A DNA stretch of 64,000 nucleotides, taken from contig OY987247.1 in NCBI GenBank assembly GCA_963920765.1, forward strand, positions 10,016,471-10,080,470. Reading direction: 5' to 3'. Positions within the stretch are counted from its first letter, which is position 1; each line of letters starts with the position of its first letter. The notes below the pieces were generated by a model. That model made no database searches and was not told the origin of the DNA. It saw only the letters and a program-made list of their open reading frames with translations. Of this stretch, positions 1 through 64,000 are shown in pieces. Origin of the DNA: Ulota crispa (Eukaryota; Streptophyta; Bryopsida; Orthotrichales; Orthotrichaceae). Both the position numbers and the translations under genes were made by a program.

Positions 1-243
1 AATTTATGGGTAGTAGGGAAAAAAAACTTATTCCCTTCACTTCAAATGTAAATATCTCCCTCCTCTCCACCTTGAATGACCTTATTTTATTCCCACGGAT
101 ACCTCTTCTAGTCTAAGGCAAGATCCTATGGTTGGATTTCCACCCAAAAAAAATAATCTACCTTCTTACTCATCTCCTAGAAGTGGCAATTTTTAGTGAT
201 TTTGGCAAAAAAAAAAAAAAGGGCTTGGTCCTTTAGGGGTTAA
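1..243. mobile_element. Right part of a TTAA-terminated element cut by the window start
   Basis: The sequence ends in GGTCCTTTAGGGGTTAA, with the TTAA at 240-243. The interior resembles the last part of the element at 52325-53179. The left end lies outside the window. It belongs to the subfamily whose termini read CCCCTAAAGGACC. Confidence 0.6.
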
Positions 244-417
244 CGAGTGCTTTTTTGAAAAAGTTATTTACCATTATGGATAAGTAGTCTATTTCTAAGA
301 AACACATAAAATACTACAAATTTGAAATTTAAATGAATTTCCCATATATTAATTCTCGTTTAACTAATGAATCATTTTTTGGAAATACCAAAGTCAAAAA
401 AAATTATTAGAATATCT

Positions 418-780
418 TTAACCCCTAAAAGAAATGTTGTAGTGTTGGCCACTTGGAGAATAAATGGGATTTTGGCCATGTATCTATGACTAAATTATTT
501 TGTGTGATTTTTTGAAACTTTTATTGAAGGTGTGGAATTCAAAAGCCAATATGAGCAACTAAGTTTTTCTTCATCCCAACATTTGACAAAGAAGTTATGC
601 AATAATTTATCAAATCAAGGAAAAGATAAGACAGTTTGGGCAACCCAAAAAACTTTTTTCTAAATCACATTTTTTCTTTAAATACAAATTTGAAATTGGT
701 TCTTCAAATTTACATATATGTGGAAACTCAACTTTGAATTATTCAATTTCATTCAATGAGATGAAAGTTATGGGGGGAGT
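418..780. mobile_element. Left half of a TTAA-terminated element (GGACC subfamily)
   Basis: It starts TTAACCCCTAAAAG at 418. It continues with interior sequence shared with the elements at 12583, 48015, 52325 and 42967: a stretch meaning 'gggattttgg-catgtatctatg' followed by 'gattttttgaaacttttattg'. No matching right terminus is seen, so it is a truncated copy. Confidence 0.55.
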
Positions 781-959
781 TTTTGTTTCTTTTTTCTTTG
801 CTAGCTTTATCAGTTGAACGACAAACAAATAAATGGATAGTGAAATCAATAAAAACTCATTTGATATTGAATAGGTCCAACATTCCAAATGGCCTATCCC
901 TGTTTGTTTGTTTGCATTTGCATGGATGACTAATTAAACTTAGTTGCTATTTAAAAGGG

Positions 960-1330
960 ATGTTTGTCCAATGCCTTCTGCTTCAAGCAAATCCAACCAA
1001 GTCACAAACTCCTAATTGCAAGACCACGGCGGCGCCACATGAACATCACACCAAAAGTTGGAAGAATGTAAACCAATACAATCGTGCCTACTCAAGCTAC
1101 GGCCTCTCTTTTCATTGGCTCGTGAGTGCAGTCCTTCACAATAAATACGAGCCCAAACTTTGCCCTCGTCATTCGTTCTGTCGGCTCGCAAGGTACGTCT
1201 CTCTCCTTCTCTCTTCTTTTCTTGCTCTTCTCTCCTCTCTGGTTGCTCTTCTTCTCTCCTTGTCTCACAGGACAGGAGAGGCGGGAGCGGCTGGAGCGCC
1301 GGCTGGAGACAAAAATACTAACTTGTGATG
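960..1330 (+). promoter_or_regulatory. Possible plus-strand promoter, CT-rich leader and short intron
   Basis: A CCAAT-type motif in its inverted form (CATTGGCTCG) lies near 1114. An AATAAATA-like element lies near 1140, then GC-richer sequence. A CT-rich tract of about 75 bp (1193-1270) is bordered by a good donor (GCAAG|GTACGT) and a good acceptor (TCTCACAG|GACAGG). This looks like the 5' end of a plant transcript with a leader intron. I cannot see a convincing coding region downstream on this strand. ORFs across it are low-complexity Leu/Ser. Confidence 0.25.
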
Positions 1331-1369
1331 ATGCAGGCCGTCACCCCGTTTCACAACAGAAAACCTAAA

Positions 1370-1713
1370 TCACAAACCGGAAAGTTGGCTGCTTGCCTCA
1401 ACTCTGATCCTACGCAGACAAGAAAGAATGAAGTTGGGATACTTCTGCTGCCCAAGTGCTTCTTCATCTTTGGCCTTCTTAGCTGCTGCCTTCAACTCAT
1501 GCACATGCAACTTCTTCCATTCTTCGCTCGGATAAGCTGGTGAAGAGCCCCTTGCAGTGTATTGGCAGAACCATCATGTGCAGGAACATTGCGCACAACC
1601 GACTGGTTATCCTGCTGCATAGCTTGCTCGTTGGTGAGAAGAGCCTCGTTTTCACGAGCCTCCTGAAAAAAGCCGTTCCATATCCCGGTATCTCCCAAGG
1701 TCTCCTCGCTCAC
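1370..1713 (-). pseudogene. Unrecognised protein-like ORF with an apparent frameshift
   Basis: The minus strand has two overlapping frames of protein-like composition. The upstream frame (about 1713 to 1550) reads SEETLGDTGIWNGFFQEARE and continues with Gln/Asn-rich sequence. The downstream frame (about 1560 to 1370) contains SSPAYPSEEWKKLHVHELKA, then a Lys/Ala-rich helix, and ends at a TGA at 1370-1372. Joining them needs a frame change near 1550, either a one-base lesion or a tiny intron (a CTGCAAG acceptor-like site lies there). No ATG opens the upstream frame; GTG is at 1711-1713. I do not recognise the family. It may be a decayed gene or the last exon of a gene whose 5' exons I cannot identify. 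Confidence 0.3.
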
Positions 1714-1730
1714 AGTTCCTCTCTCTCCTC

Positions 1731-2165
1731 TACTTAGCTACGAGGAAACAAGGCATCCGACTTGAGTTTCTTAGTTCTTTAGGGTTTCATGGTTTTTTAG
1801 GGTTTCTCGGTCATTGGTTCGAATCTCGAGCAACTCTGGAATGCAAAATGATGCTGAAGATAAAAGGAAACTACCGCGTATGCACTATTCAACAATGGCC
1901 ATGTTTGTGAAAAATTTGAAATGGAAAATGTATGGTAAAACAAAGAAAATGGACAAAGAATAATCCTCCTCTACTTAGCTACGAGAAAACAAGGTATCCG
2001 ATTTGAGCTTCTTAGTTCGTTAGGGTTTCATGGCTTTTTAGGGTTTCTCGGTCATTGGTTCGAATCTAGAGCAATTCTGGAATGCACAATGATGCTGAAG
2101 GTAGAAGGAAACAAGCGCACATAGACTATTCAAACAACTGCCATGTTTGTAAAAAACTTGGGAGT
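1731..2165. repeat. Tandem direct duplication, unit about 190 bp
   Basis: Positions about 1731-1920 and about 1970-2160 are near-identical: both contain 'cctctacttagctacgag', two 'tagggttt' boxes, 'tcggtcattggttcgaatct' and 'gccatgtttgt'. About 50 bp separate them. The second copy has diverged by scattered substitutions. The first copy abuts the 5' side of the frameshifted ORF on the minus strand, so the duplicated piece may be its former leader. Confidence 0.75.
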
Positions 2166-2574
2166 GCAAAATGACTGGTGATAATAACTGAAACTCGGCA
2201 AAGAGAAGTAAGCTACCTTTTCTCCGGCGAGCGGGACTATCTGCAGAGTGCACTTCTCCTCGTCCTACACGCCCAACGCATAACTGCAGGGCTAGTAAAG
2301 AACTCAATGAAGAACCACACTGCACAAATACATAGCATAACATTACCAGATACAGAGCAGCACACTGTCAACAACAATGTTTTCAATTTCTATGACTAAA
2401 GAAAGGCAGTAATCATAGCTCCGTCGCATGGTTTTCAAAAGTCCTGGAATTTTGTATTTTTGTGACAACAAGCAGAACATGAGGAGTGGCACAAGCGAAA
2501 CAGAAGCTAAGAAAGTGTAAGTTTTGTAGCATTCAAGTGATGGCAAGATCATCCTATAATTGCAGAAATCCGCT

Positions 2575-3420
2575 TTACTCATCTGTGAGCTCAGAGTGTG
2601 TATGCGGAGCAGGTCCCTCCATCATCTTCACCCTGTAAAGACATCCAGAATTCAAGCTCAGCGGGTTTAAACGAAAGTGAATTCTATTCATACTCACACA
2701 CATATGTTCACAGAAAGAAGATAACAAATGTGTAGACCCCAGAGTTATTTCTATGAAATTTCACCTTCGTCTATGCTTCTTTGTCTTATAATACTCGTCA
2801 CGGATAGTGGTGTTGGTGAAGTGACGACTGCACAAAACACACCCAAGCTTGAGCTATTCAACAAAATTCTCAAGGGTCCTACTCGTAGATCAAAACAGAC
2901 ATCCTAAGTAAGTAACTCAACCGGCCAATGTACATGTTATTCCGACAGACCAAGAAATTTGAGAAACTCTACTCTCAAACCCTACTTCCTCTGCTCATTA
3001 GGGTTTGTGATGAATGAGGGTCTTCAAAGAGCACCCTAAAGGCAGAATAGGTCGTCTCGGTCTTCAAAAAAACCCGTAGTAGTCTAAATTTCCTCCTCCG
3101 AATCCTCAATTGTGTGAACTAGCCCAAAAGTGTAAACCGAAAGAACCCGAAGGAAAAAGCTACGAGAACAAGTTCTGCTAATCAGGAAATGGTGGTAAAT
3201 CTGCTTAAGTGGCTGTATGTAAGTAGTGACAAGTACACATGTAGTCACACAAAACACGCAACTTTGTTTGCAAGTCGACAGTGTAGAGAGAATCCAACCT
3301 ACTCGCAATGAAGGCAGTAAAACAGGCCCAAGCCAGGAAGATCTGGATCAATCTCCTTGGGTCTCGGAGTCTCAGTCGATTTTCCGCAGTTCTGTATATA
3401 GTATCATGTCGTCACGTGTT
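2575..3420 (-). pseudogene. ZNF593/BUD20-type C2H2 zinc-finger gene, decayed
   Basis: Three exon pieces on the minus strand: 3420-3303, 2827-2765 and 2632-2575, with GT-AG introns of 475 and 132 bp whose phases fit. They encode DPDLPGLGLFYCLHC, then DRHFTNTTIRDEYYKTKKHR, then a tail VKMMEGPAPHTHSELTDE and a stop. This is the core of the ZNF593/Bud20 family, which acts in 60S pre-ribosome export. Four lesions are visible. The first zinc-binding His is Tyr (DEYYKTKKH where the family has DEHYKTKKH). The tail stops where family members normally continue through a Gly/Met-rich segment. The start of the first piece (DDMILYTELRKID) is in a different frame from PKEIDPDLPG, with an in-frame TGA between. 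No exon for the basic N-terminus was found within 600 bp upstream. I judge it a pseudogene; a functional diverged gene is less likely. Confidence 0.7.
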
Positions 3421-3939
3421 CTAAAAAAGTTAAAGGCAACATCCCTAGCAAAACTGAAACCCCAAATCATTACCTAAAAATTCCAGAACTAACAAGAAAG
3501 AAACAATTCTCACACTCTGAGCGATTGATTTAAACTATTTAGTTAAACATGTCCAACCCTAAACGCTGCCCATTCGTAGAAACGCCAATCCAATATAACG
3601 TCCAAACCTCTGCATAACTGCATCAAGTTTTCCCACATGCGTTCACTTAAAGACCTAAAAAGGATTCCTTCATGAAGCCGAACTGATCCTAGTACCGTCC
3701 AGAAGTCGGAAAAGGAACACTGACTGATATGATATAGGGTTTGGTCAAGTGCACGAGCACCAAATCCTAAAAACCTCCCAACGTAGAAGCAAGGCTCCAG
3801 GCTTTCCGAAGAAGCTCTATGCGGAATTGCCGACATTGTCAACCTCACTTTTGTCATCCATGTTCTTGGTTACGTATAACATTCATCCATCCAGAGGGGT
3901 CCTCCGGAAGCGTGTTTCTTTTTTGGCGGTTTTCTGGTT
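3421..3939. other. No gene seen; flank of the zinc-finger pseudogene
   Basis: The base composition is near that of the gene island, with a few 'tagggttt' boxes. An open frame on the minus strand (3543-3857) does not resemble the missing zinc-finger N-terminus or any family I know. Nothing else is supported. Confidence 0.4.
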
Positions 3940-4261
3940 TTAAGGTAGGAAGAACACCCATAAGCGTTAGTTTAAGGGTTTTGAACATGATGGCTATAGA
4001 TAAACACCTAGTAAATTATAGGATCCTATCCGGAACAAAAAAATAATGAGTTTGTATTTTCAAATGTATTATTTGGATATTGTGAGAATAAGTTGTGAAT
4101 TTTTAAAGAGCAAACTGCCATTGCACCCATAATCAACATTAAAGTTTCATGTTCGCATGTTGTATATCCTTGTAATTACATTTATTTACTTTTACAAATT
4201 TTCAAGATTTTAGAGGTGATGGTTATGAAGACACTAATGCTTATGGGTGTTCCTAACTTAA
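3940..4261. mobile_element. TAAGGTAG-terminated MITE, copy 1
   Basis: Terminal inverted repeats: left TTAAGGTAGGAAGAACACCC, right GGGTGTTCCTAACTTAA. The copy at 5203-5513 is homologous in the opposite orientation (shared 'gttttgaacatgatgg', 'gtattatttggatattgtg'). Copies 1 and 2 are flanked by TTAA, but the related copies at 46091 and 56381 are not, so the target duplication is unsettled. No coding capacity. Confidence 0.75.
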
Positions 4262-4336
4262 CCCCTAAGCGCCCAAGCGGACCAGCATGATTTTGATTCT
4301 TGTCTTATTTGGAAACCTTGAGCGCTCAAGGATTAA
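4258..4336. mobile_element. 79-bp TTAA-terminated mini-element
   Basis: It starts TTAACCCCTAAGCGCCCAAG and ends GCGCTCAAGGATTAA, an imperfect inverted repeat with TTAA at both ends. Its left TTAA overlaps the right end of the MITE at 3940-4261. Its size matches the 80-bp element at 49309-49388. The right arm carries two or three mismatches. Confidence 0.55.
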
Positions 4337-4878
4337 CTATATAAACTTGAAGGGGAGGAGGCTTTGCAATTTGCATTGACAAAGGCTACATGACAGGTTT
4401 CTTCAAGAAATTTGTTGACGTGTCACTTAGTGATTGGTTTGAAGCAATAACTAAATGGGAAAAACAATTATGTTCAACTTGAAACCATTGCAAGATTAGC
4501 ACATTCCAAAGCATAGTGTCAAATTCCAATATCAAATGTTGTAGTTCAAATTTTTCCCTTCATTTATGCAAACATGAGTCATTGACCCCTGAATCCATCT
4601 TAGCATCACTTTTTAGTCCTATGTGGCGCTCCCTCTTTGGCCACAACCCCGCAATTCTCTTTCTCCAAGTCGGGACCAACCCATTGAGACCGGTTATGTC
4701 CGGTAGCTTGTTTTTTGGAACTAGTCATCTATGCAAAATCAATTCTATTAAGCTAACATTTAGCAAAACTGGTTTTGCACCAACAATTGGTTCCAAAAAC
4801 AATGACCTAATACATATACAATGAATTGTGAGGAATTTGGATATGGTTTATTGAAAAGCGAGTTTATATTGTGGTTTA
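4337..4878. other. No gene seen
   Basis: AT-rich unique-looking sequence between two MITEs. The open frame at 4516-4824 has no recognisable motif and no splice context I would trust. Confidence 0.4.
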
Positions 4879-5202
4879 GGCCTGGCTTAGACTAGCAACT
4901 GGCTGAGACACGGAAATTGGCACCTTGTCTACTGTTTCACCCAATAGAAACTTTTCCTTGTAATCGCGTGTCATCCAAGAGTGTGCCTCTACCACACAAG
5001 TTTGGTACCACCCTTGGAGCAGGCCCCAAATCTTCACTATCTTGGCTGCTGACGTGGCTACATAGTGTGGTCCCCACAGTGGTGAAGATGGATGTAAAAG
5101 TACCAGACAAACCTGCTATCTGAACCCAATAGCAAAGAAAAGCCAAATTCCAACCAATCACGTTTGAGAAATTTTTGACCGGTTGCTAGTCTGAACCAAG
5201 CC
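4879..5202. mobile_element. MITE with GGCCTGGCTTAGACTAGCAAC termini
   Basis: The left end GGCCTGGCTTAGACTAGCAA is matched in inverted form by TTGCTAGTCTGAACCAAGCC at the right end (about 21 bp, three mismatches). It is flanked by TTTA on the left and TTAA on the right, consistent with a TTA-type target duplication as in PIF/Harbinger MITEs (inference). It abuts the next MITE directly. Confidence 0.6.
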
Positions 5203-5513
5203 TTAAGGTAGGAACACCCACAAGCGTCAATGTCCCCATAATTGTCACCTCTAGAATCTTGAAACTCTGTGGAAATTAATAGATGTAATTACGAGGATGT
5301 ACAACATGTGAACATGAAATCTTGAAAGTGGTTATGGGTGCAATGGCAATTTGCTTTTTAAAAATTCACAACTTATTCTCACAATATCCAAATAATACAT
5401 TTGAAAGTGCAATTTTTTTGTTCCTAGTAGGATTTTATAATTTGCTAGTTGTTTATTAATAGTCATCATGTTCAAAACCCTTAGTTTGACGTTTATGGGT
5501 GCTCCTACCTTAA
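5203..5513. mobile_element. TAAGGTAG-terminated MITE, copy 2
   Basis: Termini TTAAGGTAGGAACACCCACA and GTGCTCCTACCTTAA, with TTAA at 5203-5206 and 5510-5513. It is an inverted-orientation relative of 3940-4261. It lies about 420 bp upstream of the PPR start codon, so it may be part of that gene's promoter region. Confidence 0.75.
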
Positions 5514-5553
5514 ATGATGTTCATAGAAATGAAATATAAACACAACGACTAAC

Positions 5554-5675
5554 TCCCTATTCACACTTGATATTGAAAGTAGTATTAACTAAAGATAATT
5601 AGATGCATTTGGACACACCTTTAGACTGCGTTCATATTGCTTGTATATCTCCTCACACCAAGTGTGAACATACCC
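5554..5675. mobile_element. 122-bp Tourist-like MITE, copy 1
   Basis: Inverted termini (CCCTATTCACACTTGAT... and ...CCAAGTGTGAACATACCC). It shares its interior 'ttagatgcatttgga-acacctttagact' with 11264-11385, 51083-51205 and 55787-55908. It lies 260-380 bp upstream of the proposed PPR start codon. Confidence 0.7.
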
Positions 5676-5933
5676 TAATGCTGCTTTCCAACGAAACTCG
5701 TCGCTCATCCATCCAAGTCAATGCCACAAAACCATCCAGTATCCCTGAATCTACGCTACATGGATAAACCGACTAAATATAGTGCATCGAAGGATTCTAT
5801 AGAGTCCTTTCTAGCATCCGCAGATCTACAAAGTTCCTGGATTCTGACATTCACCAGGCTCTCTCCACTTCAAGGGAGGCCGAGTGTGCTCGGCACAAGC
5901 TCGCTCGGCTCAGTTGTTGCAACGGCGCAAGCG

Positions 5934-8900
5934 ATGGCGTCGTCAACTCAATTAGGGTTTCACCGCACGCTCCACCTCCATCAAGGCCGGGCTGCAATCG
6001 AAGCTGTCCAGCCCGGCCTCGCTGGAGTGAGATGTTGCACGGAGTTCAAGTGCAGGGGTGTAGTAGCTCGGGGAGCTGAGCCGTCTGTGGGAGAGGCCGT
6101 GGTCAATTATGGTGAGATCTCGAAAGGAGACTTCCCTCGAGCTAAACAGGTTGGTGCTTTGCATACTGAGAAAGAGCTCCTTCATGTCATTTTTTACTTG
6201 CATTTGAAAGCAATCCTTTGAACTTACTCTGGAATCACGTATGATTGTTGTAATAATTTTGAGTAGGAATATCTTCATTGGAGCTTAGTGTTTTGATGAA
6301 AATTCTCGCCGTGGTCAATTCGTCATTGACAGAGAGCTTCGTTAGGGTTGCTTAGAAGACTTCACTTGATTTGAGCAAGTTTTTGCTTACAAACTGAGAA
6401 AGAGCTCCTTCATGTCATTTTTTTCTTGCATTTGAAAGCAATCCCTTTGAAGAGGACATTCTTACTCTGGAATCGTGTATGATTGTGTAATAATTTTGAG
6501 TAGGAACATCGTCATGTGAGCTTAGTGATTTGACGAAAATTCTCGCCGTGGTCAATTCGCCATTGACAGAGAGCTTCGTTAGGGTTGCTTAGGGGACTTC
6601 ACTCGATTTGAGCAAGTTTTTGCTTGCATTCTGTGGATTTGTGAGAGAATTCTCGAATTTTGTATTTCCGCGTTTGAAGGCTTTTCGAAGTTTTGTGGAG
6701 AATCCATCCGTTGGAGAGGAAATGTCTATCAGGAATCATATGTGAGTGTGCAATGAAATTTGAGGTGGAAATTGTTGCGTTTGAAAGAATTGATTAGACC
6801 AAAAAGTCCTCGCCGTGGTCGATTCGCCATTAAAGGTGAGCTTTGGATTTCGGGTTGCAGACTGGAGCAGGTTTGTGCTTGCATTTTGTGGATGTGTGAA
6901 TGTTATTTTTCCACATTTGAAGTCTTCCGTGTCTTTGTGTAGAAGCGATCAATGGAAGAAGAAAAAACAAATGTATTTGTGTAATTAAACTTGATTAGGG
7001 ACTTGTGAGTTCATACTGGACAGAACTGATGCGATTTGTATTGAATCTCGCCATTGTTAATTTGCCATTAATGGTGAGCTTTGGACTTTAGACTTGCAAG
7101 GACCCGGAAGCTAGTGTTGGTATTGACGCCACGAAGGAACGATACAACGATACAGCTTTGTTCAGTAACGACGCTGATGTCATCAGATCCAACCCTGCAA
7201 GAGATCTGAGGTAAGATCTCTCACACCGTGCGAATAAGGACCTGACCTGATGAGAATTAAATTTTGAACATTTTTGGTTGGATGCCAAGGAAAAATGAAA
7301 GCCGGTTTAAGTAATTTCGCAATTTTTGGAATTGCAAGGAATTAATTCTGAGTTCTTAAAGGCACTGTTGAGTCTTCCAAATCCATGCACTAGACTATGC
7401 TTATGCTTATCTTCTAACTCGTTAAAGCTTTGCGTGAGAGGGTCACAACCAAATTACTGTCCGTGATTGAAATCTTTGCATGTAGTGGTTTAAGTTTGCT
7501 ATTTGAATGACTTCGAGTGAGATTTAAGGGCGCCAGGTGGAATTTGGACATCTACCTTATCATCAAAATGGTGCTCATGCTGCTGAATTCAGGGAAGATG
7601 GTGGCACGGTTTCGTCAAGTGACGTCGGTCCCAGTTTAAGCAGGAGAAGCAGCAGCCAAAATTTGTCGACAACTTTACAACTTAAACCGTCAAGGAAAGC
7701 TAACATTTCTCAAGAAGCTGCTGCTAGAGTTCTGCCTGACAGTGAGCCTTTTGAATTGGGAAATTCTCGATTAGTGATCAAACCAAGCCCTGCCAAGCCA
7801 ACGGGCAACGTGAGAAAGGCGAAATCAACCCCGGAAATCGTTCGGAAGGCTGTGATTGATGTTCTAGCGCACACTGATAACATGGAGGAGGCGCTCCAGA
7901 GAGCGTTAGAATCGTTTGGGAACCGGAGTACCTACTGGGATCAGGTAAATTGATCAGTTTATTCTGTACGAATCCACCAGTCTCTTAAATTCGTAAACCC
8001 GAAGCCTAAGCGAGAAATGTGTTTGGCAGATGATGAAAGAGCTTGAATTTCGAGGAGCGCGAAGACAAGCTCTTCAATTGTTTCGGTTTCTACAAAAGAA
8101 TCCTGAGATTGAGTTGAAAGAGCATAATTGCGTAACTATTGTATCTATCCTAGGGCGTGAAGGAAAGTTGGGACTTGCTAGGGAGATATTTGAAGGAATG
8201 ACGAAAGCTGGCGTTACAACCTCTGTCCATTCTTACACGGCCTTGCTGAGTGGGTAGGTTTGCTTGAACCAGGCAGGGTTCTCCCTTATGCCTCAATGTT
8301 TGTATTGTATTTTGACATGATCAGTCAATGATTGAAGGGAAAGTGTAGTGCTCATTCATGCATTTAGTAGTTATCACAAAATTATTGGCATACACACTCA
8401 GTAATATGGGCTCCTCGTTTTTGGCAGGTACGCAAAACAAGGTTTTCTTAAAGAGGCATGGGATTTATTAGAGGTAATGAAACAGAAGAGTTTCTCCCCA
8501 AACGTTCTAACATACAACGTGCTCATAAATGCTTGTACCAAGAGAGGATATAGACTGCCGGACTTAGTAGGGCTCTTTGAAGAGATGAAACGAAGCGGTG
8601 TTCAACCGAATGACATTACCTACAACTGCTTGGTGAATGCATGTGTCTGCCAAAGACTCTTTGACACTGCGAAGCAAATATTGAAGGAGATGAAGGCTGT
8701 GAACTGCTTACCCAATGTGATATCCTACACTGCTATGATCAATTCACTGGGAAGATCTGGAAGGCTTGATGAAGCGGTAGAGCTCTTTGAGGAAATGAAG
8801 GAGCTTGGACGTTCACCGAATTCGTGGACATATAACTCGTTATTGAAGGCATATGCTCGGGAGGGGCGCTATGAGAAGGCTATGGGTTTGTTTGTAGGAA

Positions 8901-10467
8901 TGAAAGACGAAGGGTGCATACCTGACCTCTACACGTACAATACCGTTATTGATATGTGCGGTCGGGGTGGGCTTTTTGCGGAGGCTGAAGGTGTCTTTTT
9001 TGAAATGCAACGCAAGGGTTGCACTCCGGATAGGGTAACATTCATTTTCCTATTTTTAAAAGTAAATGCTCTGGGAGAGTAACTGTGAAGCCAGTCAGCA
9101 CCAGCATCATTTCACCTAAATTGGTTTGAGAGGCATACTCCAGAATTGAATGTAGATACTTTTGGTGGTTTGTGCAGGTAACTTACAATACAATGCTTGA
9201 TGCCTACAGCAAGTGGGGTAGGAGAAGAATTGCGAGGGAGCTCTTGAAAAGCATGGAGCGGGCAGGCTGTAATCCTGATCTTTGGACTTACAACATATTA
9301 CTGGATGCTGCTGGCAAAGTTAGCATTGTCAGTGAAGCTAAGCAGATTTTCTATGAGTTGAAAGCTGCTGGACACTCGCCTAATCTTGTCACATTTAGTG
9401 CTTTAATCAACATGTACGGGCGACTGGGCTACGTCGAAGAAGCAGAGAGCATCTGGGTTGAGATGCAAGCTGCCGGGTGCGTCCCAAATGCCACTGCCTA
9501 CTGTGGATTGATGAACGGCTACAGTCACCACGGCATGTATAAGGTATTGATTTCAATGTGGTCGTGCTAGTTTGATTAAAAATGGTATTTCTGGATGTCA
9601 AATTTCAAACCGTCTGCAGTAATGTAATCGTTAGCTCACCTAATACTTTCAGTGGAATGCATTCATATTTATATATTTATATATTTTTGAATGATATAAC
9701 TGTTCCAAGTGTTTCAATGACTGTTATCTTGAGACAGAACTTATAGTTAAATACTGGATGAATTAAAAGTAGTGATTTCAGTACAGAATATCTTCACATA
9801 CCAGCAAAGCTGTAAATATTGTCGGAAGTGTAGGAACTAAGTTGCACCTTGACAATTTAGCACCAAAGGACTAAGTTAGCTGTTAGACAAAGAGGTAAAC
9901 TCATTACTAGGTACGGAATACCCCTAATAAGTCCCTACATATTCTATGGTGTATAGAAGGACACTTACGTAACATTTTGAGCAGCCTAGCGAGTGAAGGG
10001 AGGTACACTTGAGCAGATCGCTGAGTACCTCTATTCTATAGTTGTTTGACTGTTATCACTCTCAATTCTGTAGAGTTGTCATATTTTAATCTAACGTGGT
10101 ATCAGGCTGCTTATTACGCAATGCCTTCGTTTCTGGTGTCCAGGCAGCGCTGGAGACATTTGAAGAAATGCAAAGTAGTGGAGTGGAACCCGACACTCGA
10201 AGCTACACAACACTAATGGAGGCGTATGGGAAAGCAGGACTCTGTGATGAAGCAGAAAGGTTGTTGACGCACATGAAAGCTGCAGGTTTCATTGCTGACA
10301 TTGTAACATACGGTGTACTTGTGAAGGCCTTTGCTAAAGCCGAGCGGTATCACGAAGGATTAAAGTACTATGACTACGTGGTACAACATTCTGAACCATA
10401 TCACGAACCGTCTCAAATACTGATCTCTCAGCATAGTGTTGCCTACGGAGAACATAGGATTAGTTGA
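5934..10467 (+). CDS. P-class pentatricopeptide repeat protein, probably organellar
   Basis: PPR proteins bind organellar RNA, one motif per base. Firm exons: 7537-7944, 8030-8253, 8428-9034, 9178-9543 and 10144-10467, all with GT-AG introns and matching phases, giving about 642 residues. They encode a low-complexity linker, a conserved helix (STPEIVRKAVIDVL) and 13 tandem motifs of 35 residues (the third has 36), each ending PN or PD before the next TYN/SYT. No E, DYW or SMR domain follows; the protein ends about 15 residues after the last motif, so this is P class. Two upstream exons are proposed. 5934-6149 starts MASSTQLGFHRTL, a plausible plastid transit peptide. 7101-7210 encodes DPEASVGIDATKERYNDTAL. 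The 7101-7210 exon does not join 7537 in phase (one base off), so the N-terminus is tentative. Intron 1 holds tandem repeats and the last intron holds an LTR relic. Confidence 0.9.
6165..6630. repeat. Tandem duplication of about 230 bp inside PPR intron 1
   Basis: Two units begin 'actgagaaagagctccttcatgt' at 6165 and 6393 and run to 'gagcaagtttttgcttg'. Shorter, more diverged pieces of the same unit recur at about 6806-6895 ('ctcgccgtggtcgattcgcc') and about 7045-7100 ('ctcgccattgttaatttgcc'). The last piece runs straight into the acceptor of the proposed second exon. Confidence 0.8.
9820..10110 (+). mobile_element. LTR-retrotransposon relic (LTR plus primer-binding site) in last PPR intron
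   Basis: A sequence starting TGTCGGAAGTGTAGGAACTA and ending near TTAATCTAAC is followed after two or three bases by TGGTATCAGGC. That resembles the plant retrotransposon primer-binding site complementary to initiator tRNA-Met (TGGTATCAGAGC). There is no internal coding region or second LTR, so it is a fragment. Its end lies only about 35-45 bp from the splice acceptor at 10142-10143. Confidence 0.45.
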
Positions 10468-11263
10468 CAGCACTGTAGTTCCCTGCCAAATTGCAGTCTA
10501 CAGTGTTTACTTGTAATATGAACCATGTGAATTCCAGTCGGTTCTAGAATTTGATATCATGATACATAATTGGCTGGTCGACGAGTGTTTCTCCGCGTGC
10601 CAGCAGAAGAGACATGCGTAGTGTAGAGGACCTGGTGTCCTTCAAGGTGTGGAATTAGATGAAGTCTCATCTAAAGTATATAGAGTCCCTAGTACATTTG
10701 TTAACCCTCGGAACTCCTTTTTCAGAAAAATAGTAGACCCTGAGTGGTTAGCCTGCACAGTCTAATATAGCCGTTCCAGCCTTATTGCAAATCCTGCTCA
10801 CTCTCCTCTATAGGGGTTGTAATTCATGAGTTTTGAATAGCACCTTGAAGCCAGGTGGAGATTGTCATGTTCATGGGGTCTGTAAAGCATTAGGCATGGA
10901 GGAAAAACCTTTTAGTCTGTTACATTTTCTGTTCTAGGTCCTCTGTAGTACAAACTAGCCCTCCAAGAGTTTTTTTTGACACCTTTTACAGTCCAGAAGA
11001 TGACTGAACCACCTCAAACGCTAGTAAATATTGTATCTGGTTATGAAATCGAAACCCTTGTGAAAGTTTGTCCAAGTTGTTCAAGTATTACTCAACATGT
11101 ATCGTTTATAGAATCCTTGTTTTAGTCCATATTTATTCCATACATGGAATACAAGCTGGACACGACACGGGGTAAAAGCTATTCATTGCTTTCTTTGCTT
11201 CTCAAAGGTTGTGAACCTTGTGGACTGTTGGTGGGTCCCATATGTTAACAATATTGTAGCTTA
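10468..11263. other. 3' flank of the PPR gene, no further gene seen
   Basis: It contains the likely 3' UTR. No motif or ORF in it is worth calling. The composition gradually becomes AT-rich. Confidence 0.4.
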
Positions 11264-11385
11264 GAGTATGTTCGCACTTGGTGTTAAGAGTGGTAGTAGC
11301 AAAGGAAAATTAGATGCATTTGGATACACCTTTAGACTACATTCATATTGCTAATACCTCTCCTAACATCAAGTGTGAACATACC
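11264..11385. mobile_element. 122-bp Tourist-like MITE, copy 2
   Basis: Termini GAGTATGTTCGCACTTG and CAAGTGTGAACATACC are inverted repeats. TTA sits immediately outside both ends (11261-11263 and 11386-11388), the target duplication expected for PIF/Harbinger-type MITEs. This copy gives the clearest target duplication in the family. Confidence 0.8.
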
Positions 11386-12459
11386 TTAAGTATGCTGATC
11401 AAATGTATTTGCGGACTTTGGGGTGAAGAACTCAATTATTTTTACTCTCGAGGATAAAAGTAAATGTTTACTCTTGTTTTGGAGTTTGTCAAATTTTCTT
11501 CTTTTGCCAAATCATGGTTTGTTAATCCAATTATGAATTTGAGATTCTCAAATTCACTCTTTTGGTGATAAATTCTAAAATCTATTGTGTTTTTTAGGTG
11601 AGAGTATAAGATTTTTCACTTGGCCCCTAATTACATTCAAGTAGTATACCAAATCTCATGAGACAATTGAATCAATAACAATTGACGACAACAATAACAT
11701 ATTGAGCATAGTCACAAGTTTGCACTACATGAGCTTAATTTGGCACGACCACAAAGTCTGTGTTTTACATTTCCTCAGATTATTACTTCAATTTTTTATC
11801 AAATTTGACAAAAACAGATGATTGTATAGTTTTGCTTCAAGTCTTGAGGGTTGGAAACATTGTATAGCTTGAAATTGCAAAAAACATTTTTCAAAATCAT
11901 TTGCGTACCTTTGCAAATTAAATTCGGAGTAATTCATATATTTGTTTTTGAGGGGCTAAGCAAGTCACACAACATTTTCAGTATTCAAGATGAACCAAAG
12001 TTACAAGCTCAACCACTTTTTTCAAAAATTGAAAAAAAATTGGAGTGACAAAATAAGCGTACATATTCTTCCTTAGTCTTGGCTTATCCAGCTTGTACTT
12101 TTAGTCCGTAAAGGAAAGTGTTGGAACTCACTTTCAAACACATTGAATGAAATCTAATAGTTTTTACATTTCTCCAAATCTCAATCTTTGAAAGTTGCGG
12201 CAAGTTCAGAATTACTCAAATGGATTAAAATGGTAATTTACTGTGAGTTGTGGTTGGTAATTACATTGGATGAAGACCAAAAAAATTAGCCATTTGGTGG
12301 GTTTGAAAGGTTTAGGAGAATGTGTTATGACATCAAGATCCACTACATTAAATATGGCTTTTAGTGTTATAACTTTCTTTAGTGTTACTAACATTAAATA
12401 GCGTTTGTCATAGTACATGATGTCTCTTCTGGTGTTGTGTGCAAAATCAAGTTTCTATT
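11386..12459. other. AT-rich intergenic sequence, nothing recognised
   Basis: Short open frames on both strands (11851-12048, 12212-12418) lack recognisable motifs. No terminal repeats were found. Confidence 0.4.
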
Positions 12460-14228
12460 GACACTAATTGAGGGTAGTTGTAAGAAACATTTCATAGTTT
12501 TGTCTCAAATACCCTTAAAACTCAAACACCCTTAAAATTGGTAGTACTAGGTAGTACTATGAGCTTTTGAAATATATATATTTTAACCCCTAAAGGACCA
12601 AAGTCCCCTTGGGGGACTTTTGGGATTTCAGGCATGTACTTATGGCTAAACTACTTTGTGTAATTTTTTGAAACTTTTATGGAAGATGGGGAATTCAAAG
12701 ATCTGTGTGGGCATCTAGTTTTACCTCATTCCGACATTTATTGAAGAAGTTAAAAATGAATTTATGAGAACTTTAGTTTGGCGGGCAACCCAAAAACTTC
12801 TTTAAAATTTGCATTTTTTTAAGTAAAAATTTGAGGTTAGTTCTTTAGACTTATGTATATGTGGGAAGCTTTGAATCATTCAATTCTAATTGATGAGATG
12901 AAAGTTATAAGAAGCTTTAGTTTGCATGTAGGCATTGTTTTGAGATTCTCCACACCAACCCGCAAACTAAAACTTCTCATAACTTTCATCTCATCAATTA
13001 GAATTGAATGATTCAAAGCTTCCCACATATAAATAAGTTCAAAGAACTAATCTCAAATTTTTATTTTAAAAAAATGCAAATTTTAAAAAAGTTTCTGGGC
13101 TGCCTGCCAAACTAAAATTCTCATAAATTCATTTTTGACTTCTTCAATAAATGTCGGAATGAGGTAAAAATTAGATGCCCACATAGATCTTTGAATTCTC
13201 CAGTTTCCATAAAAGTTTCAAAAAATCACGCAAAGTAGTTTAGCCATGAGTACATGCCCAAAATCCCATTTGTCCCCATAGGGACAAGTGGTCCTTTAGG
13301 GATTAAATAAAATAAAATATGGAAAATTTGTAAAGCACTTAAAATAGCCTATTTGTGTAAATTCAAACCTAGAAAAAAAATATTTTAAAAGTTATGCACA
13401 AAAATAGAGGGACAGAAATTACCAAAAAAAAGACAATTTCCTTTTTACTTTATAGAAAACAAAAAATAAATAAATAAAAATAGTACAAAAAATGACCATT
13501 TCTGATTTCCCTCATTAGCTAGAACTAATGCAAGTACTTTTTGGAAGAAGGTTTTTGTCTTTCACCAATGGAGGGAGAAAGGATGCTCACTTTGAGACAA
13601 TGTGTAGGGCAGAGATTTTTGAGTTTTGTAAAATTGGTCTATAAATTTGTGTAATGATGCTTCCTAAACCACTACCTTGATTTGTGGCAGCAAACTCACT
13701 TTTTTGGACCCAATGTAGGGTCATTGCAAGAAACACTTCATTGTTTTGTGTCAAACACCCTTAAAACTAGTAGTACTAGGTAGTACTATGAGCTTTTGAA
13801 ATATATATTTTTTAAATAAAATAAAATATGGACAGTTTATAAAGCACTTAAAGTAGCATACTTGTGAAAATTCAAAACTAGAAAATTTTTATTCTAAAAG
13901 TTATGCACAAAAATAGAGGGCCAGAAGTCACCAACAAAAAGACAATTTCCTTCTTTATTTTTAAAAAATAGTAAAAAAATTCAAAAAGTAAAATAAAAAA
14001 TGGCCATTTTTGATTTCTCTTGTTAGCTTGAACTGATGCAATTACCTTTGGAAAAAAATGTTTTGGTCTTGCACCAATGGAGGGAGAAAGGATGCTCACT
14101 TTGAGTGAATGTGCAGGACAAAGAAATTGGAATTTTGAAAAACTGGTCGGTAGATGTGTGTATCTTTGCTTCATGAAGCTCTTCCCAAATTTGTGGGCGC
14201 AAATTCAAATTTTATGACCCAATGTAGT
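12460..14228. repeat. Tandem duplication of about 520 bp; first copy carries a transposon insertion
   Basis: Copy 1 is 12460-13718 (about 535 bp without the inserted element). Copy 2 is 13719-14228. Both contain the doubled tag 'gtagtactag/gtagtactatgagc', 'ataaaataaaatatgg' and 'accaatggagggagaaagga', and end near 'gacccaatgta'. Copy 1 has 12583-13306 inserted at TTAA. Copy 2 has the uninterrupted site with a single TTAA at 13812-13815. Confidence 0.85.
12583..13306. mobile_element. TTAA-terminated foldback element (GGACC subfamily), with empty-site proof
   Basis: It starts TTAACCCCTAAAGGACC and ends GTCCTTTAGGGATTAA, TTAA at both ends. The whole 724 bp is a near-complete inverted repeat with arms of about 350 bp (left 'ggcatgtacttatggctaaac', right its complement near 13240-13260) and a short loop near 12940-12955. 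There is no ORF. The unoccupied copy of the same flank is at 13812-13815. Confidence 0.9.
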
Positions 14229-14690
14229 ATTGAAAACCACCAAAACAGCAAAGGTAGACAAGCAATCTAAAACCAACAAAAAATACCAAAATCATTTTCA
14301 AACTTTTCCAAAAATCAAGGAACATTTGTAACTTCTACCTCCACCTTTGTTTAAACAATCCCACTTCTCAAGCAACAAATATGACCTATAACATGTTGCC
14401 TAGGGGGTAGGGGACAAAATGCAGGACACCCGTTTCTTGCAATGACCTTGTAGTACTAAAAACCCCCAAAACCACATGGGTAAACATGCAATCAGGGCCC
14501 CCTTATAAATAGAAAAATAATTTTAAAAACACCAAAAAAATTATTGAATGTCAATGACTTTGATGTTCACCTTACTCTGAAATTTCAGGTCATAAGAACT
14601 TGTTTTGCAAAAGATACGAGCCTATTACCTCCCGCCTGGGGGAGGGGGCATAATGTAATACAAGTGTTTCTTGCAATCACCCTTGATGGA
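14229..14690. repeat. Degenerate further copies of the neighbouring tandem unit
   Basis: Near 14405-14450 and 14640-14685 the sequence repeats a G-rich stretch followed by 'tttcttgcaatgacc' or 'tttcttgcaatcacc', like the unit junction at 13719 ('gtcattgcaagaaacac') in inverted form. Boundaries are unclear. Confidence 0.35.
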
Positions 14691-15931
14691 GATATTAACA
14701 TTAATTTGTGTGAATTGATAATATTGACAAAAATATAATTTGAACTTGTAAAGTTCATTATAGACATTTTCATGTGATACTTACTGTGTGTACATTAAGT
14801 TACAATTTAAAAATTTGAGACCTACTTGAAACTCAAAACTTTAATTATGACAAAATGTATAAACAAGGCAAAACATCAAATCATTAACATTTGAGACTCA
14901 CTAATATCTTTGCTTGCAAACATTTTTGGACTGAGATTCAATTGTTGTGTTTCAAACTCAAAACTTTGAAAAGCAATGCATTTTGCAATTCATGGTGGAT
15001 ATTGAATTCTTTTTAGTATAGAATAGATAATTGTTCTATACAAATCCAACCATTGTATCTCTTAAAGTCTAGTTCTTTGTTAGTGAAATTTCAAAATAGT
15101 CTATGATACATGAGATGTACTAATGCCAAACTTGGGAAGCAATTTGAGAGGCATCATTTGAAAAATTTTGGAAATTACTAATTCTAGAACAGCTTTTTCA
15201 TACAAATCCATTAGTGTGTTACATGATGTCTAGTTCTTTGCCAATCAAGAACACAAGTTTTGACTCAAATAGATTTTTAAAAGTGAGTATGCAACTTCAA
15301 TAAGCACTTTTAGAAGCATGGCTTAATAGATTCTAGAAATTTTGAACTTATAGTGTGTAACTTTTCATTTGAGTCCAACAACATACTACTCAAACTTTAA
15401 ATTTTTGTTGATTAAAATCCAAAATGTTGATACATGAAGTGTTTTGAGGTGAGCTCCATACTACTATCATACATGAGTTAGTGCAATACAAAAATTAATG
15501 CATATGATTGTATTTCATGTCACTTTTTCAAAAAAAATACATAAAGTAGTGCATGCAATAGTAAACACCATGTTTAGTGTAGTTTTTGATAACTTATAAG
15601 AAAAACATTTTCTTGAAATCATCCAAGACATTTTGAAATCTTTATTTTACCTTCCAACTAGAAATGTGCATTTTGTGATGCTAGTGTTAAATATTTGTAG
15701 TTTCAAATGCAAAAAAATGCCAAGAATCCTTTTAATGTATTGTTTGTTGTTGTATCACATGTATAGTGGGGTTGAATAAGTTTTTTTCCTTTCCCCTTCC
15801 TAGCACATTGTAAACACAACTCACAAATTTTAGCTATTGACCTGAAACCTAAAAACAAAATCCAAGAAGTATCTACAAAGCTATGCTTCAGAAAAATGCT
15901 TTATGATTATCTTTGGTAGGGATTTCACCAT
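14691..15931. other. AT-rich intergenic sequence, nothing recognised
   Basis: Only short open frames with no motifs. No terminal repeats seen. Confidence 0.4.
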
Positions 15932-16187
15932 TAACACCATATTCATTAAATTGGGAAAAATAGAGGTACCATTTTGTACTCCACCTTAAACCCAAAAAGT
16001 TACCTTAAACCAAATTTGAAGGTATCAGATTCAGTCCGAGCCACTAAGACTTTTTCCCTCACAAACTCCTCTCATGTGAGGGCACATGTACCAAAAAAAA
16101 TGCTGCAAGCTCAATTTCAGGTGATCACCTAAAACCTTCAGAAATCCCAAAATGTACTCTTTTTCCCAATTTAACAAATACGGTGTT
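15932..16187. mobile_element. MITE with TAACACCATA termini, copy 1
   Basis: Left TAACACCATATTCATTAAAT, right ATTTAACAAATACGGTGTT, an inverted repeat. CAT is duplicated on both sides (15929-15931 and 16188-16190). The second copy at 41540-41776 shares the interior 'ttcagtccgagcca' or 'tttagtccgagccag' and 'ttttttccctcacaaa'. A three-base target duplication fits PIF/Harbinger-type elements. Confidence 0.8.
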
Positions 16188-16249
16188 CATTGTGTTGACC
16201 CTCCTTTTGCTTTGATCACTTTTGCCATTCAAACATGCATATTTTCAAT

Positions 16250-17365
16250 CAAAGGTGCAAATTTGGTACACTCAATCTCCTTTCATAACTCTTCCAAAGT
16301 TATCTTCATATGCCCAAAGATTTATAGCATTGAGGACATTTATGTATGGCAATCTTTATTGTATACCAAAGGTTCTCAATGAGATTCAAATTTGGAAATT
16401 GTGCAAGCCAATCAAGCTCTTTCAAGTAATGGTTTCCATGTCATTTTTTAAGATTGTACAGTGGGAGGACAAAAAGATTGGGAAATCCAAGCCCAACATC
16501 CAACTCCCTCCCTTGAGAGTTAAGACTCCTCATGCTATAATCAAACTTGAAGATGTTATATTGTGCTTATCATCTTGTGTGCATAACATCTTCAAGTTTG
16601 ATTGTAGCCTTTGGGGTATCAACTCTCAAGGGAGTGGATCCATGGAGAGTTGGAAGTTGGGCTTAGATTTCCCAATCTTTTTGTCCCTCCACAATACTAC
16701 AATGAATTGGAGCTCCATCCTCCATTAGAATATTATCAAAAACATAGGGAAGGAATGCAAATAAAGGTCTGTTGTAAATAAATATTTACAAAATAAAGCG
16801 TTGTGCGTTGTCCTAGGAGCAAAGTGCACCCCATACCATAACTAATGTTCTTCCACTTTTGAAGTTAGCGCAAGACAATCTTTGCAATATTCCTCCCAGG
16901 GGATCTCCAGACACGCACATGAATCAAGTTTTTGCCATTCTCAAATGTGGACTAATCTATCCAAATGACTTTTTGTCATTGCTCAACACTCCAGTATATG
17001 TGGTCTTCTTGCAAAACTAAGATGAACTTCACAATGTTTTTGAGTCAAAAATGGCTTCTTGCATGCAATGCAATTCTAAATTCCTATAGTTTTGAGCAAC
17101 CTATGCAAAGTGTCTAGATGCACCTTTCTGGGGACTCTTTTATAATAATTTTCTTCAACATTGTACGTTGGTTCTATTAGGTGAATTGTTGTACAAACCT
17201 TACATCTCTCTCCAACATCTTTGATGGCCAGTCTGAACGTGGTGAGGTCTTTGTGGTCCCGTCAATTTCATACTTTTTAACAATACCTACAATAGTTTAC
17301 TTTGGAAGTGATAAGGTCTTTGCAATCTGCACCTTCCTTTTGCTCGCTTGATACCCGGTAACCAC
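16250..17365 (-). pseudogene. Tc1/mariner transposase pseudogene
   Basis: On the minus strand, fragments line up in the order of a Tc1-type DDE transposase (DNA cut-and-paste). First, an N-terminal helix-turn-helix (YQASKRKVQIAKTLSLPK, then IVGIVKKYEIDGTTKTSPRS) near 17360-17220. Then TLHRLLKTIGI and CKKPFLTQKHCEVHL near 17110-17010. Then KVIWID-stop-STFENGKN near 16950, where Glu of the usual DES is a stop. Then ILMEDGAPIH near 16720-16690, with the second catalytic Asp. Last, WLAQFPNLNLIENLW near 16400-16355, the usual WPAQSPDLNPIENLW with Asp changed to Asn. Several stops and frame changes are present. About 220 bp of extra inverted-repeat DNA separates the last two motifs. It is clearly inactive. 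I could not find its terminal repeats. Confidence 0.85.
16442..16715. repeat. Inverted repeat inside the Tc1/mariner pseudogene
   Basis: The arms are about 110 bp. 'gggaggacaaaaagattggg' near 16460 is mirrored by its complement near 16670-16690. 'aatcaaacttgaagatgtta' at 16540 is mirrored at 16585-16604. The loop is about 25 bp ('ttgtgcttatcatcttg'). A long open frame across it (16222-16728) is a by-product of the foldback. Confidence 0.8.
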
Positions 17366-19252
17366 AACTGTCCTATTTGGTACTAAAATACATACATAGT
17401 TGAGAAATCAGAAAGTCGCAAGAAAGCTACACTCAAGCGTTTGCTCACATCTAGTGGTGTGAGGGTAGAAGGAAACAAGGCAAGGGCAGATACAAAGTGG
17501 AAAGTTTGTACAAAGTTTTTTGCTAAAAGCTTTACATCCAGTGGCATGAAGATGAAGGGAAAAGAACGGAGACTTGTTCAACCCCATTGTACTGTACTTG
17601 ATATATTTTATTAACAGATTCTTATGCCTCATGATACCATTTGTTGATTTCATAACCCAAGAGTATAGCTTTCTGGGTTGGAATGAAAATGGATTAGCCT
17701 CTGAGATTAGCCTACGAAGTTTATCAACACCTTCATCAACCTAGTTTTACAATTTTGGGTAAAATTTTTAAGACCATATGTGTGATGGGTTTGTTGGATA
17801 TGGATTTTGTCTCTAACAATCTAATTAAGAAACTATTTCAAAAATTCATCTTGGATATTAGAAAATTGCATAGTTTTTGACAATTGAACACAAATAGTCA
17901 AACGTAAATATTAACTCCATTCTTAGCAAACACCACTTGCTAATAAATTCAACCAAAGTGTTTGCATATGATATTTCATTAAATTTGTTTGTTAGAAACA
18001 ACATCACATGCTACATTGCAATTGGATGGAACTTAAATCACATGATATAGACACAAGATAATTGCAATGATGGCGCTCTTTCATTCTTTTTTATGAAAGC
18101 AACAAAACAAATCTTCTCTTGGTAATGAGCTATTTCACAATATGTCCCATGTCCCAACTCTACAAGTCTTTCTTCGATTTCCATTTCTCAATTGTATTGG
18201 ATCTTGAAGGAACAAAAACAAACATTTAAAAAAAAACTTGAATCATTTGAGAAGAATTTGACTATGAAAAACTTGGTTGGCATGATTTTTGGACAAAAAA
18301 CGTATTTGAAAGATTACTGTTAATTAAGAAACATGCCAAAATTGAGAATCAAATTTGAGCTACAATAGAAGGTCAGTAACAATTGGTCATTTGGTACAAC
18401 TAAAACTCTCAATCGTAATTTACTAAAAAGTGCAAAATAGTTTATAAAGGTGCACATTATTTACCACTGAAAATGTATAGTTTTGAATAGCTTTCCAACA
18501 ATATATTGTGCACGTAGTTTGGCAAGCTTATTCTTTCATTTGTTTTCTCCCTCCACTTGTTTTATGTTCACCCAATATTTCTGGGCGCTAAAAACTGCAT
18601 GAAAAATGAGGCTGGATTGCACAATAGGGGGTTTCAAACATGAAATCTGGCCCTCGAACTTCTCACCTCACAGGATCTCCGGCACCAGTGAATTGTTTTT
18701 GTTTCCTCGCATGCGCAAAGTCTGAGACACCCATGAGTTTGCGGAAATTTCTACAAGAGAAGTTTTGGGGTTTGAGGACGTGCCTAAATGAGCCGAGAGA
18801 AGCCATGAAGATGAGTTTCTGAAGTTCACACCTCACGTGAATCACGTTAAGAGTGAAGTCCAAAGGTGAGTCACGGCAAGGTTCACAAGTGAATTCACGG
18901 AGGTGAATTGTAACTTGAGTCACCTAAAAACGTTAATGTTTGAAGCCCACTAATGCCTCTCTAAAGGTGGTTCACATTACATCTCATGTCTCACAACCCA
19001 CTAAAATCTCCAAATGTGATTGGTTGAGAGTCAAAGTTGGGACTTGACAATGCACACTATGTTCCAAGTTCCACGTCTTGGTTCATTGCATTTAGTTTAC
19101 ATGTTAGCACTTTTTGAAATTTTTGGCGCCGAGAAGGTAGGACTTCACTCAAGGTTTGAATTAAGCATTTTGTTCAATCCAACTTTTAGCCCAAGTGCCA
19201 CCAATAGTTTTGCATAAGTATTCATGGTTGTCTTTAGTACTCCTTTTTGCCC
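17366..19252. other. AT-rich intergenic sequence, no gene seen
   Basis: A slightly GC-richer patch at 18600-18920 has open frames on both strands but no recognisable motif. No terminal repeats were identified. Confidence 0.4.
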
Positions 19253-19905
19253 TTGACCCCTAAATGCCCAAGGCCTTTCTGAACTTTTTGGTATATTCAA
19301 GAAAGTGAACAATCAACCAACCATTTCATAAATCTCATCAAGTTGTTTGAAACTATAACCATACAAATTTAAATTGAACATGTTAGAGATTATGTGGAAA
19401 AAGAAAACACAACAATATCACTTATAGTTTAAAAGATTATAATGTTTGAACATGAGGGTGTTAAAACTGCAAAAGTGACTTCTAGTTTTCTAATCCTCAT
19501 TTCACATGTCAAATCTAAAAAGTTGGTCATCAAAAAAATATGAGGTTTGAGGTCATTACATGTTTAACCTCAACCAATTTACGGCTTTCAAAATCTACTC
19601 CTATATACTTTTTAAATGAATTTCTAATATGATCTTTTCTCCAAGCTCTAATGTATTTGAGGCTCATTTTCAAGATCTTCCAACACTAGAAAACTCAAGA
19701 TTGCAGTGGACACCCTTGTACAAAATCTTGAATAGAAAAATCATGAACATTCATTTCTGAAATCAGATTTTTGATGTTGAAAGTAAACTTCAAAAAAAAC
19801 TTGTGTTCAAAAGAAAATACCAAATATAGTGATTTGATAAGATTTTATTCATCTTCAACGTTTTGCAAACACCCAAATTGAGTTCCTTGGGCATTTAGGG
19901 GTTAA
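19253..19905. mobile_element. TTAA-terminated element, GCCCAAGG family, copy 1
   Basis: Left end CCCCTAAATGCCCAAGG preceded by TTGA (one substitution from TTAA). Right end CCTTGGGCATTTAGGGG followed by TTAA at 19902-19905. The interior matches 22098-22760, 51530-52180 and, in the other orientation, 40368-40993. Landmark words are 'catgttagagattatgtgga', 'cacatgtcaaatctaaaa' and 'cagatttttgatgttgaaa'. Non-coding. Confidence 0.85.
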
Positions 19906-22097
19906 TAACTTAAAGAAATTGAGATCTTGCGTTAGGGTAGGACTTGCACAAATGGGATGTGGGACACAGTGTAAACTGCCTCCAAGAAACAAACATCAGT
20001 GTGTTCACCAAACACCAATGCTTGGATGAAAAGTTTCAATAAGAAAAAGTTAAATGAACAAACATGCACATGTAGATGGTACTATCCATTTTCTTCCTCT
20101 TAATGCAATTGGTTGGGGTTAGATAGCATGTTATTTTGTGGGAATAGGATGTCAAAATCTCATAAAAAATTCCCCTCTACGATAAAAGTAATAATTTGCT
20201 CCCTATTATGACATTGCTTAGTAGTATCCTCCGCCGGAATTCTAATCTAAACGAGGGTCTCTAAATCCAAATATGAATTCAAAATTGCCAAATTCAATCT
20301 CCTGACGGTAAACACCTAGGCTCTTACATTCTATAGTCAGTGAAAAAGCTGAAATTTTCTTACCTGGCCCCACAAAACGGCATAATCTAATCCAGCCAAT
20401 GCAATCTAATCCAGCCAATGCAATTGAGGATGCGTATTGTTCGACCAATGAAATCATTCAAAAATTTTAAAGAACCCTGGTCTAGATTAGATTTAGGATT
20501 TATTACCTGGCCTGGATTGGGTTAAGTATTTGGTACTTGGCCCCTGACAAGTGACAAGGCATGATGGACCTCAAACATCTTCTGTAGGACGCCTTTTTTG
20601 CTTTCCAGCCTTGTCCTGCAATAACCACCATTAAGAAGATTCTAGTGCATTGTAATCTTGCAAAATGGCCTACTAACCAGCTGGGATTTGAAAGTAAACG
20701 TTTGAAAAAAAATGTACTCAAATAAATAAAGTTTTCAAATATGAAAAATATTCAATATATTAGCACCCTATGCTCAAAATGAAATGTATTTTGTGGGGCT
20801 CGTTTTTGAAGTCATTAGGAGAAAACGAGATTGACAAATGGTTGTTCATCTTGTGTTGTGGCCAAATTACTACTTTGTCCAAAAAGTTATTTTGCAAGCG
20901 ATTTGAAAGTGGGTTTTTCTTCATTTGCCCATCTTCACCCTACCTACACATCGTGATAAAATATTGGTGAGGTGGTAGCTTGCTTAGCAAATCTGTACAT
21001 TCATTTTGAGAAAAAAAAAACAAGAAAAAATGGAGGCTAGTTGAGAGCCCCTTTTTGTTCTAATTAATGTCATGTAAAATTATTTTGGGAGATGTCAACA
21101 AAAATTTGAGTTAGGTATGGAGCTATGGAGTGAGGAAATGGTATAGGACCTTACTTAAAATTAAGTTTAAGCTTTATATATATTTTTATTATAACTGAGA
21201 ATGTGCAAATCTTTTTGTTTTCAATATCCACTCAGTTGTGGATAAGTTAGAAAGATCTCGAATGTTCTATATTGACGCAGGGAAGATAGGTATTTGAGGT
21301 TTCTAAACTAGCACTTTTATGACATTTATGAATTCAAACGTATGCAAGTTTGAATTTAAAAGGTAATAGGTTGGTGTAAGTAGTGACCATTAAAAAGTTG
21401 GTGCTTCTTTGAGAGATGAAGAAATAAAAACTCAATATAACAACTCTCCACCTTCATGTGTTGGAGAGTTATTACATAACAAAGATAAGCATGCGAAGAC
21501 ATCTCTACATGAGTGGAAGCAACAAAAATGTTCAATTTGCATGGATGAGTGATGTTATAATAAAGGTTTTGTGGTGGTATTGCAATTCTAGAAGGTTTTG
21601 TTATACCACTTCCATACTATCAGCAAATGTGCAATATATAACAACACATGTTGTAGGCTTAAGATAATATTTTGGCACTCTCATGACAAATGTCATAAAT
21701 TTTACATTTCCCTCATAGAAAGATGGATGTGAAATATCAAAATGAGCCAAAATGTGAAATATCAAAATGAGCCAAAATGTGAAATATCAAAATGAGCCAA
21801 AATATACTTTTTGGCTTAGTGAAACTATCAAAATAAAGTCTACCAATTATCCGTTTATTTCCATGACAGCTCATTTCTGATATCTATAATGATCATTTTT
21901 GAACTAAAATCATTTGATAAACGTTTACAAACCTTTCAAAAGTCACTTGCAATTTTCACTTGTTCAAAGCAAAAAAACATGACGTGGTGTATTAGGATCT
22001 AAAATCAATTAAAGGATTGTCTTGCATATTAGTTGTAGTTTTTGGAAGTACTTTGTAGTAGGGAGTAGAAATGTATCATTCATATAAAATGGAAAGT
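19906..22097. other. Intergenic, no gene seen; contains a 25-bp triple repeat
   Basis: Nothing is recognised except a doubled 15-mer near 20392-20420 ('aatctaatccagccaatgca' repeated) and the short tandem array listed separately. Confidence 0.4.
21729..21803. repeat. Three tandem copies of a 25-bp unit
   Basis: The unit is 'gtgaaatatcaaaatgagcc' followed by 'aaaat', repeated three times with perfect identity, so it expanded recently. Confidence 0.9.
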
Positions 22098-22760
22098 TTA
22101 ACCCCTAAAATCCTAAATGCCCAAGGTTTTTTTTTAAGCTTCTAGGAATTTGCTCTAAACTAAACAAAAAGTCAACATTTTGATAAATTGTAATAATTTT
22201 TTCTAGATTATAATCGTACAAATTCAAACTAGATATGTTAGACATCACATAGGAAAAGAAACCACAACAACATCCCTTATGGATTGAAAGATTATAATGT
22301 TTGATCAAAAGGTTGTTAAAATTGAAAAAATGACTTTAAGTCTTTCAATCCTCTTTTCACATGTCAAATCTAAAATGTTGGTCATCAAAAAAAATATGAG
22401 GTTAAAGGACATAACATAAACAACTCCAATCCATTTATGGCTTTTCAGAATCTCTTTTATGATTTTTTAAAATGATTTCCTAGTGTGAATTTAATTCCAA
22501 ATCTAGTGTAATTGAGGCTCATTTTCATGAGCTCTCAACACTAAAAAAGCCAATATTGCAATGGACACCCTTGCACAAAATCTTGAATAGAAAATTCACA
22601 ATTAATAATTTTCAAAATCAGGTTATTGAAGTTAATAATAGACTTCAAAAAGAATATTTCTAAAACAATAAATTCTAAAAATATCACCTTAGTTAAGTTT
22701 TATTGAACTGCAAGATATTGTTGGCACCAAAACGTGGTGCCTTGGGCATTTAGGGGTTAA
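22098..22760. mobile_element. TTAA-terminated element, GCCCAAGG family, copy 2
   Basis: TTAA at 22098-22101 and 22757-22760. The right end is CTTGGGCATTTAGGGG. The left end has a short internal duplication (CCCCTAAAATCCTAAATGCC). Interior collinear with 19253-19905. Confidence 0.85.
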
Positions 22761-22839
22761 AGCTTACAAATGTAATTGTGATACATCTCAAATAACTAGT
22801 CATTTTTTTAATACAATTTTGGTGTTTTTATACTTTATA

Positions 22840-23375
22840 GGAAAAAAATAAAAAATGCCCAAAAATTCTTTCAAAATATCAAATATACCCTTTTACTAAT
22901 TGAAATAAAAAGAAACACCCCCCGTATTCTGTAAGAATATCAATTATACCCATTTTATCTTTGAAAACATCTAATACTCTTAGATTTCTTGTGCCTCTTT
23001 ACTAAAAAATTTGTAAGTTGCATTTGCACCAAAGATATTGGCAAAAAAAAGAATGTGTTGTTCAGCCAATGCAATGGCTTTGGCCACAATAAACTTAAAT
23101 GAAAAAACCCTATATCAAGCTTGAAGAGCTTGCCTCCAAGATTCAACTTACATTCAACTTGCATCTTGTTTTTGTAATTTCCATATTCATCCCAAAATTC
23201 ACAAAGACTTGCACTAAAGAGGTTCAAGAAAACTAAGAGTATTAGATGTTTTCAAAGATAACTAGGGTGTAATTGATATTCTTACACATAACTAGGGTAT
23301 TTTTTTAAGTTTCAAATAATACACAGGTGTATTTGATATTTTGAAAGAATTGAGGGGAATTTTTAGTATTTTCCC
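22840..23375. mobile_element. MULE-like element with long inverted arms
   Basis: Inverted arms of about 150 bp: 22840-22985 against 23228-23375 (for example 'tttcaaaatatcaaatatac' at 22872 against 'gtatttgatattttgaaa' at 23328; 'ttgaaaacatctaatactct' against its complement at 23235-23255). It is flanked by TACTTTATA and TATTTTGTA, a 9-bp direct repeat matching at 7 of 9, as expected for Mutator-like elements. The interior is about 240 bp with no ORF. Confidence 0.65.
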
Positions 23376-24617
23376 TATTTTGTATCACAACAAGGCTAAT
23401 ATCACAATTAGGTGCTTCTACCCTAATAGGTTTCAAAAATTCTATGACAAGTTTCTTATTTTTTTTCAAAAATTGAATAAGTAATACATGGTGCACAAAG
23501 CAATTGAGAGGCAAAAAAAGTGCTTGTACAAATGAAAGGAATGTGTGTGCACATGTTTGGTGGATATGTTAGAGTTGCTCAAATTTTGAATGCTCCTAAA
23601 GAAACTATTTCTCACTTCAAACCCTATGTTCTCAAAATCTATGCAGTAAATATCTTTCATCTATTTACTACAACATAAAGAATAATTTTATTACTATATC
23701 CTATGGTAAATTATACCAAAATTTCATTTCACATTTTTTTTTACCTTTTCTATCAAAATTACTTGCTCTTGATGTTTTTTGGTGTAACATAGTCAAAGAA
23801 CTTTAGGGGTTAATCTTTATACCTAAATGCATATCATAAATTTTTTTAAGGACTATCATATATATTCAAGATGCTATTTTTATGAAATTTTTTTATTTAT
23901 CTATCTAAGGTTAAGCTTCTTCTTTTTTGGCTAGAAATACAAGGGCTCTAACAGATTTCTAAAAATATCTCGCATTGCCTCAATGAACTAAGTGTATCTA
24001 GTAAATAACAAGGTGTAGTTTGTGAATAAATGTTGGATATCTTTTATCATACAACGGATTGAATTTGCACCTTGACTACCTCAACATTGTTTCCATCTTT
24101 TCCCGTGTGATTGATTTTTTTTTGGATTTGTTTCCTCAACGAGCCTTCAACTCTAGTTGCTTTTGCCTTTGCCTTTATGTAACTGCTTTTTGTTCACATG
24201 GCTCTATTTTGAGGTCCTTTGCATTCCATTGATGTGCTTGTTATGTTGGCAAAGTTCAACAACATGGAAAAAGAAATGCAACAATAGTTGATTCATTGCA
24301 ATGGGTGTCATGCATTAAGAAATTATAACACATGGCAAAGGTTTCTAGTCAAGTTCTTGCAAGTAGAGCATGTTAGCATTGTAAGCATGTAATCATGGTT
24401 TTGGATTGTTTTCCATTTGCAATGCTCACAAAAATATGAAGGTGGTTAAATCAGCAAGTACCTTTTGGCAATACCCATATTGCATTTTTTTACCTTCACA
24501 AAGATAGGTACAACACAACTTGTCAAGTCAATAGACACCTTATAACCTACCTCAATAATTAAAAGTTCAAAATAATAACAAAGGACATACTTATAAACAA
24601 AAAACAAAATTTCTACT
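23376..24617. other. Intergenic; holds one orphan TTAA-type right terminus
   Basis: At 23801-23813 the sequence reads CTTTAGGGGTTAA, the right end of a TTAA-terminated element whose left end I could not locate. The rest is AT-rich with no gene. Confidence 0.45.
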
Positions 24618-25350
24618 TTAACCCCTAAACACCCTAGAGGACCAAAATGGTCCTCACATGATTTCACATGCTTGTTTGAGGTCTTGCATCTAATTTTTTA
24701 ACATTGCTATAAACTGCAACTATAAAGGTATTCAAGTGGTCTACGTAAGTTGAGTAATGGCAAGGCAAGCCAAATGTTATACAAGTGTCTCAAGCAAGGT
24801 CTCGAGAGTCTTAATTGGGTGAAACACCATATAAGGCAAGGTAGCAAGCAATTTCTTACAAGCTATAACTAATCAATACTCATTGCAAGCTTCCTAACAT
24901 GTGCTTTGTGGTAGCAAGGAATTCACTAGTAAGGGTTCAAGCATGTTCTAAACCCTTGTCGGGCAACCCTTACCAATTGTGCCGGTCATCGTTTTCCGTG
25001 CAATAGCAAATTGAAGGCCCAAAACTTAATTTACAAAGAAGTAAAATCTTCAATAATTTGCAAGTGTGCGCATTCACATCTAATCTTGCAACTCAAAAAA
25101 ATGAGATGAATCAAGGGCTTATAGAGTTTTGTAAAAATCATTAAATAGCAACTACTTGCCAAAAATGAGATTAGGCCATCACAAGTCGTTTGATCAAATG
25201 TTATAATCTCCCATCTCCCACGATTGTTTGTTCCCAAAATTTGCAAGCCATTTTCTAAGTAAGTGTTCCACTATTTACAATGGTCACTTTTTGTGGATCA
25301 TCTCGTTGATTGCAATACAATACATCAAAGTTGAAAATGGCTTGGGCACT
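24618..25350. mobile_element. TTAA-terminated element, D family, copy 1 (right end lost)
   Basis: Starts TTAACCCCTAAACACCC, then a subterminal palindrome GAGGACCAAAATGGTCCTC. Interior collinear with 42008-42781 ('gctataaactgcaactataa', 'gttttccgtgcaatagc', 'ttgcaagccattttctaagt'). It fades at 'cttgggcact', where the D2 copy reaches TTAAGGGTTAA, so the last few bases are replaced. Confidence 0.75.
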
Positions 25351-25739
25351 CAGCACTGTTCTCAAATATGATTTTCACTTTTAGCATGAGTAGCTAAAAT
25401 CACTGCTAATAAGCTAAAAGGCTAAAATTTTCAAATTAAACACTAGAAAATTTACATATTTTTTAGTTGCATGAAAATATGTTGTTAGCAATCCTGCAAA
25501 ATTTAGCCAGTTTAAAGAACGATGGCGCTCATGGGGTTGATAGTATAAGCATGGGACAATAGTTTTAGAAAATGTATGCTCAATTCTAAAGCAAATAAGA
25601 TGTTTTTAGAATCCTGTAAACACTTAGATAAGCGTGCCAATTTTTTTTGCATTGAGTGGATATGAGGTAAAATCAATTCAACTGCAATTAACATGTTTAG
25701 CAACCCATAAACAATGATTTACAATTTTGTACAAGTACA
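25351..25739. other. No gene seen
   Basis: AT-rich sequence between two elements; nothing recognised. Confidence 0.35.
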
Positions 25740-26477
25740 TGAATCCCTAAGCGTCCATTCAGCCCAATATGGCCAAAGGGGTGCTTGGAGGTGTGAAAGT
25801 ATACAAAAGAGGTATTTTTAGCTCAAATTTTGGTCTACCACTCAAGTCCAAATGGAGTTACTAGTTCAATAAAATTTCTGATCGGTTTATTATTCCTTGA
25901 AGCACCTGCTTTGCTCTAGATTCTACATAGAGTATGGAAAACATTCTATTTTTTTAACAATTAGGAGAAGAATGTCTTTGGGCAAACTAAAGGAGCAACT
26001 TAGAGAGTGGATGGGATGGGTGCTCTCACGTCCCATATTGTACAAGAGAAGTTTGGTGATATGTCACTTATTTTTTCTTGATTTGGGCAAGGTATTTATA
26101 ACTCTAAAGTAAGGAGCTAGTGGAATCTAGCTACTTTGAGTGACCATATCTTTTGGAGTTTTTTTTTCCATCAAGTATAGCAAGACACAATCTCATGGGA
26201 TTAGCCATTAGGTAAATCTCTTTTTTGAGAAAGTATTACATGAAAGTCCATCATCCATATTTTGAACTGTTGCCCAAATTGGAAAACATGAGATTCTCAA
26301 CGGTGGAAATTTTGCAAATTTACTTGATTTTGAAATCCAATTGGTTTGAAACATTTGATTTATAGCTGGGTATAGAATGACTGGTTTAGATTATGTGATT
26401 ACTTGTTCAACTTTCCAAAAACTCAAGGAATGTGTTGAAGGTTTCATGTTGGAGTTATGGTGACGCTCAGGGGTTAA
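25740..26477. mobile_element. TTAA-terminated element, E family, copy 1
   Basis: The left end is decayed (TGAA-TCCCTAAGCG); the right end ACGCTCAGGGG is followed by TTAA at 26474-26477. Its reverse complement is collinear with 40997-42011, except that the other copy carries an extra 237-bp MITE, for which this copy shows the empty site near 25965-25980. Confidence 0.8.
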
Positions 26478-26769
26478 GAAGACTATTTTAGGTTCTGAAT
26501 TCCAATAAAAATGAAAACTGAAATGACCATGGCTTCAAGTTGCATCTTCGATTGTAACAGACTAGAGTTTTTTCAATTTCACGTATTAGGTTCAAAATTG
26601 AGGAACCTTGTTTCATGAATCCATTGCAAACGAACAATAGCAACAACTGCCAGCTTCACAAGGGAATCAACGTGTTGGAGGCCTCCATCGGACAAGAAAA
26701 AAAGACTTTTATGTTTAGAGAATCTTGAGGTCCACCAATAAATTCCTTTTTGGATAGACATGAAGGTGC

Positions 26770-27209
26770 ACAATTATTATGGGAATTGATATGCGTACCA
26801 CACCTTCTTGACTATCCCACCACACCCCGGGGTAAATTTGAGATTTCTACCATCAAAAATCAAAAACCTGTATTTGAGGATTTGGAATTCAGATTTGGAC
26901 TTAGAGATCGGGACTTTGTCTAGAATCATAAAAAAATGTTGTAATTGAACAATGCCCAATGAAAAAAGCTTAGCTTGGAGAAAAGCATTACTTTTACTTT
27001 GTTTATAAAAAAGATAAGCTTTTTCATTGGGTGTTGTTCAATTAGAGCTTTCTTTGTGATTCTAAACAAAATCACTGTCTCTGAGTCCAAATCTAAATTC
27101 CAAATTCTCAAATTCAGGTTTTTGATGGTAGAAATCTAAAATTTACCCTGGACTGTGGTGAGATAGTCAAGAAGGTGTGGTACGCATATCAATTCCCAAT
27201 TATTATATA
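26770..27209. repeat. Foldback repeat with arms of about 180 bp
   Basis: 'gggaattgatatgcgtacca' at 26781 is mirrored by its complement at 27178-27197. The arms run to about 26950 and from about 27020, with a loop containing 'aagcttagcttggag'. The arms differ at scattered sites. The element class is uncertain because no clear target duplication is seen. Confidence 0.75.
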
Positions 27210-27231
27210 GTTGATACAAAATGTATTGACG

Positions 27232-27459
27232 TACAGTGGCCTACCAAAAAGATTGTTGCATTTTCCTTCTTTATCACCTTCTTCTCATGGATTTGAGGAG
27301 CTTTTAATTCAAATATACATACATCCAACCACCAGTACTACCATGATGATTCCCAATAAACAGCTTGTCATAATCAAAAATGTACTGGCTATTTTTGTTG
27401 CCAAGGATGACTTTGGTGAAAATTTGGAGAGGCGACAATCTTTTTGGTAGAGCACTGTA
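27232..27459. mobile_element. Tc1/mariner-type MITE
   Basis: TA-CAGTGGCCTACCAAAAAGATTG on the left and CAATCTTTTTGGTAGAGCACTG-TA on the right: about 24-bp inverted termini starting CAGT with TA duplicated (27232-27233, 27458-27459). This is the standard Tc1/mariner layout. It is 228 bp with no ORF of note. It could have been moved by a relative of the dead transposase at 16250-17365 (inference). Confidence 0.8.
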
Positions 27460-29034
27460 CGTACAACATATATAAACATCGTTGAACTTCAGTATCAAGA
27501 ACTTTCTGAATATCCACCCCAGCCACCCCCCCCCCCCCCCCCCCCAGATTCATTCCCAAGCTTCAAATGTTTTTCCTACACAGCAACATATGTATTTACT
27601 GTAGTCAAACTGCCACATGATTCTTCTTTTGCCAGAGTAGTGAAACCCTTTCTTAGCGTGTAGTATGACAATCAGGAGATAGTCTACTCATGTGGGCTAT
27701 CTCTGATACCGCGTCTATGTTATATCCCCAATTTGGAATAGCTTCTTGTCACATAATACCAAAACAAGATGCACGAGAGCTTCCGAAAGCTGGGGAAGGT
27801 CCACGATTAGCTAAAAACTTCCCGCACTCTCGCTTGCTACAGAGAGATCTTCGCAAAGAATCGGTGCAACTTGAGAGAATCAAGGCTCTTCAAGGTACAC
27901 ATTTAGAAATTACAGTCCATTCACTCGGTGCCACTCCCACTAGCTCCAGCTATATCAAAAAGGCGCATGAAGCACAGAGTATCGCATCTGATGGCACTCG
28001 AGGGCAAGTGTTCATATAAAATGTGCACAGCTCTGTGATAGGATAGTCGAATAACATAAGCTAAAGCTGTAAAGAAGAAACCCATCACAGAGAAACCCTA
28101 TAACAAAAGGGAATTGCTAAATCCACCAGATTGCACCGTGTTTAGGAGCTCCATAAAGAAAAGAACGGTAAACTTCATATTTATTGGATGGTCATGTAAT
28201 GATGATGGCAAACATACTTATCCAAGATTATAAATACTCAAAGTTATGGATATCAAGCCAAGTGAAAGAAAGATAAAAGAGTGGATAAAGAAATGAAAAG
28301 GAAAGGAAAGAGTGGATACAGAAATGAGAAAAGAAAGGGAAGAGTGGAGTACGTTTACCATCATCATCAGTCATCCAATAAATATGAAATTTACCCTAGT
28401 GTTCATATCTAACGTGCACACCTCTGTAGCAAGATAGTTGAATAACAAGCTGTAAAGAAGAAATCCATCATAAGAAACCCTGTAACAAGAACACTATAGC
28501 CACTACCCCGTCAGTAATTAGAGCTGAGAAATGAAGGCGAGATTCAGAAAGAACGGGCGTTAAATAGGGAATAAATAGAAGTAGGTAGACAGCCAAAATG
28601 ACATTGTCCAGATAATAAAGGACCGACAACTCATTTTGAGAATGCCTTCTGATATATCCTTCATCCTACCTGGTAGAAGAAAAAAAAACAACTGCCAATC
28701 CCTTTAAGAATTTCACCAGAATGCTAACTGGCGGATCTATACCTCTCCCTCGACATACAACGTTGGTAAAGCTGCACTCAAACTTCTATATGTATTATAT
28801 ATATTTAAGTAAACCTCTCTTATTCCTTTCTCCTAAGCTAAACCTCTAGCTCTAAGCCTCACCCTGGCTACCACCGGTACACCTGACCGGCAAGACAGAG
28901 AAGTGATACTTCGCCTTTACCCCTACGTGGCTGGATTGCCAAAGTCCATGAGATTTGAATGGTAAACGACTCTTGATTGTGCAGTCCAGTACCAGCTCGC
29001 AAATAGAATAAAAAGATTCGACGATCATAAGGCC
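27460..29034. other. 3' side of the VOC gene; no separate gene seen
   Basis: Includes a C homopolymer of about 20 bp at 27526-27545. The mixed-composition sequence at 27690-28019 is open on the plus strand, but I recognise no domain. A diverged direct repeat is seen at about 28180-28200 and 28370-28400 ('cttcatatttattggatg' and the inverted 'catccaataaatatgaa'). The part just below 29035 is probably the 3' UTR of the minus-strand gene. Confidence 0.4.
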
Positions 29035-29756
29035 TCACCGGGAGCACAATGCAGGCGACAGGCTGCATAGACTAGCAGTGCTAGCGTTCAATGGCTGCAT
29101 AGGGAAATTCTCGCATGTGCAAATCTCCATCATGTAACCATCAGGGTCGTGGAAGAAGACCTGCTCGATGATCGCACCATCTTCGTCCAGCGTTGCTCGA
29201 GTGTATTTAATGCCATGGTCCTGTAATGCGTGCACTACGCCGGAAATGGAGTCGCTCTGCGTACAATGCCAGTCACTCGTAAGAACAAGCTTCTCAAAAA
29301 CTCTTTGAAAATGCGAAGAGAAGTGCTAGGGTTTCGTAAATGAGTAGTGCCAAATTGGTACCTGGAAGGAGAGGTGCTCGTCTCTGCTGTTGATCTCCTT
29401 CTCCACGGGAGAAAATGCAGCAATCTCTGTGTGCTCGGCTTGGAGGAGATGGATGCTAATGCCGTAGTTATGAAGCCTGTAGAAAACATGAATCAGAACT
29501 GTTTGATAATTTGATGGCTATGGAATGTGATGAAAGTAGCTATGGAATTGAAGAGGTTGTGGTGAAAGTAGAGGTTATTAAAGACTCAAACTTACCATGC
29601 TCCCTCGAACTTCAACGCTTGGGGGCGGACGATCCGAATGAAGCCCAAAACCTTCTCGTAGAAAACTGTGCTGACATGCACGTTTCGGCATACTCTTGAG
29701 ACATGATTCAAGGATTTGAGAGGCAAGGACTTCTTGACCTCTTTCTGGACCGCCAT
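29035..29756 (-). CDS. VOC-family glyoxalase-I-like protein
   Basis: Three exons, 29756-29596, 29476-29362 and 29256-29035, with GT-AG introns and matching phases, encode 165 residues. The start ATG precedes MAVQKEVKKSLPLKSLNHV. The fold signature is complete. SLNHVSRVCRNVHVSTVFYE (H18) and VLGFIRIVRP lie in the first half-domain, then GAWLHNYGISIHLLQ, then RDEHLSFQ (H88), and FFHDPDGYMMEIC (E136) near the end. H18, H88 and E136 sit where vicinal-oxygen-chelate enzymes place metal ligands. It matches the short plant GLYI-like subfamily (about 150-175 residues) that lacks the second domain of classical lactoylglutathione lyase. The substrate is therefore not certain. No organelle-targeting extension is visible, so it is probably cytosolic. 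No lesions are seen. Confidence 0.92.
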
Positions 29757-31600
29757 GTCCGGTGCGAGAACGTAGAGAAACTATCACTGCCTTTCAAATG
29801 CTGCCGAGGCAACAAATGAATCTCAGGATTGCAATTCAAACCACCACCGACTCCCGAGGCGAGTAGGATTAAGAAAAAAGGACGCCTTCGAAGAAATCGA
29901 AAATCGTTTGAGGTGGCGACGGCATCGATGCCTTGAATCTGCACGCAATAAACATGAAAAATCAGAATGGAAGAATAAGTAGAGCTGTAATGCTGACTGA
30001 AAATTGAGTAAGCAGTATGAGACGCAGGCAGAAACCAAGAGAGGATAGCTATAACCAGAGATGACTAGAATATACTACATCAGCTCCGATCACAATACAA
30101 AGTAGCTCAAGATACTTGAAGGTGACACGTCATCAGTACAATCCTCACAGCCGCAGGTAACATGCCGCGAGAGGACACGACATGCGTCATTACTAATTCC
30201 TTTGTTTTACGAATAAACACCGAACGATTAGCCAGCGCAACGCCACCGTGGTTACACCAATAATCCAACTATAAATCGGAACTCTTCCTGTCCACTACTT
30301 TTAACTTCAACAGAGGAGCATTGAGCACTAATCTTAGTGACAGAGTGTTATCACTGACGCAAGCGCCGAATCCGTGACTTCCACATAAAGCACGAATCCC
30401 AGCGTCATATACTTATTATACACGACAAATACATCGCAAGCAGTAGCTCCATGTAACTCGTGATCTCCGCTCCAAACGACGAAGGCTGAAACTCTCGTGT
30501 TTGTAGAGGAATGGAGTTTGCAAAGCAATTAGTGAGGCTAAGCTGCTTGCTCTAGAAACGTGAGCAGAATACGGCCAGAAACACGCATCCGCAGCTACCA
30601 CAACCGTACTACAAGTAAAGCGGAACATGTGATGTCCTGCTAACAGAACACACGTCCCTACACTACCTTGCAAACTCAAAAAAAATCTCCACCCGAGGAC
30701 ATGTCCAAAATCACTCAATAAGATCGCTCGCGGCAACCAAAACGCTCACGTTAATAACTTACACTTACAATTTTAATGCTCGCAACCACCACCGACTGCA
30801 GCAACGATCCCGTGGTACAGTGCTAGGATTCAAATGTTACATATTTCTCAACGACGCTTCAAATATTCAGATTCGTCCAGGGAACCTAAATAATTAATTA
30901 GCACTAAGCAAGAAAGATGCTCTGTTATTTAAAAGTCACGCTCTCAGACTACAAACACCGGCTGTGGAATCGAACCAATGCCACACTCTGATACACCAAA
31001 ACGAGTGGCTCCATTGCGCACGGTTGAATACATTCAATCACACCAAGCGGCATTCGAACGAGTTAAGGCGATCGGTCGCAACAGGTGGCACTCAATGGGA
31101 CACAACCTTGGTGGAGCCATCCAAGCGTGGTGGAGCCATCGAATTGACAATGACAGCAAGAGCGGGAAGGGAGAGCAATGGCATTTGAAATATGATAAAA
31201 TAAATGAAACGTGATGGAACCGAAAGCGGCACCGACAATGGAGTGTGATGAAATGGAGCGGAGACTTACAGTGAAGTGCGCAACCAGCGAGAGCGAGAGA
31301 AAGATGGAGATTGAGGGAGAGAGTGCGAGTGAGAGAGAATGCGAGTGCGAGACAGATGGCGAGGAGCAGGAGTTGGAAGGCGGAGAGGAGAGGAGATTTG
31401 GACTGCAGGGAGCAGCGGTGGAGGGAGGTCCTTTATGGAGGGCATGCAGTTCATGCTGGGACGGAGTGAGGGGCATCTGTGGCACCAGAATCGCGGGAAT
31501 CTGTCGCACTCTCTCTACTCCGTACTCGCTCTACTACTGTAGTCTACTCTCTCTGTCTCTGTCACCCGCGCCCGCTCTGCAACTGCCCTAGTACTAGGGT
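29757..31600 (-). promoter_or_regulatory. Probable 5' UTR, leader intron and promoter of the VOC gene
   Basis: On the minus strand a good acceptor (GCGTGCAG|ATTCAAGG, exon from 29938) opens the leader exon before the ATG at 29756. A strong donor (CTTCACT|GTAAGT, exon end 31270) lies upstream in a CT-rich stretch at 31270-31440, typical of plant transcription starts. This implies a leader intron of about 1.33 kb. The open frames in 31063-31591 are low-complexity Ser/Leu or Glu/Arg by-products of that CT/GA tract. A 'tagggttt' box lies near 31595. Confidence 0.45.
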
Positions 31601-33503
31601 TTGATTAGTCGCTAATCGTGGTTTAGCTTCACCTCGTCCACCACCACGACGATGACGAATTGACGACTTCCCTCAACACCGGCCTCGCTTTGACATTGTT
31701 TTGCCCAAAAACAATCCGTAAAGATGTTGCCTACCAAAAGTGTTGCATATATTCATACGAGGACCATTTAGTAGGTAGGATGCTCAAAAACCACACATCT
31801 AAGAGCTGTTTGTCATTTTGAGGAAGCTAAACTGCTTGAAACAATTTTCAGTAAATAATTTACTAGGAAGAAAAATAGAATTTGCATCTAACCTAAGTTG
31901 TTTCATATTTTTTGGACCTTGGTGGAATTAGTTATGAATTTTTGAAATTTAAACCCAGTAAGAAAGCAAAATGTACCTCTAGGCCTTGATCGATTTTTAA
32001 TGACCAGTCGGTTCATGAGCCTCTTACCTTACTTGAAAAAATGGCTTTATGACAAATACCAAAAAATCCGAAGTGACCAATAATATGTTTGTGACTTGAC
32101 TGAAAATTTAAAACTCCAATGGGATTTATGTGCTATCTAGATACCCCATTTGTATACAACTTAGGAGAGCGTATACAATACAGCAACATCCTATAGGGAG
32201 GGGGCATTTCCACTTGCTTGTAATAAAAAGTTATGATTTTTTGTTGAGAATAATAATGTAGGTGCACAAAGGTACTAGCATGCAAATGTTGCCAATTCCA
32301 TTTAGCAAGGATGAATAGTACTTTTGGAACTTGTCGTTCACACTATTGGTAGAGTTGAAGCCACTAGTATTAGTTAATCCATCATCCTCATCAACTTTAC
32401 ATAATACCATGGTTACTTGGTTAGTACTATTAAATCTTAATTTTTCTTGATTTTGGACTTTAACATTTTCTTGCAAAGAATCATTTATGTGGTTAAAGTT
32501 TATTATAATTTCTACATACTAAAACCAATGCTATCCACTACCACCAACCTTGCCAACTAGGTTTGGTTCTTAATTACTAACTCAAGTGGAAATGCCAATT
32601 AAAATACTCACATAATATTGCTCACAAGAGCAAGTGGAAACAAGCCCTTATAGATTGTTTGATTTTTAATATATTCTTAAGGAGTTGTTAAAATGACACT
32701 CCCATACTATTAATGCAACAGTCAAGGTGAGGTTCATACACCCAATCAACGTGCAACATTCAAGGTGAGATTCATACACCCCTCAACAAAGTCTGCAACC
32801 ATATGCCGTCCAGGTGGTATCAAGATCAAGGGCAAGGTCTAATTGTCAAGAAAGGTGCTTCAAACCATGATGAAAGTGCACTTGTTTTTAAAATTGATGC
32901 CATGATACAAGTTGCATTGTATTGCTCATTAGGTTATTGCCAAATTTCATTTGGCACAATCCATCCAAATGACGTATTTCCAATTTTTGAATATCTATTT
33001 GTCTAACTTTTGCACTCTTTTGACTAAAAGGATGAACATTGATATGCATACTATGATGGTGACATTCACATAAGTCATATGCCCACACGTTGAAGTATTG
33101 CATTAACAACATGGAGTTGAGATTTTAGAAATTATTTATACTTATTATTACTATTGGTTTTGATTTTCTTTTCGAGTTGCTACATGGTTGAAATTTATCA
33201 TAAAATAATCCATGAATTATTTTGTTACTTTGTTGTCTTGGTTGTATAGAGACCAAGTACGTGATTATAAGTTTAAATGTAAAAGTGTTGAATTTGGTGT
33301 TTCGCGCATTGCTAGAAACTGTGGATGAATATGAATTACCAAATTTACCCCCTTCAAAGCATGAGGGATACAAGAGTGGGCATTGGTAAGGCTTTTTGCT
33401 GTTTTTAATTTTGTATATGTTTGATAAATAAGCCTATGAGTAGGTGGTGGTTTGTCAAACGGTGGCTTTTTTTTTTTTGAGTGCCAGTGATGGGTTTAAA
33501 TTC
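31601..33503. other. AT-rich intergenic sequence, nothing recognised
   Basis: Short open frames only, no motif. A short direct repeat lies at 32724 and 32762 ('tcaaggtgag-ttcatacacc'). Confidence 0.4.
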
Positions 33504-34422
33504 TTAACCCTAAAGGCTCAAGGAACCCACTTTGGGCTTTATGAGAACTCAGGCAAGCTTTATCGATTTCATAATTTGGAAATTTTTTATGAAATTTTTA
33601 TGATGGATGCTACTCATCATAATCTACATGTGAAGCTTTATTTCATGTCATTTAGATAAGTAATGCAAAAGTTATAAGGTTTTTTCAATTTCAATATCAA
33701 ACCAAGTAGCAAAAAATATATTCTAAATTTTTTTTTAAATTTTTTATAGAATTGTATAGATTGATACCTACTCAAAAAAAGTTGAATCACTCAATTCCAA
33801 ATAATGAGGTAAGAGTTACAAGGAGTTTTCTTTTGCGGGCAATGAAGGTAGGGAGAGGGTAGAAAAAACATATAAAGTTATCTTTTATTCTCAATTTTGA
33901 AAAATCACAAATGAAAATGAAAAATAAAGTTACTAATTGTTTGTTAGAGCATTTTCACCATTGGGATTAACAATTTTCAAATTCTTCCAAAACTTATTAG
34001 CATATTAGTTATATCTTTCATTCATCAATACCTTTCACTTTACAATTTTTGTAAAATTGAATCCAATTTTTTTTGGGTTAAACATTTTTATATATGCTTT
34101 CAACCCATTTTCCAACATATTGCAAAAATTACACAAGAAATACAACTTATGTGTCTTTTTCTAAAATGTTTGAAAATCAAAACTTCACCTTTTGGAAGGA
34201 TTAGAAAAACCTAAATTTTGAAGTTTAGGGACATTGATCTTGCAATTGGTGGGGATATTCATTCTGAAATTTTGGGACAATGTACTTGTGCAAGTCAACA
34301 AAAGGATCCTACGGTTGGATTTGTTTATAAGTAAGTTTCAATGAAGATTTTGACCCTGGTTTGGGGACAAGTATTTTGAAGCAATTTTGGGCCTCTAAAC
34401 ACAAAAGAATTTTAGGGGTTAA
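33504..34422. mobile_element. TTAA-terminated element, K family, copy 1
   Basis: Left TTAACCCTAAAGGCTCAAGG at 33504; right GAATTTTAGGGGTTAA with TTAA at 34419-34422. 919 bp, close in size to 42967-43894, with related words ('gagttacaaggag', 'cctacggttggatttg' against 'cttacggttagatatg'). No ORF. Confidence 0.75.
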
Positions 34423-37400
34423 ATAAATATTCATAAAAAATTAAATTAGATGTTGAATGTGGCCCTTCAAACACAAGTGGTTTGGATTCTTAAATCATAT
34501 GGATGTAGAAACAAGTTGTTTTATGATGAGAGAACCAAGGATGAGGTTTTTGACAACCTACAAGGCTTCACCACTAGTAGACAACTAGTGTTTAAATTTG
34601 ATTTGAATTTTCAAATATTGATTTTGGCTTGCATTGCTATTAAATAACAAACAGGAGGCTTGATTTTTAAATGAACAGGAAAAATAGAGCGGGGAGTTAG
34701 GAAAGAGTGGTCAATAAAAAAATAAGCCAAAAGTTGAAGAAGATGATTATATTATATATGTACATGTATAAATAAATAAATAATTTTTGATTGATTCTCC
34801 TCAAAACTAGGGATTTTTCTAAAAATCAATATTAGAAAATTTACTATACGTAAGGCTTAAAAAAAGAGGTTACATAAAAAAATGTTTCAAAACCAAAAAA
34901 GATGGTCAACAAAAAAGTTTAAATTTTCTCCTTTTTTATTTGTGGGTCCTTCTTTATGCTAGGTAGAACACCTAGTTTTCACTAATTATGTGGCTTTGAT
35001 GTTGGTTATTTGAAGGTATTACAAATCAAATAAATATCCCATTCCATTAAATAGCCATATGCAAATCCTCAATAGTGAACATTCTTGCAAAGAGACAACT
35101 TTTCATCAATTTGTTAAGAAAAAATCATGTTATAGATTTTTACATAGCTGAAATTTTGTATTACATTGTGTGCTCTTAAAATTTTCAAAAGTGTACTTTA
35201 TGAATGCAAAGTCATACATGTATAATTCATAATTTCCAATGACAAAAAGCAGTCTAATTGTATTGCAACCCTAATTTAACACTAAGCATGTCGTTGCAAA
35301 CTCTATAACATGAAGCTCTTTACTTTGATGTTAGGAATTTATTTTTGGAATCATAGGAATTTCATATAAATTTATGATGTACATCATGTACTTTTTGTAA
35401 TGTTTATAAGATTATAATAACTAATTGCCATTGAAGTCAACAAATCATGAACGTCAAATCTATTTGTTGAATGGTCAATAACCATCAGCTATGCATCACA
35501 ATACTTTAATATTTGAAAAACTCATTTGTAACATACTTTGAAACTACACATACAATACACTATAACATATAAATAGAGGTATAGTGGAAAACATTATAAA
35601 TAGAGGCACACTCACAACATTATTGCTCATTTGGTCTCTATATGTTGCAATCTGCCAACTACTAGCCTTCCAATGTCAAATGTTTGCAAATTGCCTATTG
35701 TGCATGTATTGCCAAAGACTCTCTATTCATTGCTATCTCTCCAAAGCCTCATCATTTAAGCCACTTATGTTTGCAAGCATTGTGACCTTCATTGCCTTAC
35801 TTTCCATACTAATGTTAATCCTCTTCTTTGTGGTTTTTAGGATACTTACTTTGATCCAATGGCCTCCTAAATAAGAAAGTAACCAATGTATTGTGAGTGC
35901 ACCCTTGCTTGCAATAGCTTTAAAGGGGCACTCTTATTTGTGAACTTTTGTGATTCTTGCTTTGCATGTCAATTTCTATTGTTTTTATATATTTGAAAGC
36001 ACCACATATTTTCCACATTGATTAGAACCAATGTTTGTGTGGGTGGAATATAAATATTACATGTCCTAACAAAAACCAAACCAATCTACCACAACAAATA
36101 GTATTCAAATTTTCAAATTTTAATCTATATATGCCTTAGAATGTGGGAATTTTAAAGAAGACAAAATATCCAACTTCTTTAAATCAAACAGTTGACTAAG
36201 AAAACCACAGCTAAAAATAATAATTTGATCAGTTATTAAATAACAACATTGTGTTGAATGTTCCTTCAATTTTTATTTTTTGTATATTGAATTGCAATAA
36301 ATTTTCAAAGGATTTAATTATAAAGTAACACTACGCAATTCATAAAGTATATTCCAGCAAAAATCTACTTTACTATTTCAAGAATAGCTAGGAAACATAA
36401 GTCTTTCTCTATTTTATGCCAACTACTAGGCAACTCTTATTACAGGTTGTATTGCCTATGCAAAATAAAATCCAATGCTAGCCTAGATATTCAAAAAAAA
36501 GTGTTTAACTCTACTTTTATATATTTATGTTTATGCATACATATATACAATACATTACTTCCTTTTTTAATGTACCTTTTGACTTTGAAGATATCTTACA
36601 ACCTCTTTGATTTTGAATCCATACTTGAATTATGTTTTAATTGGTTAGAGAAGGTTCACTTTGACATGTTTGTTCAATTTTCATTCAAAATAAAATAAAG
36701 GGAAGTCTGATTTTCTTTTGTGAGCAAAGTGGCTCATTATAGAAATTTTTATTACTCACTAAAAAGTTAGGACCTTGTACTACTAGTGTCATTTTAACGT
36801 TGTAGAATGTGTAGAAAAGGAAGATTTAAAAAATGAAGATCATTCTCACACACGATCTTTAAAATCTTAAAAATCATACTAAATAATATCCCCTACAATT
36901 CTGCAAGTACTTTCTACAATAAACTTTGTTGCATCACAAGAATTTACACACAAAATGTTAAAATATGTACTCCAATACGAATTGAAAACAAAAATACACT
37001 TTACCATTCTAGTTATGTCTTTTATGTTAATTTTTCACATAAATTTATTAAACATGCTATGCAATATTGTATATTATAAAATAATCAAATTGATTTTAGA
37101 TGATTATCAAATTAGTTTTGTTAAAATATCTAAATGGATTGTGCAAAGAATTGGTCATGATTATGTGACCGTCATTTAACAATAGTCTACATGAATGTTT
37201 GTGATTAGAAGGGACAATCTCAAGACAATGACATTAGGTGTATCTAAAGCATAAAAAGACTTCCGTAATTTCATTTTGGGATTGAGAATATTTTGGGACA
37301 ATTACATGCGAGAGTACATGTTCACATAGTATACCACAAAGACAAAGCAAACTCTTAATAACAACACAATCAAATATCAAGTCTCACCTGTAAACATGTA

Positions 37401-38209
37401 TATATAGTCTATATATGTGTCTCAAAGCATCAATCTAGGTAGAATTTGTTACTACAAAAAATTCAAATGGGTAAAGAATAATCTAGCATTGCATAATGAC
37501 TATCAACCACAAGCATAGATACATCAACAAGCAACTGAAGATCTATTGTCATATTGGTAACACTAGTGTTACAAAAGTGGTGCTTCACCAGTAGTAAAAA
37601 TAAAGCTAGTCTAAAGTACTTGATTGTGAGTGTTTTGATTGTTCATACTCTAAGGACTTGCAAACAACATACAATTTGGACCCTTCAATGGCATGTTACA
37701 AGTAGTTCTTTTGACAAAGTATTGCTTGACTAGCTATGATATCATTCAATGATTTTGTTGTGGTGCAAATATTCAATGGCTATTTTGTTGAGCAATAACT
37801 TCACTTCTTCAATTCTCTTGCAATGGCAATAGGAGGTCATAAACAAAGCATTTCAAAAGATCTAATAAAGACTTGCAAATAATTGTAATATTGTGCAAAG
37901 CAAAATCCACACTAAAATGATTGTAAATAAAGTTGAGAAAATATTACAACATCTCAAGAATAGTTGACCAATGTCATATTTTACAATAACATCCTTAAAA
38001 TACAACACTTATTTGAAAGGTCCTTTACACGTCTAAATTGAAAAGATGTATTTTCTTTTTCCCTCATGGGTTTTTGCAACCAAAACAAAGGTGGCTTTCC
38101 ACTATGCAATGATGGTCTCTTCCCTCTTCCCTTGTTCCATTAATAAAGTATAAATAAATAAAAATTTAAACATAGAGTAAAAAAATAACAATTTCTTCTA
38201 TGATAATAA
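34423..38209. other. Long AT-rich stretch, no gene seen
   Basis: Almost 3.8 kb of very AT-rich sequence with short hydrophobic open frames (35584-35874, 36447-36698, 36955-37179) that look like composition artefacts. I found no terminal repeats or conserved motifs. Confidence 0.4.
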
Positions 38210-39030
38210 TCAAAAACTACAAAGGATGGGTAAAACTAGGTTTGATTAGTAAGGTAATTAACATCAGATCGACGGTGCCCCACTTGTCGGCTACGGTGAG
38301 AGGAGGGGCGCCACTGAGTCACAGTTATTTATTTTTTCTATCTTTCCGGAGACTTTTTTGGAGGCTTTCTGGAGATGCTGTTTTTAGTGTTTGACCAGGG
38401 ACTCATGTCACTACAATAATCAGATATTTTCCAATAGCCTCCCTTGGAAATCGACTTAATTAGTGAAACACGCAACGCATGTGATCCGGGGATAACTTCT
38501 ATTGGCTCCATCAGTGCAAGTTGCAAATTTTAATGAAGTGGCGAATTCGCCTCCGCCCTCCCCCCAGGTACATGCATGAGTATTCATCTTCGAATCTAGA
38601 TGAAACATACAGAATCCGTGCAGAAGGATGATTAATTCATCCAGAAGTATATGTACTCATCCAAGTTGATTCAGAGTATCTTTCACCAAGTATCTCATCT
38701 CTCAACAAATATTTTGTATAATTTGCTTAAAACCAGAACCGAGACGTTTTGAAAGTGACAATTCGGTGTAACATGGATGAAATCGTCAAACGCGTCTTTA
38801 GAAATAGCAGGATTGGATGAATGATACCGTTAATAGCTCGGGATGGATGAACGGTTACAGGTGGTGCTATCCGTGTTTTTGGATTTCCTGTCGCATTCTC
38901 GCTGTGCTTGTCGCTGGCCCCGACGGAGATACCCCTGAACAGGAAATGAAAAAGTCAATATCTAAAAAATGGCTGTTTGAAATCGGTGACTTGGAAGTTG
39001 GAACTGAAGTGGATATGCTGTTTGGTTGCT
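38210..39030. other. GC-richer patch without a recognisable gene
   Basis: Composition rises around 38260-38560 and 38750-39000, as in the gene islands. No frame carries a known domain, and splice sites are not convincing. It could be an old gene fragment. Confidence 0.3.
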
Positions 39031-39098
39031 TTAACCCCTAAAGGTCGAAGAGGACGATTATCGTCCTTTGGGTGCAAAAAAAACAATCTGGGGTTGGG

Positions 39099-39174
<76 letters not shown>

Positions 39175-39421
39175 ATTTATTAAAAAAATGGTCATTGCAA
39201 GGTTCTTCACCACGGAGTGTCAAAACTGGATTGATTGAAAGTCCTCATGTTTTTCAAAACTGAAATTTGTGAGAACATTCACAACCATGGTTGATAAGTC
39301 CTCTCTTGCCCTCTTACAAATTTCATGTGGGCAGCATACTACAGGCTGGGCACAGCCTGAGCACTGTAGCTGTACAGTGCAGGGCAAGGCACAGCTATGG
39401 GCCCAGGCGTTTAAGGGTTAA
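39031..39421. mobile_element. TTAA-terminated element, L family, copy 1
   Basis: Left TTAACCCCTAAAGGTCGAAG, followed by a perfect palindrome AGGACGATTATCGTCCT. Right CGTTTAAGGGTTAA with TTAA at 39418-39421. Collinear with 57770-58107. This copy has gained the AT dinucleotide tract at 39104-39171 and an insertion of about 30 bp containing GCACTGTAGCTGTACAGTGC. Confidence 0.85.
39104..39171. repeat. AT dinucleotide microsatellite inside the L1 element
   Basis: About 34 uninterrupted AT units. The homologous place in the other copy (57840-57860) has only a short A/T run, so the tract grew after the element was copied. Confidence 0.95.
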
Positions 39422-40367
39422 ACCGCAACTCACAATTAGATAGCTTTGGATTTGTTCAATAGGATTCTGTCTAGTGTATACAGTATTCCAAGTTTCCGAC
39501 TCTTTGAAGGGGATGAATCTTGTTGTTGCCAAATGCCATATGCTACTTTAGCCAAATGTTTGCCCCTACACTAGTGGTATTCACGGTTGGTGTAAGATTG
39601 AGATTTCCATGAAGATTGAGAAATGGCTGAGCGATTGTAGGAGCCAACGGGAGCACTTCTTCATGGAAGAAGGTGTGACACCCCTTTTGTGGGTGATGGA
39701 GAATGAAGAATGAAAGAATGAAGAATGTTTTACTTAGAGGAAGGCAACACGGCCACCAATTGGAGGAGCAGAAAAAGCAAGGGACAAAAGTAGTTCATGA
39801 GCAAGTAAATGGTAAGAGTTCTCACACGAAAAAAATTCTCAAGCCATTTCTCCATGCTTGGAAGATGAGATTTTTTTTTTCTCAGTCTTCACGGAACTGG
39901 CCTTGCAAGAGTCGCAAACAGCTCGGCACATAGGTTTTCCATGAAGATTGAGAAAACGGAAACTCAACTCTGACTACCACTACTGAATATTGCATTTAGG
40001 CTACCTTGACAATTAGATTGCCTTACCCAGTTACCTCATTACTCATCATTTGGTCACTTGAAGACGTATGTAAGTCCCTACATACTTGGATTTCACATGA
40101 TTTACAACTTGAAAGTCACTAGTTAGTTTTTTGCAGCTTTGTTATTGTTGTGAAATCCTATTGAAAATTGTTTTTTACAGTAATTTATGATGAAAAGTAC
40201 TATAGCAATAATAAATATTTATATAGTGTAAAATGTCAAGAAATTAGTGTGGCGCAACCTAAACCGCAATATTCAGTGTACATGTTTACCCAAATGTTTG
40301 CGCTACATGTTTAGCCAAATGTTTGTGCCACGTGTTGAGCCAGATGTTTGAGAGATACCAATATTAG
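39422..40367. other. Intergenic, no gene seen
   Basis: Contains short direct repeats ('gccaaatgtttg' three times near 39553, 40290 and 40315, and 'ccatgaagattgagaaa' at 39609 and 39940) but no domain-bearing ORF. Confidence 0.4.
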
Positions 40368-40993
40368 TTAACCCTTAAATGCCCAAGCGACTAGATTTGG
40401 GTCTTTACAAAACTTTGAAGATGAATAAAATCTTATCAAACCATTATTTTCAGTATTTTTTTTTCAATATAAGTATTTTTTGAAGTCTGCTTTCAACACC
40501 AAAAATCTGATTTTGAAAATGAAAGTTGATGATTTTTCTACTCAAGATTTTGTACAAGGGTGTCCACTGCAATCTTGAGTTTTCTAGTGCTGGAAGATCA
40601 TGAAAATGAGCCTCAAATACAGTAGAGCGTGGAGAAAAATCCACATTTGAAACCCATTTAAAAAAATGTAGGAGTTAATTTTTAAAACCGCAAATTGATC
40701 AGAGTTAGGCACGTAATGACCTTAAACCTCATATTTTTTTGGTGACCAAATTTTTAGATTTGACATGTGAAATGATGATTAGAAGACATTAAGTTACTTT
40801 TGCGTTACAATCTTTCTAACCATAAGTGATGTTGTTGTGTTTTCTTTTTCCATGTACCTCTAACATGTTTATTTTAAATTTGTACGGTTACAATTGAAAA
40901 AAACTTGATGAAATTTATGAAAAGGTTAATTGATTGTTGAGTCTCATAAAAGTTCCAAGAAGCTCAAATAGGCCTTGGGCATTTAGGGGTTAA
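40368..40993. mobile_element. TTAA-terminated element, GCCCAAGG family, copy 3
   Basis: TTAA at 40368-40371 (TTAACCCTTAAATGCCCAAG) and at 40990-40993 (CTTGGGCATTTAGGGGTTAA). The interior is collinear in reverse complement with 19253-19905. It is separated from the next element by only three bases. Confidence 0.85.
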
Positions 40994-40996
40994 AGG

Positions 40997-42011
40997 TTAA
41001 CCCCTAAGCATCTTCCTAAGAAAATTCAGCATACCTCCAACATGAAACCTTCAAGACATTCCCGAAGTTTTTGGAAAGTTGAACAAGTAATCACTTAATC
41101 CAAACTGGTCATTCTATACCCAACTATAAATCAAATGTTTTAAACCTATTTGATTTCAAATCCAAGTAAATTTGCAAAATTCCCACCATTGAGAATCTCA
41201 TGTTTTCCAATTTGGGCAACAATTCAAAATATGGATGATGAACTTTCATGCAATATTCTCAAAAAATGAGATTTACCTAATGGCTGATCCCATGAGATTG
41301 TGTCTTGCTATACTTGATGGAAAAAAAAACTCCACAAATGGAAAAAAACTCCAAAAGATATGGTCATTCAAAGTAGCTAGATTCCACTAGCTCCTTACTT
41401 GAGAGCTAACAAAAACCTTGCCCAAATCAAGAAAAAAAAGTGACACATCACCAAACTTCTCCCTTGTATAATACAAGACATGAGAGCACCCATCCCATCC
41501 GCTCTCTAAGCTGCTCCCTTCATTTGCCCAAAGACATTCTAACACCATATTTGTTAATTTGGGAAAAATAGGTGTCCCATTTTGTATTCCACTTGAAACC
41601 CAAAAATTTATTTGAAGGTACTAGATTTAGTCCGAGCCAGTAAGTTTTTTCCCTCACAAATTCCTCCTCTCAGGTGAGGACACGTGTAGGTTTTAGGAGG
41701 CCACCTAAAACTTTCATATCAAAATATTGAAAGTCCCAAAATGTACAATATTTCCCAAATTAACGAATATGGTATTTTCTTCTCCTAATTGTTGAAAAAA
41801 TAGAATATTTTCTATATTCCATATTGAATCTAGAGCAAAGGAGGTGCTTCAAGGAACAACAAGTCGATCACAAATTTTCCTTGAACTAGCAACTCCATTT
41901 GGACTTGAGTGGCAGACCAAAAGTTGAGCTAAAAATGCCTCTTTTATATACTTCCATAACTCCAAGCACCCCCTTTGGCCATATTGGGCTCTCTGGTCCT
42001 TTAGAGGTTAA
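40997..42011. mobile_element. TTAA-terminated element, E family, copy 2 (carries a nested MITE)
   Basis: TTAA at 40997-41000 (TTAACCCCTAAGC) and 42008-42011 (CCTTTAGAGGTTAA). It is collinear in reverse complement with 25740-26477 except for the nested MITE at 41540-41776. Its right TTAA is also the left TTAA of the next element. Confidence 0.85.
41540..41776. mobile_element. MITE with TAACACCATA termini, copy 2, nested
   Basis: Left TAACACCATATTTGTTAAT, right ATTAACGAATATGGTATT. TTC is duplicated on both sides (41537-41539, 41777-41779). The empty site in the paralogous element near 25965-25980 has the same sequence with one TTC. Homologous to 15932-16187. Confidence 0.88.
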
Positions 42012-42781
42012 CCCATGAGCGCCCCATCATCCAGATTCTGGTCGCTCCAGATTTCAAAGGTGCATTTGTGGCACTAGATCTATTTTTTTTTTATCTTGCT
42101 ATAAACTACAATTATGAAGGCATTCAAGTTGTTTATGTCAATGGAGTAATGGCAAGGAAATTCAAATGTTGTACAAGTGTTGCAAGAGATTTGATTAGGT
42201 GAAACATCATACGGGGAGTAGTGGCACGCATACGGGGAGTGGTGGCAAGCAGGATTTTACAAGTTGCAACCGGTCAATATCCCATGCAAGCTTCTTTGAG
42301 GCAGCGGGAAGGTTGTTGGCAAGGGTTCAAGCATGTTCCATACCCTTATTATGGCAATCGTCACCAACTGTGCCAATCATTGTTTTCCGTGCAATAGCCA
42401 TTTGAAGCCCTAAAACTTGACATAAAAAGAAGTGCAATATTCAATAATTTACAAGTGTGTGCATTCACATCTAATCTTGTTGCTCAAAAAAGTTGAGATG
42501 AATCCATGGCTTATAGAATTTTGTAAAAATCATCATATAGCAACTACCTACCAAAAAATGAGATATTGTCATGACATGTTGTTTGATTAAATGTTATAAT
42601 CTCCCATCTCCCGCAATGAATTGTTCCAAAAATTTGCAAGCCATTTTCTAAGTAGGTGTTCTACAATTTTCAACGGTCACTTTTTGTGGATCATCTGATT
42701 GACCAAGATACAATGCATCAAAATCGTCGGTCTCCAAAAACGCTAATTTTGGTGAATACGGCCAGGGCACTTAAGGGTTAA
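42008..42781. mobile_element. TTAA-terminated element, D family, copy 2
   Basis: Left TTAACCCATGAGCGCCCC; right GGGCACTTAAGGGTTAA with TTAA at 42778-42781. Subterminal half-palindrome 'ccagattctggtcgctccag'. Collinear with 24618-25350. Confidence 0.8.
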
Positions 42782-42966
42782 AGATGTTGCAAGTATATAT
42801 TTAAAATTCAGCGGAATTCCATAAATGGGCTAATTGGGACATGTAAATGCAATGTTGCCAGGAAGTGGTCAATACTTGAATGCTTTTCATGTTTGCTATA
42901 CACTAAGACCATGATTAGCACATCTAGTCAAAACAATATGTATGTATATATAAATAAAAGTGGTTA

Positions 42967-43894
42967 TTATCCCCTAAAGGACCAAGTGTCTGTTCAACGG
43001 ATAAATGGGATTTCGGGCATGTGCCTAAGGCCAAACTACTTTGCATGATTTTTTGAAACTTTTATTAAAGATGGGGAATTTGAAAATCTATGTGGGCATC
43101 TAATTTTTATTCCATTTGATGCCAGGGAGCAAAAGTTATGCCCAAATAAGCACAAATTTGGGGACTCTGGGCAGAAAAGAAATCTTATAAAAATTTGAAA
43201 AAAAAATTAATTTTTTTCTCATAGATTATGTCTTTGCCTACATCTAAAGCTTTGGTTCATTCCATTTGGACTAGTTATGAGAAAGTTATGGACAATCTTG
43301 CTTTTTGGGCAGTTCAAGCATCTTTTTGAAAAATAACTTATAAACTTCATTTTTGAATGCAAAATTAACATTTTTTCAAAAAAAATTGTTGGAGAGGGTG
43401 AAGTTTGTTTTCTAGAACAATCTCACCATTGGGATGTTTGCATTTCAATTCCATTTCAAGGTTATTAGCAATTTAAGTTTTTGTTCAATCTCATACCTTC
43501 TTCTGCCTAACGTTTTTTTTAAAGAATGAAAATTAATTATTTTTTGTTTTTATTTTTTTCCCAAAATTACCAACTCAACTTCCCACCATGCAAAAATAGG
43601 ATTCCAAACTCTATGGTGCAAAAATTTTAAGTTAAAAGAGTTCAAAGTTAAATAATCTAGTGAGGCAAGGTGCAAATAAAGCTGTTTTTTACATTTTTAA
43701 ATGCAAATATCTTCCAACTTGTACAGTCAAAGTTCTTGAGTTTTGTATGACACATTCTTATAGTAGTCTAATACAAGATCTTACGGTTAGATATGCAAAA
43801 ATACTGATTTTCAAACTTTTTTACTCTTTGCCATAGAGGTGGTAATTTTGCCTATCTTTTAACAAAATAAAGACCATGGTCCTTTAGGGGTTAT
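42967..43894. mobile_element. CCCCTAAAGGACC element flanked by TTAT instead of TTAA
   Basis: Left TTAT-CCCCTAAAGGACCAAG, right GGTCCTTTAGGGG-TTAT: perfect 13-bp inverted termini with TTAT on both sides. The matching change on both sides shows that the four flanking bases are a target duplication and not part of the element. Interior as in the 12583 and 52325 elements. No ORF. Confidence 0.85.
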
Positions 43895-45121
43895 TTTTGT
43901 TTTCCTAAAAATATAATGTTTTCATTAAAAAAAATTATTATTTTTGTTTCAAAGCAGAACCAACAAAAAAAAGTCTTCACAAGTCTAGTATTTACATTTG
44001 TTGATTCGTTTTTTTGGCAAACCTGCTTTGAACGAGTGTTTTTGTTGCAAATTGACATTGAAAGCCCACACCTATTTCTATTATTGGCTCTTGAATGCAA
44101 CAGGAGGTGGTGTTGTACTTGGAAAATTTATTGCAAGGAAGTTTGAATAGGTATCTTGCTCAAAAAGCAAACCAAAGTGTTATATGGATAGAGCCTCTTG
44201 TAACATAGCAACTTGTTTAAGTGCAGAGAAACACAAAAATTTGGTTCAATTTTACATTTTAATGTACTCATGTAGTAAAACTTATATATTTTTTTGAGAC
44301 ATGTTTTATTTTTGTGTACTTGACGAGAATCCCTAAGAGCAACTCCAGCCTTGCTCGCTAGACGGCGAAGCTCCGGGCCCGAGCTTGCGAGGACTTGGAA
44401 TCCCGGTCCACCGGAGGCTTGCCAAACACAAAAAGAAGGCCAGGCTCCTCAAACTTCTCTTCTGAAATTGTAATTTCCAGTGCGTCCAGGAAATTTGACG
44501 TGTTCTTATTTTGGAAACTCGTTTGCTGCTGCGGCACTACCCGCTGCCAGCGCATATTGCTTTTGACGATTCCAGTCAGTGGTCCCACAGTTTTCTATTT
44601 TCATCCTCGATTTGGCGAGTCAGGTTGGACCTCCCGCCCCTTGCACAGAGAAAGTCACACGAGAAAATCTGTTTCTAGTACTCTGTTTGGAGAGAAAGGC
44701 TTGAGAAGCTCTAATTCATGTTTATTCTTCCAAAACTCTACCATGATTTCAAGGCTTCATCTAATTTTGTTTTTCGGGGAAAATGCAAAAACCATGTGGG
44801 GTTCATGGCTAAAAGAACAACAAATATAAAATTACAAAGTACAGGATTTAGCATGGTCATGGGCTCCGTGCTGACAGGGATATACTTAATGTATGCACGT
44901 GAAAGGTGTTGGAGATTCAATAGACAGCTCGGCATTCGGGGGGACCCATATCTTAGGTGGGCAGCATGTCTATGATTAATTTTCGGTCAGCCTAGCATTG
45001 AATATGCTGCTCGGATTCCACATGTGGCGGTGTTATATGTTCATTTACTTACTCCCCCGACCCCCATAGGCCCATATAGTAATTTTTGTTCAAGTTTGTA
45101 TTAGAAAAATTCAGTTAACCC
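43895..45121. other. Intergenic; GC-richer patch at 44330-44660
   Basis: Near 44338 'gagcaactccagcc' resembles the start of some plant PIF/Harbinger MITEs, but I found no matching right end. Open frames at 44358-44829 overlap on both strands and show no domain. Confidence 0.3.
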
Positions 45122-45671
45122 TTAACCCCTAAGCGCTCAAGTGACCATTTTCTGGTCGCTGCCCGTTTTTTGCGGGTTGCGCGAGACAAAAAAAAATTCA
45201 ATTTTTTTTTTTCTGTTTTTTGTGATAGAAAATCAAGTCTACTTTTCAACTTAGCTTGAATCATGTCAATCCAAGTTAAACTCCTCCAAAAAGAATTTTT
45301 CAAAAAAATACACTTTAATATTTGCTAGTGTTGTAGAATTTACTATTTCCAGAAACTAATAATGTTCCCTCCTTCCAAAAAATTAGCATTTTTGAAATTT
45401 AGGATAGAATGTCTATTTTTAACCAATCAAACCAAAATTTGAAATCTATGAGTAAAATTTGTAATTTTGGTGAATATTAAATGGTAAATGCTTCTAAATT
45501 CATTAAATAAAAGTACAAAGCTTTTTTTGGATATTTGACCATATGGATAATTGCTAAACATCATGATTATTATTTTCTCTTTTGAAACAAACTTCATTAA
45601 AGTTACAAGAGTATTTTTTTTTTTAATGCATTTACGTTTTGCCCTTACTCCCTCAGACGTTTAGGGGTTAA
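45122..45671. mobile_element. TTAA-terminated element, M family
   Basis: Left TTAACCCCTAAGCGCTCAAG followed by a subterminal palindrome (TGACCATTTTCTGGTCGC); right ACGTTTAGGGGTTAA with TTAA at 45668-45671. 550 bp, no ORF. The left terminus is preceded by a second TTAACCC. Confidence 0.8.
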
Positions 45672-46090
45672 AGGACCGCTTTACGTATTGGACAGTAAAT
45701 ACACTACTGTATAATTGGCATTTGCTACCAATAAAAAGTTTTGATTTGAGATCTTGACTAGCTCACTAGAATCGCATTAATCTATATTCTAACTTCTTTG
45801 TTGATCTCAAATATAATAAGGTGTGAATGCATTCCAAATGCAAAAGAATACGAAATACTGTATTGGCCGCAAAGGGCTCCTCGGTCGTTTAAGGGTTAAA
45901 AAGTTTATAAGAAATTTTGTCTCCCCTCCTGCAGCTGATTCTCGTTGCTAGCGGCCAAGTTGCAGCCTTGCAGGTAAGCTTATCGCTCGTGTTCCAATAA
46001 TTCACTGGCACCACAGTTGTTTGTGTGTTCGATTTTGGGACTTTCCTCGTGTAAAGGATCAACAGATTAGGGATGGAAGAGAAATATGTC
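45672..46090. other. Intergenic with one orphan TTAA-type right terminus
   Basis: At 45881-45899 the sequence reads TCGGTCGTTTAAGGGTTAA, a right terminus. No convincing left partner is seen; the element at 45122-45671 ends close by. Confidence 0.4.
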
Positions 46091-46474
46091 AGGTAGGCGC
46101 ACCCATAAGGTTTTGGAGTAGGTAAAACAATTGACTAACTTTGAAAAAAATACTGTATGTTAGGAAATGGAAATAAAAAATATTGGCATTAATTTTAAGG
46201 TTCCAACTGCAAGCATTTGTTCACAAAGATTTTTTGAAGTCCAAAATCATTGAAATTGTAGGAATCATGTGTAAGAGATGCTAATCACAAAACTCGTTGG
46301 TTCTTAAATAGTGAGATGGGTACTCAAAACCTCATGCTAGTCACCCACAACCATCACTTCATCACCCATAACCATCACTCAATCACCCACAACCATTTGT
46401 TTTTTTATTAATTAGCCTTGCCATTGTGAGGTGATGGGCATGGGGATGCAACGCTTATGGATGCTGCTACCTTA
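46091..46474. mobile_element. TAAGGTAG-terminated MITE, longer subfamily, copy 1
   Basis: Left AGGTAGGCGCACCCATAAG, right CGCTTATGGATGCTGCTACCTTA, inverted. Collinear in reverse complement with 56381-56778, including a short tandem array of 'atcacccacaacc' units at about 46340-46395. No ORF. Confidence 0.8.
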
Positions 46475-47522
46475 CTAAAAAAAGATACTCTTGAGCATGG
46501 TTTTTTTGGAATTTTCTAACCAATGGCTATGTGGCATTCTTTGAAAATGTTTGTAACTTGCAAGTTCCATCCCTATTTTTGGTTGTAGTTGAAGGTGGCC
46601 CTTATGCATGATATTTTATAGTATCATGGTTATTCATAATGAAATTATGGAGAAATTGGCACAATCAACATTTTTGACGGTGTCTTTGGATCATAAAATG
46701 ATGACATCAATTCTCATTTTGATAAGACTTTTATGATAGCCTAGGTTGCAATGCAATTTTCATTATTGTAATCTGGCTTCTTTTTTGATTTTTTCCTCAA
46801 ATTTTTCCCCCTTTTCTTTGTGGGCTTCAAACTCACTTTTTTTCCCAAGGCAATTGGTCCTTAAATTGCCAAAAAAAAACCCTATTCTCAAGTATTATTA
46901 TTCTTAAATGCGTTGTGACTTAGAGTGGCTAGTTAGGTTTTTGCACTAAAGTCTCTCTTTCTTAGATCCAATTTTTTTCCAAAAAGTGCTGTTATGTACA
47001 CTAAATAATGCATTTAAGTTGCCCCACACTGACTTCTTGACATTCTACACTGTATAAAAACTTCCTAGAATTGCAATAATTTCCATTTATAACTACTGCA
47101 ATAGACAATATTTAAGGAGCTTGAAAACAATAACAAAGTTGTAGAAACAAAGTAGCGGCATTCATGTCATAAACCAAATGAATTCCTAATATTTAGAAAG
47201 TTGCATGTGTCCCCAACTGGTCAAACAATGAGTCATGAGGAAACTTCTTAGAGTAAGGCAACCTAATTGTCAAGGCAACCCAAATGCACTATATAGTGGA
47301 GGTGTATTAAGGTGAATTGGGACGTTGCATAGTGTGAAGTTCAATTCATAATTCCAAATTTTAGCTTCTCAAACGTGTCAGGTGTTAAGAATTAAGTGGG
47401 ACTTAGAACTTATAATAAAAGAATAAAAGTTCACTCTTGTATGAAAAAGCAGCTTGAATCAATGGTCATGGACTAAAAGGGCATAATTTCATCTTTGATG
47501 CCTTTGTGAGGGTACATTCACT
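46475..47522. other. Intergenic repeat-like sequence, no gene seen
   Basis: Shares words with 59400-59600 and 49900-50140 ('agtgggacttag', 'ttttttgccaaa'), so probably part of a larger dispersed repeat. Borders unclear. Confidence 0.35.
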
Positions 47523-48542
47523 TTGATTCCTAAACGCTCAAACAATGTTTTTTGACAACATAGCAATTTTGGGCAGCTCATTACAAATGGGTTTCTCATT
47601 TTTTTTTCTTTGAAATTTTCACACATGATGCACCCAAGGAGTAGCTTTAATGTCCAACAATTTTCATAACTTTTGACTACATGGTTCAAAACTTATTGCA
47701 TGATATGTAGTTTTATTTGTTTGTTGGGCAGCATGGGTAGCTCAAAAAACTTTTTCAAAAATTATATTACAAAAAAAAACCAAAATTGGTTTCCTAGATC
47801 CATATATACGTGGGAAGCTTTGAATTGTTCCATTTTTATAGTTGAGATGAAAGTTATGTGGAGATTTTGTCTGCGGACAATTATGGATTCTCTACTCTAA
47901 AATAAACTTTTAAGTCCTTTATTTTACTCAATTTTCAATGTTTTGGAAATAAAAGAGAGCCAGAGGATGTAGATTTTTTATTACAATGTCACAAACATTG
48001 GAATTGGCGTTTTTTATTTTCATAGGACTGAGGGCCCTTTTGGGGGACATTTGGGATTTTGGGCATGTACCTATGGCTAAACTACAGTACTTTGCATGAT
48101 TTTCTGAAACTTTTATTGAAGGTGAGGAATTCATAGATCTATGTGGGAATGTAATTTTTTCTTCATTCCAACAATTATTGAAGAAGTTAAAAATAACTTT
48201 CTGGAAAAAGCTGCTCCTAGGGCAACCAAAAACTTTTTTTTAAATTTCATTTTTTTCTAATAAATATCTGAAATAGGTTCTTTAGACTTATGTAGATGTG
48301 GGGAGCTTTGAATCATTCAATTCTAAACAATGAGATGAAAGTTATGAGAAGTTTTAGTTTGCTGGTAGGTGTGGTTTAGAGCATAATTGTTGGAATGAAG
48401 AAAAAATTACATTCCCACGTAGATCTATGAATTTCTCACCTTCAATAAAAGTTTGAGAAAATCATGCAAAGTAGTTTAGCCATAGGTACATGCCCAAAAT
48501 CCCAAATGTCCCCCAAACTGACAATGGTCCTTTAGGGGTTAA
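47523..48542. mobile_element. Composite TTAA-type element, N family, copy 1
   Basis: Left TTGA-TTCCTAAACGCTCAAAC (decayed), right GGTCCTTTAGGGG with TTAA at 48539-48542. The first half is collinear with 60311-60500 ('tttcacacatgatg', 'cccaaggagtagcttt'). The second half (about 48015-48542) is a foldback of the GGACC subfamily with arms of about 250 bp around 48365. Confidence 0.75.
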
Positions 48543-49304
48543 ATTCTTAACAATTTAGTGTTTTGAATAATTATCTACTTCTTTTTACTTACTATTTTTT
48601 CCTATGTGTTGTACAATTACAAATGATTTGAATTTTTTTGAGTGTGTACCCAACTTACCTTGAAGGATGAATCCAAAGAGTTGCAACCATTTTGAATATT
48701 TTTTCATATGAACATAACCTTGTGAAGTGCAGCTAACCGGGTTTAAGCGGGGACAAAAAATGGCTTTTTGTCAATTCAAACTCAAATATCTAACAATCTA
48801 TATGGTGGAAATTTTTTGAATTTTTTTCACATCTTTTTATACAATCAAACCTCAGTCTCTTATTGCAAATTCCTTATTTGCATAATTATCCATACTTCTC
48901 AAATTGCATATTCCCTATATGCACAAAGTGCATAAAGTGCATGAAGTGCATAAAGTGTGTTCACAATGGAGTTACTTTAGATTGTAGGCTTGCTTCCCTA
49001 GAGAGATTCCGCCAGCCTCCCATTCACCCATGGCATCAAGCTCTTGGGCCTTGAGCCACGTGTACATGAAGGCCATGATGCAATAAATGACTTATGCAAT
49101 ATAACCTCTTTGTGTGCATACTCCTAAAATAACTCCCCATTGTTTCCTTGCAGTAAGGGAGGTTTGACTATACTAGTTTACTACAATATCTCATATTTAC
49201 ATGTGTCCAAAATGATTTTTTTCTAAAATTTGATACTTATAGTAGAAATGGCAATTTTGGAGTGGTTTTGGTGAAAACTTAGTCAAAAGCCTTTAGGGGG
49301 TTAA
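48543..49304. mobile_element. GGACC-subfamily right end with a nested pogo-like element
   Basis: The end reads GCCTTTAGGGGGTTAA with TTAA at 49301-49304. The preceding 100 bp match the right part of 52325-53179 and of the window-start element. The left terminus is not identified. Confidence 0.5.
48840..49172. mobile_element. pogo/Tigger-like short element
   Basis: TA-CAATCAAACCTCAGTCTCT on the left and GTAAGGGAGGTTTGACTA-TA on the right: imperfect inverted termini around CAAACCTC with TA on both sides, as in pogo-type elements of the Tc1/mariner group. 333 bp. Contains four tandem copies of 'gcataaagt'-like units at 48920-48958. No transposase. Confidence 0.55.
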
Positions 49305-49308
49305 GTGG

Positions 49309-49388
49309 TTAACCCCTCAACGCCCCGGGTATCAAGAAGAACACTGAAATGGGGCAACATTCTTGCCCCTAGGGCGTTGAGGGGTTAA
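49309..49388. mobile_element. 80-bp TTAA-terminated mini-element
   Basis: TTAACCCCTCAACGCCC at the left and GGGCGTTGAGGGGTTAA at the right: 17 bp of perfect inversion including TTAA on both sides, with only 46 bp between. It sits four bases after the end of the preceding element. Confidence 0.85.
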
Positions 49389-50139
49389 AGGAGGGAAACA
49401 TGAAACTCCCAATATCAAATTTTCAAATTTTCATTTTGTGTTTGCACCAAAGAGTATAATTTTAACCTTGATCTATTGTGGCATATATCTTTACTAGTGA
49501 GTTATATCTTAGGGTGGGGTTTTTTAGTTCCATGGTCACCTCTAGAAGGTTATCTTTCCTTCTACTATATAAAGGGCTTCCAATTGTGAAGGGTATACTT
49601 TCCCTCCAATGAGTTATGTTTTTTTTTCTTTTTTTTTCTGAAATATGCACAATTATTTTTCATTACTCATGTTTTCATCACCAAGGGTGTGAATGTACTC
49701 TTAAAACTCTATAAAGAATCAATATGTTCCTTATCCCAAGATATTCTCATGTCTCCATGTGACAATAAGATCATGTGATCCCTACCATAGTTAGGTGTAT
49801 TATGACAATAAGCACCTTGCCAATGCTCAAGTTTGAGCTCATGATGGCCTCAGTGGTGTGACAATGCCACAAACCCAAGGCTACATTGACTGTGGCTTAA
49901 AACAGAGTGTGAACATTGCCATAGCTCTTGATTTTGGTTTATGTTTTTGCTAAATCCAACCTTTAAAGCAAATTCCCACTTTCTTGACTTCAATTTTTTT
50001 TTTTAAATGTTGCCAAATAAGCAATTCCTAAGTGAGCCAGGATGTGAGATTTTGGACTAAGTATGAAAGCTACAAGTCTCAAATTTCAACTTCTTGACCA
50101 ATCAAATTGTGAAGACTTAGTGGGACTTGAGAATCCAAT
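49389..50139. other. Intergenic repeat-like sequence, no gene seen
   Basis: Resembles the flanks at 58110-58380 and 59273-59600 (for example 'ttgatctattgtggcatat' against 'ccactatggcatatgac'), so it is part of an older dispersed repeat into which TTAA elements inserted. Confidence 0.4.
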
Positions 50140-51068
50140 TTAATCCTTTAAGGACCACACCCATTTTCACAAAACCAACTAAAAACAGGGGCTGTAGGCT
50201 TAGATGTGCAATTGACTCAAGTATGGACCCATTTTTCAGTAATCCAACCATATAAATGGGAAGTACACCTTGTTTATTGTGAAGCACCAAAATTTCAGCT
50301 AGATTTACTGTTGGAGGTGAAATGTTATAATGATTGAGTGAGCTTGAGAGTGAGCCCCATATGCAAAAAATCTCTAGTGTTCATGCTTGTGTGGTCTTGA
50401 ATGTTAATGCTTCATGCAAGCTTTGATTGAAAAAAGCCTTACATTTCTAGAAAGCAAGGTTTCCCACCTTTACAATAAGACTAATTTCACACAAAATAGA
50501 CAAAAATAGCAACCACAAGGTGTAGCTAAGTGGACAAAAATGGTCAAAAAACCCACTTTTTTTGCTACCCTAAAACGGTTCTACAAGAAATTTGTTAACT
50601 ATTTTGGAAAATCCAATTGGTGAATACAATCAAGAATTGGCCTTAAATGTAGGATGAAAAATTTTAGAACCAAAATGACAACACTAAATCAATGGATCTT
50701 CAAATACTATAATTATACTACTACCGTATAGGAAAACAATACAAGCATATTTCTTAAGCAATTCAATTTTTTTTAGAATTGTGCAATTGAGATTTGACAT
50801 TCTTCTTGCATACTTGATGTATTATGTTGTTGCTTTGATCCATTTTTGACAAAAAATGGATACGTATTTTGAAACCATGCCGTATAAACACCATTATTTG
50901 TCAACTCACATACCCAATTGCATTGTTATTATTTTAGATGGATGCAAAATTCTTGTGATCACATGCGTTCTTCAAGACCAAATTCTAAATTACTGAGCAA
51001 TTTCAACCTACATGTTGAAAATCACTCCCAAAAACCAAAATATGGTCGCTTGGTCCTTAAAGGGTTAA
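50140..51068. mobile_element. TTAA-terminated element, S family
   Basis: Left TTAATCCTTTAAGGACCA, right TTGGTCCTTAAAGGGTTAA, with TTAA at 50140-50143 and 51065-51068. 929 bp. The interior shares no long words with the other families. No ORF. Confidence 0.8.
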
Positions 51069-51082
51069 GTTTTTAAAAATAA

Positions 51083-51205
51083 GGGTATGCTCACACTTGA
51101 TGCTAAGAGAGGTAGTAGCAAAGAAAAATTAGATATATTTGGACACATCTTTAAACAACATTTGTATTGCTAATACCTTTCTTAACACCAAGTGCGAACA
51201 TACCC
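51083..51205. mobile_element. 122-bp Tourist-like MITE, copy 3
   Basis: Termini GGGTATGCTCACACTTGAT and CACCAAGTGCGAACATACCC. Same interior as 11264-11385. TAA precedes the left end; the right flank is changed. Confidence 0.75.
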
Positions 51206-51210
51206 GTCCC

Positions 51211-51298
51211 GGCCCCATTCATCCAAGAAAATGGCAATGTGAAAGGACAATTCACCGTGACCCTCATTGCCCCTCCCCCCACCTGGATGAATGGGGCC
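51211..51298. repeat. 88-bp palindromic repeat with GGCCCCATTCATCC ends
   Basis: GGCCCCATTCATCCA at the left is mirrored by TGGATGAATGGGGCC at the right. Similar single ends occur at 52234 ('ggccccgttcatccaaatga') and 56193 ('ggccccattcatctatgcag'), each followed by a GC-rich 'gggcaatgagggg' or 'gggcattgaggggg'. It marks the border of a larger dispersed repeat. Confidence 0.65.
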
Positions 51299-51529
51299 GA
51301 GGTCTTGGTGTACTCCTTCATGAGTTTGCTGCCATGGTGGAAAAACTCTGCTTCTTTCACCTTTCAAAAATTGTGAGAGTTTAGATATTTACGCATTAGA
51401 AGGTTGAATTTGGAAATTTTTAATTTACATTTGCATTAAAGGACCCTAATTTCATCACAGAATCTCATAAGGGGAAAATACTGACCAACTCCAAAGTAGG
51501 AACAAACTTTTACTTTTAATTCTTGTTTG

Positions 51530-52180
51530 TTAGTCCTTAAATGCCCAAGCCCTAGCTGAGCTTCTTGGAATTTCCATAAAACATAACAATCAACCAACCT
51601 TTTCAAAAATTTCATAAAGTTTTTTTCAATTGTAACCTTACAAATTTAAACTGAACATGTTAGAGATTATATGGAAAAAGAAAACACAACAATATCACTT
51701 ATAGTTTGAAATATTATAATGTTTGGACATGAGGGTGTTAAAATTGCAAAAGTGACTTCTAGTTTTCTAATCTTCATTTCACATGTCAAATCTAAAAAGT
51801 TGGTTACCAAAAAAATATGAGGTTTAAGGTCATTACCTGTTTAACTTTAATCAATTTACGGCTTTCAAAATCTACTCCTATATATTTTTTAAATTAATTT
51901 CTAATATGATCTTTTCTCCAAGCTCTAGTGTATTTGAGGCTCATTTTCAAGATCTTCCAACATGGGAAAACTCAATATTGCAGTGGATACACTTGTACAA
52001 ATTCTTGAGTAGAAAGTTTATCAATTTTCATATTCAAAATCAGATTTTTGATGTTGAAAATAGATTTCAAAACCAACTTATATTGAAAAAAAATACTGAA
52101 AATAGTGATTTAATAAGGTTCATTTGTCTTCAAAGTTTTGTTGCGACCCAATTTTGGTTGCTTGGGCATCTAGGGGTTAA
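51530..52180. mobile_element. TTAA-terminated element, GCCCAAGG family, copy 4
   Basis: Left TTAG-TCCTTAAATGCCCAAG, right CTTGGGCATCTAGGGG with TTAA at 52177-52180. Interior collinear with 19253-19905. It lies inside sequence homologous to 55920-56250. Confidence 0.8.
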
Positions 52181-52324
52181 AAGCAAACATTGTCCACCTT
52201 AGCACAAACATATGAATGTGCAATAGACAAAACCTTGGCCCCGTTCATCCAAATGAGGGCAATGAGGGGTCACTTGAACTTTGTTTTTTTGGGGGTGGGG
52301 GAGGGGGATATATTTTTCTTCCAT

Positions 52325-53179
52325 TTAACCCCTACATGATCATTGTCCCCTTAGGGGACAAATGGGATTTTAGGCATGTACCTATGGCTAAACTACTTTA
52401 TGTCATTTTATGATACTTTTATGGAAGATGAGGAATTCAAATATCTATGTGGGCATCTAATTATTCTTCATTCCAACATTTATTGAAGAAATTATGCAAG
52501 AATTCATCAAAACTAAGGGAGGAGGGGTAGTTTGGGCAAAGCCTCTCCTTTGTAAGTGGGTGTAGGTGACTCCAAAGAGGGTCAGCCATAGGTGTGGACA
52601 CTTGGGCAAAGGGAGTGGAGTGGAAGAAGCCTATCTTGTGGGACTCCCAACCCTCCATTCCTTTTGCCCCTTGTAAAATTTGGTACTTTCATTTTTGAAT
52701 CAATTCATGTATGTGTTATTTCATTATTTTTTTTCCCAACCATAGTAGGCTAAGAGCCCTTACCATATCTATTTAGATTAATGTATTTCAAATATTTAGA
52801 TTTTACATAAATCCTTCAATTACACTTCCAATTTATCTGAAAGTTCTCCCACATACCTAACTTGGTCTTTTACATGGAAAAAATAAACCTCAACTTTTTG
52901 TAGAGTAGTTTTTTGTTGTAAGAATGATCAAAGGCTTCTGAAATTTTTGGGCAATAGGAAAAAAAACCTTTTTTCTTCACTTTAAATGTTGATATCACAC
53001 TCCTCACCATCTGAAATGACATGTTGTTTTTTTGCAAGTACCACCCATATTCTAAGCCAATATCCAATGGTCTTATTTATTTTTTAACTTTCTTTCTTCT
53101 ACTTGTCTATTCATTCTCTAAAAAGTGACAGTTTTCAATGATTTTCACAGAAAAAAGGGCAAGGTCCTTTCGGGGTTAA
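52325..53179. mobile_element. TTAA-terminated element, GGACC subfamily
   Basis: Left TTAACCCCTACATGATC followed by the hairpin GTCCCCTTAGGGGAC; right AGGTCCTTTCGGGGTTAA with TTAA at 53176-53179. 855 bp. The left part matches 12600-12800 and 48060-48200; the right part matches the window-start element. Confidence 0.85.
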
Positions 53180-55010
53180 GCTGGAGAATGAGAAAGCAAT
53201 GTTTGCTAATGACAAGGCTATTTGCATCCTATTGACATGGATGCCATATGCACAAATGTAGATGAAAACTCTTGTCTTCATACAAAATGATCCACATTCA
53301 TCTCGAATAGTCAAAATTTTAAAGCAATGCAACCATTTTATCCTCTAAAATGGGAAGAACGTATTGTCAAATTCTTTCTCAAAAAAATGTGTTGTTTTCC
53401 TTTTTTTTAGCAAAAAAACAACCCCAAAAGAAACCCTAGGAGGGCGGCAAAGGCCTTGTTATTTGTTGGTTGAATTTCTCAAATATGTTTCAAGGTAATT
53501 ATTCTAAGAGTCATGTTGATGCTCAAAAGACAAGATTTGCCATAGCAATAACTCGAAGAATTAGATTCCCAAAGAATGGAAGTCCAATATTCTTTTTTGC
53601 TATGAGAGGGAATTTCTTTTAGGTACATTTTTTTTAATAAAGCATGTAACAAGGACACATCTTAGATTATAATGAAATAAAATAAATGAAAATGGTTGTT
53701 ACCTCATGTATGTTTCATCGGAAAAGGCACCCATATGGGTGGGGGGTAAATGTCACAAAGGAAAAGGGAAGGGCACCCAATTGGAATTGTGAAAAGTCAT
53801 TGGAATTTTTTAAATTTGATATTTTAAAGCTTTATAAGTTTGAGGCTTTCTATCTTTCCCAAACTTTGAAATTTAAGGAGGGGGAGGGAGAGGAGAAGGT
53901 ATGGAAAGGAGGATACTTTGTGTGAAGGTCCATTTTTTTAAACTACATTCATGCATGAGAATGTTTCTTGCATCACCTTGTTGGTACAACAGGTAAGAAA
54001 GACTTAGGACATAATTAAATCTCAAACTGACTATCTTCTTTTGTTCCTTCCATTTTGAAACAATTTTAGAGGATTATAGTTATAGCTTCAACTTTTTGAT
54101 CCCAAGGGCTCAAGTATGCATAACATTCAGTAGCCTGAAGAGAGGTTGCCTTTTCCCTCTCTTCAAGTATCATCCACGAACTTCATCTTGACACCATTAT
54201 TTTTTTATTTTTTAATACGTTTTTGACATGGTTGGCCCCCACGTCAACGTATGTGCACTAAACTAAGCCTCTCTTTCAGAAACTCTCTGATAGAGTCAGC
54301 CAAGTGTCCCCATAGCTAAAGATGGGTGTGAAATATTCCACATTATTTCATCTTGTGGATGAAATGGTTTTATGTATAGGGAGGGCAGCGCCTGGTAGCG
54401 CTACTGAATGTTATGTGAGAGAAAACGTCCGTGTTATATTCTTATTTGAACATGCTTGAAATCCTTCCTAAGACCACACAAACTATAATTTTAGCTCAAA
54501 GTGGTCCCAAACTATGATGGCTTTTACTCCTCATGTAATTTGATCTTAAGGTTGAGGTAGAAATCAATTGTGTGGATATTTGTGAGAGACAAATACAGAA
54601 CGTGGTTTCTTCTTATGTTGGATTAGCGGCATCAGCCTAGTTAAAATATGTATGACACATGAGACTAAATATGGACTATCTTAAATTCCAAAGTAATAAT
54701 CTTAAAAAAAACCGATTTGCAGAACATACAAAAGATATTTGCAAATTTTTGAGGGACCCTTACAAAATATTGAAAGACATTTCCAAATTACATGATATAT
54801 GCCAACATTGAGAGATAAATATAAATTATGGGTACATCTTCTAATGTTCAAAGGCATATAAAGTCCATAATTACATGAATAGTCCATGTCTAGTTAAATG
54901 TGAAATCATTTCATTCATTTGGATGTAAATGCACGTTCTTTCTCATTTACCTCGTCCATGTTGGTCATTTGACATGTAGATCATTCCGTCCATTTCATCT
55001 ATGTTGGCCA
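53180..55010. other. Intergenic, no gene seen
   Basis: AT-rich with short open frames lacking motifs. No terminal repeats recognised. Confidence 0.4.
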
Positions 55011-55421
55011 TTAACCCTTTAACGACTAGTCGACCAATTCTTGGTTGATATTGACTCTTTTCAGTTTGTAGAGAGAGCATGTTAAGGAATTTGATGACGT
55101 GGCAAAGGGGACAAGTTTGGGGAATTAGAAAGTGAAGAGTTTAGGACAATAAAGAGGCCAATCTGAGATGGCATGTGGCTAGAGGGTTGAAAAAACTAAA
55201 AAAGTACCGACTGAGAATACACCAATAAATGCAAAAAGGTGGACATAACAACTAAAGAGTGAGCATAATTCATAATGCATAACACTAAACACTGCAAGAT
55301 ACTTCCATCTGTACGGTTAGATTTATGATAGACATCTATATTCAATAACCCTAAAATGTCCCCAAATGGAAATACAAAGGATTGTCCACCCCAGAATCGA
55401 CCACTGTCATTAAAGGGTTAA
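55011..55421. mobile_element. TTAA-terminated element, V family
   Basis: Left TTAACCCTTTAACGACTAG, right GTCATTAAAGGGTTAA, with TTAA at both ends (55011-55014, 55418-55421). 411 bp. The subterminal words CGACCA and TCGACCAC are inverted partners. No ORF. Confidence 0.8.
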
Positions 55422-55786
55422 CCTAAACAATTCGATGAAAGCGAAGACAATGAACACTACGCTCATGACTCAAAAAAGTAATTAATTGCGAATGACCAAG
55501 CTTTATTCTTTAGCATTACAAAAAGATAAAAGATAAAAATAAAAACAATAAAGAAGAAAACAGTCTACTCAGGTCTTTTCATATATTGAAGGGGCAATCA
55601 ATTCTTTCATTTATTACTCGAAGACAAGCAGGTCTTGGCTTTTTACGTAGCACCCTGGAACCCTTTTCTTTACGTAGGGAAGCTTAAATATGTATTTCCC
55701 TTCCCTCTGTGATTTTATATTTACCTTATCAGAAAGTATCAAAGCAAACAAGAACTGAATGCATTTGGCACAGAGTGGTGAAAATA
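55422..55786. other. No gene seen
   Basis: Short open frame on the minus strand (55614-55799) without motif. Confidence 0.35.
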
Positions 55787-55908
55787 AGTATGTTTGCACT
55801 TGGTGTTAAGAAAGGTATTAGCAATATGAATGCAATCTAAAGATGTGTCCAAATATATTTAATTTTTCTTTGCTACTACCTCTTTTAGCATCAAATGTGA
55901 ACATACCC
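55787..55908. mobile_element. 122-bp Tourist-like MITE, copy 4
   Basis: Termini AGTATGTTTGCACTTGGTG and CATCAAATGTGAACATACCC; reverse orientation to 51083-51205. The TSD is unclear. Confidence 0.75.
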
Positions 55909-56380
55909 ATGTCAACTATCTTAGGAGGTTGTGGTCCAAGGTGAAAAAATAAAGCTTTTTCATATTTCAAAAATTTTGAGCATTTGGAAATTTATCATCA
56001 AGAGATTGAAGTTGGAAATTTTGACCTCGTAATTGGATTAGAGACCCTTGTTTTCAAAAGCCACCTCGTTTAGTCAAAAGCCACGGAGGAATATATAATT
56101 GAAAACTACAAAAAAGGGGGCAAAATATTACTTTTACCCTTGCCTGAGAATTAAAAAGTTTAACCTTGGCCAGAATGGATAGAATCCAGCGGCCCCATTC
56201 ATCTATGCAGGGGGCATTGAGGGGGTCAGTTCACCCTGCCCGCACAACAACATAAAAACAACAGGAATTTTTGTGGTATACCGTACCTAGGGTTCTCTAA
56301 AGTCCAAATACTTATTCTTTTCATCAAGTTTTTTGTATTATAAATAACATTTCATTCATTTTCTGAGAAAGTTCAATATA
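55909..56380. repeat. Dispersed repeat, paralogue of 51300-51530 plus 52181-52280
   Basis: Shares 'ttcaaaaattttgagcatttgg', 'aggttgaatttggaaatttt'-like sequence and the GGCCCCATTCAT end. In the paralogue the 51530-52180 element interrupts the equivalent of about 56150-56160. Confidence 0.55.
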
Positions 56381-56778
56381 TAAGGTAGTAGCATCCATAA
56401 GCGTTGCGTCCCCATGCCCGTCACGTGACAGTGGCAGGGCTAATTAATAAAAAAAGAAATGATTGTGGGTGATTGAGTGATGGTTATGGGTGATAAAGTG
56501 ATGGTTGTGGGTGACTAGCATGAGGTTTTGAGTACCCATCTCACTATTTAAGAACCAACGAGTTCTATGATTAGCATCTCTTACACATGGTTCCTACAAT
56601 TTCAATAATTTTGGATTTTGAAAAATCTTTGTGAACAAATACTTGCAATGAGAACTTTGAAATTGATACCAATATTTTTGGTTCCCATTTCCTAACATAC
56701 AATATTTTTTCAAAGTTAGTCAATTGTTTTACCTACTCCAAAACCCTTATTTCCACGCTTATGGGTGTGCCTATCTTA
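56381..56778. mobile_element. TAAGGTAG-terminated MITE, longer subfamily, copy 2
   Basis: Left TAAGGTAGTAGCATCCATAAG, right CGCTTATGGGTGTGCCTATCTTA. Collinear in reverse complement with 46091-46474, including the 'gggtgattgagtgatggt' array. Confidence 0.8.
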
Positions 56779-57180
56779 CTCAGATATTTCCACAATTCCA
56801 TTCACCGATCTGCAATGAAGTTTGCGTGGGATCCTGGAAATATGCTGGATATGAGCAGGAGGAGAACGTCAAAGCTCCCCACTGAGAATATAACAGCCAG
56901 GTTCCAGTGTTCTGATTGGTACGGAGCATTTTCAATGATAGAAATATTCACTTGGAATAGTGTTAGATTCTTTATACAGACATGGGGTCCACGTCTCCAC
57001 GAGGCGAAAGCTATGGATTGGCAATTTGGCAGTATGCCCACATATGCCTGGAATGGCCTGACAGTTCACACAATGAGAAACACGTTGTAGTGGAAGCAGT
57101 TTTTGAATTGTATAATTTATGCGCATGTGCATTGGAATTTGCTTCCATCTCTAGAGATACCAAGTAGCTCTACAACCCGG
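56779..57180 (+). other. Exon-like patch of unknown identity
   Basis: About 400 bp of GC-richer sequence with open frames on the plus strand. The last one (from about 56982) reads YGLAIWQYAHICLEWPDSSH, then EKHVVVEAVFELYNL, and stops at 57165. The composition is protein-like and helical, unlike the surrounding repeats. I do not recognise the family, and no splice sites or start are convincing. A gene fragment is my best guess. Confidence 0.25.
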
Positions 57181-57310
57181 CCTATTATTTTGTTTTATAT
57201 ATTAAATTTTCTTGATCCAAATGTATGGAGATTCATTGCATAATAAAAAGGGAAAATTTGATGGATGTCCCTGAAATTTTCAGTATTTGTATAGATACCC
57301 CTAGGCATAG

Positions 57311-57311
57311 T

Positions 57312-57388
<77 letters not shown>
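57311..57388. repeat. AT dinucleotide microsatellite
   Basis: About 38 AT/TA units with one interruption ('tatacatata') near the left. Confidence 0.95.
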
Positions 57389-57390
<2 letters not shown>

Positions 57391-57769
57391 TTGTTTCTAA
57401 ATCTTGCAATGAATGTCTTAATGTTTGAAAAAGCTCCCTTGGGGGAAAAAAGCAGGAGCGTCCCAAGACGTTGATCATCGTATAATCATGGTAATACGAA
57501 ATACAAATGTCTCAATGTATGAAGCATAGGAACACACAAAGATGGAACAAAAAAGTTGAAAATAATGCTTGCAAAACTACTTTCAGATGCTCCCTTGAGA
57601 TGTCAAGTGTATTTGTGCAATTTCTGAAAAATCAGGAGTATCTATACATATACAGCAAATCTCAAGGTTATCCATGAAAATTTCCCTAGTAAAAATAGAG
57701 AACCCCAACCAAAGCAAGAAGGCATTTTGACCCCTTTGCTTTCAAACAATGTTTCAGAAGAAGCAACCT

Positions 57770-58107
57770 TTAACCCCTAAAGGTCGAAGAGGACGATTAT
57801 CGTCCTCTGGGTGCAAAAAAAACAATCTGGAGTTGGAAAAAAAAATTTATTATTTGATTTTAAAAAAAAAGTGGTCATTGCAAGGTTCTTCACAATGGAG
57901 TGCCGAAATTGGATTGATTGAAAGTCCTCATGTTTTTCAAAACTGAAATTTGTGAGAACATTCACAACCATGATTGATAAGTCCTCTCTTGCCTTCTTAC
58001 AAATTTCATGTGGGCAGCATGCACTATTGACTTTTTCCACTTTTTGCAACAATACTACAGGCTGGGCACAACCTGAGCAGCTATGGGCCCAGGTGTTTAA
58101 GGGTTAA
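57770..58107. mobile_element. TTAA-terminated element, L family, copy 2
   Basis: TTAACCCCTAAAGGTCGAAG at 57770 and GTGTTTAAGGGTTAA ending 58107. Perfect subterminal palindrome AGGACGATTATCGTCCT. Very similar to 39031-39421 without the AT tract. Confidence 0.88.
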
Positions 58108-58379
58108 TAAAAAGTCAGCCTTACAAAAGTGACAAAAAACTTGGATTTGAATCCCCTGAGAGTACACTCAAACCAAAGGGGGTATATGAAACTCTTGAGG
58201 TTAAGATTTCAAACTCTTATTCAATGTTCCTCACCACGTAGTCAAATTTTGACCATCATCCACTATGGCATATGACATGGCTAGTAGGTTATATCTCAAA
58301 CTTGTGAGGGTTGTAATTTGTTCCATGGGATTTTACTTTTCAAAATATATAAATTATGAAGCGGAATAGTGAGGGTAAT
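58108..58379. other. Older repeat flank, no gene seen
   Basis: Continues after the element at 58380-59272 and resembles 49400-49560. Confidence 0.35.
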
Positions 58380-59272
58380 TTAACCCCTCAAGGCCCAAGC
58401 CCAAATTTTCTGGAAAAATACCAAAAAACTGTCATTTTCAGTGTTTTGATTCAAAGAACTTTTTTTTGAATTTTTACAAGTCTAACTGTAGATCTTGCAT
58501 AGGAATTATGCAAAGAGCCATAGTGAAATCTTCACACGTTTAACCATACGGATTGAGAGGTTTGAGCGTTTGAAGTTGGTGTAAAAAGTTTTTTTGATCT
58601 TTGCCCAAAGTTCTCAGGTTCCTTTGACCATATGTGGTGAACATTTTTTGCAACATGGGTGTTGTAGAAAGTTAACCAACATGCTCTAAATCATGTTAGG
58701 CATGTCTCCACCAATTTTTAAGGTTATCAAAGACATGGGGCACACCCTACATGGCCTTGCATTGCAAGCATGGGCTTGAAATTTTCATAATACTAGGGTT
58801 GTTTGCAAACTAAATTTTTGAGGGATGATTTAAACATATAAAAATCCAAACAATGTATGAAATGATTTTGACTTCTTAGACAACCAAAAAAAAAGTTTGA
58901 AAAAAAATCATATCTTTGTTCGCTATTGCAATTCAAAAGTTAGTGTATTTATCAAATACAAAAATGAATTTATCTAGTACACTATTGCTTTTGGTGTATT
59001 CCAATGAAGGGTCATGCCTTCATTGGTGACCCTTGAGAGAAGTCAACAAAATTTGGTATGTCCAGCTTGCCCCTTGAACAAAAAAAGCACATAAAACACC
59101 TATATCTTTTGAATTGTGAACCCAATTTCAACAAAAATGTACTCTCGCATAACCCTTGCAAAACTCTATTTCATAAATAAAATTCAAATTTTTTGATAAA
59201 AACTTCCAATAGGAAAAGCTTGCCCAAAGCCCATATTGTCCCTCATAGGGACGATGGGCTTTTAGGGGTTAA
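58380..59272. mobile_element. TTAA-terminated element, W family
   Basis: Left TTAACCCCTCAAGGCCCAAG; right GGGCTTTTAGGGGTTAA with TTAA at 59269-59272. A subterminal hairpin GTCCCTCATAGGGAC lies 30-45 bp from the right end. 893 bp, no ORF. Confidence 0.85.
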
Positions 59273-60306
59273 ACACCTTACAGAGCGTGTGATCTTTTTG
59301 ATTCCATGCTCACACTTTGAAGGTCATCTTTCCCCTGTTTGAGTGAATGAACTCTCAAAAGGGCAAAAATGAATGACAATTTGTTTTTGTTCTTGCTTTG
59401 AGCAAGAAAAACTGTTGGATATTGACTCTTAGATTAGGTTTCCATCATAGCTACATTTGGTTCTTGCAATTAAGCTCTCTTGTTTTTTTGCCAAAATTTC
59501 CAAATTGTGCTACCATGTAAGCATTTGTAAGGAAATTTAAATTTGGGGCTTGGAACTTAGTGCTAGGCTACAAAGTGATTTTTTTTGCTCTCTATTGTTG
59601 GAGAGAGATTTTACTTCATATTGTTAATATATCAATTTCAAGTGTCATTTGTAATTTATGTATGCGTTATACAATAAAAATCAATGTTAATGATATGTTA
59701 TTATTCAATAATCGTTGTAACAAAATTTGAGACAAATAATCAGTAACATTAGACATAAAACCAATAAAAATACTGAAACAAATACAATAACATTTGTACT
59801 TGTTATTGTTATGATGACTTTAAATTCTTCTGCGAGGATTTTTTAATCCATAATGTTTTATACAAATCTTTAAAAGAATTTAGTAAATAGTGTAGACAAC
59901 CTAAACTTTTCAAGTAAGGTTGTTTGCTCTAAAATCATCACTTAAAGGGCTAGTTTGCATTTTGATGGGCTTTTTAAGACAATAAGAGTTTTTGTTTAAT
60001 TTTAGACAAAGGGAAATGGATGCTAAATGTAACACAATTTTTTTTCATATTTTTTGAAGCATAATTGAATTGTTGATGAATTTTCAAAATTTTATGTAGT
60101 AGGCACCTATTTGTGATTCTAGGTCTCCCATAAACTGTCCCCGTGCAACTTGTGAAGAGATGAATGAAATTGAGGAGTATGATTGGCTCTTGCAATAGAA
60201 AGCACCTTTCTTTCTCTAACTTGGAGGGTCCAATTCAGGATCACTTCATATCCATTCCTGAGCTACCTATGGGGTGCTTCCTTTGAGAAGGTTGCAAGTA
60301 GAGCAT
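59273..60306. other. Intergenic repeat flank, no gene seen
   Basis: AT-rich; partly paralogous to 46800-47500 and 49560-50140. Nothing coding. Confidence 0.35.
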
Positions 60307-61924
60307 ACTACCCCTGAAGGCCCTAAACAACGTTTTTTGGCAACATAGTAATTTTGGGTAGCTCATAACAAACATATTTTTCATTTTTCTTTCTTTGAAA
60401 ATTTCACACATGATGTGCCCAAGGAGTAGCTTTGAGGTCCCACAATTTTCATAACTTTTGATTACATGGTTCAAAAGTTATTGCATGATACACAATTTTC
60501 CTTGAACTCTAGGCAACCCGGGCACCTCTGAAAACTTCATTAAACATTACATTTAAAATTTAGAAAATTTGAAGTTTGTTCTTTAGATTAATCTATATGT
60601 GAGAAGCTTTGAATCATTCCATTTCAATCAATGAGATGAAAGTTATTAGGAGTTTTAGTTTGCAAGTAGATATGGAGTCTCTCATAACCATATCTACCAA
60701 CAAACTAAAACTCCTCATAACTTTCATCTCATTGATTGAAATTGAATGATTCAAAGCTTCTCACATAAAGATAAATCTAAAGAACCATTTCCAAAATTTT
60801 GTTTTTAAAAATTGTAAATTTTAAAGAAGTTTTTTGGGCCAACATGCTCCTCCTCCTCCAATTTCAATTCTTGCATAACTTCTTCAATACTTGTTGGAAT
60901 GAAGAAAAAAAAAGATGTCCACGCAAATATTCAAGTTCTCCATCTTCCTTAAAAGTTTTAGAAAATCTCACAAAGTAGTTTAGTTGTAAGTACAATAGGG
61001 TATAGGCTCCTTATAAATCACCAATTTGAGCCAGTCGGCTTTTTTTTATTAAAACATGGAGTATAATTGGTCCATTTTGGTAGGAAAAAACATCATTACA
61101 TCCTTATGTAGTATAAAGTAAGTGTACCAAATTTCAGTTCCTAAAAACAAAAACTCCAATTTTGGTGAATTGTTTTGTAAGAAATTCATGGTTTTACGTG
61201 ATAATTTATTGAAAAGCATTGGTGATGAATTTATGAGATTTGATTAAATAAATATGTAGGAATCGTCCATACGCACATCTTCCATGCTAAAAAAAACCCG
61301 CTTAAGTAACAAAAACTTTACTAGCAAAAGATTCAATGAAACTTGTGGTAGGCCCATATTTTGTAAAATAAATATTTTTGTTTGTCAACTAGCTTTTCAT
61401 CAAGTAAACAAAACATGATGTTTAGAGATACAAATTTAATTACAATGTTTGAGTCAAACAACAAAATTTGATTTTCAAAGAAAAATATGTATTTTACAAA
61501 ACTTGGGCCTACCACAAGTTTCATTGAATCTTTTGCTAGTAAAGTTTTGGTTACTTAAGCGGTTTTTTTTAGCATGGAAGATGTGCGTATGGACGATTCC
61601 TACATATCTATTTAATCAAATCTCAAAAATTCATCACCAATGCTTTTCAATAAATTATCACGTAAAACCATGAATTTCTTACAAAACAATTCACCAAAAT
61701 TGGAGTTTTTGTTTTTAGGAACTGAAATTTGGTAGACTTGCTTAGTATTGCACAAGGATGTAATGATGTTTTTTTCCTACCAAAATGGACCAATTATACT
61801 CCATGTTTTAATAAAAAAAAGCTGACTGGCTCAAATTGGTGATTCGTAAGGAGCCAAAACCTAAGTGTACATGCTCAAAATCCCATTTATCCCTCGAGGG
61901 GACAATTGGTCCTTTAGGGGTTAA
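60307..61924. mobile_element. Composite TTAA-type element, N family, copy 2, with nested foldback
   Basis: Left ACTA-CCCCTGAAGGCCC, right TTGGTCCTTTAGGGG with TTAA at 61921-61924. The interior matches 47523-48542. It carries its own inverted repeat around 60690 ('tagtttgcaagtagatatgg' against 'ccatatctaccaacaaacta') and a nested 0.87-kb foldback at 60995-61861. Confidence 0.75.
60995..61861. mobile_element. Long foldback element, MULE-like, nested in the N element
   Basis: Arms of about 410 bp, nearly identical, around a centre near 61425: 'ccaatttgagccagtcggct' at 61021 against its complement at 61822-61841, and 'acgtgataatttattgaaaa' at 61196 against 61648-61667. It is flanked by TAAGTACA (60987-60994) and TAAGTGTACA (61862-61871). 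The uninterrupted family sequence reads 'taagtacatgc', so the flanks are an 8-10 bp target duplication. No transposase. Confidence 0.75.
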
Positions 61925-63304
61925 TTCTCATTGTGTTTTTCTTGCCTCTAGTCCTTGCCATTGATACTCTTCCCTCTTTTGGCTCCTTGTGTTGGTTACC
62001 CCACAATGACAGTCTTTGTGTTCTTTTTAGTCTTGCACTAGTGTACTCTCAATCTGAATATTTGAGTAATCTAGTTCTTTCAATCTTGCACTCTTGCACT
62101 TGAGCTTTTTAAATCTTGTGGAGATTAGTTCTTGGTTCTTTTATGTTTAGTTGCCACCAAAAGAACTTTAAGTCAAGAGTCTCAACTTCCAAGTCTTGTA
62201 ATCCTTAGTAATAATGCTCTTGAAGGCTTGACTCTATTGCATTGCTTAAAAGTTTTAAGTTTTGACAAAAGCCCCAAACCTTGCAGTTGTTGCTTTTGGA
62301 AGTTGGATGCTTTTGCATATTTTGATATTTTTGGCTCCCCGTTCATCTCATTATTTTTGTGTGCTCTACTTATTGTTTCAACTGCTATTGTAGTTTGTAG
62401 ATCTCCTTGCGATTGTATGGTGCTACCACTTTTGGACCCTGCTATTGATAATATTTGAAATTAAAATGATAGTGGAGGGAAATTACCAAAGGGTGTTTTA
62501 AGCTAATGGCTAAAATTGGCTGTTGCTAGAAAAATAACTAATTCACTTAACCTACCATCAAATATTTTTAGACAAAAAAAAATTTCTTCCCAAATGCTAT
62601 GTTAAAGCATAGCAAAGGATGAGGTGCCACCTAGCTAAGGCATCCTATAATGCAACATAAAAGGAGGAAATTCTTTGACATAGACCTTGTTGTCTACTAG
62701 TTAAAACCTTTAATATTTTACCACCTAAAATTGTTCTAGAATATCTTTTACATATATTTCAAATTTGAAAAAATCCCATACCTTTGACACAAAAACAGTT
62801 TACAAAAAACTTCCAATCTCTATGTTTGATGTTGATTTTAGGTAGATATCCAAAATTTTATACAAATCTTTACAATCATGATACGTACATCCAACAAGTA
62901 AATAACAATGCAATGTTTGCTTTTGTCATTCCAAAAAATATTACCTAAGTTAAAGTTTTGGCTCTTCAAAGGTTTAACTCATCTGGAAGGTGGACACTTC
63001 TAAGCTCCAATCCTTTTATGGGTTGTTATATTCAACTCATTGCTATACTGTGCATAAGCATTGGCAAATTGTAGTGCTTATATGTTTAGCTATTCAATTA
63101 TGTATTATACTAGTATAGGCACCCTCCTGTCTGACGGTACACAAAATAAATTCAGGCCCAATTAGGTAAAATATTTTCTCTATAAGAACTTTTTTTAACT
63201 TTTTATCCACGTATCCAATTTCAAATTTTACCCATACCAATAAAATATATATTTTTTGTTTACAAAACATTTCCTTGCAGTGAAGCAATTTTCATTTTAA
63301 ACCC
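61925..63304. other. Intergenic, no gene seen
   Basis: The plus-strand open frame 62132-62458 (108 codons) is Leu/Ser/Cys-rich without a recognisable domain. I do not call it. Confidence 0.35.
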
Positions 63305-63670
63305 ATAGAGTATTTTACCCACGTAATAAAAAGATCGCTACTATTTCCGCAAAAAAATATTATTTAATAGTTTTACCCATGCAACTTTTTTACCCACACA
63401 ATAATTATCCACACAACTTTTTTACATTTTTTGGTTTTTTACCCATGCATTTTTTTACCCATGTAGGTTTTTATCACACAAATTTTTATCTGCGCAAATA
63501 TTTACCCTTGTAAATTTTTACCCACGTAGGTTCTTACCCACACAAGTTTTTACCCACGCGTGTTTATACCCATGCATATTTTTACCCGTGTAGGTTTTTA
63601 CCCACTCAGGTTTTTGCGCTCGCAAATCTTTCCTCATGCAAGTTAGATTTTTACCCATGCAATAAAATAA
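63305..63670. repeat. Degenerate minisatellite, unit near TTTTTACCCATGCAAG
   Basis: About 15-18 imperfect units of 16-22 bp, each with 'ttttaccca' followed by a variable 'cgtagg', 'tgcaa' or 'cacaag' word. Strong sequence drift between units indicates an old array. Confidence 0.8.
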
Positions 63671-63906
63671 TCGCCAGATTGGTAAATCCTATTCTTTTAC
63701 ATATACAGATAGATATAGATATACAAATAGTGCTTTGATGCAAAGTCTTTCTCCAAACTTAAAAATAAAAAACCTTAATCTTTACAAATAGAGTTGAGAC
63801 ATTGTCAACTTTGAATAACAATTACTTTCAACTTGATTTTTGACGCTCTATGAATGTCACACGCATGCCTTTATGAAAACAAATGAACAAATATGGTATA
63901 TAACCC

Positions 63907-64000
63907 TTAACCCCTAAATGCCCAAGGCACCCAATTTGGGTGTCCAAAAAACTTCAAGAAACTTTGAAACCCTGTTGAAGGTATAGATTTTATCATTTTT
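63907..64000. mobile_element. TTAA-terminated element, GCCCAAGG family, copy 5 (cut by window end)
   Basis: TTAA at 63907-63910 followed by CCCCTAAATGCCCAAGG, then sequence matching the start of the other copies. The right end is outside the window. Confidence 0.75.

Follow-up and report, generated by a model that had tools for sequence, protein, structure and literature searches.

Short TTAA-flanked elements in the moss Ulota crispa as very probable non-autonomous members of the piggyBac superfamily

The short TTAA-flanked elements found in a 64-kb stretch of Ulota crispa DNA (64,000 nucleotides, hereafter the window) are very probably non-autonomous MITEs of the piggyBac superfamily, whose 5-6 kb full-length relatives in the same genome encode a DDE_Tnp_1_7 transposase. 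They are short, present in high copy number and free of transposase, and their ends are common to transposase-bearing elements, as is characteristic of MITEs. An initial reading of the window from its letters alone (the sequence-only reading) had proposed a superfamily of this kind; that observation was partly confirmed and is real in large part. The interpretation is supported: transposases lie inside such elements, some MITEs share terminal sequence with them, and TTAA is duplicated in the one nested insertion compared.

Termini and element families in the window

With at most one mismatch, TTAACCCCTAAA matches 35 times within the 64-kb window, versus 0.66 expected (the mean over 100 dinucleotide shuffles, the largest shuffle count being 4). 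Genome-wide (275 Mb), we counted 8,413 exact TTAACCCCTAAANGNCCAAG termini (4,206 and 4,207 on the two strands; reversed-pattern control, 0) and 31,318 looser TTAACCCYTNANNGNCC ends (control, 9). The termini are inverted and begin with CCC, as in piggyBac, and occur in near-equal numbers on the two strands. An anchor-blind pair count in the window alone, at 12/16 matching bases, gave 15 pairs for TTAA versus 29 for AATT, and the sole count separating the anchors was that of CCC-CCC pairs, namely, three at TTAA versus none for eight other anchors. As counting TTAA pairs in the window is weak, we relied on the genome-wide counts.

The 15 left ends listed in the sequence-only reading, which took all of them to belong to elements with TTAA on both sides, are all present, and 13 have a plausible right end at TTAA; those at 33504 and 40997 are unconvincing (7/16 terminal match, with one partner tried for each). 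The 13 right ends match at 9 to 15 of 16 terminal bases, values of 9-11/16 being weak if taken singly. Both ends are also present in three elements with an altered TTAA, at 19253-19905, 42967-43894 and 51530-52180. Together, the 16 two-ended elements occupy 9,545 bp, or 14.9% of the window; scaling this coverage by terminus density gives a rough genome share of about 6%. By blastn they fall into ten groups, seven of them single, which is close to the eight or so families initially estimated.

The largest group (strand, where assigned, in brackets) comprises the MITEs at 19253-19905 (653 bp, minus; 16/16 terminal match, TTGA on the left and TTAA on the right), 22098-22760 (663 bp, minus; 72% identity to 40368-40993), 40368-40993 (626 bp, plus) and 51530-52180 (651 bp, minus; TTAG on the left and TTAA on the right), the first being in inverse orientation to the copy at 40368-40993. 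When 40 places out of 3,900 candidates were scored for copies of the latter, 30 of the 44 alignments listed (self included) spanned positions 1-626, the others of these being 80-89% identical. A fold-back group contains the elements at 12583-13306 (724 bp, TTAA on both sides, 13/16), 42967-43894 (928 bp, 15/16) and 52325-53179 (855 bp), and two minus-strand right ends seen as one end only, TTAACCCCTAAAGGACCATT at 48531-48542 and TTAACCCCTAAAGGACCAAT at 61913-61924. The element at 42967-43894 has TTAT on both sides, possibly reflecting insertion at a non-TTAA site. The third group consists of the MITEs at 39031-39421 (391 bp, plus) and 57770-58107 (338 bp, plus).

The single elements include two very short ones, at 4258-4336 (79 bp; ends CCCCTAAGCGCCCAAG and TCCTTGAGCGCTCAAG, TTAA on both sides), which adjoins an element of a different family at 3940-4261, and at 49309-49388 (80 bp, TTAA on both sides, 14/16). 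The others lie at 42008-42781 (774 bp, TTAA on both sides, 10/16), 45122-45671 (550 bp, TTAA on both sides, with an equally good right end at 45899), 50140-51068 (929 bp, with CCCTTTAAGGACC-type ends similar to the ends at the transposase loci L013 and L028), 55011-55421 (411 bp) and 58380-59272 (893 bp, minus). Furthermore, the window edges cut two elements, leaving a right end at 1-243 and a left end at 63907-64000 (plus).

Transposase-bearing elements and their lineages

The sequence-only reading had reported no transposase in the window, and tblastn with 20 transposases of the same genome indeed gave no match there at E 0.01. The genome as a whole is rich in them: we list 120 matches to DDE_Tnp_1_7 (PF13843), all above the cut-off, with a best E-value of 1.3e-73. 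A complete lack of piggyBac-type transposases, which the sequence-only reading had named as part of its refutation, is therefore contradicted. Most of these listed matches carry in-frame stops, and 10 of the 120 have none. The 14 control genomes in the profile search appear to be prokaryotic, as those identified by name are, and therefore say little as controls. A 476-aa frame at locus L018 matched T. ni piggyBac (6x67, E 4e-20) and piggyBat (9c0f, E 6e-17) by phmmer. The regions of the three conserved catalytic Asp residues align with those of piggyBac, the third Asp being Asn in the L018 frame; an Asp is lost in some copies, e.g., L010 and L018. Using substitution-tolerant pattern expressions, we found the first, second and third motifs in 13, 18 and 17 of 20 loci, respectively, and the WW motif in 19. 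The Cys/His C-terminus of piggyBac was recognised by our own pattern expression in 4 of the 20, the rest of which may be decayed, frameshifted or different. A scan of six open frames upstream of the transposase for a second protein yielded none at the Pfam cut-off and one sub-threshold match. Some upstream open frames continue into the transposase's own N-terminal part.

The 5-6 kb elements that carry these transposases end in TTAA-CCC termini. The clearest case is the pair L020 (5,308 bp) and L023 (5,230 bp), which are 89-93% identical, with homology running exactly from TTAA to TTAA and flanks that share nothing; in L012, the two ends agree at 15/16 bases and lie 5,746 bp apart. Thus, full-length elements with TTAA-CCC...GGG-TTAA ends around a transposase do exist. 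In a mechanical end-pair test (TTAAC...GTTAA at 4.5-6.5 kb spacing with at least 12/16 matching bases), 9 of the 20 transposase loci passed, versus 30/380 when halves were swapped between loci, and 8/20 after removal of a false pair at L022 (binomial 8e-5). However, 16/106 pseudo-centres placed in the MITE-rich window also passed at 12/16, so single end pairs can arise by chance; against that rate, 8/20 has a p-value of 0.006. Eight of the 20 loci (L015, L017, L018, L019, L021, L026, L027 and L028) failed even at 10/16. We rejected L022 as a full element at 1065-7354, as its apparent left end belongs to a separate fold-back MITE (L022:1065-2005), the genuine left end being damaged. Consequently, matches to the left end of L022 do not count as links between MITEs and transposases: the window element at 52325-53179 is kin to this fold-back MITE and not to the L022 transposase element, and the right end at 1-243 matches the same MITE.

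Several window elements share sequence with the ends of transposase-bearing elements. The segment 58380-58966 matches the last 592 bp of L011 (72% over 599 columns, E 6e-80), the first 86 bp of 63907-64000 match the L012 end (81% identity), and the last 33 bp of 55011-55421 match the L013 end (88%, E 6e-4). The left end of L011 is poor (10/16), and its last 592 bp could conceivably be a truncated MITE lying beside the element rather than part of it; a second terminus sought around these 592 bp was not found.

The sequence-only reading had a single transposase moving all families, in agreement with the common pattern CCCYTNANNGNCC of the ends. We consider this unlikely, as the 20 sampled transposases have a median pairwise identity of 36% and a minimum of 28%, and the end variants track the lineage of the transposase (Mantel r 0.52, p 5e-5, n 14). 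Further Mantel runs gave r 0.49 (p 1e-4, n 13), r 0.37 (p 0.009, n 10) and r 0.38 (p 0.013, n 9), and the test was also rerun without L022. Judged by these sequences, there are several diverged transposase lineages, not a single one. Under the reading as piggyBac MITEs, a lineage-matched transposase would bind the CCC-termini of the MITEs in trans, and the bound MITEs would be cut out at TTAA and joined to new TTAA sites. Each lineage would have served MITEs carrying its own terminus variant. Some MITEs possibly derive from full elements by internal deletion, and others may have retained only compatible ends. The amplification looks old, since the observed element copies are diverged (78-93% identity) and most of the listed transposase matches carry stops.

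Target site and other superfamilies

The TTAA duplication, a hallmark of piggyBac, is seen most directly at a nested copy, L040, which lies inside a member of its own family with TTAA on both sides, while the uninterrupted window copy at 40368-40993, our reference in this comparison of one nested case, has one TTAA at that place. Genome-wide, the exact CCCC terminus is preceded by TTAA 8,413 times versus [ACG]TAA 381 times, indicating a four-base specificity.

TTAA duplications are also a feature of Sola3. Kolobok makes them as well (PMC9587614), and the MITEs might accordingly belong to one of these superfamilies, with piggyBac occurring in the genome by coincidence. We regard this as highly improbable: the same source gives Kolobok ends as 5'-RR...YY-3', whereas the elements here begin with CCC, and DDE_Tnp_1_7 is found within elements having these ends (L020/L023; 8/20 loci), with which some MITEs share subterminal sequence.

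A different window family, at 3940-4261 and 5203-5513, looks TTAA-flanked, and we considered it as a Kolobok-like TTAA-GGTAGG...CCTACC-TTAA family. This was rejected, as related copies have GTAA or ATAA; genome-wide, the first base is free, the GGTAGG terminus following [ACG]TAA 5,316 times versus TTAA 3,952 times (up to two mismatches each, the counts overlapping), and the family looks like a TA-target one. It is an example of how MITEs of the common plant classes with TA (Tc1/mariner, Stowaway-like) or TTA/TAA targets (PIF/Harbinger, Tourist-like), all contained in TTAA, could show only an apparent TTAA duplication, an explanation that is scarcely credible for the CCCC families tested, given the nearly fixed first T and the nested copy that duplicates exactly TTAA.

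Relation to known elements and significance

Our elements resemble those of the piggyBac superfamily (T. ni piggyBac, piggyBat; PF13843) in TTAA duplication, CCC...GGG ends, the DDE_Tnp_1_7 domain and the catalytic Asp regions. They differ from known piggyBac in forming several lineages within one plant genome, and the full elements, at about 5-6 kb, are longer than the 2,472 bp given for piggyBac in PMC10813416. They are also similar to animal piggyBac-related MITEs, which are likewise short, non-autonomous and transposase-free, but reside in the nuclear genome of a plant, where 31,318 ends can be recognised. Such MITEs are mentioned in print, a coral paper being cited (PMC10813416), and those of insects appear in literature titles. 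The occurrence of piggyBac in plants is already in print as well; the top results of our literature searches contained no report of piggyBac this abundant in a moss. The sequence-only reading had described a genome dominated by piggyBac, which is supported in comparison with hAT and MULE, and roughly so, as the profile models differ in length. On balance, we lean slightly towards the view that this is a land plant with piggyBac as its leading DNA-transposon superfamily, with parallel lineage radiations, each with its own terminus code, and with roughly 15,000 or more non-autonomous insertions that can be recognised, an abundance not yet described in plants.

Animals are the hosts from which piggyBac is best known, and genome engineering employs it as an imported tool; plant MITEs are usually expected to be of the Stowaway and Tourist kinds, an expectation on which our finding bears. 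If native piggyBac exists at such a scale, it would offer natural plant-resident transposases, and the many paired terminus variants would provide a test bed for the evolution of transposase-end recognition. It would also call for caution, as piggyBac vectors brought in from outside might interact with the ends already resident in the genome.

Termini and target sites

The sequence-only reading of this window (C6:10016471-10080470) described elements of the form TTAA-CCCCTAA...TTAGGGG-TTAA that look like piggyBac-driven MITEs, listing 15 left ends, and all of these are present at the stated positions. The sequence TTAACCCCTAAA occurs 35 times in the window at no more than one mismatch, against 0.66 expected. 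When ends were paired from both-strand scans, a right end adjoining TTAA was identified for 13 of the 15, the two termini agreeing at 9 to 15 of 16 bases; for 33504 and 40997 the pairing was not convincing (7/16, one partner tried for each). Three further elements have both ends and an altered TTAA; among the CCCC elements, 42967-43894 has TTAT on either side and is possibly an insertion at a non-TTAA site. Non-TTAA duplications occur occasionally, according to PMC10813416. The 16 paired elements make up 14.9% of the window, which also carries a 16-base tandem array (TTTTTACCCACGCAAG, 13.1 copies, 63436-63644).

The 626-bp element at 40368-40993 has relatives on many contigs of the 274.8-Mb, 157-contig genome; 30 of 44 alignments among the matches listed (self included) span positions 1-626. 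The copy at C1:10642427-10643078 is nested in another copy of this family. Since the sequence around the nested copy is ...aatgatc-TTAA-[insert]-TTAA-acctcat..., and the corresponding site in the window copy, which carries no insertion, is ...aatgacc-TTAA-acctcat..., the TTAA duplication is exact in this single nested case examined. At another locus (L041), a family copy holds an insert of about 277 bp with inverted ends ACCTCATA...TATGAGGT beside TCTAA-like repeats; this is a different element.

Genome-wide, exact termini are preceded by TTAA in 8,413 cases and by [ACG]TAA in 381. In an unrelated palindromic family of the window the first base of this position is free, so that the check separates the two cases. 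That family comprises elements of about 320 bp (3940-4261 and 5203-5513) with ends (A)GGTAGGAACACCCATAAGCG, and has relatives at 46088-46475 and 56380-56779. Since its ends are commoner genome-wide with [ACG]TAA (5,316) than with TTAA (3,952; two mismatches allowed, counts overlapping), these are probably TA-target MITEs.

Transposase genes and the ends of their elements

Searching the genome with the DDE_Tnp_1_7 profile, as had been proposed, yielded at least 120 PF13843 matches, every one above the cut-off (116 scored out of 528 candidates). As a rough comparison, the hAT dimer model, which is shorter than PF13843, gave 39 matches from 89 candidates, and the MULE model 54 from 74. PF13843 had no match in 14 control genomes, those of known name being prokaryotes. 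A PDB search with one transposase frame matched T. ni piggyBac and piggyBat; the frame's first and second catalytic Asp regions align with the former and its third with the latter, with Asn in place of the third Asp. Among 20 sampled PF13843 loci of 10 kb each, motif expressions recovered the first, second and third Asp in 13, 18 and 17 loci and a Cys/His C-terminus in four; the expressions are incomplete, additional first Asp motifs having been seen by eye. Two loci, L027 and L028, have two PF13843 matches each and extra in-frame sequence, and introns may interrupt their frames. None of the 20 transposases matched the window by tblastn, in agreement with the sequence-only reading.

When each TTAA left of the transposase was paired with each TTAA to its right, CCC not being required, the top-ranked pair started with CC or CT in 13 of the 20 loci. 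Nine of the 20 passed a mechanical test with tighter limits (TTAAC...GTTAA, 4.5-6.5 kb apart, at least 12/16), compared with 30/380 when halves were swapped between loci and 16/106 for pseudo-centres from the window, itself rich in MITEs. The pair at L022, counted among these nine, was false: what had been taken for its left end is that of a 941-bp fold-back MITE (L022:1065-2005) of the group that includes 12583, 42967 and 52325, which adjoins the transposase-bearing element and misled the test, and the L022 end homologous to the right end of L012 is not intact. With L022 removed, candidate full-length elements with such termini around a transposase, which the earlier reading had proposed seeking, stand at eight of the 20 loci (binomial p 8e-5 against swapped halves, 0.006 against the window). 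Two 5-6 kb elements, L020 and L023, are homologous from TTAA to TTAA, with a single 62-bp match beyond, away from the ends; this homology is the strongest evidence placing the transposase inside elements with these ends. The alignment of L012 and L022 reaches one common end, within 3 bases, and the right ends of L011 and L022 fit the reader's consensus exactly.

Window elements and transposase lineages

When 12 assigned transposase elements were compared with the window by blastn, 58380-58966 aligned with the final 592 bp of L011 (72% over 599 columns), 63907-63992 with the final 86 bp of L012 (81%) and 55389-55421 with the final 32 bp of L013 (88%). Matches of the first 1,000 bp of L022 were discounted because they derive from the fold-back MITE. 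The stretch in L011 could likewise be a truncated MITE adjoining the element, but no second terminus was found near the start of its match. On this evidence, the relationship of at least two window elements, and probably three, to transposase-bearing elements extends past the 16-base terminus.

A single transposase moving all passengers, as had been supposed, does not agree with the diversity of the 20 transposases (pairwise identity: median 36%, minimum 28%), whose lineages the ends track. In Mantel tests of end similarity against transposase similarity, for elements with both ends assigned, r was 0.52 without L022 (p 5e-5, n=14), 0.49 when L023 was also omitted (p 1e-4, n=13), 0.37 without three tentative elements as well (p 0.009, n=10), and 0.38 when L011 was further excluded (p 0.013, n=9). 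The nearest ends to CCCCTAAATGCCCAAG-type window elements are those of L022 (right end) and L012, and to CCCTTTAA-GACC-type elements those of L013 and L028. In our interpretation the genome holds several lineages of transposase, and each has a set of MITEs of its own on which it would act.

Abundance, age and genomic setting

The genome is a plant's, with 56 chlorophyll a/b-binding matches (eight high-scoring ones clustered at C4:21.39-21.77 Mb of this genome, G000), a (CCCTAAA)n array that opens contig C2, and an apparent intron-split pentatricopeptide-repeat (PPR) gene at 7528-10467 of the window, recognised by eye from open frames. For its LHCII gene the nearest PDB chains by single-domain score are two of the moss Physcomitrium patens, 8htu_U and 7xqp_a; a chain that has tandem domains, two in number, 9vfj_2, exceeds both in summed score. 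The host is thus probably a moss.

PiggyBac presence in plants is already known from three papers: piggyBac-like elements sharing PF13843 occur in fungi, plants and animals (PMC8086355), PiggyBac is among the superfamilies present in every group studied (PMC4438587), and a fern assembly has 1,230 PiggyBac entries, 0.00% of the assembly (PMC6890710). In the open literature, which covers part of all papers, we found no report of high piggyBac abundance in a moss.

Here the termini number 8,413 exact and 31,318 looser genome-wide, or about 15,000 element-equivalents with decayed ends missed, and their density in the window is about 2.3 times the genome average (17 vs 7.3). Since compared copies are 78-93% identical (among the best matches listed) and 10 of 120 transposase matches listed are stop-free, the activity looks old. 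Within the terminus lies CCCTAAA, which is also the repeat unit of the C2 array, and thousands of such termini could pass for single interstitial telomere units.
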